Below are positions 1 to 64,000 of a stretch of 64,000 bases of DNA, piece by piece (within the stretch, counting starts at the first letter, position 1; every line of letters starts with the position of its first letter). A program made the translations under genes and the position numbers. The notes beneath the pieces are model-generated. The model saw nothing but the letters and a program-made list of their open reading frames with translations. It did not search any database and had not been told where the DNA came from. This DNA is from Anodontia alba (taxonomy: Eukaryota > Mollusca > Bivalvia > Lucinida > Lucinidae): the NCBI GenBank assembly GCA_964016985.1, contig OZ024824.1, positions 117,386,951 to 117,450,950 of the forward strand, read 5' to 3'.

Positions 1-519
1 TATACATGTTCAGGACAGTGAAAGGATGAAGATGGTTTTAGATCCCATTCAACCATATTACATCTTTTTCAACAATATTTCAAGGCAATGAAAGGATGAA
101 CATGGTTCATAAAAGGGTGAATATCATATATGGTTATAGCCTTTCAACAGTATTTCAGTCATACATGGACAATTGAAGGGTGAACATGTTATACAAAACA
201 TTATTCAGTGACAATTAAAACATTTTACAGTGGTCTACAGTACAACAAAAAAAACCAGATCTTGTTACTATAACTGAATATTTTGGGCCGCGAAAAAATC
301 TCCCTCTTTTTGACCAGGATCTCCCTCCTAAAAATTACAGATCTCCCACTTTGAGTCCCAGAAAATATCACATGTATGCAAGACGGATGCCACATTTCTT
401 AACAGGTGACCAGAAGAGACAGTGCATTAAAAGCGCTTGCAAATTGTTGAAAATGTTTCCCAAATACAACAGTCTAAGTTTTCAAGTAGTGTGACAAGAG
501 ATTAAAGTTGGTTCCATTT
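1..519. other. No gene recognised
   Basis: AT-rich DNA. A loosely repeated phrase (AAAGGATGAA followed by TGG) recurs in the first 200 bases and suggests a degenerate tandem repeat. No open frame, splice-flanked exon or RNA gene is seen. Confidence 0.5.
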
Positions 520-1088
520 TTTTTTTTAAACAGCCCGAAAGTTTAACAATAAGATATGGGCCACTAAACAAGCCCAGAGACCATGTATTGCCAAACATTT
601 GCAAAGGGCAAAAAAGCTTATGTGCGTTATGTTCTTTAGCCCACAAGGTCTAGTGGCTAAAATAACTGTACCAAAGAATCATTCAGTCACCGGCAAATTT
701 TACAAATGAAAAGTGCTAGGAAAAGTAGACTAATATTACAGAAATCAACGCCCATCTGCTGGAATAAAAGGTTTGTACCTTCTCCATGACAATGCTCCAG
801 CACACAAGGCAGCAGTTGTGACAGACTTTTTACAAGAGAAACATGTAAAAGTGCTCAACCACCCATCTAATTTGCTAGAGTTGCCACCCTGTGACTTTTT
901 TCAGTTCTCTCACTTGAAGAAACCTTTCAGGGCATTGTTACACTTCTCGAAATGGTCTATTATCTGCTGTGTATCAGTTTGAAAATGGTATATCTAAAGA
1001 TGACTACACAAATGCCTTTAGAAATTGGATAAAATGTTTGAAACTCTGTATAGCTGCTAAAGGGGAATATTTTGAAGGAATGAAATAA
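520..1088 (+). pseudogene. Mariner transposase fossil (C-terminal half)
   Basis: Remnant of a Tc1/mariner DD34D transposase, the DNA-cutting enzyme of a cut-and-paste transposon. The clearest part begins near 773 with LLHDNAPAHK, the second catalytic Asp context. It is followed by VKVLNHP and PPCDFF, the third Asp context, at about the expected spacing. Upstream, in the same direction but broken by stops, are remnants matching the block before the second Asp (for example SVTGKFYK near 690). Downstream, another frame carries the usual C-terminal end KGEYFEG near 1062-1083, then stops. The same phrases occur in the better preserved mariner at 52054-53388, so the two belong to one lineage. The N-terminal DNA-binding half and clear terminal inverted repeats were not found. 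It is inactive: several frameshifts and stops. Confidence 0.85.
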
Positions 1089-1232
1089 AATAAAGTTTCG
1101 CAAAAAACGTTTATGTGTAATGTTTTTATGTATCAGGAGACATTATATATTGACCACTCCTCATAAGAAACATATAAACAATTTTTGGTTGAAAAAAAAG
1201 TGCCTTTGCTGGAGCTATGCAATGTATCTCAG

Positions 1233-1512
1233 CATTACGAAAACAAGCCTATTCAAATATACTGAAAATTTTACCACCAAAAAATGAAAATTTTTAGATA
1301 AAAATTCTAATATTTTTTTCAAATTTCTGCTCAAAACATAGATTGTGGGTACTTGTTAGAACCGCCTCAGTGAGGCAGTTCTAACGAGTACCCACAATCT
1401 ATGTTTTTGAGCAGAAATAAGAACATTAATGTATACCCCTGTAAACCCCAGTTTCGCTATATAAAAGTGGGGTTGAAGGGGGTCAACATTATATAGGAGT
1501 GTTTTCGTGATG
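1233..1512. mobile_element. Palindromic MITE, family P1
   Basis: About 280 bp bounded by the inverted ends CATTACGAAAACA and TGTTTTCGTGATG. The centre is a near-perfect palindrome of about 95 bp: TGCTCAAAACATAGATTGTG, its complement, and the apex GCCTCAGTGAGGC. No coding capacity. Related copies in either orientation lie at 4204, 5647, 10168, 31972, 38261 and 42230. The long cruciform-capable core with short terminal repeats fits a foldback MITE moved in trans; the superfamily is unknown. Confidence 0.8.
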
Positions 1513-1531
1513 GCTTCTGTATCAGACTTAC

Positions 1532-1562
1532 CAGGACTTGGTGGAGCTTCATAGTCTTTGCC
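1532..1562 (-). CDS. Candidate 31-bp microexon
   Basis: On the minus strand a pyrimidine-rich tract ending TTGTATTTCAG is followed by 31 bases and then CCTG/GTAAGT, which are strong acceptor and donor signals. Read in phase 0 the exon gives GKDYEAPPSP plus one base, a short proline-containing segment. The acidic exon at 5411-5359 ends in phase 0, so joining the two would keep frame. Whether they belong to one transcript cannot be told from sequence. The exon lies just outside the P1 MITE core, close to its right end at 1512. It could also be a chance pairing of splice-like sites. Confidence 0.4.
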
Positions 1563-1902
1563 CTGAAATACAATTAAGAGGAAAGGATACACTTTCAGGG
1601 GAGGTAACTGAATTGTTTTTGTCCCCATGTGAAAGGGGGTCTCTTCAAAAAGAAAAAAAAAAAATCTACCTTGGAAGCAAATTCTTTCTTTGTTGAGGGA
1701 AGCCCTTTTCAGAAGGGGCTTAATGTGCAGGAAAGCAAACAGGAAGTCTAAAAGTTGTCTCCCTTGTGAAAAATGCCAAGTGTATCTACTATTTCCTTAA
1801 AAGATTATAATCAACTAACCTATAAAATTTCTTACATAAAAACTTTTGTTTTCATATAAAAAATGATATACCATAATAACCCTAAGTATTGGGACAAATA
1901 GG

Positions 1903-1976
1903 CCTTTGCAAACAGTGTAGACCCAGATCAGACACCACATAATGCAGTGTCTGATCAATGTCTACAATATTTGCCA
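1903..1976. repeat. Hairpin MITE core, family P2
   Basis: Inverted repeat with outer stem GCAAACAGTGTAGACCCAG and inner stem CAGACAC/GTGTCTG. It is one of more than ten copies of a hairpin whose outer stem is conserved and whose apex differs from copy to copy. AT-rich flanks with CCTAAGTATTGGGACA on the left belong to the same element. Confidence 0.7.
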
Positions 1977-2109
1977 TACATACAGCAATATTTAATGCAT
2001 TCAAAGAGATAGTAAAATGGACTATTACAAATTTTAGGATAAGTATGGTAAGTAGATACGGTGTCCAAATACTTAGGGTAAATACGGTAATCACACAAAC
2101 ATTCACAAA

Positions 2110-2580
2110 CTGTTATTATTGTATAAAGAGCAGTGTCGCACGTTATTAACAGCTGTGCATTAACCGGCAAAAAGCTGTGTATTAATAAGGCAATTCATGC
2201 ACTGTTAATGCACAGCCATGCAACTTTCAATATGATCATACCGGGGCCACAGATTTGTTGCCATTACGAGATGTGTACTGCCCGGCCCTAGAACGAGCAT
2301 AGTCCATGCAAATTGCGTTCGCGAGACATCGGTGAAAAGGCGAAACAAAATAGTGCAAGAAATAATGCAAAATGTAGCAAATGTTTTCAGTTTTTATGCA
2401 ATAATAGCGATCGAACATTGTTTTTCAATGCATTAACATTCGCCAGGTCCCTTGGGAGGTGTTGAAAACCACGGCCTCCGACCTCAGTTTTCTACACCTC
2501 CCATAGGACCTGGTGAATGTTAATGCATGCAAAACCATGTTTGATCCCTATATTATTGCATATAGATGTAAATACTGAAT
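2110..2580. repeat. Foldback repeats
   Basis: Two imperfect inverted repeats. One is centred near 2180 (TTAATGCACAGC and complement). A longer one spans about 2400-2580, with arms that include CATTAACATTCGCCAGGTCC and its complement around an apex rich in CCTCC/GGAGG. They look like non-autonomous foldback elements. No TSD identified. Confidence 0.6.
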
Positions 2581-2689
2581 GACTGAAAATGTGCCATGAA
2601 AGCTGAGACACTTGCATCCTTTGACATCCCAACAATATTCATTACTAGAATGAGCAGTTGATGGCACCATGCTTATGTTGCTAATAGTA

Positions 2690-3045
2690 TGATAGAAGGA
2701 TGCACAGAAGGACTCACTCTCTCACACCCTTATCATGAAGGGAAGTCATGTAGCAAGTTTGATTAAATTCTGCCCAGTGGTTTATGAGGAGACAGTGTGA
2801 CAGACAGATGGTCTGATGGTTGGAGTGATGGATGAACAGATGAATGGAAAAATAATGTTGCTCTCATACACCCTTATCATATGGAGAAGTCATGTAGCAA
2901 GTGTGGTTAAATTCGGCATTGGTTTAGGAGGAGATAGCCTGACGGATGGACAGACTGACCGATGGATGGAAAGATTGACAGAGGCATTCACAATATCCCC
3001 ATCACTTTTTTTTATAAAGCGTGGGGTAAATAAAGCTGTCAACTG
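2690..3045 (+). repeat. 3' end of a tandem-repeat element (family G)
   Basis: Two diverged units contain CACACCCTTATCAT, GTCATGTAGCAAGT and the module AAGTTTGATTAAATTC...CAGTGGTTTA. They are followed by a GACGGATGGACAGAC-type stretch and a hairpin (TATCCCCA...TGGGGTA) next to an A-rich run. This is the same tail plan as in the elements ending at 7290, 21480, 22628, 26553 and 57511, with a different stem sequence. The head was not found. Confidence 0.6.
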
Positions 3046-3113
3046 TTATACATATTTTTGCTGAAAACAACTTTGCAAGGCAATTAATCTTCTTAATATC
3101 TACACTGTCATTT

Positions 3114-3350
3114 AACGCTTAGCACTGGTTGAAATATTTGGCAGACCACATCTTAAAATATTTTGCATGTTTTTCCCATAAAACAGGATCTGACATTTCA
3201 TGAAAATTTTCTCCAATTTCCCATATCTGATATTTCATGCAAATTGTCTCTATTGGAGACAACTTGCATGAAATGTCAAATCCTGTTTTCTGAAAAAAAA
3301 ATAAGAAAAAATATCACTGTGTTGTCTGCTAAATTTGCCCAAAGAGTTTT
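3114..3350. mobile_element. Hairpin MITE, family P3
   Basis: Inverted ends GCTTAGCACT and the complementary form of GTTGTCTGCTAAATTTGCCC. The central palindrome is built on GACATTTCATGCAAATTGTC with the apex CTATTGGAG. Other copies lie at 10463-10611 joined to 16802-16852, at 42527-42726 and at 58918-59158, with end fragments near 58487 and 62228. Confidence 0.7.
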
Positions 3351-3351
3351 T

Positions 3352-3610
3352 TTTGATTGTGTTGGGGTTTAACGACACGTCAACCCTTGTGGGTCATTTT
3401 GTGTCGTCTCCCAGAGAAAGGGAGAAAAGACAGAAGAGATAGCAGAAGAGATGAAAGAGAGGGACAGGGAAGAAAGAGGAACAGGAATGAAAGTGAAGAA
3501 ACAGAAGAAATAAAAACATCACCTCCCTACCCTTACCTGCTACAAGGATAGCAGGCCATGCCCAACTGTAAACCAATATCAGCTGGACGCCCCGGTGACA
3601 TAAGATACAT
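3352..3610 (-). repeat. Possible SINE-related remnant
   Basis: Contains GTGTTGGGGTTTAACGACAC and a purine-rich stretch. The first part resembles the 3' end of the minus-strand SINE at 27110-27400 (GTGTTGAGGTTTTACTGCCC). No tRNA-like head is present, so this would be a 5'-truncated copy or the shared tail of another repeat. Confidence 0.3.
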
Positions 3611-4203
3611 GACACCTTCACACCACCCGACCACCCCCTTGCCCAAAGAGTGGTATAGTTAGAAATAAGAATGTGGAGCACTATATCACACCTGCATTGG
3701 TGCTTGTATTGAAGAACAGAATATTCTGATCTGACCTGTTATGACATGATAAGTGCATGAATAATTTGAAGTGACTGGGGCTTGTATATACTGAGACATG
3801 ATGCCAAACTCAAAAAGTTAAGCGGGTGAAAATTTTCACAAACACAGCTAAAACAAACTAGTTTTGTGGCAGCTAATATGGAGTTGCTGGATGTATGTAC
3901 TGGATGGACTCAGTTTTAAAAGGGCAGAGACATAAGTACTAAAAACAAATTAATATTGAAAAAAAAAATTTCAGCGTGTTAGTTTTCATCAAAAAGATAT
4001 GTAGTCACAGAGACCTATTTTTGTGGGAACTGACCTGGAAGTGGGGTGCATGAACTGACAATGTTTGACCTGAGCTGGGCATACAGAACGAGGTTGACCA
4101 AGATAACTTGACACTGTTGGAAAGAGTTGGAAGATCTTAGAACACCACGTCCTAATTTGGGGATAACAGAATTATGCTTCTTCTATACTAGACAAGGATT
4201 TCC
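3611..4203. other. No gene recognised
   Basis: Unique-looking AT-rich sequence. No splice-flanked exon, RNA gene or repeat boundary stands out. Confidence 0.4.
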
Positions 4204-4481
4204 CATCACGAAAACATACCTATATAACTTTGACCCCCTTAAACCCCACTTTTATATAGTGAAAACTGGGGTTTACAGGGGTATACACTATTTTTCTTAT
4301 TTCTGCTCAAAAACATAGATTGTGGGAACTCATTAGAACTGCCTCAATGAGGCAGTTCTAATGAGTACCCACAATCTATGTTTTTAGTAGAAATATAAAA
4401 ATTATCAGTTTCTTGTCTGAAAATTTTCAGTTTTTGGAGGTAAAATTTTCTATATATTTGAATAGCTGTGTTTTCATAATG
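4204..4481. mobile_element. Palindromic MITE, family P1
   Basis: Full-length copy with ends CATCACGAAAACA and TGTTTTCATAATG and the usual palindromic core. It is in the opposite orientation to the copies at 1233 and 5647: the half containing CCCCACTTTTATATAG comes first. Confidence 0.8.
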
Positions 4482-4586
4482 AGTGTTTTTGCATGGGGTA
4501 GAAATTCTTCCCAACCACGTTATTTCACCCAGAATATCCAACCCAGAGAACTGTTTTTCAAGAGATTCTATTCTTTTTATTTGCAC

Positions 4587-4794
4587 TTAACCCTTGCCTT
4601 GCTGAATAAGTTGATGCCACGCCCACTTCTAATTTCCAGCCAATCGGATTACTTGATCTGGGTTTTTGATAGAAATTCACATATTTAATGAGAAACAGTG
4701 CAGATCCAGATCAGTTGGCTTCTTCAGAAGCCAACTGATCTGGATCTGCACTTTCTAAGACAGGGCATGTCGTGTTTAGCAAGAGAAGGGCTAA
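4587..4794. mobile_element. Hairpin MITE, family P2
   Basis: Ends TTAACCCTTGCCTTGCTGAA and an imperfect complement (TTAGCAAGAGAAGGGCTAAG). The core hairpin is GTGCAGATCCAGATCAGTTG with its complement and the apex CTTCTTCAGAAG. Same family as 23411-23687 and 31303-31687. Duplicated at 37201-37409. Confidence 0.75.
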
Positions 4795-5358
4795 GTTGTC
4801 AATTGACAATAAACCGGCATTGAAAATATGCAAAATATGCAGTGAAAAACAGTCGAAGGCCAACAAAATAAGTATTTCTTGTCTTTTTATTGTCAGTTAA
4901 TTGCTATTTTTGCATTTAATCAATCTTGTTTTCACGAAGCATTATTTAAAGTGCAGTTTGTAATTTGTCAGCTTAGCAGTAGTCCAATAACATAATGTAC
5001 AGATGCAGTGATGTACAGATGCGGTGATTTGGTTCACAAAATATAGTCACTGAAAAAATAAATGTAAAAACAAACAAGAAACATAAACAATTTAATAATA
5101 AAAAGGCTACGGTATGCCAGAAAAAGAATCTAATATGGTTATGGATTCAAAATTAGCATTTCGAACCTTCAGGAAGCACAGGCATTCCGATTTGCTTACC
5201 TCGGTTCTGATCGGCCCAGGCATCCCTCAGGCAGGAAACACCTATATTGAATCCATGCCAAAATAAGAGTCTTATAATCCAATAAGATCCAATTTACCAA
5301 CCCCTTCTTTTGAAACCAAACTGCCTCTCCCAAAATTCCATATCCACATGCATCTTAC

Positions 5359-5411
5359 CTCATCTGAACTCCAGTCATCTTCTGAGACATCTTCTGCCCC
5401 ATAGCTCACTT
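5359..5411 (-). CDS. Exon encoding acidic DDW tail of a WASP-type nucleation-promoting factor (copy 1)
   Basis: On the minus strand CTGTATTTTTCAG is followed by 53 bases and GAG/GTAAGATG, giving good acceptor and donor sites. Entering in phase 1 (matching the donor at 16879) it encodes VSYGAEDVSEDDWSSDE after a split Glu codon. A cluster of acidic residues around a Trp is the hallmark of the Arp2/3-binding A segment that follows the WH2 and central regions in WASP, WASH, WHAMM and JMY. Function is inferred from motif order only. It ends in phase 0 with a donor, so the transcript would continue. A second copy lies at 37973-38025. A possible 26-bp microexon at 5200-5225 was not accepted because its phase does not fit. 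Confidence 0.55.
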
Positions 5412-5646
5412 CTGAAAAATACAGTTTCCAATCCATCAGTGTTAAGCTTTGAGCCCCTTAGTTCACTTAACCCGTTTACATTGTGGACTCTTCTACCACA
5501 ACTCTTTGGACCAGTCTATGACCAATAGCAGGACGTTTGTTTAGCTTTTATCATTACTACCTTTTCTAGAAATTCTTGAATTTAATGCAGCCAATGTACA
5601 TCATGATCAGATGTTGCAATCTGTGGCATCTGACTGGGTCTGCACT

Positions 5647-5923
5647 CATAACGAAAACATGCCTATTCAAATATACTGAAAATTTTACCACCAAAAAATG
5701 AAAATTTTCAGATAAAAAATTTTGATATTTTTCTTATTTCTGCTCAAAACATAGATTGTGGGTACTCGTTAGAAGCACCTCAGCGAGGTGGTTCTAACGA
5801 GTACCCACAATCTATGTTTTGAGCAGAAATAAGAAAAATAATCTATACCCCTGTAAACCCCAGTTTTACTATATAAAAGTGGGGTTTAAGGGGGTAAAAT
5901 TATATAGGCTTGTTTTTGTGATG
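5647..5923. mobile_element. Palindromic MITE, family P1
   Basis: Ends CATAACGAAAACATGCC and GGCTTGTTTTTGTGATG, with the palindromic core and the apex CCTCAGCGAGG. It is part of the duplicated block; the copy-2 counterpart at 38261-38593 has a partial internal duplication. Confidence 0.8.
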
Positions 5924-6130
5924 TGTTTGCCAACTTCCCTTCTGGCTGATTCCAGCCCAGCGAAAAAATGCTGAAAGGCAACATGATAAAAGGGCCCTTA
6001 TTCTTATGCAGACAAGCAAAGTTCAGATCAGCCTCTGCATTCACACTGTCTGATCAGAGATTAATGGTCTGCTTACAGAAACATTAGATAAGATAAATGT
6101 CCTAAAATACTGGTACACCAATGACAAAGT

Positions 6131-6206
6131 GGCATATGCAAACAGTGTAGACCCAGATCAGACCACTCCTGAAGGAGCGGTCTGATCAGGGTCTACACTG
6201 TTTGCC
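6131..6206. repeat. Hairpin MITE core, family P2-like
   Basis: Inverted repeat GCAAACAGTGTAGACCCAG...CTACACTGTTTGC with the inner stem ATCAGACC/GGTCTGAT and apex CTCCTGAAGGAG. Counterpart at 38811-38880. Confidence 0.75.
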
Positions 6207-6425
6207 ATTCCACTAAGTATTTTAAGAAACAACTGCATAAAAATCAAAACTTAGACCAAAAAGTATGGAACAAAGTATTTGAAATTTTAAGACATTTACT
6301 GTAGGTGGATGTTTTTCATGATATGATATGTGTGTGTGTAGCCCAGTGGTAGGGGCAGACCAGGGATAAAACTTTGACAGCAACAGAAAGGTTCTCACTA
6401 TGCTAATTTGAGCAGCACCAATAAA

Positions 6426-7290
6426 CAAGAGGGCCAAGATGATGCTGTATTGCTCACCTGATGAACAGACAAGTTTCAAAGCAATTGGCCTTTCAGTTCA
6501 AGAGAAGTTCAATATAGATTTTCAAGATGGTGGCCATCTTGGATTTCCAATCAGAATGATTTTAGCTACTTTTGTCCTACATGTCATCTCTATACTTCAA
6601 ATGAAGTTTGGAGTCAACTGGCCTTTTGTTTCAGGAGAAAAAGTTCAAAATAGATTTTCAAGATAGCTGCTGTGGCGACTATCGGATTTCTGATTGGATA
6701 GATTTTAGCTATTTTTGATCTGCAAGTCACCATGATCAAGTCAAGTGGCCTTTTTTCTCAGGAGAAGAAGGGCAAAATACGTTTTCAAGATGGCCATCTT
6801 GGATTACCAATCTGTTTTAGCTATTTTTGATCTACAAATTGCCCCAATATTTCCTAACAAGTTTTAAGTCAATTGGCCTTATGGTTCAGGAGACGAAGAG
6901 CAGAATAGATTTTTAAGATGGCCTGCTTGGATTTCTGATCAGAAAGATTTTAGCTATTTTTGATCTGTAAGTTGCCCCGATACTTCCTACCAAGTTTTGT
7001 GTCAATTGGCTTTTTGGTTCAGGAGAAATACTGCAAAAAAGATTTTTAAAATGGCAGACATTGCGGCCAATTTGGATTTCCAATCGAAACAATTTTAGCT
7101 ATTTCAAGTCACCCCAATGCTTCCAACCAAGTTTCAAGTCAACTGGCCCAGGGGTGTAGGAGAAGTAGGCTTTTAAAGCAAATTGTTGACGCAGCACGAC
7201 GGACAATGGAGGAGGGACAATGCACAATGCTCGGCAGACATCGACTGACCACAATAACTCACCTTGAGCACTTCATGCTCAGGTGAGCTA
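6426..7290 (+). mobile_element. Tandem-repeat element, family A (A1)
   Basis: Head CAAGAGGGCCAAGATGATG...GCTCACCTGATG. Then about six diverged units of roughly 135 bp, of the type CAAGATGG...GCCATCTTGGATTTC, GATTTTAGCTATTTTTGATC, ACCAAGTTTCAAGTCAATTG, TTCAGGAGAAGAAG. The tail is a GAC/GGAC-rich stretch and the hairpin CTCACCTTGAGC...GCTCAGGTGAGCTA followed by AAAA. No protein-coding capacity. The copy-2 version is 39097-39988. Confidence 0.8.
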
Positions 7291-7489
7291 AAAATGTGCC
7301 TGTGGTGCATGCACAGACAGCAAAAGCCCAGATCAGACTGCACATCTGTTCAAGTTCTTTGCTGACTCCTGCCAGAATCATTGGACACATTTGTATAATG
7401 TAGAGCAATGGAGAGCAAAGGCCTGGGCAAGACCATGCACATGAGCAGGATGATGCTGCATACATTCTATACTATTTGCTCAGGCCTGT

Positions 7490-7850
7490 CAATCTGAATA
7501 CATACGGTAAATATGGTATATGTTATTTATCTAAACATACACATGTGCTGGTATTTCCTCAGAACTGTCTTAGATAATTCCAATGAAAGCCCCTTTAAAC
7601 AAACAAGCAACCACTGATCAGAATATACTTACCATATTTACTGTATGTATTCTGGGCAGACAGGCCTAAACAAACAATGTAGACCTAGATGAGATGCCAG
7701 AGAACACGACGTCTCATCAGGAGCTACACTGTTTGCCACTGAAACAGCAATTTTAGACACATCGGGTAGTAAAGTATACTTGTTCAAATTTTAGAACCAG
7801 TATGGTAAGGAGTTGAGGTGTCCGAATTCTTAAGGTTAATATGGTAACTC
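7490..7850. repeat. Hairpin repeat with long AT-rich inverted arms
   Basis: Inner hairpin at 7672-7738 (CAATGTAGACCTAGATGAGA and complement) of the P2-like type. It is preceded by a second, larger inverted repeat: CATACGGTAAATATGGTATA near 7500 and its complement near 7635-7650. This gives two nested foldbacks. Duplicated at 40195-40550. Confidence 0.6.
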
Positions 7851-7894
7851 GATCAAGATAAAATCATAACTAAGGTAGCAATATAAACCCATTT

Positions 7895-8272
7895 CTAATG
7901 CACTCGCGTATGTAACGCGACGTCTGATTGGATAACGTCAAAAATTTGCGACGGTATATTCTGCGATATACTGTCGCAAATCCGACGTCATCACGTAACG
8001 TCGCTTCTCATTGGCTGGCATTTGGTTTTACGCAGCTCACAGCACTTGTCGTTTTGTACAAACAGTACATTTTTTCAATAGAAAAAATGAATAAATGCAT
8101 TAGAATGGGGATAACTGCATCAAATTTGTCATTTGGGGAGGTAAATCGGCGGTTTTACGGTCGCAAATTACGTTTTACGGCTCCGCTGACGCGTCGCCGT
8201 AAAACGAAATTTCCGACCGTAAAACCGCCGATTTACCTCCCCAAATGCCAAATTTGAAAGCAGTTATCCCCT
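7895..8272. mobile_element. Hairpin-ended insertion, absent from copy 2
   Basis: Copy 2 reads directly from CCCATTT into TTGACTGAATACACTCC (40580-40600), while copy 1 has about 378 extra bases. These begin TCTAATGCACTCGCG and end GCAGTTATCCCCTAA. The last 170 bases form a long near-perfect hairpin (GGGGATAACTGC, GGGGAGGTAAATCGGCGG and complements). The insertion sits in a T-run with no long target duplication. The class is uncertain; a Helentron-like non-autonomous element is one option. Confidence 0.7.
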
Positions 8273-8312
8273 AATTTTGACTGAATACACTCCCCAAACT
8301 ACAGTTCATTCT

Positions 8313-8545
8313 CATTATCTCAAACATCAAGGGACCAGTGCCCAGTTGTCCAAAGCATCATTGGCTTGTTAATGACAAACTCCTCTATAAATATTGTAGC
8401 CAAGGTATTTTCAAATACATTGATATTTTTGCTGCAAAAATGTGAGCAGCTTTTGCAATGCAAAAACTACTCCCTTTTTTCAGCATAAATATCAATGTGT
8501 TTGCCATATTTCAAGATAGAAATTTGAATGTCACATTAAATAACA
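8313..8545. other. Segment present only in copy 1
   Basis: Copy 2 joins CAGTTCATTCT directly to TTGTTAAGTTTTGA (near 40625). The missing 233 bases carry no hallmark of a mobile element, so deletion in copy 2 is as likely as insertion in copy 1. Confidence 0.5.
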
Positions 8546-8897
8546 ACTTTGTTAAGTTTTGAATAACTGAGCCCTAATGTAATTTGAGATAAAAGAAGTT
8601 GAAATACAAGGAATATAATAAACTAAGTCAATATTACCTTTTACTTCATTTGAAATAAACAGAAGTTTGAGTTATCAGTGATTCTAACACTCCTCGCCTA
8701 TACAGCCAATGGTTAAACTCAGTGCTTTAATTCTGCAATAAATCACTGGGCCGAAGCATGTGATGCTATCTGGCGCCATTCCAATGTCATCTTGACACTT
8801 TGCTGACATCAGTCCTCGTTTCCACAATGTAAGACGGTGTAACATTGTTTTTCTCGCATCAACAACGTAAGAAATGCATGTAAACATCAGTGTTCGG

Positions 8898-9895
8898 AAA
8901 AAAACGAAAAACAGATTTTCAAGATGGCCACCATAGTGGCCATCTTGGATTTCCAATCAGAATGATTTTAGCTATTTTTGATCTACAAGTCACCCTAATG
9001 CTTCCTAACAAGCTTCAAGTCAGTTGGCCTTTTGGTTCAGGAGAAATAAACGAAAAATAGATTTTCAAGACGGCCATCATAGCGGCCATCTTGGATTTCC
9101 AATCAGAATGATTTTAGCTATTTTTGATCTACAAGTCACCCCAATGCTTCCTACCAAGCTTCTAGTCAATTGGCCTTTCTGCTCAGAAGAAGAAGCAGAA
9201 AATAGAATTTCAAGATTGCTGAAATAGCAGCCATCTTGGATTTCTGATCAGAACGATTTTAGCTTTTTTTTTATCTACAAGTTACCCCGATGCTTCCTAC
9301 CTAGTTTCAAATCAACTGGCTTTTCAGTTCAGGAGAAGAAGCGAAAAATAAATTTGCAAGAGGGCCATAGTGACCATCTTGGATTTCAGATTGGAACAAT
9401 TTTAACTATTTTTGATCTACAAGTCACCCTGATTCTTCCTACCAAGTTTCAAGTCAAACTGGCCTTTTTGTTCAGGAGAAGAAGTGAAAAATAGAGTTTC
9501 AAGATGGATGCCATGGTGGCCATCTTGGATTTCAGATTGGAACGATTTTAGCTATTTTTTATCTACAAGTCACCCCTATGCTTCCTACTAAGTTTTAAGT
9601 GAATTGGCCTTTCGGTTCAGGAGGAGAAGGGAAAAACAGATTTTCAAGATGGCCGCCATGGCGGCCATCCTGGATTTCTGATTGGAACAATTTTACTTAT
9701 TTTTGATCTACAAGTTACCCCGATGTTTCCTACCAAGTTTTGAGTCAATCTATACAATGGTTCAGGAGGAGTTGTTGAAAATGTGAAAAGCTGATGAAAG
9801 GATGGATGAACGGATGGACAGATGGTTGGACAGACTGACGGACAGATGGACGACAGACTACAGGCGATTGCATAAGCTGACCTGGAGTATATTAA
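8898..9895 (+). repeat. Family A tandem array (A2)
   Basis: About seven units of the family A monomer. Several contain the full palindrome in which CAAGATGGCCGCCAT is followed by its own complement (clearest at 9645-9672). It ends in a GGATGGACAGATGG-type stretch at 9795-9865 but lacks the GGTGAGCT hairpin, and no standard head precedes it. Counterpart at 40985-41965. Confidence 0.8.
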
Positions 9896-9956
9896 CCCTT
9901 TTAACATTAAAAATCAGAACAGAGAAAGGGTTTTACAAATATTATGGATCCAATAG

Positions 9957-10006
9957 AAGAAACAGCTCATAACAAGCTGTTTCATCAGGTTCTACACTGT
10001 TTGCCT
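9957..10006. repeat. Small P2-like hairpin
   Basis: GAAACAGCTC/GAGCTGTTTC-type stem followed by GTTCTACACTGTTTGCC, the conserved outer stem of the P2 family. The left outer stem has decayed. Counterpart near 42027-42078. Confidence 0.5.
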
Positions 10007-10167
10007 TCCAAAGTTTGAATTCTGTCAATACCCTTTTTACTACTTCGTTATTAATTTTTGTCTAACACTCCGTTTTGAGACAATGAAAATGACCAAATTC
10101 TAAGATGGAAGAGTCCACTTCAGAAGCTTAGGGTGAAAAAAAGATTATTTATATATCAAGCCATAGC

Positions 10168-10444
10168 ATCACGAAAACATGTCTATATAATTTTGACCCC
10201 CTTAAACCCCACTTTTATATAGTAAAATGGATTTACAGGGGGTATACATTATTTTTCTTATTTTTGCTAAAAAATATAGATTCTGGGTACTCGTTAGAAC
10301 TGCCTCACTGAGGCAGTTCTAACAAGTACCCACAATCTATGTTTTGAGCAGGAATATGAAAAATATCAGAATTTTTTATCAGAAAATTTTCCTTTTTTGG
10401 TTTTAAAACTTTTAATATATTTGAATAGGTGTGTTTCTATAATG
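10168..10444. mobile_element. Palindromic MITE, family P1
   Basis: Ends CATCACGAAAACATG and GTGTTTCTATAATGG, with the palindromic core around CTGCCTCACTGAGGCAG. Copy-2 counterpart at 42230-42509. Confidence 0.8.
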
Positions 10445-10462
10445 GCATACAGAGATACATGT

Positions 10463-10611
10463 GGAGGCACTCTGGGTAAAATTTTCAGCAGCTGACATAT
10501 TGAAATACTTTTTTTTTATTTTTCCAGACAACAGGATTTGACATTTCATGCAAACTGTCTCCACTGGAGACAATTTGCATGAAATGTCAGATCCTATTTT
10601 CTGGGAAAAAT
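10463..10611. mobile_element. P3 MITE, left part, interrupted by the DIRS element
   Basis: Left end GCACTCTGGGTAAAATTTTC and the complete hairpin core, ending CTGGGAAAAAT where the DIRS element begins. The right part resumes at 16802 (AAGAAGAATTATTTG) and ends about 16852 with GAGAGTGCTAAGCATTAA. The uninterrupted MITE is at 42527-42726. Confidence 0.85.
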
Positions 10612-10820
10612 GAAGTTTTTTAAAAGTAAAACATATTTTAACGAGTAATACTTAACCTATAGATAATGTGCTATTCTATTCTGTTATTCACCCCTCCACA
10701 GAAAAAAACGACCTTTCAGTCGTGATAAAGTCTTAATTCAGAAGGTCCCTTTAAACAGTTACCTGTATGACGTAGTTCCTCCCGCTCAAATGATCACATG
10801 TCAGTTTCTTTTATGTGTAA
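10612..10820 (+). repeat. DIRS left inverted terminal repeat
   Basis: Outer part GAAGTTTTTTAAAAGTAAAA, then a block from about 10660 (CCTATAGATAATGTGCT) to about 10815 (CAGTTTCTTTT). That block is nearly identical to the complement of the right repeat. The outermost 45 bases differ from the right end, as is usual for DIRS split repeats. Confidence 0.9.
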
Positions 10821-10875
10821 AACAATACGCAATTAGGAGAAAAGAGCGAGGGAAGGGAGGTGGGACGATAAATAC

Positions 10876-10969
10876 TTATCTATAGGTTAAGTATTACTCG
10901 TTAAAATATGTTTTACTTTTAAAAAACTTCATTTTAACTTCGTAATACATTAACTATAGATAATGTGCT
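10876..10969 (-). repeat. DIRS internal complementary region
   Basis: The first half is the complement of the outer left terminal repeat (TTATCTATAGGTTAAGTATT through AAAAAACTTC, ending 10930). The second half is the complement of the outer right repeat (ATTTTAACTTCGTAATACAT through AATGTGCT). The meeting point CTTC/ATTTT records both element ends joined, as in the circular intermediate, and fixes the ends of the insertion to within a few bases. Confidence 0.9.
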
Positions 10970-11219
10970 AGAATTTGTAGAATAGGAGGGAGGATTTCTC
11001 CTAATAAGTTAGTCCCAACTTCTGAATTAAGACTTAGTAAAAAGATTTATTTTTATATATATATAATGAGGACATAATTAGTGCTTAAGGCAATAATAAG
11101 ATCCTTTAACCAAGGATAAAGTAATCCAGGGTTAAGATATATATATAATAAAGGTATAATATAATATAATTAGTACCTCTCTAGTATAGCATCAGGTCTA
11201 GGGGGGCTGTTGACGTTGT

Positions 11220-12260
11220 CTACACATCCATAGCTGATTGCTGTTGGCCCCCTACCACTTTTTGGGCCACTACAATGGGGCCCAAACTTTGGAGATTCTG
11301 TGCTTGTTGAGACATGTCTCTGAGATAGAATTTGGCAAAAGTTGATGAACTATTCCAAACCGCTGCTTGAAGTATATCATTGAGAGGAACTTTGTCGAAG
11401 AAAGCCCAAGAAGAGGAAAGAGCTCTAACTTCATGAGCTTTGATTTTAAGGAAAGAGATATCTCGTTTAGTGAGTTTCCTATAGGCAAGTTTAACAGTGT
11501 AAGATATCCATCTCGAGATAGTATCTTTAGAAATATCCTTATTGCCTTTAATAGGAAGAAAGGGTCTAGTTCTATTCTGGCGATAAGAGCTAGTCATTTT
11601 GAGATAGAATTTCAGAGCCCTAACGGGGCAAAGAAGTCTGTCAGTATGTTCCCATTTACATATTCGAGCAAGACTTGGAACAACAATAGGATCTGGTTTA
11701 ACAGAAGGAAGCTGGTTTTTTGCTAAAAAGCCAGATTTAAGAATCAAGGAAATTGAACCATCAGATTGATTAAATCTTAAATGTTGTGAATCCATAGCTA
11801 GAGCATGTATTTCACTACACCTTTTAGCAGTGGCAAGAGCTAAGAGAAAGGCTGTCTTAATAGTAACGTGAAATTTAGAAGCCTTATCAAGAGGTTCAAA
11901 AGGTGGTTTTTGTAGACATACCAAAACCCACGATAAGTCCCATTTAGGAGTAAGAGATCTTTGTACTGGTCGTTGAAGTTCAAAAGATCTGATAAGTTCA
12001 GATAAAATTTTATTAGATCCGATTCTATTACCAGTTTTGAATTTTAGATCATAGATCTATAACCTTTAATGGTACTAATCTGACATTTCTTTTCCAAAAA
12101 GAGAAAGATTAAGAAATCGGCTATAACTGTAATAGGGGCCGAGATCGGATTAACCTTTTTTGTATGACACCAATTAGCGAAGATGGTCCATTTTGCATCG
12201 TAGACTTTTTGTGTAGATGCTCTTTGTGATCTGGAGACAAAATCTGCAACGTTTTGTGAA
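11220..12260 (-). pseudogene. DIRS tyrosine recombinase (one frameshift)
   Basis: Catalyses integration of the circular DIRS DNA. The C-terminal 234-residue catalytic domain is open from 11924 to 11220. It contains the first catalytic Arg in LATAKRCSEIHAL, the HxxR box in KAHEVRALSSSWAF and the nucleophilic Tyr in FAKFYLRDM, so all key residues are present. The N-terminal core-binding part (SQRASTQKVYDAKW to TIKGYRSMI) is read in another frame that stops at 12044-12046. The frame then resumes as LKFKTGNRIGSNK, which places a single frameshift near 12045. The start overlaps the RNase H region in a different frame, a common DIRS arrangement. Confidence 0.9.
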
Positions 12261-14170
12261 AATTTCTTATCTCTGATTGATTGTTTGATAACTCCCAAGC
12301 GTGAAGGTCGAGAATTGGGAGGTTTTGATGGACAAATCTTCCTTTGGGTTGAGTCAATAGTCTTGGAATTAGTGGCAGACGAATTGGAGCTGACACTAAT
12401 AGAAGAAGAAGTTCTGAGAACCACTGTTGTTGTGGCCAGAACAGAGCTATGAGAACTATTCTGCACTGATGTTGTCGGATTTTCTCTAGAACAGCAGGTA
12501 TCAGAATAAAAGGAGGAAAAGCATATGCATGAAGATGATTCCAGTCCATGGACAGGGCATCTATCGCTAGTGCTTTGTAGTCTTGTACTGGAGAGACATA
12601 TAATGGGAGTCTGTGGTTGAATCTTGTCGCAAACAGATCCACATTTGGGAAGTTGAGCATCTGGAATACTGAATTCGCAACTGTTTGATCCAGAGCCCAT
12701 TCTGTCTTGATAGGTTTGTCTAGTCTTGAGAGGCGGTCTGCAAGAATGTTGAATTTGCCTGGGATGTGACGTACTCTGATAACTATGTCTTGTTCCAGGC
12801 ACCAATTGAGTATTTTCCAAACTTCTAGGCAAAGATTGGGGGAATGAGTGCCACCCTGTTTGTTGATATATGAGACCACCGTTGTGTTGTCTGTGGATAT
12901 CATGATGCAAGAATGGTGAATAAATGTTTTGGCTTGTTTCAGTGCTAATCGTATGGCCATCATTTCTAACATATTGATATGGAGCTGTGATTGGTTTTCT
13001 GTCCAGCGACCATGAAAGGACAGTGTTGTCGGCTCTAAATGAGCTCCCCATCTGTAATGACTGGCATCCGTATAAAGGAAGAATTCGGGGTCTGGAGGAT
13101 GGATAGAAGTCCCTATCTCGAATCGAATGGGGTTTATCCACCATTGTAAGTGAGATCAAATCATACCGTTTATCGAGATGGGGTGATCGAGAGGAAGAAT
13201 ATGAGGTTTCCAGACAGACAGCAGGCACATCTGAAGAGGACGTAAGTGCAGTCTGCCTAGGAGAACAAGGTCTGCTGCAGCACTGAGTTTGCCCAAAAGA
13301 GAAAGGAAAGTTCGTGCCGATACATGTTTGGCTGACATTATTTTCTTGATTGTTAGAATTAGGTTCTGTACACGATCCGCTGGAACCCTGACTAAATTTT
13401 GTTGCGTCAGAAATTCCATACCTATGAAGGTGAATTTCTGAGCAGGAAAGAGATATGACTTCTTGAGATTTGGCAGAAAACCTAGGCTTTGGATAGTTTG
13501 AATGCAAAATTTTGTCTGAGTAATCAGTCAGTTGCGAATCAGATTTTTTATCAGCCAATCGTCTAGGTATGGAAAAACTGATATGGCACGTTGGCGTAGA
13601 AAAGCTGCTATAACGTCCATCAGTTTCTAAAAAATTAACGGACTTAGGGACATTCCGAACGGTAGGGCCGAAAAGTGATATACCTGATCTTCGTGTACGA
13701 AGCGAAGATACTTCCTGGATTGATGATGTATCGGCACGTGTAAGTATGCATCTGTTAAATCTATGGAGACAGCCCAATCGTTGAGTCTCATTGCTTGTCT
13801 TACCGATTTGACTGTTTCCATTTTGAATGCTTGTTTCTCTATGTAACGGTTTAATAAAGACAGGTCTATTATTAAACGAAACTTTCCGTTCTTTTTTGGC
13901 ACAAGGAATATACGGGAATAAAAGCCGGGAGTTCCAAGATTCTGTACCCTTTCCACTGCCCATTTGTTGAGAAGGTTTTCGATCTCTTCTCTGAGAAACG
14001 GGGAGGAGGATTGACTCATTCTGATCGGAACAGATGACAAAGGAGGAATTTTGATGAATGGTATCCTGAATCCGTTTCTTACGATAGAGAGGACCCATTT
14101 GTTGTCTGTTATTTCCTCCCATTTTTCCGCAAAATGGGCCAATTGTCCTCCCACTGGAATGTCCGCAAGC
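12121..14170 (-). pseudogene. DIRS reverse transcriptase-RNase H (three in-frame stops)
   Basis: Copies element RNA to DNA and removes the RNA strand. One reading frame runs the whole length. It starts with VGGQLAHFAEKWEEITDNKW. RT motifs follow: FLVPKKNGKFRLIIDL, VSIDLTDAYLHVPI (first catalytic Asp), LPFGMSLSP, and YLDDWLI near 13570 (catalytic Asp pair). RNase H follows with LYTDAS near 13065, LEMMAIRLAL and STDNTTVVSYIN. Three stops interrupt it: TAG at 13627-13629, TGA at 13528-13530 and TGA at 13156-13158. Otherwise the frame is unbroken, so the decay is recent. The upstream start is not certain because the frame appears to overlap the end of the gag-like ORF. Confidence 0.92.
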
Positions 14171-14200
14171 GGAAGAGCAGGCAGTGGAAAGGGCGGGCCT

Positions 14201-16430
14201 TCATAATCTTGCGGAGGAAGAGGCAGGTTTAGAGGAGGGGAACTGACGGATGTTACCAGTCCTCTTGATATTATCTTTCTTAGTGTGAGAAGATGAGCTT
14301 TGAGGAATATTTTTGGACCTATACGACTGCGTAGGTTTAGGTCTGGATGTTGTTTCGTTAGCAGGATATTTAGGTATCTTGAAAGCTCTGCTCTGCGAAG
14401 GAGGCTTATAAGAATGAGATTGTGACTGAATTGATGTAGAAGCTAGAAACCTTTGCTGTTGAGCTTCGAAGTTTGATTTAGCTATTTCTTTTATCCTGCC
14501 GTCAAATAAGCATTTTGAGTTAATAGGAGCGTTCCTTAACTCGTATGTGGAATTGTCGAGAAGTAGTTTAGACGAAGCTAGGGCTGCATCCCTCCTAGCT
14601 TGGAATAATTCAGTAGTTAAAGGTGTAGACATGGCAGTAACATGTTTAATCGATTTGGCTACGGCCTCCAGAAGTCTGGAAAGGGCCGCAACCGACATCG
14701 ATTCTTGTTGTAATGAAAGGAAGGGAGCTGAAGAAAATAGATCAGCATGAGAATTAATGGAGACTAGTTTTCTAGCATTCCTTTCCCATGCTTCTAGATT
14801 CTTCAGCAGAATAGAAGCTCTTCCTTTATTAGAAATGTCTAGGAGAGACGCATCCACTTCTAATCGAGGGATATTATCAGTTGGCAAATATTGGTTTTGG
14901 CTCTTGTAGAATTTAGTCGGAGCAAGAGCCGAAACCAAGCTTTGCGGGCAAATCCAATCTCTTGAACATTTGTCCGAGTCTAGTCTATTTTGAATATATT
15001 TTGTTGTATTTTCTACTAATTTGGATTGTGGGAGGACAAGTAATGGAGTGGAACGAGACTCCATTAATTGTTCGATCCCAGAGAGAGGTTTTGACGGAGC
15101 TTGATCCTGCTGAGTTTTGGGGCATAACTCAGGAGGAAGAAGCAAGAAGACCTCGTTAATCGCACGATCAAATGACCAGACTTCGGATTCAGTTTCTGAA
15201 TCTGACTCCTTGTTCTGTTGAGTGAGATTCGGTTGAAACTGATCATAATTAATAGGTTGATTAGTGATTGGACTAAAATTTGTCTCCTCAGGTTGTATTG
15301 GATTTGGCGTTTGAACAACCTGGGGAGATTTATGAGCCCTTGTGTATCTACCAATGTCAAGTTGAGATTGGGAGGAATTTGATGAAGAAGAAGGCATCAT
15401 CGATCGTCTTCTTCTCTTTTTATGAGAGTGCTTAGATCTCTTTGAATTTTTCTTTCGCCGAGAAGAACTCAAAGAGTCTGATCTAGAAGTAGAGATAGAA
15501 GAAGAGGATGATCGATGTCTTCTTCTCTTTTTAGATTTATGCTCTCTTTTTGACTGACCCTTCCTTGAAGGTCTGGAGATAGATAAATCATTTGAATTAG
15601 GAGGCTCAATCATTACACTCCGATCTGAGACCTGCGAAAAATCAGGTTCGAGTGGAATAATCTGTCTAGAGGAAGAAGCTGGATTAGGAAGTTCTAGTCT
15701 TTCAGAACGTCCATATCCAGGAATTAAAATATTGGATAGTCTGTGGACACTACCATGTGAAACATGGCTACTTATGGATGGAGCGTAGCTTTGTACAGGC
15801 ACATTTATAGGTATATAACCAGGCGGAATTTGTGTTTGTAGGTCATACGCGAATGACTGTAAACCAATGCCTGGTTGACTGGAGCCTAGTTGACTGGTGC
15901 CTGGTTGACTGGTGACTGGTTGACTGGTGACTGGTTGACTGGTGACTGGTTGACCGGTGACTGGATGACCTGTGACTGGATGACCGGAGATAAGTTGCCC
16001 AGTGACTGGGTGACTGGTGACTGGTTGACCGGTGACTGGATGACCGGTGACTGGTGACTGGTGGGCTTAGTGCCCGGTCAGACTCTAAGTCCGTCAGGCT
16101 GCCACCTTGATGGGTCCTGCCCTGAGCAGTAAAGCTATGAGGGGCAGTGCTCCCATCAACTGTCCCGTTTTCAGACATGTCTGACTGGGACTTCTTGGAT
16201 TTCTTTGATTTCTTCTGTTTTCTCTTCTGCATCATAACTGATTTTCTAGTGGCATGAAGGCGTCTTCTTTCTGCTAGGTTCCAAACTTTTTCTGTCCAGG
16301 AACTGCAAATATAACACGGAGAGATACGTGTGCAAGAATTACAAGTTAAACAAGATAAATGTGTATCCCATTTAGCTTTTAAATGGCCACAGTTGCCGCG
16401 GGCGAAATGCATCGACTGATGCCGAAACAA
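14201..16430 (-). pseudogene. DIRS gag-like ORF1 (frameshifted in a minisatellite)
   Basis: Structural protein that probably packages element RNA. The first part (16430-15843, 195 residues) has a Cys/His cluster near residues 14-45 (HLSCLTCNSC, PCYICSSW), a Lys-rich stretch (KKSKKSKKS), and then Ser/Thr/His/Gln repeats. The second part (15802-14201, 533 residues) lies in another frame. It contains SR/KR-rich segments like those of nucleic-acid-binding proteins, a mid region with alpha-helical character (SVAALSRLLEAVAKSIKHV) and a Ser-rich C-terminus. The frame changes between 15900 and 15803, where a 15-bp minisatellite lies, so repeat-length change is the likely cause. ORF1 ends just before, or overlaps, the RT frame. 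Confidence 0.8.
15855..16065. repeat. 15-bp minisatellite in DIRS ORF1
   Basis: About a dozen imperfect units of CTGGTTGACTGGTGA, encoding Ser/His/Gln/Thr repeats on the minus strand. The ORF1 frame shifts at its left edge. Confidence 0.85.
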
Positions 16431-16627
16431 AGGAAGAAATTTAACATTGAGAAAACAAGAAATCTAAAATCGAGATTTCGAAAATAAGTACATAGATAGT
16501 AGAAGGAGTGAATATAGAACCAGAGAAAGTCAAGGATATAAAAATTTCAACCATGTAGAATAATTTTAATCCATTTTTTCTAACACAGAATAATAATCCT
16601 TGAACAATTCAAAGTCCACAGAAAAGA

Positions 16628-16801
16628 AACTGACACGTGATCATTTGAGCGGGAGGAACTACGTCATACAGGTAACTGTTTAAAGGGACCTTCTGAATTA
16701 AGACTTTATCACGACTGAAAGGTTGTTTTTTCTGTGGAGGGGGTGAATAACAGAATAGAACAGCACATTATCTATAGGTTAATGTATTACAAAGTTAAAA
16801 T
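16628..16801 (-). repeat. DIRS right inverted terminal repeat
   Basis: Runs from AAGAAACTGACACGTGATC to ATTACAAAGTTAAAAT. The inner part is complementary to 10660-10815. The outermost 20 bases are reproduced, inverted, in the internal complementary region. Confidence 0.9.
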
Positions 16802-16878
16802 AAGAAGAATTATTTGTTGTCTGCTAAATTAGCCAGGAGAGTGCTAAGCATTAATACTATAATGTTTAAGGCATCTAC

Positions 16879-17314
16879 CCATTGAGTCTGTAACTGCCCT
16901 TCTCATTGTAAGAGCTTGAGACAGTAAATCAGCCATACCACCTTCTTTTTTACTATCTTCTCCGGTCTTGGGCTGACGAAAGAGGTCATCCATAAGATCA
17001 TCTCCTTTCTTTTCTGTTGGTGCATAAGCAACATGTTTCCGCCTATCAAGGATTTTCTGAAGCTCCTCAATGTGGGTACTTTCATATTTCTTTTCTGGTG
17101 GTACAGAACCAACATGTGTCCCCCTATCAATGTCTGCTATAAGCCCCTCAAGTAAGGTACTTCTTCCAGCTTTCACTTTATCACTTGCTGCACCAGTTCT
17201 TACTAGAGGTGGTGGAGGTCGAGGTGGAGGACCATCTTTTCTTGCAGGAGGTGGAGGTGGACCAGCCCCATCTTTTCTAAGAGGGCGTAGTGGAAGTGGT
17301 GAAGGCTGTGGAGC
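16879..17314 (-). CDS. Exon encoding proline-rich, WH2 and central region of a WASP/WHAMM-type protein (copy 1)
   Basis: Minus-strand exon of 436 bp with acceptor ATTATTCCAG/GCT at 17314 and donor ATGG/GTAGAT after 16879, phase 0 to 1. It encodes a polyproline stretch (AGPPPPPARKDGPPPRPPPP, a profilin/SH3 ligand type). Next is a WH2-like actin-binding motif (LIADIDRGTHVGSV), then a second, weaker one (LQKILDRRKHVAYA) with the same PPEKK/PTEKK ending. It closes with DLMDDLF and an amphipathic MADLLSQALTMRRAVTDS, which resembles the central segment of VCA domains. The acidic exon at 5359-5411 fits its phase. Such proteins activate Arp2/3 to build branched actin. If the donor is ignored, the frame reads into the P3 MITE and stops at 16844-16846. 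The family member is uncertain, and upstream exons were not found. Confidence 0.65.
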
Positions 17315-17349
17315 CTGGAATAATTGTTATATATCATTACAATAATGTC

Positions 17350-17512
17350 TAATGTGTGTGTGTGTGTGTGTGTGCATGTGTGTGCATGTGTTTGTGTGTT
17401 TGTGTGTGCATGTGTGTGTGTGTGACTGTCTGTCTGTCTGTAGGTGTGTATGCAGATACATGCATTGTGTGTAGATATATGCATGTATGTGTGTGTGTGT
17501 GTTTGTGCAGGG
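17350..17512. repeat. TG-rich microsatellite
   Basis: Interrupted (TG)n with CATG and TGTC variants, in the intron next to the WH2 exon. Copy 2 has a cleaner (TG)n plus a long (ATGT)n at the same place. Confidence 0.9.
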
Positions 17513-17786
17513 GGTAGGGGTGGCATGTATTTATGTATATATGTCAGCTAGTGGTATGTCAAATTATTTTTCTCTCTGTCAAAAAAAATGTCGAAAAATT
17601 TCTGCAGCTATAGTTTCTTATTTGTATGTAGAAATGTCAAAACACTGAAACATACATGCAACACTATCCCCTAACATTGGGACCAGTTGTTTAAGAATTG
17701 TTAGTTTAGGCCAGAAAAAAATTTTCTTAGAGCGGTGAAAATCTTTTTCAGAGTCAGTTGAACTTATGCTGAAAACAGATTTACAA

Positions 17787-20700
17787 CAAGAGCTCTGCCA
17801 AGCGGGGCATTATACGCCCATGGCAAGTAATACGATGTAGCATATAAACTGGCTCCTGCATAATTCAATGCTCTGGATATAAACTGTAAGTGGAATTACA
17901 AAAAAAAAAAAAAAAATAAAAAAACAAAAAAAATTCATTGGGGCATATCTCTGCTGATATTTAGTGAACTGTAACCTAAGGTTCCAAGCTGGCCCAGAAA
18001 GTAAAGAAGAAGTGACTTCTCCCTCCTGGGAAAATAGGGAGGTTTGCTGCTTCTAGGGAGAAGTGCTTTCTGATGGAGGACACACCACAGAAGCATGGCT
18101 ATATTATAAGCTCATATAAGCTGATTTGTTTTTCCTATACTTCAATATCGGACCAAACAATAACAAAACAAAAATAAACAACCAAAAAAAAAAAAAAAAA
18201 AATGCTGCAAGAAATTTTTTTGTAAACCTTTAACTTGTTTAATACTGATTTTATTTTTTGTTCTTCAAGGCAGCCAAATCAGAAGAGTATTAAAAAAAAA
18301 AAAAAAATCAAAAAGAATTATGTATTTATAAAGATTTAATAATGACAACCTTTCCTTGCAAGTCTAATAAAAGAAGACGTTTAAAAAAAAAAAAAAAAAA
18401 AAAAATCAATATCTTGCCCATATGACCAAAACTTTAGTTATTTGTAAAAAATATACCTATTATATAATAAAATTTGCACGCTATTACCTCTAACAAAATG
18501 CTGCGAAAAGTTTACAACAAGAGGACCATGATGGTCCTATATCGCTCACCTGAGCAAACAGGTTTGCATACTTAATGTTGAAGTTTCAGCCAAGTCCACT
18601 GCTCTAAGATTTATGTATAAATTTTACAACCACGACGAATTATGACGGCTTGAACAAACTTGGTAGAGGGTAACCAAAGGAACATTCCTGCCAAGTTAAA
18701 CTGAAATCGCTTCAGTGGTTTCTGACAAGACGATTTTTAAAGTTTTCTATTTAGATATAGAGGGAAAATAAGCCCCACCCCCTAGCAGGCATGTTTTCTA
18801 ACAAATCAGGATTGGTTGAACATTCTTGGTAGAGGGTCACCAAAGCATTATTGAAATTGGTCAGGAGGTATTTTAAAAGAAGAATTTTAAAGTTTTCTAT
18901 ACAGATATATACCGAAAATAAGCCCCGCCCCCTGGAGGCCAAGTTTTTTGACGTATCATGAAGGCTTGAACCATCCTGGTAGAGGGTCACAAAAGCAACA
19001 TTCTTGCCGAGCTACATTGAGCTCGGTCCAACGATTTCTTACGAGCAGATTTTTAAGTTTTTTATATAGACATATAGGGACAAATAAGCCCCGCCCCCTA
19101 GCGGCCATGTTTTTGATGATCATGACAGCTTGAACAACCTTTGTAGAGGGTCAACAAGGAAACATTCCTGCCAAGTTATATTGAAATTGGTCCATTCGTT
19201 TCTGACAAGATTTTTTAGTTTTCTATATAGATATATAGGGAAAATAAGCCCCACCCACTAGCAGCCATGTTTTTTGACAAATCATGATTACTTGAACAAT
19301 TTTGGTAGAGGGTCACCAAGAAAACATTTTTGCCAAGTTGTAATGAAATCGGTCCTGTGGTTTCTGAAAAGAAGACTTTTAAAGTTTTTCTATATAGATA
19401 TATAGGGAAAATAAGCCCCGCCCCCTGGCTGCCCTGTTTTATGATGAATCATGATGGCTTGCATAACCTTGATAGAGGGTTACATAAGAAACATTTCTGC
19501 AATGTTAAATTGAAATCAGTCCAGTGGTTTCCGACAAGAAGATCATTAGAGTTTTCTATGTAGATATACGGGGAAAATAAGCCCCGCCCCCTAACAGCCA
19601 TGTTTTTTGACAAATCATGATCGGTTGAACAATCTTGATAAAGGGTCACCAAGGAAACATATCTGCCAAGTTATACTGAAATCGATCCAGTGATTTCTGA
19701 CAAGAAGATTTTTTCAAGTTTTCTATATAGATATATATAGGGAAAATAAGCCCTGCCCCTACCAGCCATGTTTTGACAAATCATGACGGCTTGAACAATC
19801 TTGGTAAAGGGTCACCAATGAAACGTTCCTGCCAAGGTATAGTGAAATCGGTCCAGTGGTTTCTGACAAGAAGATTTTTTCAAGTTTTCTATATAGATAT
19901 ATAGGGAAAATAAGCTCCACCCCCTTGCAGCCATGTTTTTTGACAAATTATGATTACCTGAACAACCTTGGTAGAGGGTCACCAAGGAAACATTTTTGCC
20001 AAGTTATAATGAAATCGGTGAAGTGGTTTCTGACAAGATGATGTTTCAAGTTTTTCTATATAGATATATAGGGAAAATAAGCCCCGCCCACTGGCGGCCA
20101 TGATTTTGGACAAATCCAAATGGCTTGAACAATCTTGGTACAGGATAACCAAAGGAACATTTCGCCCACATTATATTGCAATCATTACAGTGATTTCTGA
20201 CAAGAAGATTTTTTAAGTTTTCTATATAGTTATATAGGGAAAATAAGCTCCGTCCACTGGCAGCCATGTTTTTTGACGAATCCAAATGGCTTGAACAGGT
20301 TCACCAAAGGAACATTTCTGCAAAATTATACTGAAATCGGTCCAGTGGTTTCTAACAAGAAGATTTTTAAAGTTTTCTATATAGATATATAGGGAAAATA
20401 AGACCCCCCCCCCCCCCGCCCCCCCACACCCCCGGCGGCCATGTTTTTTGACGAATCCAAATGGCTTGAACAATCTTGCAACAGGATCACCAAAGGAACA
20501 TTTCTCCAAAATTATATGGAAATCTGTCCAGTGGTTTCTGACAAGAAGATTTTAAAAGCTTTCTATACAGATATATAGTGAAAATAAGCCCTGCCCCCTG
20601 GCGGCTATGTTTTTCGACAAATCCAAATGGCTTGAACAATCTTGGTACAGGATCACCAAAGGAATATTTCTGCAAAATTATATGGAAATCGGTCTAACGG

Positions 20701-22628
20701 TTTATGACAAGAAGATTTTTAAAGTTTTCTATATAGATATATAGGGAAAATAAGCCCCGCCCCCTGGCGGCCATGTTTTGTGACAAATCCAAATGGCTTA
20801 AACAATCTTGGTAGAGGATCACCAAAGGAACATTTTTGCAAAATTACATTGAAATCAGTCCAGTGGTTTCGGACAAGAAGATTTTAAAATTTTTCTATAT
20901 TTATTATATAGCGAAAATAAGCCCCGCCCCCTGGCGGCCATGTTTTTTGACGAATCCATATGGCTTGAACAATCTTGGTAGAGAATCACCAAAGGAACAT
21001 TTTTGCAAAATTATATCGAAATCGGTCCAGTGATTTCGGACAAGAAGATTTTTAAAGTTTTCTATATAGATATATAGGGAAAATAAGCCCCGCCCCCTTG
21101 CGGCCATGTTTTTTGACAAATCCAAATGGTTTGAACAATCTTGGTAGAGCATCATCAAAGGAACATTTTTGCAAAATTATATTGAAATCGGTCCAGTGGT
21201 TTCAGACAAGAAGATTTTTTAAGTTTTTAATTAAAAAATCTATTTTTAGCTCCTGTGACCTAGATATGCAACGGACTGGAACCATTTGAACAACTTTGAA
21301 AAAGGACCAACCAAGGATCATTCCTGTGAAGTTTGGTCAAATTCCCACCAGTGGTTTAGGAGAAGATGTTGTTTAAAGATTGTGGACAGACGGACATCCG
21401 GATGACAACGACCCCGCCGTCGCCGACGGACGGTGAGTGATCACAAAAGCTCACCATGAGCCTTCGGCTCAGGTGAGCTAAAAACTTTCAAAGGGGCATA
21501 AATCTGCAAATATTTGGTGCACTGTAACCTCGAAATAATATGTGCTGCTCCACATCATCCTGTAACTATTTATGAAGTTTCAGCTTGATCGGATGTAAAC
21601 TGTAGGAGGATTTAGCCGAAAACGAAAAAAATAATAGAAATTTTCAAAGGGGTTTAACTCTGCTAATATTTGGTGGACTGTAACCTTGAAACAATATGCG
21701 CTGCTCCACATCATGGTCTAACTGCACATGAAGTTTCAGCTTGATTGGATGTAAACTGTAGGAGGATTAAGCCGGAAACGAAAAATTAGTAGAAACATTC
21801 AAAGGGGTATAACTCTGCTAATATTTGGTGGACTGTAACCTTGAAATAATATGCATTGCTCCACATCATGGTCTAACTACAAATCAAGTTTCAGCTTGAT
21901 CGGATGTAAACTGTAGGAGGAGTTAGCCGGAAACAAAAAGTCTACTGAAATTTTCAAAGGGGCATAACTCTGCAAATCTTTGGTGGACTGTAACCTCGAA
22001 ACAATATGCGCTGCTCCACATCATGGTCTAACTATATATGAAGTTTCAGCTTGAAAAATTACATCGTAAAATGTAGGAGGAGTTAACCGGAAACGAAAAG
22101 TTTACAGAAATTTTCTAAGGGGCATAACTCTGCAAACATTTGGTGGACTGTAACCTAAAAATAATATGAGCTGTGCCACATCATGGTCTAACTATATACT
22201 AAGTTTCAGCTTGATCGGATGTAAACTGTAGGAGGAGTTAGTCTACTGAAATTTTCAAAGGGGCATAACTCTGCTAATATTTGGTGGACTGTAACCTCTA
22301 AACAATATGCACTGCTCCACATCATGGTCTAACTATATATGAAGTTTCGGCTTGATCGGATGTAAAATGGAGGAGGAGTTAACCGGAAATGAAAAGTTTA
22401 CAGAAATTTTCAAAGGGGCATAACTCTGCAAATATTTGGTGGACTGTAACCTTGAAACAATATGCACTGCGCCACATCATGGTCTAACTATGTACCAAGT
22501 TTCAGCTTAATCGGATGTAAACTGTAGGAGGAGTTAGCTGGAAACAAAAAAGTTTACGGACAGACAGAGGGACCGACGGACGCCATACCCTGTAACATAA
22601 TACGTCCCATTTTTCAAACGGGCGTATA
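17787..22628 (+). mobile_element. Tandem-repeat element, family C, carrying a nested family B element
   Basis: Head CAAGAGCTCTGCCAAGCGG followed by the inverted repeat GGGC-ATTATA-CGCCC. The core monomer is about 155 bp (CAAAGGGGCATAACTCTGC, TTTGGTGGACTGTAACCT, GAAGTTTCAGCTTGATCGGA, GTAGGAGGAGTTAGCCGG) and runs 21487-22550. The tail is GGACAGACAGAGGGACCGAC and the hairpin ATACGTCCC...GGGCGTATA, then AAAA. Head and tail share TATACGCCC as an inverted repeat. Copy 2 shows the empty site TTTACAAAAACATATGAAG at 43660-43675. A second head is at 27428. Confidence 0.85.
18518..21480 (+). mobile_element. Tandem-repeat element, family B, nested in the C element
   Basis: Head CAAGAGGACCATGATGGTCC then ATCGCTCACCTGAG. 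About 16 monomers of roughly 165 bp follow, with GCGGCCATGTTTTTTGAC, GGCTTGAACAATCTTGGTAG, GAAATCGGTCCAGTGGTTTC, ATATAGGGAAAATAAGCC. The tail is a GACGGAC-type stretch and the hairpin AGCTCACC-ATGAGCC-TTC-GGCTCA-GGTGAGCT, then AAAAA. The empty site is kept in the related C element at 28111-28135 (AAAAGTTTACAAAAACATTC). Confidence 0.87.
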
Positions 22629-22657
22629 AAAAGGTATGAAGAAAAATATTACCATTT

Positions 22658-22890
22658 TTTACGTGGAGCGCTGTGGTGCAGTGGTAAAGCGTCGGATTCG
22701 AGATCGATAGGTACCGGGTTCGATCCCCACTAACAGCAAGTGTTGTTTCCTTGAGCAAGAGACTTTATCCACATTGCTTAGTACTGGTTTCTACCCAGGA
22801 AAAATGAGGGCCACATGGAAGATTAGTACTAGATTACTAAATGTGTTACCCTCTATAAATAAGGTCGATTATTATTATTATTATTATTTT
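22658..22890 (+). mobile_element. tRNA-derived SINE
   Basis: RNA polymerase III signals: A-box region TGGTGCAGTGGTAAAGC at about 22672 and B box GGGTTCGATCCCC at about 22717. A tRNA-unrelated body follows, and the 3' end is (ATT)n. Copy 2 lacks it (ATTACCACATTTTATTTGAAAC near 43690). The likely short target duplication is ATTTT on both sides. Mobilised in trans by an unknown LINE. Confidence 0.85.
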
Positions 22891-23134
22891 ATCTGAAACA
22901 AGCAAATTCAGTGAATTAATGTCCCCACCTTTCAAGAAAAAAAAAAAAAAAAATCCTGAAAATGAAGAAACAACATCTGAAGAAAATACTAAAATTAGAA
23001 CCTAAAATGCATAACTTCAGACCATCTCCAAAGCATCTGCAAAGTTTCCAATTGATCAGTCAAAAACTCTCGGAGGAGTTGTGCACACAAGGTATGGACT
23101 TCAGATACTAAGTAAAACAAAAATCTAAAAATAA

Positions 23135-24850
23135 AGAGGCCCATGGGCCATGAATAGCTCATCTGAGTAAAACAGCCATTGAATATCTGCAGATGCCATA
23201 CAACTTTCTTTCAGTATAGCCACATTTTCCCCATACAAGAGTATGCGGCTGCAAATTTGACCTTGCCATAGAAAAGGATCATCATTTGACTAAACTTGGT
23301 GGACTTTAAGTCCTGGATGTTATACACCAAGATTCAGCCTTGGAGTTTTCTTTGTAACTGAGAAGATTTTTAGGTGTTTTTTACCATATATGAGCATGCA
23401 GCCATCTTGTTTAACCCTTGTCCTGCTGAACTCGGATATACCCTGCCTTTGCAAACAGTGTAGATCCAGATCAGTTGGCTTCTGTGTAGATCCAAGATCA
23501 GTTGGCTTCTGAAGAAGCCAACTGACTTCTGAAGAAACCAACTGATCTGGATCTGCACTGTTTGCCATTCAGTATGTGAATTGGTAAGAAGCCAACTGAT
23601 CTGGAGCTGCACTGTTTGCCATTCAGTATGTGAATTGATATCAACATCCTGGATCAAGTAATCATTATTCAGCATGACAAGGGTTAATGATGAAGAATGG
23701 TTTGAACACATTATCATTAATCAGCATGACAAGGGTTAGTGATGAAGAATGGTTTGAACACATTGATAATATGCCTTTGACAGAAGGCCCAAAGTGGAAT
23801 CTGGTGAAAATTGGTCAAGCTGTTTCAGAGAAGAAGACATTTAAAGATTACGAGATTTTATACATGTATATAGCCCAGGGGCAAGGGCAGATAACCCAGG
23901 AAGACAAAAGTTTGATTGTGACTAAAAGGGTTAACTACTTTGATCATACATTGTAAGTTTCAGCCAGCAGTCTTTAATACATTTTCAGAAAATGATTTTA
24001 CAATATTTTCTCCATACAAGAGTATGGGAATGCAAATTTGACCTTGCCATAGAAAGGTCAAAGGTCAACCTAGAATTATAATTTGAATTAATTTGGTAGA
24101 CCTTAAGTCCCCGATTCTGTATACCAAGATTCAGCCTTGAAGCTTTCTTGGTTCTGGAGAAATAGATTTTAAGTGTTTTTTTTACCATATATGGACATGG
24201 TGGACATCTTGTTTGATGATGCAGAGCTGTTTGAACAAATTGATAATACCCCTTCGACAGAAAGCCCAGTATGAAAATTTGTCAAGCTGTTTCAGAGAAG
24301 AAGATGTTTAAAGATTACGATATTTTTTACAGTTATATAGCCCAGGGCCAAGGTCAGATAACCCCGGGGACAAAATTTTTGTTGGAAAGAAAAGTGTTTG
24401 CTACTTTGATCATACATTGTAAGGTTCAGCCATTGGTCTTTAACTGAATTTTCAATATTTTCCCCATACAAATGCATAGAGACATAAATTTTACCTAAAA
24501 ATGTCAAATGTCAACCTTGGGTCATCATTTGAACAAACTTGGGTCACCTTGCCTCCCCAATGCTCTGCAACAAGATTCAGCCTTGAAGTTTTCTTGGTTC
24601 TGGAGAAGAAGATTGTGTTTTTCACCATATATGGGCATGTTGGCCATCTTGTTTAATGATGCAGAACCTTTTGAAGAAATTGATAATTCCCCTTCGACAG
24701 AAGGCCCAATGTGAACATAGTGAGCTCTACAGTAGAGAATATGATCAAAGACTAGAAATGTGTCAGTATGACACAGATGCCCCCGTCCAGGGCCATCCTC
24801 AACCACACACAGGTATTTTGCAAAAAATGAAGTTGAAAAAAGGGACAAAT
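23135..24850 (+). mobile_element. Tandem-repeat element, family E-like
   Basis: Head AAAGAGGCCCATGGGCC then AGCTCATCTGAG. Repeated phrases are CATACAAGAGTATG, TTGACCTTGCCATAGAAA, AAGATTCAGCCTTG, TTCTGGAGAAGAAGATT and ATATATGGGCATG..GGCCATCTTG, close to the monomer of the 55504-57511 element. No GGAC tail; it runs into or is replaced by family F near 24850. A P2 MITE lies inside it. Confidence 0.65.
23411..23687. mobile_element. Hairpin MITE, family P2
   Basis: Ends TTAACCCTTGTCCTGCTGAA and TTCAGCATGACAAGGGTTAA are nearly perfect inverted repeats. The core has repeated GATCAGTTGGCTTCT / AGAAGCCAACTGATC arms. The 3' flank and end (TGACAAGGGTTA plus GATGAAGAATGGTTTGAACA) are repeated again at 23705-23765, a small local duplication. 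Confidence 0.8.
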
Positions 24851-26553
24851 TAATCTTTTTTAAAAAAAATATCGGAAGGAAAACATCTTTTGAAGGTGAA
24901 AAAGGGCCATAACTCCCATAATAATGGGTTGATTTTACCCTACTTGGAACTTGACCTCTATTTTATGATTATATACCTGTGTGTTAAATTTGAATTCAAT
25001 ACACTAATGTTTTCAAAAGATATCAAACTGAAACCATTTTTCAACGTTGAAAAAGGGCTGTAACTCCAAATATAATTGGTGGATTTTACCCTAAATCAAA
25101 CTTGACCTATATTTTATAATTATACGCTTGTGTATAAAATATGAATCCAATTCACTAATCTTTTCAAAAGTTATGGAACGGAAACCATTTTTCAAAGCTG
25201 AAAAAGGGCATAACTCCAAAAATAATTGGTGGATTTTACCCTAAATCCAACTTGACATACATTTTATGATTATATACCCGTGTATAAAATTTGAATCCAA
25301 TACACTAATCTTTTCAAAAGATATCGAACTGAAACCATTTTTCAAAATTTTTCAATATTGATAAAGGGCCGTAACTCCAAAATAATTGGTGGATTTTACC
25401 CTAAATCAAACTTGACCTATATTTTACAATTATATGCTTGTGTATAAAATATGAATCCAATTCACTAATCTTTTCAAATGTTATGGAACAGAAACCATTT
25501 TTCAAAGTTGAAAAAGGGGCATAACTCCAAAAATAATTGGTGGATTTTACCCTAAATCCAACTTGACAGACATTTTATGATTATAATCCTGTGTATAAAA
25601 TTTGAATCCAATACACTAATCTTTTCAAAAGATATCCAACGGAAACCATTTTTCAACTATTTTACAACATTGATAAAGGAACGTAACTCCAAAAATAATT
25701 GGTGGATGTTACCCTAAATCAAACTTGACCTATATTTTATATTTATATGCTTGTGTATAAAATATGAATCCAATTCACTAATCTTTTCAAAAGTTATGGA
25801 ATGGAAACCATTTTTCAAAGGTGAAAAAGGGCCAGAACTCCAAAAATAATTGGTGGATTTTACCCTAAATCGTACTTGACCTACATTTTATGATTATATA
25901 CCTGTGTATATAATTTGAATCCAATACACTAATCTTTTCAAAAGATATCGAACGGAAACCATTTTTCAAACTACTTTTCAACAATGATAAAGGGCCATAA
26001 CTCCAAAAATAATTGGTGGATTTTACCCTAAATTGAACATGATCTATATTTTTTAATTATATGCTTGTGTATAAAATATGTATCCAATAAACTAATCTTT
26101 TCAAAAGTTATGGAAGGGAAACCATTTTTCAAAGTTGAAAAAGGGCCATAACTCCCAAAATACTAGACGGATTTTACTCTGAATCTAACTTGACCTACAT
26201 TGTATGATTATATACCTATGTACAAAATTTCAATCAAATACACCAATCCTTTCAAAAGATATCGCACGGAAACCATTTTTCAAAGTTGAAAATTTTTCAA
26301 AGTTGAAAAGGGCCATAACTCCCAAACAAATTGGTGGACTTTACCCTAAATCAAACTTGGCCTACATTTCATGATTATATATCAGTGTATAAAATTTCAA
26401 TCAAATACACCAATCCTTTCAAAAGATATCGAACGGAAACCAAAAGTGTTACGTACGGGACGGACAGGACAGACGGACGGGACGGACGGGAGGGACGTAT
26501 GGACAGCAGTGATACTATATGCCCCCCCCCATTGAAAATGGCAGGGGCATAAA
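24850..26553 (+). mobile_element. Tandem-repeat element, family F (head missing)
   Basis: About eleven monomers of roughly 150 bp: GGGCCATAACTCCAAAAATA, ATTGGTGGATTTTACCCTAA, TATAAAATTTGAATCCAATA, TCTTTTCAAAAGATATCGAA. The tail is GGGACGGACAGGACAGACGG and the hairpin TATGCCCCC...GGGGCATA, then AAAA. Same plan as family C but with another stem. No protein-coding capacity. Confidence 0.8.
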
Positions 26554-27109
26554 AAGTAGCATACAACATTATATACTTTCAGAAGAAATCGCTCTGACCA
26601 ATTTTCTTCCTTTTTCTTCCTGGAAGTTGTCACCTGAAGTTGCCAGTACGGACTGGAGCGGACTCGATTATATCACATCCACAAAATTTAGGTCTAACTA
26701 ATAAGCATCAAGAAGTGACAAGAATCAAGTGTCAATAAGTGTCACAAACATATTTTGCTGATTAGTTTTATTTCTTATTGATTTACTTTCCTTTACTGAT
26801 ATATAATGTGCAATCTACAATATACATTTCAGGAAAAGTCTACATTACAGATTGCTATAATTTGTACTTTTCCATTTGTATTTTGTTAAAAAAAAATGCA
26901 TACTTTTCAAAAACAAACAGTGGAAAGAAAGCATGTCTGTATGTGCTGTGTACTTTAAACAAGAGATAAGAAGCTGTTAAAGAGAGATAAGACAGTGTAG
27001 AGAGTTGTGTTGACGACAAATTTAATGAAAACAAAAACAAATCTTTAAAAGGCAAATAAAAAAGACAATCTCAGTTTTACAATTGCAGTCAATGCTTTGT
27101 TTGTGTTGA
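26554..27109. other. No gene recognised
   Basis: AT-rich unique-looking DNA. Short open frames lack codon bias and splice context. Confidence 0.4.
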
Positions 27110-27400
27110 GGTTTTACTGCCCAGTCAAACTGATGGGGTCATGTTGAGCACTGTCAGTTTACCTAATCACACTTACTGGGCAGGCTTAGTATTCTAAGCA
27201 GTTAACCAGTATTGTGCACATTCTTTCGTCAGAAACTGACAACTGCCCTTCTTGAATCAACGGAAGGGAGAGAATGATCATAGAAAATATTTCATGATCA
27301 AATCTACACGAAACAATGTTGCCAACCTGGCGGGGGTCAAACCAGGAACCTTCTGATCACCAGTCATATGCTCATCCAACTGAGCCACAGAGGCCAGCTT
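27110..27400 (-). mobile_element. tRNA-derived SINE
   Basis: On the minus strand GGCCTCTGTGGCTCAGTTGG ATGAGC (A-box region, near 27395) is followed by GGTTTGACCCC (B box, near 27335) and a body of about 220 bp. The body ends in a segment whose plus-strand sequence is GTGTTGAGGTTTTACTGCCC. It is unrelated in body to the SINE at 22658. Confidence 0.7.
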
Positions 27401-27427
27401 ATCATATGCTTTATTCCATCAAAATAA

Positions 27428-28743
27428 CAAGAGTTCTGCCAAGCGGGGCATTATACGCCCGTGGCAAGTAAAAAGATGTAGCACAAAAACTGGCTCCTGT
27501 ATAATTCAGTGCTCCGAATATAAACTGTAAGTGGAATTACAAAAAAAAAAAAAATTAAAAAAAATTTCATTGGGGCATATCTCTGCTGATATTTGGTGAA
27601 CTTAAGCGACCAAGCTGGCCCAGGAATTAAGGAAGAAGCGACTTCTCCCTCCTGGGAAAATAGGGAGAAGTTTGCTGCTTCTAGGGAGAAGTGCTTTCTG
27701 AGGGAGGACACACGACAGAAGCATGACTATATTATAAGCTCATATGAGCCTTTGGCTGATTTGTTTTTCCTATACTTCAATATTGGACCAAACAATAACA
27801 AAACAGAAATAAACAACCAAAAAAAAAAAAAAATGCTGCTAGAAATTTTTTTGTAAACCTTTAACTTGTTTAATACTGATTTTATTTTTGTTCTTCAAGG
27901 GAGCCAAATCAGAAGAGTATTAAAAAAAAAAATCCAAAAAGAATTATGTATTCATAAAGATTTAATAATGGCAACATTTCCTTGCAAATCTAATAAAAGA
28001 AGAAAAAAAATCAATATCTTGCCCATATGACCAAAACTTTAGTTATTTGCAAAAAATATACCTATTATAAAATAAAATTTGCACACTATTACCTCTAAAC
28101 AATATGCTGCGAAAAGTTTACAAAAACATTCAAAGGGGCATAAATCTGCAAATATTTGGTGCACTGTAACCTTGAAATAATATGTGCTGCTCCACATCAG
28201 CATGTAACTATTTATGAAGTTTCAGCTTGATCCGATGTAAACTATAGAAGAATTTAGCCGGAAACAAAAAATTAATAGCGGCCATGTTTTTTGACAAATC
28301 AAAATTACTTAAACAATCTGGGTAGAGGATCACCAAGGAAACATTTCTGCCAAGTTATAATGAAACCGGTCCAGTAGTTTCTCACAAGAAGAATTTTAAA
28401 GTTTTCTATATAGATATATAGGGAAAATAAGCCTGCCTCCAGGCGGCCATGTTTTTTGAAGAATCCACAGGCTTGAACAATCTTGGAAGAGGTATACAAA
28501 AGAAACATTCCTGCAATGTTATATTGAAATCAGTCTAGTGGTTTCTGACAAGAAGATCATTAAATTTCTATATAGATATATATAGGGAAAATAAGAGCCG
28601 CCCCTAGCGGCCAAGTTTTTTGACAAATCATGACGGTTTGAACAATCTTGGTAGAGGATCACCAAGGAAACATTTCTGCCGTTATATTGAAATCAGTCCA
28701 GTGGTTTCTGACAAGAAGATTTTTAAAGTTTTCTATGTAGATA
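27428..28743 (+). mobile_element. Family C element head with B-type units (truncated by a mariner)
   Basis: Head CAAGAGTTCTGCCAAGCGG and GGGCATTATACGCCC, then the same leader as 17787-18517. There is one C unit at 28121-28280, where the site that is filled by the B element at 18518 is empty. At about 28278 it switches to B-type monomers (GCGGCCATGTTTTTTGAC). The last B unit is cut by the mariner at 28744. Confidence 0.75.
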
Positions 28744-29424
28744 CAAGGGTAGTTCAATAAGTTCATAGAACTCCGGGTTTAACTATCAGATTGGAAGATG
28801 GTTTCAACATTATTTTTCAATATAATCCCCCTTTACTTCAATGCATTTGGCCCACTTTTCTTTTAAGCAGTCTATGCCTTTGAAATAAAAGTTGTCTATT
28901 TGGTCCTCAAACCAAGCCTCTGTAGCAGCCTTGAGCTCATCATCATCCCGAAATCTCGTTCCACGCAAGTGGGACTTCACATTCGAAACAGATAATAATC
29001 ACTTGGGGCCAGGTCTGGACTGTATGGTGGGTGATTTAACTGCTCAAACTTGCACTCATGAATAGCCACTTGTGCAACTCTGGGCTTGTGCACAGGGACA
29101 TTATCAAGCAAAAGAAGGACACCAGCAGCCAGCTTTCCCCTTCGTTTTTCTTTAATAGCAACCCTTAATTGTTTAATGACACTGGCATAGTATTCTCCTA
29201 TAACTGAATACCAGCAGGCTTGTAATCTATCAATATAATCCCTTTGGAGTCCCAAAACACCGTGGGCATTACCTTGCTGGCTGATGGTTGGGTACGAAAT
29301 TTCTTAGGTGGGGGTGAGCCAGGGTGCTTCCATTGCAAAGGTTTACACTGCACAAAAATGAAAAAAGAAATCTTGAATTGTATAGAAAAATACCGAGTTC
29401 TATGAACTTATTGAACTACCCTCG
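28744..29424 (-). mobile_element. Mariner element, internally deleted
   Basis: Terminal inverted repeats of about 30 bp (GGGTAGTTCAATAAGTTCAT on the left and its complement on the right) are flanked by TA duplications at 28742-28743 and 29425-29426. Minus-strand coding remnants are VFWDSKGIILIDY (first catalytic Asp, near 29250) and LLLDNVPVHK (second) followed by PPYSPDLAPSDYYLF (third), a DD34D arrangement. At 681 bp it is about half a usual mariner, and the N-terminal DNA-binding domain is missing. A frameshift separates the first catalytic block from the rest (open 29255-28977). Confidence 0.93.
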
Positions 29425-29490
29425 TATTTTAAAGCCACAGGCTAGTAGTTTATCCATTTCAATATTAACTCTTATAAAATATTGCCATTT

Positions 29491-29733
29491 CGAGGGTTGA
29501 GCGCAAGACTATTGTAACTCAAACATATTTTTGAAACCCTTGTTTAGGGGCAACTTGGACCCCTTTGTAAACAATGCAAATTTAGGTGCCATTGCTCATA
29601 CGAGCAATGGCACCTAAATTTTCATTGTTTACAGAAAGAAATGTTGTAATCTTCATAATGCCTTCATGGTGAGGAGATTAGGTTTGGGGAAAAACAACCA
29701 TCTGAGTTACGCTAGTCTTGCGCTCAACCCTCG
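29491..29733. mobile_element. Foldback MITE with ATTT duplication
   Basis: Inverted ends CGAGGGTTGAGCGCAAGACT and complement. A central hairpin (GTAAACAATG..AAATTTAGGTGCCATTGCTC and complement) lies inside. ATTT flanks both sides (29487-29490 and 29734-29737), a probable 4-bp target duplication. Confidence 0.7.
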
Positions 29734-29737
29734 ATTT

Positions 29738-31302
29738 GCTGTCTGTTGTTATAAGCCTTCTTATCCATGTTGTTTTATGTGCATCCATGAAAGCTTTTAC
29801 ATTAACAATTTTCAACCCACCTTCACAATACTGTTTAACTATCACTGACTGTTTAATTTTGCTTGTCTTTTATTGCATAAGAAACTGAATATTGTGTTAT
29901 TTATATAATCCATAATTGCCTGACTTGGATTTGGCAAGGATATAAACAAGTGAATAAATACTGAACTCATGAATGTCTTTATTACAGTTATTTTCCCTAA
30001 AGGTGTTAAAGACCGTCTTCCCCATTGTATTACTTTAATATTTTATTCATTCTGGAATTAACTCTAAATTTAGGAACTTCAAATTGTGGGATCAGATACT
30101 GTTATTAAAAGGATTTGTTTTAGAAATTCTTGTGGAATATTTCTTAGGGACTTTGTGACAATAAAACTTGAAAAGTACTGTTTTTTTTTTTTTATATTTT
30201 TCTGTTTTGAATATTGTCTTAATTTCTTTTTGTTATTAATAAATATTGTAAATAATTTAAAAGCTTGCCTCTGGTTTCACTTTCATTCCTTTCTTGTTAT
30301 GCCTGGCATGTTACAATGCCCTTTGACAAGATACTGCCAAGATATAAGATTTTGAAAAAAAAAAATGCATCAAAACTTTGAAGCAGTGTTATGTAAACAA
30401 AAAAGTAAACAGGAATGGATTGGGAATGGAGATGACCTGGGTTACATCTACTACAATTTTGTATGGTGTTTTTAACTACTCACCCAGGCAGTCTGTTGCC
30501 TTGCCCTTCTTCTAATGGGTAAAAGAGCAAAGGTAACAAATGAATGATACACAATTATGATATTATTTTACTGCTTGTTGAATTTTCAGATGAGGTGTGC
30601 ATTTTAAGTGATGTATGCAGCAAAGAAATGTATGCTTCACTCTTTAATTGCACTACGGCGGTTCGGGCCTCAGACTCAATGACGGCCTCTTCGTAAAACT
30701 TTAACCAGTGGGTTGGGGCTTGATGATATGTCTTTGGCTTGGCCCATCGTGGTTTAACTATTGGTTTTCATTTACTCTGGCATACAGTAGAATTAGCCAT
30801 GAATACTCGTCTTTGTTTATTATAGTGATTAATTTGATTTTCATGTTTTCGCTTTGATGCACTGACTGAGTTAGGAGCCTTTAAGCAAACCAAATTTTTA
30901 TGCATTTCTGTATTAAGAGTTGCATCGGCACACAGGGTGAAGTTGGCTACCTGTAAAAGTGCTTTAAACCCCCTGGTGGTTTACTCTACTGACCGTTCTA
31001 AGGTGGTAGTTCCGGTGTTAGTCTTACTCTTTGTTGCTTTGTGGTTTATTCTACGAGGCGATTTGTTTTATGTCTTACCTTGTGTTATTTTGTTCTTGTG
31101 TTTTTCAGTCCTTTTAGCATTGCGATTACTGCTTGGGGAAGAAAGAGCTAATCTTAATGTTTTTCGTACGTTTGTTTGATTTTTGCTTGTTTAGTTTTGT
31201 CAGTTTCCTCTTCCTCTTGGTGTCTGGGAAGGGCTGGGGTTTGTGATTGTGGCACTCCCTGGACTTTTCTCTTACCTTTTTTTTTTTGCATGTACATAAA
31301 AA
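29738..31302. other. Unclassified AT-rich region with a hydrophobic ORF
   Basis: No known gene recognised. The stretch from about 30640 to 31260 is less AT-rich. It holds an 80-codon frame (30937-31179, plus) with two strongly hydrophobic segments (VVVPVLVLLFVALWFIL and LPCVILFLCFSVLLALRLLL) that would be membrane-spanning if translated. There is no homologue I recognise and no splice context. The phrase GGTGGTTTACTCTACTGACC suggests an interspersed repeat rather than a gene. Confidence 0.3.
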
Positions 31303-31687
31303 ATTACCCTTTCCGTGCTGAATAAATTAAGATGCCATGCCCATTTCTAATTTTTAGCCAATCAGATTACTGTATTTACCCTGAATATTGGAAAACCTTA
31401 ACTCCTGCCTTTTCTTTTTAAAAAAATTGAACAAGTCCCTTTACTACCTGTCACTGTGGCTAAAAACCTGCTGGATGAATGGCAAACAGTGTAGATATTT
31501 GCGGCATCTGATCTGGGTCTACACTGTTTGCACAGGCCTGCCTGTCCCAATACTTAGGGTTATTACAATACTTGATCCAGGTTGTTGATACAAGTTCACA
31601 TACTTAATGACAAACAGAAGCCAACAGATCTGGACTGATACTGTTGGCAAAAGTAGGGCATATCCAGATTCAGCAGGACAGAGTTAA
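31303..31687. mobile_element. MITE, family P2, diverged
   Basis: Ends ATTACCCTTTCCGTGCTGAA and TTCAGCAGGACAGAGTTAAG. The core carries GCAAACAGTGTAGATATTTG and GGGTCTACACTGTTTGC at 31481-31532, now an imperfect hairpin. Confidence 0.6.
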
Positions 31688-31971
31688 GGAAACACTAAGC
31701 TAAATCACTTAACCGTGAAAGTTCAGTCAGGTAGAAAATCTGTGGGAATCATAAGTACAGGTCATAAAGTGACACTGTAATGTTTGACTCCCTGCAGGGA
31801 AGAAAGTGTATGCCAGGTTTGCCAATCCTAGATTATATTTACAGTTTATCAGAAGTGGAGCCAAACATTAGGTAGACATAAAAAATTATGAATTCATCAG
31901 ACTATAAAATAATGGTCATGGTTACAAATTGGTACTGGATAGTTTGAGTCAATATTGAGGAGAAAGTACAT

Positions 31972-32251
31972 CATTACAAATACATACCTATATAATATTG
32001 ACCCCCTTAAACCCCACTTTTATATAGTAAAACTGGGGTTTACAGGAGTATACATTATTTTACGTATTTCTGCTCAAAAACATAGATTGTGGGTACTCAT
32101 TAGAACCGCCTCGCCGAGGTGGTTCTAATGAGTACCCACAATCTATGTTTTGAGCAGAAATATGAAAAATATCAGAATTTTTATCTAAAAATTTCCAGTT
32201 TTTTTGGAAGTGAAATTTTCTACATATTTGAATAGGCGTGTTTTCGTAATG
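31972..32251. mobile_element. Palindromic MITE, family P1
   Basis: Ends CATTACAAATACATACC and GGCGTGTTTTCGTAATG, with the palindromic core and the apex CCGCCTCGCCGAGGTGG. It lies outside the duplicated blocks, so it is an independent insertion. Confidence 0.8.
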
Positions 32252-33100
32252 GCCAAGTCTCATGATCATAGGGTGTACATTCTATCAAAAGTATAGCTAA
32301 ATACTACTGTGCTTTCGACATCTTTCAGAAAGTCGTTTTTTGCTTGACGCTTTACACAGAAGTAGATTTGCAAATTTTTGTCATGATCTAATGCAAAACC
32401 ATTTGTCGTAACTACCTATGTATAAAAATTTTTATTCTAGTCATTAATTTTTAAAAAATCAAATATTTTCATTTTTTCCCATAGTAAAAATGAAGCCAAA
32501 TCATGCAGAAATCTATAGGGTGGGTAACTTGGAGCCAAATTTTCAACAAGTTCCACTTGTTCAATTTTTCTGAAATTTTCACAATATTGTTGTAAAACAT
32601 CAATAATTCAAATTCAGCAAAGAACAGTAAAAAATATTTTCTTAGACAAAAATTAAAAAAAATCACTTTACTATAGAAACCGCATAGGTCAGACCAACTT
32701 TTGGCCGTAACTTTAATTTTTGTGTAAATATTTGAGAATAAATCACAGAAACATAAAAGACAAATGGTTTCTGATAAGATACGGTGAATAAGAACAAAAT
32801 ATTTTCATTTAAAATAAAACGCCAGGCAAAAAACGTCTTTCCAAGAGATGTCGAAAGGACAGTAGGGTTTACATAAAAGATGATGAATTATTAGACTTTG
32901 AAATGTAGGTCAAGGTCAGATGATAATGCACTGTTTGAATCCATGTTAGGAAAAAAGATCTGCAATGTAGCGAATGCTTGATACAGAAAAATGACAAAGT
33001 TGTTAGTCTTTGAAATATATGCTAAGGTCAACAAGTGGCTCTGAACTCTTTGAGTCTATATTCACCCATTTTATGCTAGAGACTCCTAAAAGGATAACTG
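32252..33100. other. No gene recognised
   Basis: AT-rich DNA without a supported feature. GGTCAAGGTCA-like phrases near 32900 hint at an old tandem-repeat element but no monomer is clear. Confidence 0.4.
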
Positions 33101-33172
33101 GCAAACAGTGCAGATCTAGAGCTGATGCTGTAGAATATGGCTGCTGATGAGGGTCTACACTGTTTGCATTAA
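33101..33172. repeat. P2-like hairpin
   Basis: GGCAAACAGTGCAGATCTAG and GAGGGTCTACACTGTTTGC outer stem, with a poorly paired apex. Confidence 0.6.
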
Positions 33173-33203
33173 CTACAGAAAATTCTATAAAACATAGTAA
33201 TAA

Positions 33204-36130
33204 TAAGAAGGCCAAGATGGCCCTGTATCCCTCACCTGATTACCAGACAAGTTTCGAGTCAAGTGACGACAGGGCAATGATCAGACAGATCTGCAATGTC
33301 AGGCCGCAAGACATTGTCACCACCAGGTCCAGTGAGCTACTTGTGCAGCTTGGCATTGAGGATCTGGACCTCATTCTGAAGGAGAGAAGACTCCGATGGT
33401 ATGGACATGTGGAATGCTCCAATGGTGCAGTCAAGACAGCCTTTGACATACAGGTTGATGGAAAGCGTGGGAGGCCCAAGATGACATGGAAACAGCTGAC
33501 AGAGAGGGATTGCAGAGAGTGGAAGCTCTCGGTCATCAACCCTCATGATAGACATTCCTGGAAATCTGGCGTGGGATCTGCCATGCGTGCAGCAAGCCAG
33601 CTATCTGGAAGGGGGCACACTGGTGTGGATGTTGCCCCTGTACCTGCATGTTAATCAAAAATCCGATTATGACATATATATGATGACCTTTCGGATCAAG
33701 AGAAGAACTACAATATAGATTTTCAAGATGACGGCCATCTTAGATTTCCTGTCAGAATGATTTTAGCTACTTTTGATCTACAAGTCACCTCGATACTTCC
33801 TATGAAATTTTGAGTCAATAGGCCTTTTGGTTCAGGATAAAAAAATTCAAAATTATTTTCAACATGGCTGCTAGAGCAACCATCTTGGATTTCTGATCAA
33901 AATGATTTTAGCTATATATTTTTAATCTACAAGTCAACCTGATACTTCCTATCAATTTTCCAGTCAACTGGTCTTTCTGTTCAAAAGAAGTTCAAAATAG
34001 ATTTTTAAGATGGCTGCCATCTTGGATTTCTGATCAAAACAAATTTAGCTACATCTGATCTACAAGTCACCCAGATACTTTCTACCAAGTTTCGAGTAAA
34101 TTCGCCTTTCAGTTCAGGAGAATAAGTGCAAAATAGATTTCTAGGGTAGATGCCATGGCAGCCATCCTGGATGTCCCATCGAAAGGAATTCAGGTAATTC
34201 TGATCTACAAGTCACCCTGATGCTTTCTACCAAGTTTAACGTCAACTGGCCTTTTGGTTCAGGAGAAGAAGCGCAAAATAGATTTCCAAGATAGCGGCCA
34301 TGGTGGCCATCTTGGATCTCTCATCAGAACGATTTTAGCTTTTTTTTTTTTAATCTACAAGTCACCCTGATGTTTCCTACCAAGTTTTTAGAGTCAGTTG
34401 GACTTTCAGTTCAGGAGAAGAAGTGAAAAATGGATTTTCAAGATGGTGGCCATCTTTGATTTCTGATCAGAATGATTTCAGCTATTTTGATCTACTAGTC
34501 ACCCTGAATTCTTCCTGTCAAGTTTAAAGACAATTGGCCTTTGATCTCAGGAAAAGAAGCAAATAATAGATTTTCAAAATGGCGACTGCCATCTTGGATT
34601 TCCCATTGGAACAATTTTTACTGTTTTTTATCTACGTCACCTCAATGCTTCCTACCAAGTTTCAAGTCAGTTGGCCTTTCATTTCAGAAGAAGAAGAGAG
34701 AAATATATTTTCAAGATGGCAGCCATGGCTGCCATCTTGGATTGTGGATCGGAATGATTTTAACTATTTTTGCTCTATAAGACATCCAGATGCTTCCTAC
34801 CAAGTTTCAAGTCAGTTGGCCTTTCGGTTCAGGAGAAGAAGCAAATAAGATTTTCAAGAAAGCAGCCATGGCAGCCATCTTGGATTTCCTATCAGAATGA
34901 TTATAGCTATTTTTGATCTACAAGTCAACCCAATGCTTCCTACCAAGATCCAAGTCAATTGGCCTTTTGGTTCAGGAGAAGAAGCGAAAAATAGATTTTT
35001 AAGATGGCAGCCATCTTGGATTTCCGATCAGAACTATTTTAGCTACTTTTGATCTACAAGTCATTCCGGTGCTTCCTACCAGCTTTCAATTCAGCTGGCC
35101 TTTCAGTTAAGGAAAAGAAGCTAAAAACAGATTTTAAAGATGGTAGCCATGGTGGCCATCTTGGATTTCCAATCAGAACAATTTTAGCTATTTTTGATGT
35201 ATAAGGCACCCCAATACTTCTTACCAAGTTTCAAGTCAATTGGCCTTTTCTGTCAGAAGTAAAAGCAAAAAATAGATTTTCAAGATGGCAGGCCATGCCG
35301 CCATCTTGGATTTCTGATCAGGAGAAGCACAGACAGAAAGAAGCCATGGCGGCCATGTTGGATTTCTGATTTTAGCTATTTTTGATGAACAAGACACCCC
35401 AATCTTTCCTACCAAGTTTCAAGTCAACTGACCTTCTGGTTCATGACAACAAGCAAAAAATAGATTTTCAAGATGGCCGCCACAGCAGCCTCACTGGATT
35501 TCCGATCAAAACGATTTTAGCTATTTTTGATCTACAAGTTACTCCAATGCTTCCAACCAAGTTTCAAGTCAATTGGCCTTTTGGTTCAGGAGGAGAAGTG
35601 AAAAATAGATGTTCAAGAATGCCACCACAGCGGCCGTCTTGGATTTCCATTCTGAACAATTTTAACTATTTTTTATCTACAAGTCATCCCAATGCTTCCT
35701 ACCAAGTTTCAAGTCAGTTGGCCTTTCGGTTCAGGAGAAGAAGTAAAAAATAGATTTTCAAGATGGCAGCCATGGCGGCCATGTTGGATTTCAGACCAGA
35801 ACAATTTTAGCTAATTTTGATCTGCAAGTCACCCGATGCTTCCTACCGCATTTCAAGTCAATTGGCCTTTTGGTTCAGGAGAAGAAGTGAAAAACAGATT
35901 TTCAAGATGGCTCCCACAGTGGCCATCTACGATTTATGACTGGAAGGATTTTAGCTAATTTTTTATCTACATGTCACCCCGATGCTTCCTACAGAGGTTC
36001 AAGTCAACTAGCCCATTGATTCAGGAGAAGAAGCAAAAAACGGATTTTCAAGATGGCACCATGGCAGCCATCTTGGATTTCTGATCAGAACAATTTTAGC
36101 TACTTTTGATCTACAAGTCGGCCGGATGCT
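33204..36130 (+). repeat. Tandem-repeat element, family A (A3), long array
   Basis: Head AAGAAGGCCAAGATGGCCC then CTCACCTGAT. About 20 monomers of family A follow (GATTTTCAAGATGGC, GCCATCTTGGATTTC, GATTTTAGCTATTTTTGATC, TACCAAGTTTCAAGTCA). A LINE fragment interrupts the first unit. No hairpin tail: at about 36130 the array gives way to family H units. Confidence 0.8.
33262..33655 (+). pseudogene. LINE reverse-transcriptase ORF, C-terminal fragment
   Basis: An open frame of about 130 codons encodes the end of a non-LTR retrotransposon protein. It has MIRQICNVRPQD, ELLVQLGIEDL, RRLRWYGHVE, GKRGRPKMTW and WKLSVINPHDRHSW. This order is typical of the region after the RT domain in RTE/Jockey-like LINEs. 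It stops at 33653 and is followed by ATGACATATATATGATGA, a simple-repeat-like 3' end. The 5' part is missing, as in most LINE insertions. It sits in a family A unit: TTTCGAGTCAAGTGAC precedes it, and the unit resumes with CCTTTCGGATCAAG. Confidence 0.8.
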
Positions 36131-36507
36131 TCCTACCTGAGAAAGTTTGACATTGATAAGGCTGAAAATGTGGCCTGTAGAGTGTTCACAAGCAATCTTG
36201 ACAATCAAGGGGACATAACACTGCCACTGTTGGTCCACTCTGACCCATTTTCAAACTCATCCGAGATTATATGCATGTTATTATTATCTGCAAGTTTCAT
36301 GAAGATTCAATAAAAAAAAAAAGAAGCTACACTGTTCACAAGGTCAATAATGGCCGTTTTGATAATGAAGGGGACACAACTCTTCTATTGTTTGTCTGAT
36401 CTGACCCATTTTCAAACTCGTCCAAGATTTTATCCTTGTCATTGATATCTGCAAGTTTCATGAAGATTCAACAAAAAATGAAGAAGCTAGGCTGTTCACA
36501 AGGTCAA
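36131..36507 (+). repeat. Family H tandem units
   Basis: Two units of about 165 bp: GTTCACAAGGTCAA, GGGGACACAACTCTTC, GACCCATTTTCAAACTCGTC, CTGCAAGTTTCATGAAGATT. They follow directly on the A3 array and stop where a D head starts. Confidence 0.7.
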
Positions 36508-36771
36508 CTAGAGGCCCAAGTGGGCCAGAAATCGCTCACCTGGAATTGGCTGATCATGATATGTTACACTGTGCCATAGTGACCATCTTGGCCATCAGAT
36601 CCAATTGCCTTTAGCAATTCAGAATCTGATATTGTTTGAAGAATTTCAAGACTGCCACCACGGCTGCCATTATGGATATTGGAACTGAATGATGCAGCGA
36701 TTCTGAATCTCCATGTCACCCGGATGCCTCACATCAAGTTTCGCCTCAACCTGATTTAATGTTTGGGAGAA
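36508..36771 (+). repeat. Family D element, head only
   Basis: CTAGAGGCCCAAGTGGGCC then ATCGCTCACCTGG and the first two D units. It is very similar to the start of the large D array at 43745. It is cut off at the P1 MITE fragment that opens duplication copy 2. Confidence 0.75.
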
Positions 36772-37200
36772 GAGGCAGTTCTAATGAGTACCCACAATCT
36801 ATGTTTTGAGCAGAAATAAGAAAAATAATCTATACCCCTGTAAACCCCAGTTTTACTATATAAAGTGGGGTTTAAGGGGGTAAAATTATATAGGCTTGTT
36901 TTCGTGATGTGTTTGCCAACTTCCCTTCTGGCCGATTCCAGTGAAAAAATGGCTTAAATCTGAAAGGCAACATGATAAAAGGGCCTTTATTCTTATGCAT
37001 ATAGAAATATAAAAATTATTAGTTTCTTGTCTGAAAATTTTCAGTTTTTGGAGGTAAAATTTTCTATATATTTAAATAGCTGTGTTTTCATAATGAGTGT
37101 TTTTGCATGGGGTAGAAATTCTTCCCAACCAGGTTATTTCACCCAGAATATCCAACCCAGAGAACTGTTTTACATGAGATGCTATTCTTTTTATTTGCAC

Positions 37201-37409
37201 TTAACCCTTGCCTTGCTGAATAAGTTGATGCCACGCCCACTTCTAATTTCCAGCCAATCGGATTACTTGATCTGGGTTTTTGATAGAAATTCACATATTT
37301 AATGAGAAACAGTGCAGATCCAGATCAGTTGGCTTCTTCAGAAGCCAACTGATCTGAATCTGCACTTTCTAAGACAGGGCATGTCGTGTTTAGCAAGAGA
37401 AGGGCTAAG
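37201..37409. mobile_element. Hairpin MITE, family P2 (copy 2)
   Basis: Counterpart of 4587-4794 with one mismatch in the inner stem (TCTGAATCTG instead of TCTGGATCTG). Confidence 0.75.
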
Positions 37410-37972
37410 TTGTCAATTGACAATAAACCAGCATTGAAAATATGCAAAATATGCAGTGAAAAACACTCCAAGGCTAACAAAATAAGTATTTCTTGTCTTT
37501 TTATTGTCAGTTAATTGCTATTTTTGCATTTAATCAATCTTGTTTTCACAAAGCATTATTTATAGTGCAGTTTGTAATTTGTTAGCTTAGCAGTAGTCCA
37601 ATAACATAATGTACAGATGCAGTGATGTACAGATGTGGTGATTTGGTTCACAAAATATAGTCACTGAAAAAATAAATGTAAAAACAAACAAGAAACGTAA
37701 ACAATTTAATAATCAAAAGGCTACGGTATGCAAGAAAAAGAATCTAATATGGGTATGGATTCAAAATAGGCGTTTCGAACCTTCAGGAAGCACAGGCATT
37801 CCGATCTGCTTACCTCGGTTCTGATTGGCCCAGGCATCCCTCAGGCAGGAAACACCTATATTGAATCCATGCCAAAATAAGAGTCTTATAATCCAATAAG
37901 ATCCAATTTACCAACCCCTTCTTTTGAAACCAAACTGCCTCTCCCAAAATTCCATATCCACATGCATCTTAC

Positions 37973-38025
37973 CTCATCCAAACTCCAGTCATCTTCTGTG
38001 ACATCTTCTCCCTCAGAGCTCACTT
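37973..38025 (-). CDS. Exon encoding acidic DDW tail (copy 2)
   Basis: Same splice signals, length (53 bp) and phase as 5359-5411. It encodes VSSEGEDVTEDDWSLDE after the split Glu. Five residues differ from copy 1, all by non-synonymous change, yet the frame is open and the acidic DDW centre is kept. It pairs in phase with the WH2 exon at 42754-43189. Confidence 0.55.
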
Positions 38026-38260
38026 CTGAAAAATACAGTTTCCAATCCATCAGTGTTAAGCTTTGAGCCCCTTAGTTCACTTAACCCGTTTACATTGTGG
38101 ACTCTTCTACCACAACTCTTTGGACCAGTCTATGACCAATAGCAGGACGTTTCTTTAGCTTTTATCATTACTACCATTTCTAGAAATTCTTGAATTTAAT
38201 GCAGCCAATGTACACCATGATCAGATGTTGCAATCTGTGGCATCTGACTGGGTCTGCACT

Positions 38261-38593
38261 CATAACGAAAACATGCCTATTCAAATATACCGAAAATTTT
38301 ACCACCAAAAAATGAAAATTTTCAGATAAAAAATTTTGATATTTTTCTTATTTCTGCTCAAAACATAGATTGTGGGTACTCGTTAGAACCACCTCACATT
38401 TTTCTTATTTCTGCTCAAAACATAGATTGTGGGTACTCATTAGAACCGCCTCACTGAGGTGGTTCTAACAAGTACCCACAATCTATGTTTTGAGCAGAAA
38501 TAAGAAAAATAATCTATACCCCTGTAAACCCCAGTTTTACTATATAAAGTGGGGTTTAAGGGGGTAAAATTATATAGGCTTGTTTTCGTGATG
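38261..38593. mobile_element. Palindromic MITE, family P1, with repeated arm
   Basis: The left arm (TTTTTCTTATTTCTGCTCAA to GTGGGTACTCGTTAGAACC) occurs twice in a row, at about 38340-38394 and 38395-38450, before the single right arm. This suggests slippage or hairpin-mediated repair in copy 2; copy 1 (5647-5923) has one arm. Confidence 0.75.
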
Positions 38594-39096
38594 TGTTTGC
38601 CAACTTCCCTTCTGGCCGATTCCAGCGAAAAAATGGCTTAAATCTGAAAGGCAACATGATAAAAGGGCCCTTATTCTTATGCAGACAAGGAAAGTTCAGA
38701 TCAGCCTCTGCATTCACACTGTCTGATCAGAGATTAATGGTCTGCTTACAGAAACATTAGATAAGATAAATGTCCTAAAACACTGGTACACCAATGACAA
38801 AGTGGCATATGCAAACAGTGTAGACCCAGATCAGACCATTCCTGAAGGAGCGGTCTGATCAGGGTCTACACTGTTTGCCATTCCACTAAGCATTTTAAGA
38901 AACAACTGCATAAAAATCAAAACTTAGACCAAAAAGTATGGAACAAAGTATTTGAAATTTTAAGACATTTACTGTAGGTGGATGTTTTTCATGATATGAT
39001 ATGTGTGTGTAGCCCAGTGGTAGGGGCAGACCAGGCATAAAACTTTGACAGCAACAGAAAGGTTCTCATTATGCTAATTTAAGCAGCACCAATAAA

Positions 39097-39988
39097 CCAG
39101 AGGGCCAAGATGGTGCTGTATCGCTCACCTGATGACCAGACAAGTTTCAAATCAATTGGCCTTTCAGTTCAAGAGAAGTTCAATATAGATTTTCAAGATG
39201 GTGGCCATCTTGGATTTCCAATCAGAATGATTTTAGCTACTTTTGTTCTACAAGTCATCTCTATACTTCCAATCAAGTTTGGAGTCAACTGGCCTTTTGT
39301 TTCAGGAGAAAAAGTTTAAAATAGATTTTCAAGATAGCGGCTGTGGCGACTATCGGATTTCTGATTGGAAAGGTTTCAGCTATTTTTGATCTGCAAGTCA
39401 CCATGATACTTCCTACCAAGTATCAAGTCAAGTGGCCTTTTTTCTCAGGAGAAGAAGGGCAAAATACATTTTCAAGATGGCCATCTTGGATTACCAATCT
39501 GTTTTAGCTATGTTTGATCTACAAATTGCCCCAATATTTCCTAACAAGTTTTAAGTCAATTGGCCTTATGGTTCAGGAGACGAAGAGCAAAATAGATTTT
39601 TAAGATGGCCTGCTTGGATTTCCGATTAGAAAGATTTTAGCTATTTTTGATCTGCAAGTTGCCCCGATACTTCCTACCAAGTTTTGTGTCAATTGGCCTT
39701 TTGGTTCGGGAGAAAAAGTGCAAGAGAAGTGCAAAAAAGATTTTTAAGATGGCAACCATTGCGGCCAATTTGGATTTCCAATCGGAACAATTTTAGCTAT
39801 TTCAAGTCACCCCAATGCTTCCAACCAAGTTTCAAGTCAACTGGCCCAGGGGTGTAGGAGAAGTAGGCTTTTAAAGCAAATTGTTGACGCAGCACGAGGG
39901 ACAACGGAGGAGGGACAATGCACAATGCTCGGCAGACATTGACTGACCACAATAACTCACCTTGAGCACTTCATGCTCAGGTGAGCTA
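39097..39988 (+). mobile_element. Tandem-repeat element A1, copy 2
   Basis: Counterpart of 6426-7290 with head CCAGAGGGCCAAGATGGTG, similar unit order and the same GGTGAGCTA hairpin tail. It restores a segment lost in copy 1 near 6735 (ATACTTCCTACCAAGTATC). Confidence 0.8.
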
Positions 39989-40984
39989 AAAATGTGCCTG
40001 TAGTGCATGCACAGACAGCAAAAGCCCAGATCAGACTGCACATCTGTTCAAGGTCTTTGCTGTCTCCTGCCAGAATCATTGGACACATTTGTATAATGTA
40101 TCAATGGAGAGCAAAGGCCTGAGCGAGACCATGCACATGAGCAGGATGATGCTGCATACATTCTATACTATTTGCTCAGGCCTGTCAATCTGAATACATA
40201 CGGTAAATATGGTATACGTTATTTATCTAAACATACACATGTGCTGGTATTTCCTCAGAACTGTCTTAGATAATTCCAATGAAAGCCCCTTTAAACAAAC
40301 AAGCAACCACTGATCAGAATATACTTACCATATTTACTGTATGTATTCTGGGCAGACAGGCCTAAACAAACAATGTAGACCTAGATGAGATGCCAGAGAA
40401 CACGACGTATCATCAGGAGCTACACTGTTTGCCACTCAAACAGCAATTTTAGACACATCGGGTAGTAAAGTATACTTGTTCAAATTTTAGAACCAGTATG
40501 GTAAGGAGTTGAGGTGTCCGAATTCTTAAGGTTAATATGGTAACTCGATCAAGATAAAATCATAACTAAGGTGGCAATATAAACCCATTTTTGACTGAAT
40601 ACACTCCCCAAACTACAGTTCATTCTTTGTTAAGTTTTGAACAACTGAGCCCTAATGTAATTTGAGATAAAAGAAGTTGAAATACAAGGAATATAATAAA
40701 CTAAGTCAATATTACCTTTTACTTCATTTGAAATAAACAGAAGTTTGAGTTATCAGTGATTCTAACACTCCTCGCCTATATAGCCAATGGTTAAACTCAG
40801 TGCTTTATTCTACAATAAAGCACTGGGCCGAAGCGTGTGACGCTATCTGGCACCATTCCAACGTCATCTTGACACTCTGCTGACATCAGTCCTCGTTTCC
40901 ACCATGTTAGTCAGTGTAACGTTGTTTTTCTCGCGTCAACAACGTAAGAAAGCATGTAAACATCAGTGTTACAGAAAAAAAACG

Positions 40985-41965
40985 AAAAACAGATTTTCAA
41001 GATGGCCACCATAGCGGCCATCTTGGATTTCCAATCGGAATGATTTTAGCTATTTTTGATCTACAAGTCACCCTAATGCTACCTACCAAGCTTCAAGTCA
41101 ATTGGCCTTTTGGTTCAGGAGAAATAAACGAAAAATAGATTTTCAAGATGGCCATCATAGAGGCCATCTTGGATTTCCAATCGGAATGATTTTAGCTATT
41201 TTTGATCTACAAGTCACCCCAATGCTTCCTACCAAGCTTCTAGTCAGTTGGCCTTTCTGCTCAGGAGAAGAAGTAAAAAATAGAATTTCAAGATTGCTGA
41301 AATGGTGGCCATCTTGGATTTCCGATCAGAATGATTTTAGCTTTTTTTTTATCTACAAGTTACCCCGATGCTTCCTACCTAGTTTCAAATCAACTAGCCT
41401 TTCAGTTCAGGAGAAGAAGCGAAAAATAAATTTGCAAGAGGGCCATAGTGACCATCTTGGATTTCAGATTGGAACAATTTTAGCTATTTTTAATCTACAA
41501 GTCACCCTGATTCTTCCTACCAAGTTTCAAGTCAATTGGCCTTTTGGTTCAGGAGAAGAAGTGAAAAAAAGGTTTTTAAGATGGACGCCATGGTGGCCAT
41601 CTTGGATTTCACATTGGAACGATTTTAGCTATTTTTTATCTACAAGTCACCCCTATGCTTCCTACTAAGTTTTAAGTGAATTGGCCTTTCGGTTCAGGAG
41701 GAGAAGGGAAAAATAGATTTCCAAGATGGCCGCCATGGCGGCCATCCTGGATTTCTGATTGGAACAATTTTAGTTATTTTTTATCTACAAGTTACCCCGA
41801 TGTTTCCTACCAAGTTTTGAGTCAATCTATACAATGGTTCAGGAGGAGTTGTTGAAAATGTGAAAAGCTAACAGAAGGATGGACGGACGGACAGACGGAC
41901 GGACAGACTGACGGACAGATGGACGACGGACAACAGGCGATTGCATAAGCTGACCTGTAGTATAT
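40985..41965 (+). repeat. Family A array A2, copy 2
   Basis: Counterpart of 8898-9895. It contains a 188-codon open frame (41102-41668) made only of repeat monomers, which reflects the monomers lacking stops in one frame and is not taken as a gene. Confidence 0.8.
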
Positions 41966-42229
41966 TGACCCTTTTAACATTAAAAATCAGAACAGAGAAA
42001 GGGTTTTATAAATATTATGGATCCAATAGAAGAAACGGCTCATAACAAGCTGTCTCATCAGGTTCTACATTGTTTGCCTTCCAAAGTTTGAATTCTGTCA
42101 ATACCCTTTTTGCTACTTCGTTATTAATTTTTGTCTAACACTCCATTTTGAGACAATGAAAATGACCAAATTCTAAGATGGAAGAGTCCACTTCAGAAGC
42201 TTAGGGTGAAGCTTAGGGTCAAGCCATAG

Positions 42230-42509
42230 CATCATGAAAACACGTCTATATAATTTTGACCCCCTTAAACCCCACTTTTATATAGTAAAACTTGGATTTA
42301 CAGGGGGTATACATTATTTTCCTTATTTTTGCTAAAAAATATAGATTCTAGGTACTCGTTAGAACTGCCTCACTGAGGCAGTTCTAACAAGTACCCACAA
42401 TCTATGTTTTGAGCAGGAATATGAAAAATATCAGAATGTTTTATCAGAAAACTTTCCTTTTTTGGTTTTAAAACTTTTAATATATTTGAATAGGTGTGTT
42501 TTTATAATG
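42230..42509. mobile_element. Palindromic MITE, family P1 (copy 2)
   Basis: Counterpart of 10168-10444. The left end reads CATCATGAAAACACG. Confidence 0.75.
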
Positions 42510-42526
42510 GCATACAGATACATGTG

Positions 42527-42726
42527 GAGGCACTCTGGGTAAAATTTTCAGCAACTGACATATATTGAAATACTTTTTTTTTATTTTCCCAGACAACAGG
42601 ATTTGACATTTCATGCAAACTGTCTCCAATGGAGACAATTTGCATGAAATGTCAGATCCTATTTTCTGGGAAAAATAAGAAGAATTATTTGTTGTCTGCT
42701 AAATTAGCCAGGAGAGTGCTAAGTAT
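42527..42726. mobile_element. P3 MITE, uninterrupted
   Basis: Complete element with ends GCACTCTGGGTAAAATTTTC and GAGAGTGCTAAGTATTAA, and the hairpin core with the apex CCAATGGAG. Position 42676 is the empty DIRS target. Confidence 0.85.
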
Positions 42727-42753
42727 TAATACTATACTGTTTAAGGCATCTAC

Positions 42754-43189
42754 CAATTGAGTCTGTAACTGCCCTTCTCATTGTAAGAGCTTGAGACAGT
42801 AAGTCAGCCATACCATCTTCTTTTTTACTATCTTCTCCGGTCTTGGGCTGACGAAAGAGGTCATCCATAAGATCATCTCCTTTCTTTTCTGTTGGTGCAT
42901 ATTCATATTTCCGCCTAAAAAGGAATTTCTGACGCTCCTCAATGTGGGTACTTTCATATTCCTTTTCTGGTGGTGCATAACCAACATGTGTCCCCATATA
43001 AATGTTTTCCATAAGTAAGGTACTTCTTCCAGCTTTCACTTTCTCACTTTCTGCACCAGTTCTTACTGGAGGTGGTGGAGGTGGAGGTGGAGGTGGAGGT
43101 GGAGGACCATCTTTTCTTGTAGGAAGTGGAGGTGGACCACCCCTGTCTTTTCTAGGAGGGTATAGTGGAAGTGGTGAAAGCCCTGGAAC
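42754..43189 (-). CDS. Exon encoding proline-rich, WH2 and central region (copy 2)
   Basis: Same acceptor, donor and phase as 16879-17314, and exactly the same length (436 bp). The polyproline run is longer (KDGPPPPPPPPPPPPVRTG), offset by in-frame losses in the first WH2-like motif (LLMENIYMGTHVGYAPPEKE) and in the second (FLFRRKYEYAPTEKK). DLMDDLF and MADLLSQALTMRRAVTDS are unchanged. The first WH2 core is more degraded than in copy 1, so copy 1 may be the more functional version. No premature stop. Confidence 0.6.
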
Positions 43190-43226
43190 CTGGAATAATT
43201 GTTATATATCATTACAATAATGTCTA

Positions 43227-43227
<1 letters not shown>

Positions 43228-43269
<42 letters not shown>

Positions 43270-43423
43270 TGTCTGTAGGTGTGTATGTAGATACATGAAT
43301 TGTGTGTAGATATATGCATGTATGTGTGTGTGTGTGTGGGGGGGGGTGACATGTATGTATGTATGTATGTATGTATGTATGTATGTATGTATGTATGTAT
43401 GTATGTATGTATGTATGTATGTC
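43228..43423. repeat. (TG)n and (ATGT)n microsatellites
   Basis: (TG)n at about 43228-43268 and an uninterrupted (ATGT)n at about 43350-43421, in the intron before the copy-2 WH2 exon. They can form left-handed or slipped DNA and are length-variable. Confidence 0.95.
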
Positions 43424-46400
43424 AGCTTGTGGTACAGCAAAATTTTTTTTCTCTCCGTCAAAAAAATGTTGCAAAGTTTCTGAAGCTATGTTTTCTTATT
43501 AGTATGTAGAAGCTTCAAAAAATTGAAACATACATGCAACACTATCCCCTAAAATTGGGACTAGTTGTTTAAGGTATTGTTAGTTTAGGCCAGAGGAAAG
43601 TTTTATTAGAGAGGTGAAAAACTTTTTCAGAGACAGTTAAACTTATGCCAAAAACAGATTTACAAAAACATATGAAGAAAAATATTACCACATTTTATTT
43701 GAAACAAGCAAAGTCAGTGAATTTATGTCCCCACCTTTAAAAAACTAGAGGCCCAAGTGGGCCAGAAATTGTTTACCTGGATTAGGCTGACCATGATATG
43801 ATACACTGTGCCATGGTGGCCATCTTGGCTATCAGATCAGATTGCCTTTAGCAATTCAGAATCTGATGTTGTTTGAAGAGTTTCAAGATTGCCACCATGG
43901 CTGTCATCTTGGAAACTGGAACTGAATGATTCAGCAATTCTGAATCTCCATTTCACCCCAATGCCTCCCATCAAGTTTCGGCTCAACCTGACTTACTGTT
44001 TGGGAGGAGATGTGATTTGAAGAATTTCAAGATGGCGGCCATCTTGGACATTGGAACAGAAGGATTTTAGCAATTCTGAATTTCCATATCACCCCAATGA
44101 CTCCCATCATGTTTAAGCTCAATCAGAATTACCCTTCGGTAGCAGACGTGATTTCGAGATTTTCAAGATGGCTGTCATGGTGGCCATCTTGGATATCAGA
44201 ACGGAATCATTTTAGCAATTCTAAATCTCCATGCTGCCCCGATGACTTCCATCAAGTTTCCCCTCCATCCAACTTACTGTTTGGGAGCAGATAACAACTG
44301 AAGACTTACAAGATAGCCGGAGGAGATGTTGTTCGAAGATTTTCAAGAAGGCTGACAATTTTAGCAATTCTGAATCTCTATGTCGCTTCAATGCCTCCAA
44401 TCAAGTTTTGACTCAATCAAACCTATGGTTTGGGAGGAGATGTCGTTTGAAGAATTTCAAGATGGCCACCATGGCGGCCATCTAATACATCTGAATGGAA
44501 GGATTTTAGCAATTCTGAATCTCTGTGTCACTGTGATGCTTACCATCAAGTTTTGGCTCAATCCAACTTACAGTTTGGGAGGAGATGTCATTTGTAGAAT
44601 TTCAAGATGGCATCCATCTTGGATATGGGAAAAGAACGATTTTAGCAATTCTGAGTCTCTATAACTCTCAAAAGCCTCCCATCAAATTTCAGCTCAATCT
44701 GACTTATTGTTTGGGATTAGATGTTGTTTGATGGCTGCCATCTTGGATATCTGAATGGAACGATTTTAGCAATTCTAAATCTCTGTGTCACTGTGATGCT
44801 TCCCATCAAGTTTTGGCACAATCCAACTTTCAGTTTGGGAGGAGATGTCGTTTGAAGAATTTCAAGATGGTAGCCATCTTGGATATCAGAACCGGACAAT
44901 CTTAGCAATTCTTAATCTCTATGTTGCTCTGATGCCTCCCATAAAGTTTCGGCTCTTGAAGAATTTCAAGATGGTCGCCATCTTGGATATCAGAACCGGA
45001 CAATCTTAGCAATTCTTAATCTCTATGTTGCTCTGATGCCTCCCATAAAGTTTCAGCTCAATCTGACTTATGGTTTTGGAGGAGATATCATTTGAAGAAT
45101 TTCAAGATGGCTGCCTTGGGGGCCATCTTGGATATTGGAACAGAACAATTTTAGCAATTCTGAATCTCTGTGTCACTGTGATGCTTCCCATCAAGTTTTG
45201 CCTCAATCCAACTTACGGTTTGGGAGGATATATCGTTTGAAGAATTTCAAGATGGCTGCAATGGATATCGGAATAGAACAATCTTAGCAATTCTGAATCT
45301 CTATGTCGCACCAATACCTCCCATAAAGTTTTGGCACAATCTGACTTATGGTTTTGGAGGAGATATCGTTTAAAGAATTTCAAGACGGCCGCCCTGGCAG
45401 CCATCTTGGATATTGGAAGGGAACAATTTTAGCAATTCTGAATCTCTGACAACTGTAACTGTGATGCCTCCCATCAAGTTTTGACTCAATCTGACTTAAG
45501 CTTTGGGAGGAGATGTCGTTTGAAGAATTTCAAGCTGGCCACCATCTTGGATATCGGAATAGAATGATTTTAGCAATTCTGAATCTCTGTGTCACTGTGA
45601 TGCCTCCCAACAAGTTTCAGCTCTTTCGGACATAGGGTTTTCAAGGGTTTAGGAGGAGTGTCGTTTGAAGAATTTCAAGATGGCCCCCCCTGGTGGCCAT
45701 ATCATGGATTTCGAAACAGAACAATTTTGAAACTCTGTGTCACTGTGATGCCTCCCATCAAGTTTCAGCTCAATCGGACTTAGGGTTTGAGAGGAGATGT
45801 CGTTTGAAGAATTTAAAAATGGCCGCCATACCGGCCATCTTGGATATCAGAATAGAATGATTTTAGCAATTCAGAATCACTGTGTCACTGTGACGCCTCC
45901 CATTAAGTTTCAGCTCACACTTAGGGTTTGGGAGGAGATGTTGTTTGAAGAATTTCAAGATGGCCACCTTGGCGGCCATCTTGGACACTGGAATGAAAAG
46001 ATTTTAGCAATTCTGAATCTCTGTGTCACTGTGATGTCTCTCATCAAGTTTCAGCTCAATCAGACTTAGGGTTTAGGAGGAGATGTGGTTTGAAGAATTT
46101 CAAGATGGCCATCAGATGGCGGCCATCTTGGATACTGGAATGGCACGATTTTAGCAATTTTGAATCTCTGTGTAACTGTGATGCCTCCCATCAAGTTTCA
46201 GCTCAATCAGACTTATGGTTTAGGAGGAGCTGTCATTTGAAGAATTTCAAGATGTCATGGAGTTTGGAACAGAACAATTTTGAAACTCTATGTCACTTTG
46301 ATGCCTCCCATCAAGTTTCCGCTCAATCAGACTTAGGGTTTGAGAGGAGATGTTGTCTAAAGAATTTCAAAATGGCCCCCGTTCCGGCCATCTTGGATAT

Positions 46401-48419
46401 CAGAATAGGACGATTTTAGCAATTCTGAATCACTGTGTCACTGTGATGCCTCCCATTAAGTTTCAGCTCTATCACACTTAGGGTTTGGGAGGAGATGTCG
46501 TTTGAATGAATTTCAAGATGGCCGCCATGGCGGCCATTTTGGGTATTGGAACGGAACCATTTCAGCAATTTTGAATCTCTGTGTCACTGTGATGCCTCCC
46601 ATCAATTGGATTTAGGGTTTGGGAGGAGATGTTGTTTGAAGAATTTCAAGATGCCACTGTGGCAGCCATCTTGGATATCAGAATGGAACAATTTTAGCAA
46701 TTTTGAATCTCTGTGTCACTGTGATGCCTCCCATCAAGTTTCAGCTCAATCGGACTTAAGGGTTGAGAGATGATGTCATTTGAAGAATTTCAAGATGGCC
46801 CCCCCTGGTGGCCATCTTGGATATCGGAATAGAACGATTTTAGCAATTTCGAATCTCTGTGTCACTGTGATGCCTCCCATCAAGTTTCTGCTCAATCGGA
46901 CATAGGTTTAAGAGGAAATGTCATTTGAAGAATTTCAAGACGGCCACCGTGTTGGCCATCTTGGATATCGGAACAGAAAGATTTTAACAATTCTGAATCT
47001 CTGTGTCACTGTGATGCCTCTCATCAAGTTTCAGCTCAATCAGACTTAGGGTTTAGGAGGAGATGTCGTTTGAAGAAATTCAAGATGGCCACCCCGGCTG
47101 ATATCCTGGATATCAGAACGGAAAGATTTTAACGATTTTGAATCTCTGTGTCACTGTGATGCTGCCCATCAAGTTTCAGCTCAATCGGACAGGGTTTAGG
47201 AGGAGATGTCATTTGAAGAATTTAAAGATAACGCCCTGGCAGCCATTTTGGAAGTTGAAATGGAAAGATTTTAGCAATTTTGAATCTCTGTGTCACTGTG
47301 ATGCTGCCCATCAAGTTTCAGCTCAATCGGACAGGGTTTAGGAGGAGATGTCGTTTGAAGAATTTAAAGATAACGCCCTGGCAGCCATTTTGGAAGTTGA
47401 AATGGAAAGATTTTAGCAATTTTGAATCTTTGTGTCACTGTGATGACTCCCATCAAGTTTCAGATCAATCGGAATTAGGGTTTGGGAGATGTTGTTTGAA
47501 GAATATCAAGATGGCAGCCATAATGGATATCTGAATGGAACCATTTTAGCAATTTTGAATCTCTGTGTCACTGTGATGCCTCCCATCAAGTTTCAGCTCA
47601 ATCGGACTTACAGTTTAAGAGGAGATGTCATTTGAAGAATTTCGATATGGAACGATTTTAGCAATTTTGAATCTCTGTGTCACTGTGATGCCTCCCGTCA
47701 AGTTTCAGGTCAATCGGATAGGGTTTAGGAGGATATATTGTTTGAAGAATTTCAAGATGGCTGAGCTGATAGCCATCTTGGATATTGGAAAGGATTGATT
47801 TTAGCAAATTTGGATCTCTGTGTCACTGTGATGCCTCCCATCAAGTTTCAGCTCAATCAGGGTTTAGGAGCAGATGTCGTTTGAAGAATTTCAAGATGGC
47901 CACCCTGGTGGCCATTTTGGATATCTGATTGGAACTATTTTAGCAATTTTGAATCTCTGTGTCACTGTGATGCCTCCCATCAAGTGTCAGCTCAATTGGA
48001 ATAAGGTTTTGGGAGGAGATGTCGTTTGAAGAATTTCAAGATGGCCACCATGGCAGCTATCTTGGATATTGGAATGGAATGATTTTTGCAATTTGAATCT
48101 CTGTGACGCCTCCCATCAAGTTTCAGCTCAATCGGATTTAGGGTTTGGGAGGAGATGTAATTTGTAGAATTTCATGATGGCCACAAGTTTCAGCTCAATT
48201 CAACTTAGGGTTTGGATTTCAGAACAGAACAATTTTAGCAATTCTGAAAATCTGTGTCACTGTGATGCCTCCCATCAAGTTTCAGCTCAATCAGACTTAG
48301 GGTTTGAGAGGAGATGTTGTTTGAAGAATTTCAAAATGGCCATCTTGGATACCAGAATGGCACTATTTCAGCAATTTTGAATCTCTGTGTCACTGTGATG
48401 CTTCCCATCAAGTTTCAGC

Positions 48420-50320
48420 TCAATTCAACTTAGGGTTTGGATTTTGGAACAAAACAATTTTAGCAATTCTGAAACTCTGTGTCACTGTGATGCCTCCCAT
48501 CAAGTTTCAGCTCAATCGGACTTAGGGTTTGAAAAAAGATGTCATTTGAAGAATTTCAAAATGGCCGCCATGGTGGCTATCTTGGATATCAGAACACAAT
48601 GATTTCAGCAATTCTGAATCCCTGTGTCACTGTGATGCCTCCCATCAAGTTTCAGCTCAATCACACTTAGGGTTTAGGAAGAGATGTCATTTGAAGAATT
48701 TCAAGACGGCCACCCTGGCAGCCATTTTGGATATCGGAACGGAACAATTTGAGCAATTTTGAATCTCTGTGTCACTCTGATGCCTCCCATCAAGTTTCAG
48801 CTTCATCAGGGCTTAGGAGGACATGTCATTTGAAGAATGTCAAGATGGCCACCATGGTGGCCATTTTGTATATTGGAACGGAACCATTTGAGCAATTTTG
48901 AATCTCTGTGTCACTGTGATGCCTCCCATCAAGTTTCAGCTCAATTGGATTTAGGGTTTGGGAGGAGATATTGTTTGAAGAATTTTAAGATGGCCACCAT
49001 GGCGGCTATCTTGGATATCGGAATGGAATGATTTTAGCAATTTCGAATCTCTGTGTCACTGTGATGTTTCCCATCAGGTTTCAGCTCAATCGGACTTAGG
49101 GTTTGAGAGAAGATGTCGTTTGAAGAATTTCAAGATGGTGGTCATCTTGGATATCAGAATGGAACAATTTTAGCAATTTTGAATCTCTGTGTCTCTGTGA
49201 TTAAGGTTTAGGAGGAGATGTCGTTTGAAGAATTTCAAGATGGCCACCGTGGGGGCAATTCTGGATGTCAAAATGGAAAGATTTTAGCAATTTTGAATCT
49301 TTGTGGCACTGTGATGCCTCCGATCAAGTTTCAGTTCAATCAAAATTAGGGTTTGAGAGATGATGTTGTTTGAATAATTTCAAGATGGCCACCATGGCCA
49401 CCATAATGGATATCAGAATGGATCCATTTTAGAATCTCTGTGTCACTGTGATGCCTCCCATCAAGTTTCAGCTCAATTCAACTTAGGGTTTGGATTTCGG
49501 AAAAAAACAATTTTAGCAATTCTGAAACTCTATGTCACTGTGATGCATCCCATCAAGTTTCAGCTCAATCAGACTAAGGGTTTGAGAGGAGATGTCATTT
49601 GAAGAATTTCAAAATGGCCACCATGGCAGCCATCTTGGATATCAGAATAGAATGATTTTAGCAATTCTGAATCGCTGTGTCACTGTGATGCCTCCCATCA
49701 AGTTTCAGCTCAATCACACTTAGGGTTTAGGAAGAGATGTCATTTGAAGAATTTCAAGATGGCCACCCTGGCGGCCATTTTGGAAATCGGAACGGAACAA
49801 TTTGAGCAACTTTGAATCTCTGTGTCACTGTGATGCCTCCCATCAAGTTTCAGCTCAATCAGACTTAGGGTTTAGGAGGAGATGTCATTTGAAGAATTTC
49901 AAGATGGCCACCATGGTGGCCATTTTGGATATTGGAATGGAACCATTTGAGCAATGTTGAATCTCTGTGTCACTGTGATGCCTCCCATCAAGTTTCAGTT
50001 CAATTGGATTTAGGGTTTGGGAGGAGATGTCATTTGAAGAATTTCAAGATGGCCACCATGGCGGCTATCTTGGATATCGGAGTGGAATGATTTTAGCAAT
50101 TTTGAATCTCTGTGTCACTGTGATGCTTCCCATCAGGTTTCAGCTAAATTGGATTTAGAGTTTGATAGAAGATGTCGTTTGAAGAATTTTCAAGATGGTG
50201 GTCATCTTGGCTATCAGAATGGAACAATTTTAGCAATTTTGATTCTCTGTGTCACTGTGATTAAAGTTTAGGAGGAGATGTTGTTTGAAGAATTTCAAGA
50301 TGGCCACCGTGGGGGCCATT
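48420..50320 (+). repeat. Higher-order duplication inside family D
   Basis: A block of about 1.06 kb with a distinctive unit order (short GGATTTCGGAA unit, ACACTTAGGGTTTAGGAAGAG unit, TTTGAGCAA units, TGGTGGTCATCTTGG unit, ATTAAGGTTTAGGAGG unit) appears at about 48420-49270 and again at about 49480-50320. Confidence 0.75.
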
Positions 50321-50763
50321 TGTAGGGTTTGGGAGGAGATGTCGTTTGAAGAATTTCAAGATGGCCACTATGGGGGCCATCTTGGACATTGGAATTGAAC
50401 AATTTTAGCAATTTTGAATCTCTGTGTCACTGTGATGCCGCCCATCAAGTTTCAGCTCAATTGGAATTAGGGTTTGCAAGGAGATGTTGTTTGAAGATTT
50501 TAAGATGACCATAATGGACATCGGAATGGAACGATTTTAGCAATTTTGAATCTCTGCATTACTGTGATGCCTCCCATTAAGTTTCAGCTCAATCGGACAG
50601 GGTTTAAGAGGAGATGTCATTTGAAGAATTTCAGAATGGAACGATTTTAGCAATTTTGAATCTCTCTGTCACTATGATGCCTCCAATCAAGTTTCAGCTC
50701 AATTGGACTTAGGGTTTAGGAGGTTATGTTGTTTGAAGAATTTCAAGATGGCTACCCTTGCGG

Positions 50764-51989
50764 CAGGGCTCTAGAAATTTTGAAATCTGAATCGGTCCAG
50801 CCGATGATGATGACGTCATCAATGAGCCCATTTCCAAAAATATATATATATATATATATATATATCACCTATCACCTCAACTCCGTAATATGAAGGAAGT
50901 CCGGGTATAACGAGCATGATCAAAGCTGGCGTCATCAATAAATACAGTCATGTATGTCAAAAGAAAGGAAAAAAAAAAAAAGACGGTTTTGTTGTTATTT
51001 CCACCTCCACAGGGTTTTCCTAAACTATTTATAAACAACTGATTCCCGTCTTGTATAAGCGCGAAGATGGCGGGAAACAGGAGAGACGTAACGAAACGAC
51101 TTTCATGGACCTAATTAGGTCTAATAATAAAGGCCTGCACTACGGCTGGTTTTGCAGTTTTCAATGTTTCAAGATTTGACCAGATTGCCTAAATTTTAAG
51201 CACTGACCAATCTTGTCTAGCACAAGTGGTGCATTACTTATTTTTACCGTGAAATCTACCTTGAATACTCGCGTGTTACGGCAATCAACAAAAAAAAAAA
51301 AAAAAAAAAAGAATCAATCAATAATACCCAGATCAGACGCCGTTGTATGCGACATCTGATCAAGACGTACATGGTTTGGGAATTAATTTATCAAATCTGG
51401 GACCGACAAACCGTGTTGAGCAAAACAAAAAAGAAGAGGAAGAAAACGGGTGCATTCAAGCGGTGCATTCTTTTATCGCTCTCAATAAAGCGACCTTTGA
51501 TCTTTTGGACACGCCGACTGCACCTGGATGTTTTGCAGTCTCAGTGTATTCACACGTGTCACACAAACGGATTAATTATCAGACTACCGTTACTAATGAT
51601 TCGTGTTAATCGCTTGTTTACCGCACAAAGGTCAGTGAAGTGTTGATTTTTTGACAATGTTTGGATAATGACGTAATTAATTTGTGCTGCGGTAGGTTGC
51701 CGTTATTCATCTGCCTCTCCAATATACATGTCAAATGACCGTTTAGAGCCTTTTAACTACGATAATATCGCATTTAAAAGATGTGCAGACTTTGTCAGTT
51801 TGGGAAGACTTGACCGTTTGTGATTTTTTAGACATCATTGATTCGTGAAAATTGGTTGGTTGGGGGAAAATGGGGTTCAAGGCACAAACCTGTTGGACCG
51901 ATTTATTAGTGTTTTGGGGTGTTTGAAATCGGTCCAGAATTCTTAATTTCGGTCCAGACCAGCTATTTTTCCGGTTTTCCGGAGCCCTG
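50764..51989. mobile_element. hAT-like non-autonomous element
   Basis: Inverted ends CAGGGCTCTAGAAA and, complemented, CAGGGCTCCGGAAAA. Exact 8-bp target duplication CCTTGCGG at 50756-50763 and 51990-51997. The 8-bp duplication and CAGGG start are hallmarks of hAT elements. No transposase frame. GGTCCAG occurs several times near both ends and may be a subterminal binding repeat. Inside are an (AT)n run at 50842-50866 and a P2-like hairpin at 51328-51371. Confidence 0.9.
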
Positions 51990-52053
51990 CCTTGCGGCCA
52001 TCTTGGATATCAGAAAGGAACGATTTTAGAAATTTTGAATCTCTGTGTCACTA

Positions 52054-53388
52054 CGAGGGTCGTGCAAAAAGTTCTGTCACTAACAGGCTTCCTTAGTTTT
52101 ATCCCATGTATATTTTAAAACACTTCACTGCACTTGAATGGTGTGGTGAATAGCTATCTATACCCGTTTATTTCGTGCAACTTGCTTTCCAACTGACCGA
52201 GTTATTTCAAATTGAAATAGATGCAGTCATATACAAACTGACCAATTTACTTGTTACATTGGAACATGGACCAGAAGACTGAAATTTGTAGCTATATTAA
52301 ATGCCGCGTTAGGCTTAAGATTCAAAGCAGATATTTAATGAATTGTGTGGTATATATGGACCTCAGACCATTTCAATGCGCATAGTTTTTAGGTGGGTTA
52401 AAGCTTTTAAAGCTTGGGAATTTTCTGTTGAATATGATACCCATCCTGGAAGGCCTAAAATCTCTGTTACCAAGGCTAACATCGCTGCTGTAAAGATTGT
52501 GGTCGAACAGGATGCACGATTGTCTGTCAAAGATATAACTAGTTGTACTGGCATATCAGAAGGCAGTGTGCAAACAATTCTGAAAAAGCGTTTGGACCTG
52601 AGAAAGGTTTGCGCTAGGTGGGTACCTCATTTGCTCACTGAGAAGCAAAAGACACAACACCTTAAATGTGCCCAGGAACTTTTGAAAACATACAAAGGCT
52701 GTAATAGTCGGGTTATTTCTAACTTGCTAACAGGTGATGAAATCTGGGTGCACATGTTTGAGCCACAAAGAAGGGCTGATAATAAGCAATGGAAGTGAAA
52801 AGATCAAAAACGCCCATGTATTGCCAAGAGAACCATAAGTTCGAATAAGATGTTGTATGCAATTTTCTTTAATTCAAGTGGGCCAGTCGTTCAAGTGCCT
52901 TGTCCATCTGGTTATACAGTCACTGGCCGATTCTACAAGAATTCTGTACTGAAGAGAGTGAAAGAGTTTTACAATAAGAAAAGACCAAGCAAAGGATGGT
53001 CAGGAGTCCACCTTTTACATGACAACGCCTCCTCTCATAAGTGTGAGGTTGTCTTTTTTGGCTTCTGAAAAGGTGAAAGTTTTAAACCATCCACCTTATT
53101 CATCTGACCTGAGTCCCTGTGACTTCTTTTTATTTCCAAGGCTTAAGAAAATGCTTTCTGAAAATAAGTATACGTCTGGAAGTTCTCTTGGCAGCACTAT
53201 TTATCAGTGTCTCCAACAGATACCAAAAGAAGGCTATTTATCTGCTTTTCATGACTGGGTAAAAAGGTTACAAAAATGTGTTTCAGTAAAAGGGGAATAC
53301 TTTGAAGGTTTGTAATAAAAATATGTTTGATAAAACGTAGCACTGAAGTAATCCAAACCCAGTGACAAAACTTTTTGCAGGACCCTCG
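52054..53388 (+). mobile_element. Mariner element, full length
   Basis: 1335 bp with inverted ends CGAGGGTCGTGCAAAAAGTT and, complemented, CGAGGGTCCTGCAAAAAGTT, flanked by TA at 52052-52053 and 53389-53390. Removing the element and one TA restores a D unit (GTGTCACTATGATGCCTCC); the same CACTATGATGCC variant occurs intact near 50669. Confidence 0.95.
52266..53314 (+). pseudogene. Mariner transposase, broken
   Basis: Starts near 52266 with MDQKTEICSYIKC. The frame then changes before 52343, where the main N-terminal part begins (helix-turn-helix region with FRWVKAFK, HPGRPKIS, and TGISEGSVQTIL). The first catalytic Asp is in LTGDEIWVHMFEP, the second in HLLHDNASSHK near 53010, and the third in PPYSSDLSPCDFF near 53100, which is the DD34D pattern. 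It ends KGEYFEGL at 53314. Lesions: a frameshift upstream of about 52370, a TGA at 52796-52798, and a frameshift between about 53040 and 53070. All catalytic residues remain recognisable, so inactivation is fairly recent. Inferred inactive; the ends could still be mobilised in trans. Confidence 0.93.
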
Positions 53389-53924
53389 TATGATGCCTCC
53401 CATCAAGTTTCAGCTCAATCGGACTTAGGGTTTAGGAGGAGATGTTGTTTGAAGAATTTCGAGATGGCTGGCCTGGTGGCCTTCTTGGATATCAGAAAGG
53501 AACGATTTTAGCAATTTTGAATCTCTGTGTCACTGTGATGCCTCCCATCAAGTTTCAGCTCAATCGGACTTAGGGTTTAACGGGAGATGTCGTTTGAAGA
53601 ATTTCAAGATGGCCGCCCTGAATATTGGAATGGAACGATTTTAGCAATTTTGAATATCTTTGTCACTGTGATGCCTCCCATCAAGTTTCAGCTCAATCCG
53701 ACTTAGGGTTTGGGAGAAGATGTCGTTCGAAGAATTTCAAGATGGCCACCATGGCGGCCATCCTGGATATCGGAACGGAACAATTTTAGCAATTCTGAAT
53801 CTCCATGTTGCCACAATGCCTCTTACTAAGTTTCAGCTGAATCCAACTTATGGTTCTGGATATACTGCACAAAAACCATGCAGGTTTTTTTTTGGCACGT
53901 TTTTTTCTCCGTAACAGAAACACA

Positions 53925-56900
53925 TGAAACAATTAAAATATATAAGGAATATACTAAAATGGACTGAAAAAGAATGAAACAAATGAAACAGACCAATAAC
54001 AGTTCTCACTGATGGTCAGTTTCATTCATTTCATTTGTTACGAAACGGGATGAAACAGTTCAAACACCTTGATCAGTGCTTGTTATGAAACAGGGTATAA
54101 CGAAATGTAACAATGAAACAGATACATTTTTTTATAAACCCATTTCTGTTTTGTAACAAATGAAACGAATAAGATATAGAGGAAAATCTCTGAAACAGGA
54201 TGAAACAGACCAAACAATTTGAAATATGCTCGTTACGAAACAGAGTGAAACGAAAAGAAACGATAAAACATACATCTTTTTTTTATTTCATAAACCCATT
54301 TCTGTTTCGTAACAAATGAAACGAATAAGATATAGAGGAAAAACTCTGAAACAGGATGAAACAGATCAAAAGACTTGTTCAAAGCTTGTTACGAAACAGG
54401 GTGAAATGGAATGAAATGATGAAACATACATCTTTTTTTTTTTTATAAACCCATTTCCGTTTCGTAACAAATGAAACGAATAAGATATATAGGAAAAAAC
54501 TCTGAAACAGGATGAAACAGACCAAAAAATTTGGAATATGCTCGTTACGAAACAGAATGAAACAAAATGAAACGATGAAACATACAGAAAAGTATCTGTT
54601 TCATTGTTACATTTCGTTTCACCCTGTTTCATAACAAGCACTGACCAAGGTGTTTGAACTGTTTCATCCTGTTTCAGAGTTTTTCCTATATATCTTATCC
54701 ATATCATTTGTTACGAAACAGAAATGGGTTTTGAAAAAAAAAAAAAAAGATGTATGTTTCATCATTTCACCCTGTTTGGTAACGAATATATTTCAATTTT
54801 TTTGGTCTGTCTCATCCTGTTTCAGAGTTTTTCCTATATATCTTATTCGTTTCGTTTGTTATGAAACAGAAATAGGTTTATTATAAAAATATATGTCTGT
54901 TTCATCGTTTCATTGCGTTTCGCCTTGTTTCATAACAAGCACTGACCATGGTTTTTGGTCTGTTACATCCTGTTTCAGAGTTTTCTCTATATATCTTGAT
55001 CATTTCATTTGTTACGAAACAGAAATAGGCTAAAAAAGATATTTCTTGGCTAAGAAAAGTATCTGTTTCATTGTTACATTTTGTTTCACCCTGTTTCGTA
55101 ACAAGCACTGACCAAGGTGTTTGAACTGTTTCATCCTGTTTCAGAGTTTTTCCTATATATCTTATTCGTTTCATTTGTTTATTAAAAAAAAAAAAGATGT
55201 ATGTTTCATCGTTTCATTCTGTTTCACTCTGTTTTGTAACGAGCATATTTCAATTTTTTTGGTCTGTTTCATCCTGTTTCAGAGATTTTCCACTATATCT
55301 TATTCGTTTCATTTGTTATGAAACAGAAATGGGTTTGTAAAAAAAAAAAAAGATGTATGTTTCATCATTTCATTTCGTTTCACTCTGTTTCGTAACGAGC
55401 ATATTTTAAATTTTTTGGTCCGTTTCATCCTGTTTCAGGTTTTTTCCTATTTATCTTAATCGTGTCATTAATGTTACGAAACAGAAATGGGTTTATAAAA
55501 AAACAAGAGGCCCACGGGCCACGGTTCGCTCATCTGAGTGACATAGCCACTGCAGACATGCAGATGTTCCCAATAATATATGCAAAGATTCAGCCATAAG
55601 GCATCCTCGGTTTTGGAGAATAAGATTTTTAAACGTTTTTTCCCATACAAATGCATAGGGAAGCAAACTTGTATGACCATTATTTTAGCAACTTTGGTAG
55701 ACCCCCCTGTCCCCGATGATTTAAGCAAAGATTCAGCCCCAAGGCATCCTCGGTTCTGGAGGAGAAGATTTTTGAAGGTTTTTACCATATATGGGCATGG
55801 CGGCCATCTTGGTCAATAAACTGTGACCATTTTAGCAATCTTTCATTCCCCCAACCTAAGGAGGCTCCATATGAAATTTGTGCAAGATTGGCACAGAGGA
55901 GAAGTCGTTTGAAATTCTGAATATTTTTCCCATACAAATGCATAAGGAAGCAAAATTGACCTCACTGTAAAAAGGTCAAATGTCAATGTACGACCATTAT
56001 TTTAGCAACTTTGGTAGACCTCCAGTTTCCGATGATATATGTAAAGATTCAGCCACAAGAAATCCTCGGTTTTGGAGAACAAGATTTTTAAAGGTTTTTT
56101 CCATACAAATGCATAGGGAAGCAAACTTGACCTTGCCGTAAAAAGGTTATATATTAATATACAACATCTATTTTAGCAATTTCGGTAGACCTCCCGTCCC
56201 GAATGACTTATGCAAAGATTCAGCCCCAAGGCATCCTCAGTTTGGAGAAGAAGATTTTTAAAGGTTTTTACCATATATGGGCATGGCGCCATGGCCATCT
56301 TGGTCAATGAACTGCGACCATTTTAGCAATCTTTCATTCCCCCAATCTAAGGAGGCTCCATATGAAATTTGAGCAAAACTGGCCGGGAGGCTCCAGAGGA
56401 GAAGTCGTTTGAAATTCTGAATATTTTTCCCATACAAATGCATAAGGAAGCAAAATTGACCTCATGGTAAAAAGGTCAAATGTCAATGTACGACCATTAT
56501 TTTAGCAACTTTGGGAGATCTCCAGTTTCCGATGATATATGTAAAGATTCAGCCACAAGGCATCCTCGGTTTTCGAGAAAAGATTTTTAAAGGTTTTTCC
56601 CATACAAATGCATAGGAAAGCAAACTTGACCTTGCCATAAAAAGGTCAAATGTCAATATACAACATTTATTTTAGCAATTTTGGTAGACCTCCCATCCCC
56701 AATGACTTATGCAAAGATTCAGCTCCAAGGCATCCTCGGTTCTGGAGAAGAAGATTTTTAAAGGTTTTTACCATATATGGGCATGGCGGCCATCTTGGTC
56801 AATGAACCGTGACCATTTTAGCAATCTTTAATTCCCCCAACCTAAGGAAGCTCCATATGAAGTTTGAGCAAAATTGGCCCAGAGGCTCCAGAGAAAAAGT

Positions 56901-57926
56901 CATTTGAAATTCTGAACATTTTTCCCATACAAATGCATAAGGAAGCAAAATTGACCTCACCATAAAAAGGTCAAATGTCAATGTACGACCAGTATTTTAG
57001 CAACTTTGGTAGCCCTCCAGTTTCTGATGATATATGTAAAGGTTCAGCCATAAGGCATCCTCGGTTTTGGAGAACAAGATGTTTAAAGGTTTTTCCCATA
57101 CAAATGCATAAGGAAGCAAACTTGACCTTGCCGTAAAAAGGTCAAATGTCAATATACGACATTTATTTTAGCAATTTTGGTAGACCTCCCGTCCCCAATG
57201 ACTTATGCAAAGAATCAGCCCCAAGGCATCCTCGGTTCTGGAGAAGAAGATTTTTAAAGGTTTTTACCATATAAGGGCATGGCGGCCATCTTGGTCAATG
57301 GACTGCGACCATTTTAGCAATTTTTCGTTCCCCCAACCTAAGGAGGCTCCATATGAAATTTGAGCAAAATTGGCTCAGGGGCTTCAGAGGAGAAGTCGTT
57401 TGAAAATGTTAACAGATGGACTCACGGACGGACGGACGCACAGACGCACGGATGGACGACGGACGAAAAGTGATCACAATAGCTCATCCTGAGCATAGCT
57501 CAGGTGAGCTAAAAAAAAAAGATGTATGTTTCATTGTTACATTTTCTTTCACCCTGTTTCGTAACGAGCTTTGAACAAGACTTTTGGTCTGTTTCATAGG
57601 TTTTCCTATATGTCTTAATCGTTTCATTTGTTACGAAACAGAAATGGGTTTATAAAAAAAAATAAAATTGAAAGAATAGTATCTGTTTCATTGTTTCATT
57701 ACGTTACGCCTTGTTTCGTAACCAGCAGAGACCTAGGTTGTAGCTCTGTTTGATTGCGTTTCGCCTTGTTTTGTAACAAGCACTGACCATGGTTTTTGAT
57801 CTGTTTCATCCTGTTTCAGAGTTTTCTCTATATATCTTGATCATTTCATTTGTTACAAAACAGAAATGGGCTTATAAAAAAAAAAAAAAAAATTCTTGGC
57901 TAAGAAAAGTATCTGTTTCATTGTTA
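53925..57926. repeat. GAAAC-rich satellite, two orientations
   Basis: Units of about 155 bp: AAATGAAACGAATAAGATAT, CTCTGAAACAGGATGAAACA, GCTCGTTACGAAACAG, poly-A/T, TTTATAAACCCATTTCTGTT. From 53930 to about 54585 this strand is used; from about 54595 onward the complementary strand is. The array is interrupted by the element at 55504-57511 and continues to 57926, then again at 63695-63824. Confidence 0.85.
55504..57511 (+). mobile_element. Tandem-repeat element, family E
   Basis: Head CAAGAGGCCCACGGGCC then TTCGCTCATCTGAG. Compound units of about 500 bp include CATACAAATGCATAAGGAAG, TTGACCTTGCCGTAAAAAGG, AAGATTCAGCCCCAAGGCAT, CCATATATGGGCATGGCGGC and GAGGAGAAGTCGTTTGAAAT. The tail is GACGGACGGACGCACAGACG and the hairpin AGCTCATCCTGAGC...GCTCAGGTGAGCTA, then A10. 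It is inserted in the A-run of a GAAAC satellite unit. Confidence 0.87.
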
Positions 57927-58917
57927 CAGGGACGATAGCGTTTTTCTTGTCCGTTTACGCGTTTGGGGTGCGTTTTGAAATCGTTGTATAACGTTTGCGT
58001 TTCGACAACGTTTCTAGCGTTTCATATCGTTTCGGCCAATCAAATTACAGAGCAAAGCGTTTCATGCAAACGCTAAATTTGCACATGCGCACTGAAGAGC
58101 TACGAACGTTTATCGAAACGCTCATCACCATTTCGGCCAATCATCTGGCCTTATCGGAAACGCTGTTTTCTGTTTCAGCCAATCATTTGACCATTTGGCA
58201 CCGTATGTATGTATAGACCAATCGAATAATAAATACCTGTTGGACCGTATTAAATCATGTCTTTACAACTAAAGTAATATGAGTTTACGTATAAAAATTG
58301 TATTTATTTTATTGTATTTTCTTTCTCTCTCTCTTTTTTTTTTTATAAAACAATTATAATTGAGATAGTTTTGTATTTTCAAAAGAATTAACGTGATTGA
58401 TTATTATATTTTGTGAAGCCTAATATTTCACACTACAATCATGATAATCATTTTCTTTTGACAATTAAATGTTTGAGCGCGTAATGCTCGGTATAAAATT
58501 TTAAGCAGATGACATTTTGAAGTTGTTGTTTTTTTGTTTTTTTTTTTTTTTCTCTCTGATTTATTGAATCATATTAAAACCACGTTTTTTTACAAATAGA
58601 TAATATTTATCTACGTTTTTTTGCTGTTTTTTTTTTTTTTTTTTTTTTCTCTCTGATTTATTCAAATCATATTAAAACCACGTTCTTTTACAAATAGATA
58701 ATATTTATCTACGTTTTTTTTGCTGTTTTTTTTTTTTTTTTTTTTGTCATTTTCTGTACTTTTTTTTTTTTTTTCTACTTTTTTGCTAAAACATATTTTA
58801 TTGTTTAATTGAGATAATTTTCTATTTTTTGAAAAAAATTATTATATTTTGTGAAGCCCAATATTATTTTCACACCATAATCAACTTGTTTTGACAGATA
58901 AATGTTTTAAGGCTTAT

Positions 58918-59158
58918 AAGTACACTGTATAAAATTTTCAGCAGATGACATTTTGAAGTATTTTTCTTCTGTTACCTTGAAAAAGGTGTCGGCATTTCAT
59001 ACATATTATCTCCTCAGGATATGACTTCCTATGCAAATTGTCTTCAGTCGAGATCAGTAATTTGCGTGAAATGTCAAAACTTGTTTTATGGGAGAAAATA
59101 AGAAAACAATTCATGAATTTATCATCTGCTGAGTTAGCCCAAAGAGTGATAAAGGTTC
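58918..59158. mobile_element. P3 MITE, diverged
   Basis: Ends GTATAAAATTTTCAGCAGATGACA and ATCATCTGCTGAGTTAGCCC; remnants of the palindromic core (GACAT/ATGTC with ATTTCATGCAAATT-like arms) lie inside. A bare left-end fragment lies at 58487-58530. Confidence 0.55.
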
Positions 59159-59479
59159 AAATGGAGAACAAATCGTTGACATACTGCATTTTGTTGGCGA
59201 TATGTGTAGATTCAGAAGATCAGAATGCGCGGAAATGCCGGTTTATCTTGGTCTAAGGTGGTCTCAAATACCATAAGGTCGTTTCTCATTTCTTTTCGAA
59301 GGGGCTCAAATATATATTCAACCAGATCACCTTCACAGCGTGATCAAGACCAAAGATTTTCATTCTGCACCAAACTGAACTACGTCAAACCTGTGAATTG
59401 CTATTATTGTTTTGAGTCATATTCTTTTTTTTTGAAAAATGAAATGTGCACTGACGTTTAGACAAATAGTGCTGGAACA

Positions 59480-61600
59480 GATGACCTGCATTATTTAAAT
59501 ATATATTTCTAGAATTAAGTATAATCAATATCTCGGACCTAATAGTGTATATTGGGTCCATGTCAATATTAATCCTTTCATTAGATCTTTACCAAGTGAA
59601 AATCTCCCATTGAGCATATGTATTACTCAGATCAGAGTGCGTGACGCAGTCTAGTGCATAATGGTGTCCACTCAGTTCACTGATTAGGTATTAATAGTAT
59701 AAAATACTGTGATACATGAATTGCACAGTATCCAACTTATACACAGACTGATCAGATTTATAAAATGTAAAAAGGTTCATTTTTACTTGTTTGGACCATT
59801 ATTTTTCAAATACGATGCACTGTGCACATCGGAACAATTATGTGGTCAGTCCGCGAATAACTTGCTGGAGGGCTTTCGTGAAAGTGTATATTTCCACTAT
59901 GAAAACATTTTTGGTATGATAATGCGAGGCTGTTAACCCTTTAGCACACTATATTTAGCAATATTTAAATATTAGAAGACGACGTGCTGGATTAAAGACA
60001 CATTTTTTTCCTTCTTTGGCTAGACCCCCCCTTCATGATCACCCCCAATATACAGTCCTGTCCTGATAACAGAGCGCACATCAAAGGCTTATCTTATCTA
60101 AGTGATTATGGAGTCTTTATAAGGCTGTTAAGTCTCCTTAGGTGGGGCCATATAAGGGTTAATTCATAAAATAGAGCAGTATTCAATATGTTACTTCAGA
60201 ACCAAATAAATTCATTTGCAAATTTTGCATTTAATTTTTTGATTTTATTTGTTGATTTGTATTGTATCACTTTATTTTTTTATTTTTGATAGTTTTTCCT
60301 AAATACAAAAGTGTTGTTTTTTTTTTCTTGCATTGTGAAAAAAGTACAAAGATAGAAATATAAAATTGAAAATATTTATTTATTTATTTATTTATTTATT
60401 TATTTTCTAAAGTAAATAAGAACACTGCACAATCATTCCATTTCCATTTCGGTAAAACAATACATTATGGAATATGTCAAAAAGTTCTTAGACAAGTTAG
60501 AATGTGTATTTTATGCCAAAAAGCTTCTCTTTTTCAATGAATACATAAATAACTAAATAAAATACTATCTATCTTCTTAATTTTCTGTATTTGATCCAAA
60601 GAAACAGATAAAGAGGGCATTTGGTGATAAATTAGCATACAGGCACAAATATCTATATTTCTCCATAAAATATGTTGTGGGTTTCATTAGAACTGCCTGG
60701 GAGAGGTAATTCTAATGAATAAAAACCAGGTATATTTTATTGAATAAACAGAAGAAAAAAATAATATCAAATTATCACCAAATTACCCATCTTATCTATT
60801 TCTCTGTCTTCATCATAAACTGTGCAGATATAAAATCTAATTTCCCCTTTTCAGGCCCCTACCTGTAAGGGTGGCCAAAGTCACCAAGAATTTCTTATCT
60901 TAATCTCCTTAGAGTCATTAGGGTGTTATGCAATCCGAAATGTGTCTTTAACAGATCCACCAAATGCAACAAATGTGTGGACGAGTAGCAATTACCCAGA
61001 TCAGAATGCGCGGATGCACATTCTAATCTAGAATTTTGCATACTGCAAGCTATACTTAAATGTTAGAAGACGATGCGCTGGAGTAACAGCAGATCATATC
61101 GAATTAAAAAAAACAACAAAAAAAACAATGTACAGACGAACTGCAACGAATCAGATCAAAATGCATGGAGTTTGCATACTGCAAGGTATACTTAAATATT
61201 AGCCTAATTTAGAATTTCGCATTTAAAGCACGCTGTATTTAACCCATTTTAGTCCGGAAACCCTTAAAACGGTAATTGGCAAACAGTGGAGACCCAGATC
61301 AGACGCCGCAGAAAGCGGCGTCTGTTCTGCGGCGTCTGATCAGGGTCTCCACTGTTGGCAATTAGTTCAACCATGTGTTTCTCTGAATAATTAAATAATA
61401 TAGCCTGGCATACCTAAAATCAAAATTAGAATCTTCCAATATATAGTGTGGGTGAGTTCATTCAGTCTACAATAAGTAGAATAAATAGAAGATGATGTGC
61501 CAAACTATTGGCAAATCGTATCGAATAAGACATTGTACAGATGAGCAGAAACGAACCAGATCAGAATGCGCGGATGGCCTATATTTATCATATGGTGGCC
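59480..61600 (+). repeat. Degenerate long-period repeat
   Basis: The phrase CAGATCAGAATGCGCGGATG or a close variant recurs near 59218, 59630, 61005, 61148 and 61558. Near several copies lie TTAAATATTAGAAGACGATG, GCATACTGCAAG and CATTGTACAGA. The period is a few hundred bases and irregular. It may be an old tandem array inside the 5.8-kb element. Confidence 0.5.
61276..61361. repeat. P2-like hairpin, well paired
   Basis: TTGGCAAACAGTGGAGACCC and GGGTCTCCACTGTTGGCAA outer stem, with inner GATCAGACGCCGC / GCGGCGTCTGATC. An extra GCGGCGTCTG at the apex makes two alternative pairings. Confidence 0.75.
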
Positions 61601-61702
61601 AAACTTCCCAACATCCAGCATAAAATATCTCGGGATGTGGATGATCTACTTAAAATGTGTTAAATCAGTTTATACTAACACGCTTGTGCATTATCACATC
61701 GT

Positions 61703-61705
<3 letters not shown>

Positions 61706-61763
<58 letters not shown>
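61706..61763. repeat. (CA)n microsatellite
   Basis: Uninterrupted CA repeat of about 28 units. Confidence 0.97.
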
Positions 61764-61767
<4 letters not shown>

Positions 61768-62599
61768 CAAATGCGTTGTCTATGTCCCAAATCTTTTATT
61801 ATGTTGTTAACTTCTTTCAATCTTTGTTTATTCCAGTGACTCACATGGCGTCGAGGTTATTTTTCATTTTTTACAGTGAAAATTTAAAACTGAACAAAAT
61901 AATTTAAAATCACCATAGGAATATTTGAGCTTTGCTTTGATATTTTTTTCTGTGGACTGCAAAGCGTTTCAGCTATAGATTTCACCGGCCAGTAGATTTA
62001 GGATAGTCTAAAATGAGATGAATGACAGGTATTTTCAAATGATTGGCACGTCTTATCAGGTGAATGACATGTCATATCAGATACTATAATAGGACTTCAC
62101 AGGATTATTAAAAGAAAAAAAGTAAAAATAGAACACTGAAAATATTAAGAAGTAAGTATATTTTTTTAACACATTTGGAATGTCAAAATGCAATGCAAAA
62201 TAATCCTATTCAGTCAATTTTTTTTTCAACGCTTAGCACTCTGGGTAATATTTTCAGCAGACGACATTTTAAACTATCACAAATTTTCGTTTGAAAAATG
62301 CTAATAAATGAGATATTGAAGAAACCATTTAGGATACATATGTGTAAAAGACAACATATATGTAGATATAAAAAGTTTTAAAATGGGGTAAATAAAACAA
62401 ATGCTACTGAAGGTAATGTTACAAACGAAATTATTCAGATATGTTGAAGTCCAAAAAAATGGATACCTGCTTATCATACTTTATTGTTATTATTATTTTT
62501 ATTATTATTTACATGAATGATAATGAAAGCTTAAAATCAATCATATTTATAGCTGAAACCTGTGCAATCCACACAGAGTGATAAATATATTTCCTAGCC

Positions 62600-62652
62600 A
62601 CTGTCAACTTGATTTATGCATCAAAATCTCAATACGTGTTTGATTATGGATA

Positions 62653-62684
<32 letters not shown>

Positions 62685-63480
62685 AAAAGAATATCTTTGG
62701 ATATTATATAAATTATGAATTAAAATTTTTCTGGAAATTAATAAATTGATTTTTTTCACAAAAAAGGTACTTTGAAATTTCATCCCAAATTAAAGAAATT
62801 AACAAAGATACACTTATGAAATTTCCATCCAAATATAAATGAAGAATAATATGACTTCCATTATGTCTGGTGTTGTCTAAATTACAAATAAACAAGCAAT
62901 AAATCCGTTAATACTTCATGAGTTTTTTCTCATCCAATCAGAAATAAGCCGAAAAAGACTTGGAGGTGCACCTGCATGTCATTAAATTTCCAATAAACAG
63001 TACATGGAATGAGCATTTCCTGTATCTCATCCTCCTTAAGCAATACATAGGCTAGCTAATATTATGCTACATTTCAAAGATCAAAAGATTAAATTTAGAA
63101 CAAAAGGAAATAGTATAATAAATAAATAAAAAAATGTAAATGAAATTGGAAAATATCATGATATTATACACATTAATTACTCCAGATTCATGTAGCATAG
63201 AGTATTTGATGATAATTAATATGAGTCTTCATTTCCCCACTAAAATAATTTTGTTATGGATATTTATTAGAATTGTCTCACTGAGGCAAAATATTATGAA
63301 AACGCAATCTTGAAAGGGGAACTCCCGTATATGGTAATATAGTGAGGTGTTACATCTGCAAAACCGTGACTTGAATAGTTATTATAATTAAGTGAAACTG
63401 AAAAAAAAAAAAAAAAAAAAAAAAATCTTAAATAACTTGAGTCCGCGGGGTTTTGATTGACTGAAGATGCAAACGATAAA
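62600..63480. other. AT-rich interior with (GAAA)n, no gene
   Basis: (GAAA)n at 62655-62690, and a degenerate P1 MITE apex near 63262-63290 (TTTATTAGAATTGTCTCACT GAGGC). Another degenerate P1 apex lies at 60672-60722. A poly-A run ends at 63424. No supported gene. Confidence 0.5.
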
Positions 63481-63824
63481 ACGTTTGCAACCAGACAGGG
63501 TTTCCATGACAGCGTTTTCCGAACGCTAATTTGATTGGCTAATATTCGAAACGCTTGAAACGTTTCAGAAACGATGATCTGACTGGCTAAAACCGCAAAG
63601 GATCATTTAAGCGTGGTCCAAATGCTGCGTTTCCAAATCGTTAATAAGCGTTTCGCATGCGTTTCCGTGGACAAGAAAAACGCTATTGCCACTGTACATT
63701 TCGTTTCACCCTGTTACGTAACAAGCACTGACCTGGGTGTTTGAACTGTTTCATCCTGTTTCAGTGTTTTACCTATATATCTTATTTGTTTCATTTGTTA
63801 CGAAACAGAAATAGGTTTATAAAA

Positions 63825-64000
63825 CAAGAGGGCCATGATGGCCCTGTAACGCTCACCTGAGCAACATAGCACTTTGAGAGCCTGATCTAGAACTGATCAA
63901 GGCAAACATTCTGATCAAAGTTCAAAATGATTATATTAACAAGTAAGACAATGTAGCATGTCTAATGGACTGTGCAATAAAGGTCAAGGTCAAATATGGA
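63825..64000 (+). mobile_element. Tandem-repeat element head, runs off window
   Basis: CAAGAGGGCCATGATGGCCC then AACGCTCACCTGAG, directly after the TTTATAAAA of a GAAAC satellite unit. This is the same position in the satellite unit that the family E element occupies at 55504. GGTCAAGGTCAAATATGG at the end suggests E-like monomers to the right. Confidence 0.75.

Follow-up and report, generated by a model that had tools for sequence, protein, structure and literature searches.

The window studied here, a stretch of 64,000 nucleotides from Anodontia alba, carries many tandem arrays with different monomers between similar ends, and raises the question of whether one mobile system dispersed them and whether their cores have been exchanged between those ends. 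We report shared ends that pair on the same strand, movement of the elements as units, insertion into A/T-runs, and several families. The elements are very probably HINEs, i.e. non-autonomous rolling-circle transposons of the Helentron type, with a short satellite-like array inside each. This kind of element is already known, the closest being Cg_HINE, and the members described here are new. The first-pass annotation had suggested a Helentron-type mobile system with hairpin ends, A/T-rich targets and internal satellites, which the end anatomy and the empty sites support.

Head-like sequence is present at all eleven positions where heads had been placed (6426, 17787, 18518, 23135, 27428, 33204, 36508, 39097, 43745, 55504 and 63825). 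Nine of these belong to a class composed of CAAGAGG, a hairpin and GCTCACCTGA, the degraded ones including 33204, 23135 and 43745, and a second head type, CAAGAGNTCTGCC...TATACGCCC, is common to 17787 and 27428. Tails were found at six of seven proposed coordinates, 3045 being without one: four are of the GCTCAGGTGAGCTAAAA type (7290, 21480, 39988 and 57511), one is ACGGGCGTATAAAA (22628) and one GGCAGGGGCATAAAA (26553), the last having a mate at 24751 that was absent from the earlier list of heads. The ends are thus shared, but as at least three classes and not as one common set. Moreover, 6426 and 39097, previously counted as separate elements, are a single insertion doubled by segmental duplication (4388-7894 vs 37002-40590 and 8547-10611 vs 40625-42676; identity 94.5-94.8%). 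That each element has its own monomer was overstated, since detectable similarity connects the consensus monomers of N, D, H and A, and likewise those of B and F. The orientation implied by "head" and "tail" is reversed, the tail being the Helentron 5' end and the head the 3' end; strands in Table 1 are given in the Helentron sense.

Table 1. Elements and element parts in the window
Coordinates	Strand	Feature	Details
6426..7293	(-)	N-family element, both ends	head 6426, tail 7277-7293; monomers 133-145 bp; same insertion as 39097
7197..7290	(-)	Helentron 5' module, example	GTCC-type microsatellite (here GGAC, eroded), inverted repeat, subTIR, T-run (here A-run)
8897..9783	(-)	N array followed by GGAC microsatellite	intact ends not found; copy = 40974-41860
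17787..22631	(-)	B-family element, both ends	155 bp monomers; A element nested inside
18518..21483	(-)	A-family element, nested in B element	166 bp monomers; empty site in second B copy
23134..24692	(-)	H2-type element	head 79% to H head, core H-related, tail not found; stops at F element
24751..26554	(-)	F-family element	monomers about 151-157 bp
27428..28749	(-)	Second B copy, without tail	changes from B to A monomers at about 28262-28276, no A head; holds 18518 empty site
33205..36138	(-)	N-family element, one-sided	head degraded, N array long, tail not found
36508..36773	(-)	D-family head and short D-core stretch	–
39097..39991	(-)	Duplicate of 6426 element	inside segmental duplication
43745..53855	(-)	D-family head and 145 bp array	array interrupted by two other insertions; tail not found
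55504..57514	(-)	H-family element, both ends	sits in A-run of 156 bp GTTTCAT/GAAACAG repeat
63825..64000	(-)	K-family head	window end cuts element; also in A-run of GTTTCAT repeat

Read on the minus strand, the elements begin with a T-run, the subTIR AGCTCACCTGA, its inverted repeat, a GTCC/GTCY microsatellite, a spacer and the tandem array, and after the array end with the subTIR TCAGGTGAGC, a palindrome and CTCTTG|T. The 5' GTCY-type microsatellite is the GGAC/GACGGAC stretch of the tails, which is GTCC on the other strand. Canonical Helitrons (Helitron1) have 5' TC and 3' CTRR ends and an A|T target; by eye the ends here differ (5' T-run-AGCTCACC, 3' ...CTCTTG|T) and this assignment was rejected. 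For Helentrons and HINEs, subTIRs of at least 11 bp that are identical within a family are described (PMC4067079). Compared by eye, GCTCACCTGA and TCAGGTGAGC agree over 10 bp in 6426, over 12 bp in 18518 and with one mismatch in 55504; the B-class pair is TATACGCCC and GGGCGTATA, with one mismatch further in for 17787; and the F-class subTIR is weak (about 7 bp plus mismatches, also by eye). Hence subTIRs are present, yet the 11 bp rule fails in some copies.

The tail hairpin has 89.5% of cells paired vs 14-40% in slid controls and 85.6% in column shuffles, none of 500 being as high as observed, and at three pairs both sides are changed, each time in a single sequence. The 3' palindromes in the heads are GGGCC-ATGAT-GGCCC and GGACC-ATGAT-GGTCC; among 100 heads listed the variable position is Watson-Crick paired in 95, G-U in 3 and unpaired in 2 (by eye, and representing two main lineages that are not independent). 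Covariation in the head palindrome was not significant in 14 sequences (70.2% of cells paired vs 70.4% in shuffles), partly because the palindrome is in a different register in the heads of H and D. An A directly precedes CAAGAG in 18 of 18 copies listed and may belong to the element. T-rich/TT targets are seen as A-run empty sites for 18518 and 55504, while the right-hand A-run of the sampled copies is partly a product of selection, because the search 17-mer ends in AAAA. Owing to the A-runs at the ends, insertion points are blurred at base resolution, and a short duplication (a few bases) may be hidden in these runs.

As chance control we used 10 random sequences with the dinucleotide make-up of the window. 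The tail pattern (3 mismatches allowed) gave 0-1 matches in these, as did the head-B, tail-B and tail-C patterns, and the subTIR pattern (1 mismatch) gave 11 in the window, 4 being the tails' own arms, vs 0-2. The short AAGAGGNCCA core alone is unspecific, with 9-17 random matches and matches within the arrays, and therefore a head was counted as real only where head, hairpin and subTIR are combined. The genome (1.86 Gb) was then searched with reversed patterns as controls, all of which gave zero. The exact tail 17-mer occurs 19,180 times (9672 + 9508), a head pattern fitting the N, A and K heads 6,375 times (3229 + 3146), and the B-class tail 52 + 46 times. Pairing of heads and tails within 10 kb, which had been proposed as a check, was borne out: of 38 exact heads in the first 12.34 Mb of C1, 23 are followed downstream by an exact same-strand tail and none by one on the opposite strand. 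Likewise, upstream of 20 sampled tails a head was present on the same strand in 17 cases vs 1 on the opposite strand. Outside this genome, the tail 17-mer gave three matches in IMG/VR, one identical stretch in three contigs, which were judged to be chance since their context is unlike any tail; a literature search on six end strings brought up four papers, none of them about molluscs.

Three insertions have empty counterparts. The 200 bp of joined flanks of the 18518 A element align end to end to 28022-28226 (93.7%), those of the 17787 B element cross the junction by 28 bp at 43544-43697 (85.7%), and those of the 55504 H element (up to 185 of 200 bp) cross it at eight other repeat places (74-90%) among the matches listed. 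The nested insertions and these empty sites show that the elements moved as units. They also contradict, at all three insertions, the reading that the ends are mere common motifs or that the pattern is due to segmental duplication of satellite blocks. This reading draws on the one true segmental duplication in the window and on the unspecific AAGAGGNCCA core, and is hardly credible given thousands of copies vs zero in reversed controls and the same-strand pairing of the ends.

The same sites bear on cut-and-paste transposition. MITEs have terminal inverted repeats and a target-site duplication, and MITE-like or foldback DNA transposons with internal satellites would likewise have short inverted motifs at their ends and A/T targets; Pearl, a related element, was originally named a MITE (PMC7492417). 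Here, the inverted motifs lie subterminally and differ between the two ends, with an inverted repeat and GTCY-type microsatellite at one end and a palindrome at the other, and the empty sites are without target-site duplication, ambiguous A-runs aside, which makes this origin very improbable. For the HINEs, as we interpret them, a Rep/helicase from a Helentron elsewhere in the genome would recognise the subTIR and palindrome, and the element would be copied by rolling circle and then inserted between Ts. The arrays may be passengers that grow via rolling-circle slippage or unequal exchange. Since several families have nearly identical ends, a recombinant with one family's end and another family's array would stay movable; families would mostly be inherited whole, with occasional exchange.

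The earlier proposal that cores are swapped between common ends was too sweeping for individual copies, in which the association is tight, and is supported by family-level discordance and one hybrid copy. Head, core and tail match in 19 of 24 copies with both ends, and in 12 of 17 once the suppliers of the library (six window copies and L026) are left out. Such concordance is what strict co-inheritance predicts, where every head/core/tail set has a single origin followed by divergence and cores are never exchanged. Consistent with it, another K copy (in L044) is concordant, the window N, B and D heads (2-3 occurrences each) retain their core, with the 27428 B copy then entering A monomers, and in oyster a cluster is described as consistently tied to one flank pair (PMC7492417). 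Against it, the heads of N, A and K differ little (local scores 28-32), whereas their cores have no detectable similarity (z 1.0-1.4), and the closest cores, N and D (z 65), have unlike heads (score 19). For head vs core similarity the Mantel r is 0.03 (2105 of 5040 permutations as high) across seven families, which are few for such a correlation; r is 0.30 in the six families without K (118 of 720), which favours co-inheritance, and -0.09 in a five-family subset (69 of 120). Together with the monomer similarities, the value of 0.03 makes co-divergence of ends and cores unlikely as the sole account. Specifically, L016:7737-9516 has the head and spacer of H joined to the array and tail of N, as the modular model predicts, and in both L013 and L020 this spacer occurs with an N piece, after which come an H array and H tail. 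The family-level discordance and this hybrid indicate that exchange of cores between ends happened, and we regard strict co-inheritance as rather unlikely.

With respect to an autonomous partner, no Rep or helicase match was found among the seven window ORFs scanned. In the genome there are 127 Rep (PF14214) matches vs 0 in 14 control genomes, there is an open frame with both Rep and PIF1 helicase, and a Rep-bearing 6.3 kb element has subTIRs, a 3' hairpin and a ...CTTGT end; these observations favour the Helentron reading. At 8 of the 127 matches, most viewed in part, no autonomous element with GCTCACCTGA ends was found, and none of Rep groups I, II, III and V and parts of two more (our labels) has these ends. 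A search for inverted pairs around the Rep frames found the group III ends already known and, for groups I and V, nothing convincing. On C1, a K element lying near a broken Rep copy (about 0.3 kb away) was considered as partner and proved to be a complete, separate HINE alongside.

The window elements, of several families, all share one orientation. In the first 12.3 Mb of C1, tails less than 20 kb apart are on the same strand in 36 of 37 pairs, compared with 26/32 at 20-50 kb and 39/70 at 50-100 kb, and all 14 tail clusters linked at 10 kb are strand-pure (6.0 expected). The signal loses significance in a runs test after thinning of tails closer than 10 kb (z -0.8), and the coherence may therefore stem from nesting, from tandem insertion or from local duplication. 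A local excess of A-runs (232 vs 164 T-runs in the flanks of 20 sampled loci) was judged too weak for 97% agreement. A tentative alternative, which we consider possible but doubtful, is that insertion reads local chromosome polarity, e.g. replication-fork direction or transcription, so that nearby unrelated families share orientation; if so, element strands could map this polarity. Strand coherence would, if confirmed between unrelated copies, be an unusual trait of rolling-circle insertion in an animal.

Among known systems, DINE-1/HINE elements and Helentrons (Thomas et al. 2014, PMC4067079) are described with the same subTIRs, 3' palindrome, TT target and variable terminal Ts, and their non-autonomous members may contain tandem repeats; similar-ended autonomous partners were found there, in contrast to the eight Rep matches viewed here. 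Pearl, DTC84, MgE and Cg170/HindIII of bivalves (PMC7492417, PMC8268682, PMC12628747, PMC11136912) are alike by description in having about 160 bp repeats in Helentron-like elements, and the one-sided "intermediate" arrays described in these sources resemble the 33205 and 43745 arrays. Cg_HINE of Crassostrea gigas (Vojvoda Zeljko et al. 2020, PMC7492417), by its described anatomy, shares the subTIRs, inverted repeat, GTCY/GTCC microsatellite and 3' palindrome, arrays of satellite-like repeats (mostly 140-180 bp) in one orientation, T-rich/TT targets without target-site duplication, and some families whose flanks are related but whose repeats are not. Differences are the longest array (29.3 monomers described there vs about 48 monomer lengths here, in a single painted block of 6956 bp at 43809-50764 of the 43745 D array), the hybrid of one family's end with another's array and tail, shown here unlike in the account of Cg_HINE, and local strand coherence, of which the parts of that paper available to us make no mention. 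The autonomous partner of Cg_HINE is described as unresolved in oyster, and the question of which autonomous Helentron moves bivalve HINEs now becomes a defined search, 127 Rep matches against three end classes. Finally, the oyster picture of satellites riding on Helentron-type elements extends to a second genome, with more than 19,000 exact copies of one end.

The tandem-repeat elements of the window (37.4% GC), in a genome of 1,862,613,979 bases and 317 contigs, are real, well-formed and of an already known kind, namely HINEs, non-autonomous Helentrons that carry satellite-like arrays (cores). The structural descriptions in PMC7492417 and PMC4067079 give the order of parts as 5' subterminal inverted repeat (subTIR), inverted repeat, GTCY-type microsatellite, tandem repeats, 3' subTIR, palindrome and TT target, with no target-site duplication according to that in PMC7492417. 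The window elements match this order on the minus strand, and therefore the "head" and "tail", which the first-pass annotation had named as start and end, are reversed: the head is the Helentron 3' end and the tail the 5' end. Apart from this orientation its modular reading, cores between common ends, is right in part. All 11 heads that it listed are present and six of its seven tails were confirmed, with no tail at 3045; the partner head of the 26553 tail, at 24751, had been overlooked. The listed elements at 6426 and 39097 are copies of one insertion inside a 94.5% segmental duplication.

Three end classes were found, GCTCACCTGA (families N, A, H, H2, D and K; all family names were assigned in this analysis), TATACGCCC (B) and ATGCCCC (F), and in every class the head motif is the full or partial reverse complement of the outer arm of the tail hairpin. 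The specific end patterns gave 0-1 matches in random sequences matched for dinucleotide composition; the short AAGAGGNCCA core alone is no evidence, since it gave 9-17. The end motif TCAGGTGAGC is similar to a 5' splice donor (CAG|GTGAG). Across the whole genome the exact tail 17-mer occurs 9672 + 9508 times, a head pattern fitting the N, A and K heads 3229 + 3146 times and the B tail 52 + 46 times (contigs C1 to C19 without C11), each with a reversed control of 0.

Heads and tails pair at sensible distances, as had been proposed. In the first 12.34 Mb of contig C1, 23 of 38 exact heads have a same-strand exact tail within 10 kb downstream (21 of these pairs are spaced 1.6-4.3 kb; one tail is common to two heads), three have a same-strand tail upstream, and opposite-strand tails are absent within 10 kb of all 38. 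Twenty sampled 10 kb stretches, each ending in a tail (L numbers below), hold 17 same-strand heads upstream of the tail versus one on the opposite strand, with at least one head in 15 of the 20; the two samples were taken at the beginning of a single contig and are thus not random across the genome.

Empty sites show that the elements have moved (see the table). For the 6426 element, a search with joined flanks found no empty site. The base preceding CAAGAG is A in 18 of 18 listed copies and may be part of the element; selection accounts in part for the A-run on the right of the sampled copies.

Coordinates of features in the window, unless a contig or sampled stretch is named
Position	Feature	Observation
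4388-10611; 37002-42676	Segmental duplication	94.5-94.8% identity; holds N element and N array
10611-16797	Presumably a DIRS-like retroelement	In one copy only of the duplication; RVT_1 (2.4e-11) and sub-cut-off tyrosine-recombinase match
16797-17789; 42672-43668	Matching stretches	84%
17787-22631	B element	Joined flanks pass junction by 28 bp at 43544-43697 (85.7%); weaker case
18518-21483	A element nested in B element	Empty site in second B copy (27428): 200 bp joined flanks match 28022-28226 end to end, 93.7%
22664-22740; 27120-27400; L016:5630-5945	tRNA-like (SINE-like) stretches	By eye; one within H array in L016
28262-28276	Core junction	B monomers pass directly into A monomers
28748-29425; 52056-53389	Two mariner-like elements	By eye (inverted ends, TA)
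52343-52798	ORF in mariner-like region	No Pfam match at E 0.01
33724-33806	First N monomer after 33205 head	Best outside match of L013, L016 and L020
36760-36830; 38341-38454	...TTTTGAGCAGAAATA... repeat	
43809-50764	D array	One painted block, 6956 bp
53919-55503; 57511-57888	156 bp GTTTCAT/GAAACAG repeat	Both orientations, large inverted structure; A-run hosts two elements (55504, 63825)
55504-57514	H element in A-run of 156 bp repeat	Joined flanks align over junction, for as much as 185 of their 200 bp, at 8 other repeat places, 74-90% (among the first 10 matches listed)
C15:43003400-43019400	Helentron frame	Flanked by inverted copies of ...TTTTGAGCAGAAATA... repeat

Consensus monomers were compared by local alignment with 100 dinucleotide shuffles for each of 21 pairs. 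Six pairs had no shuffle as high (z: N-D 65, N-H 22, H-D 21, B-F 18.6, A-H 13.9, D-B 8.3), D-F had two (z 2.9) and the other 14, including all K pairings, had 7-74. The one reverse-strand control, N-D, is also elevated (z 10.4), which is probably due to the self-complementary GGCCGCCATNGCGGCC stretch. By these scores most cores are diverged relatives rather than unrelated satellites, and the view that each element carries a different monomer is overstated.

Exchange of cores between ends appears limited. In the window and the sample together, 24 copies have a tail downstream of a head. Head, core and tail are of one family by best match in 19 of them (N 4, A 5, H 5, K 3, B 1, F 1); because the search library came mainly from six window copies and L026, these agree by construction, and excluding them leaves 12/17. 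Hence the alternative that cores are always specific to one subtype nearly holds, but not wholly, given the hybrid in L016 (7737-9516): after an H head and spacer comes an N array that leads to an N tail, and no other end intervenes. The same spacer and a piece of N recur in L013 and L020, where the array and tail that come next are of the H family. Of the remaining four of the 24 copies, L021 and L024:7836 combine an H-like head and core with a tail closest to an A entry (assigned manually to subtype H2), L014:3270-4554 has an N array and N tail, without an N head, enclosed by K ends, and in L018 an N-like head and H-related pieces are separated, by other DNA of about 5 kb, from a core related to H and a tail like that of A. 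Head similarity seems not to predict core similarity across families (Mantel r 0.03, 2105/5040 permutations as high for seven families; r 0.30, 118/720 without K; r -0.09, 69/120 for five GCTCACCTGA families), which is suggestive rather than strong because the heads span only about 40 bases.

The genome has 127 matches to the Rep domain (PF14214), a few pairs of which are pieces of one copy, versus 0 in 14 control genomes. Two 6.3 kb Rep-bearing copies (99.3% identical; interrupted frame, partial helicase match) have GCACGGCGC near the 5' end and GCGCCGTGC, a hairpin and ...CTTGT at the 3' end, a plan like that of the window elements in different letters. On contig C15, Rep and PIF1 helicase lie together in one open frame 1661 codons long. 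Among the eight of the 127 Rep matches inspected, most only partly, no autonomous relative with its own GCTCACCTGA ends was found.

Unexpectedly, neighbouring copies tend to share a strand at short range. For the first 100 tails of C1 (0.1-12.3 Mb), same-strand pairs number 36/37 below 20 kb, 26/32 at 20-50 kb, 39/70 at 50-100 kb, 36/91 at 100-200 kb, 68/202 at 200-500 kb and 213/373 at 500 kb-1 Mb (6/1000 permutations as high); at long range the values scatter in both directions, with no excess at 50-200 kb. The first 100 heads give 6/6 within 20 kb and 6/9 at 20-50 kb, from few data. Runs tests gave z -2.3 for tails and for heads; thinning at 10 and 30 kb gave -0.8 and +0.6 for tails, so that the tail effect lies mainly below 10-30 kb, and -2.1 and -1.6 for heads. 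Linking at 10 kb gives 14 clusters, all of them strand-pure (6.0 expected; 0/5000 shuffles as high); with linkage at 20, 30 and 50 kb the strand-pure clusters number 16/17, 17/20 and 17/23. Duplication of a single copy does not account for all of this, because strand-sharing neighbours are of different families in the window, L014, L016, L017 and L024; L025 (D array, opposite strand) and L019 (N fragment of 54 bp) are counter-examples. The plain candidate causes are nesting and tandem insertion. The flanks of the 20 loci, in element sense, have 232 A-runs versus 164 T-runs and an AT skew of +0.032 (positive in 13/20, p 0.017), with no significant GC skew. Our literature search found no account of such strand coherence for Helentrons; for bacterial transposons, a fork-linked orientation bias is described in PMC5371812.

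With regard to array size, the D array has about 48 monomer lengths (gaps <120 bp bridged), longer than the maximum of 29.3 monomers given for the oyster survey in PMC7492417. This array and that at 33205 are one-ended, as in the intermediate form described in PMC12628747 and PMC8268682.
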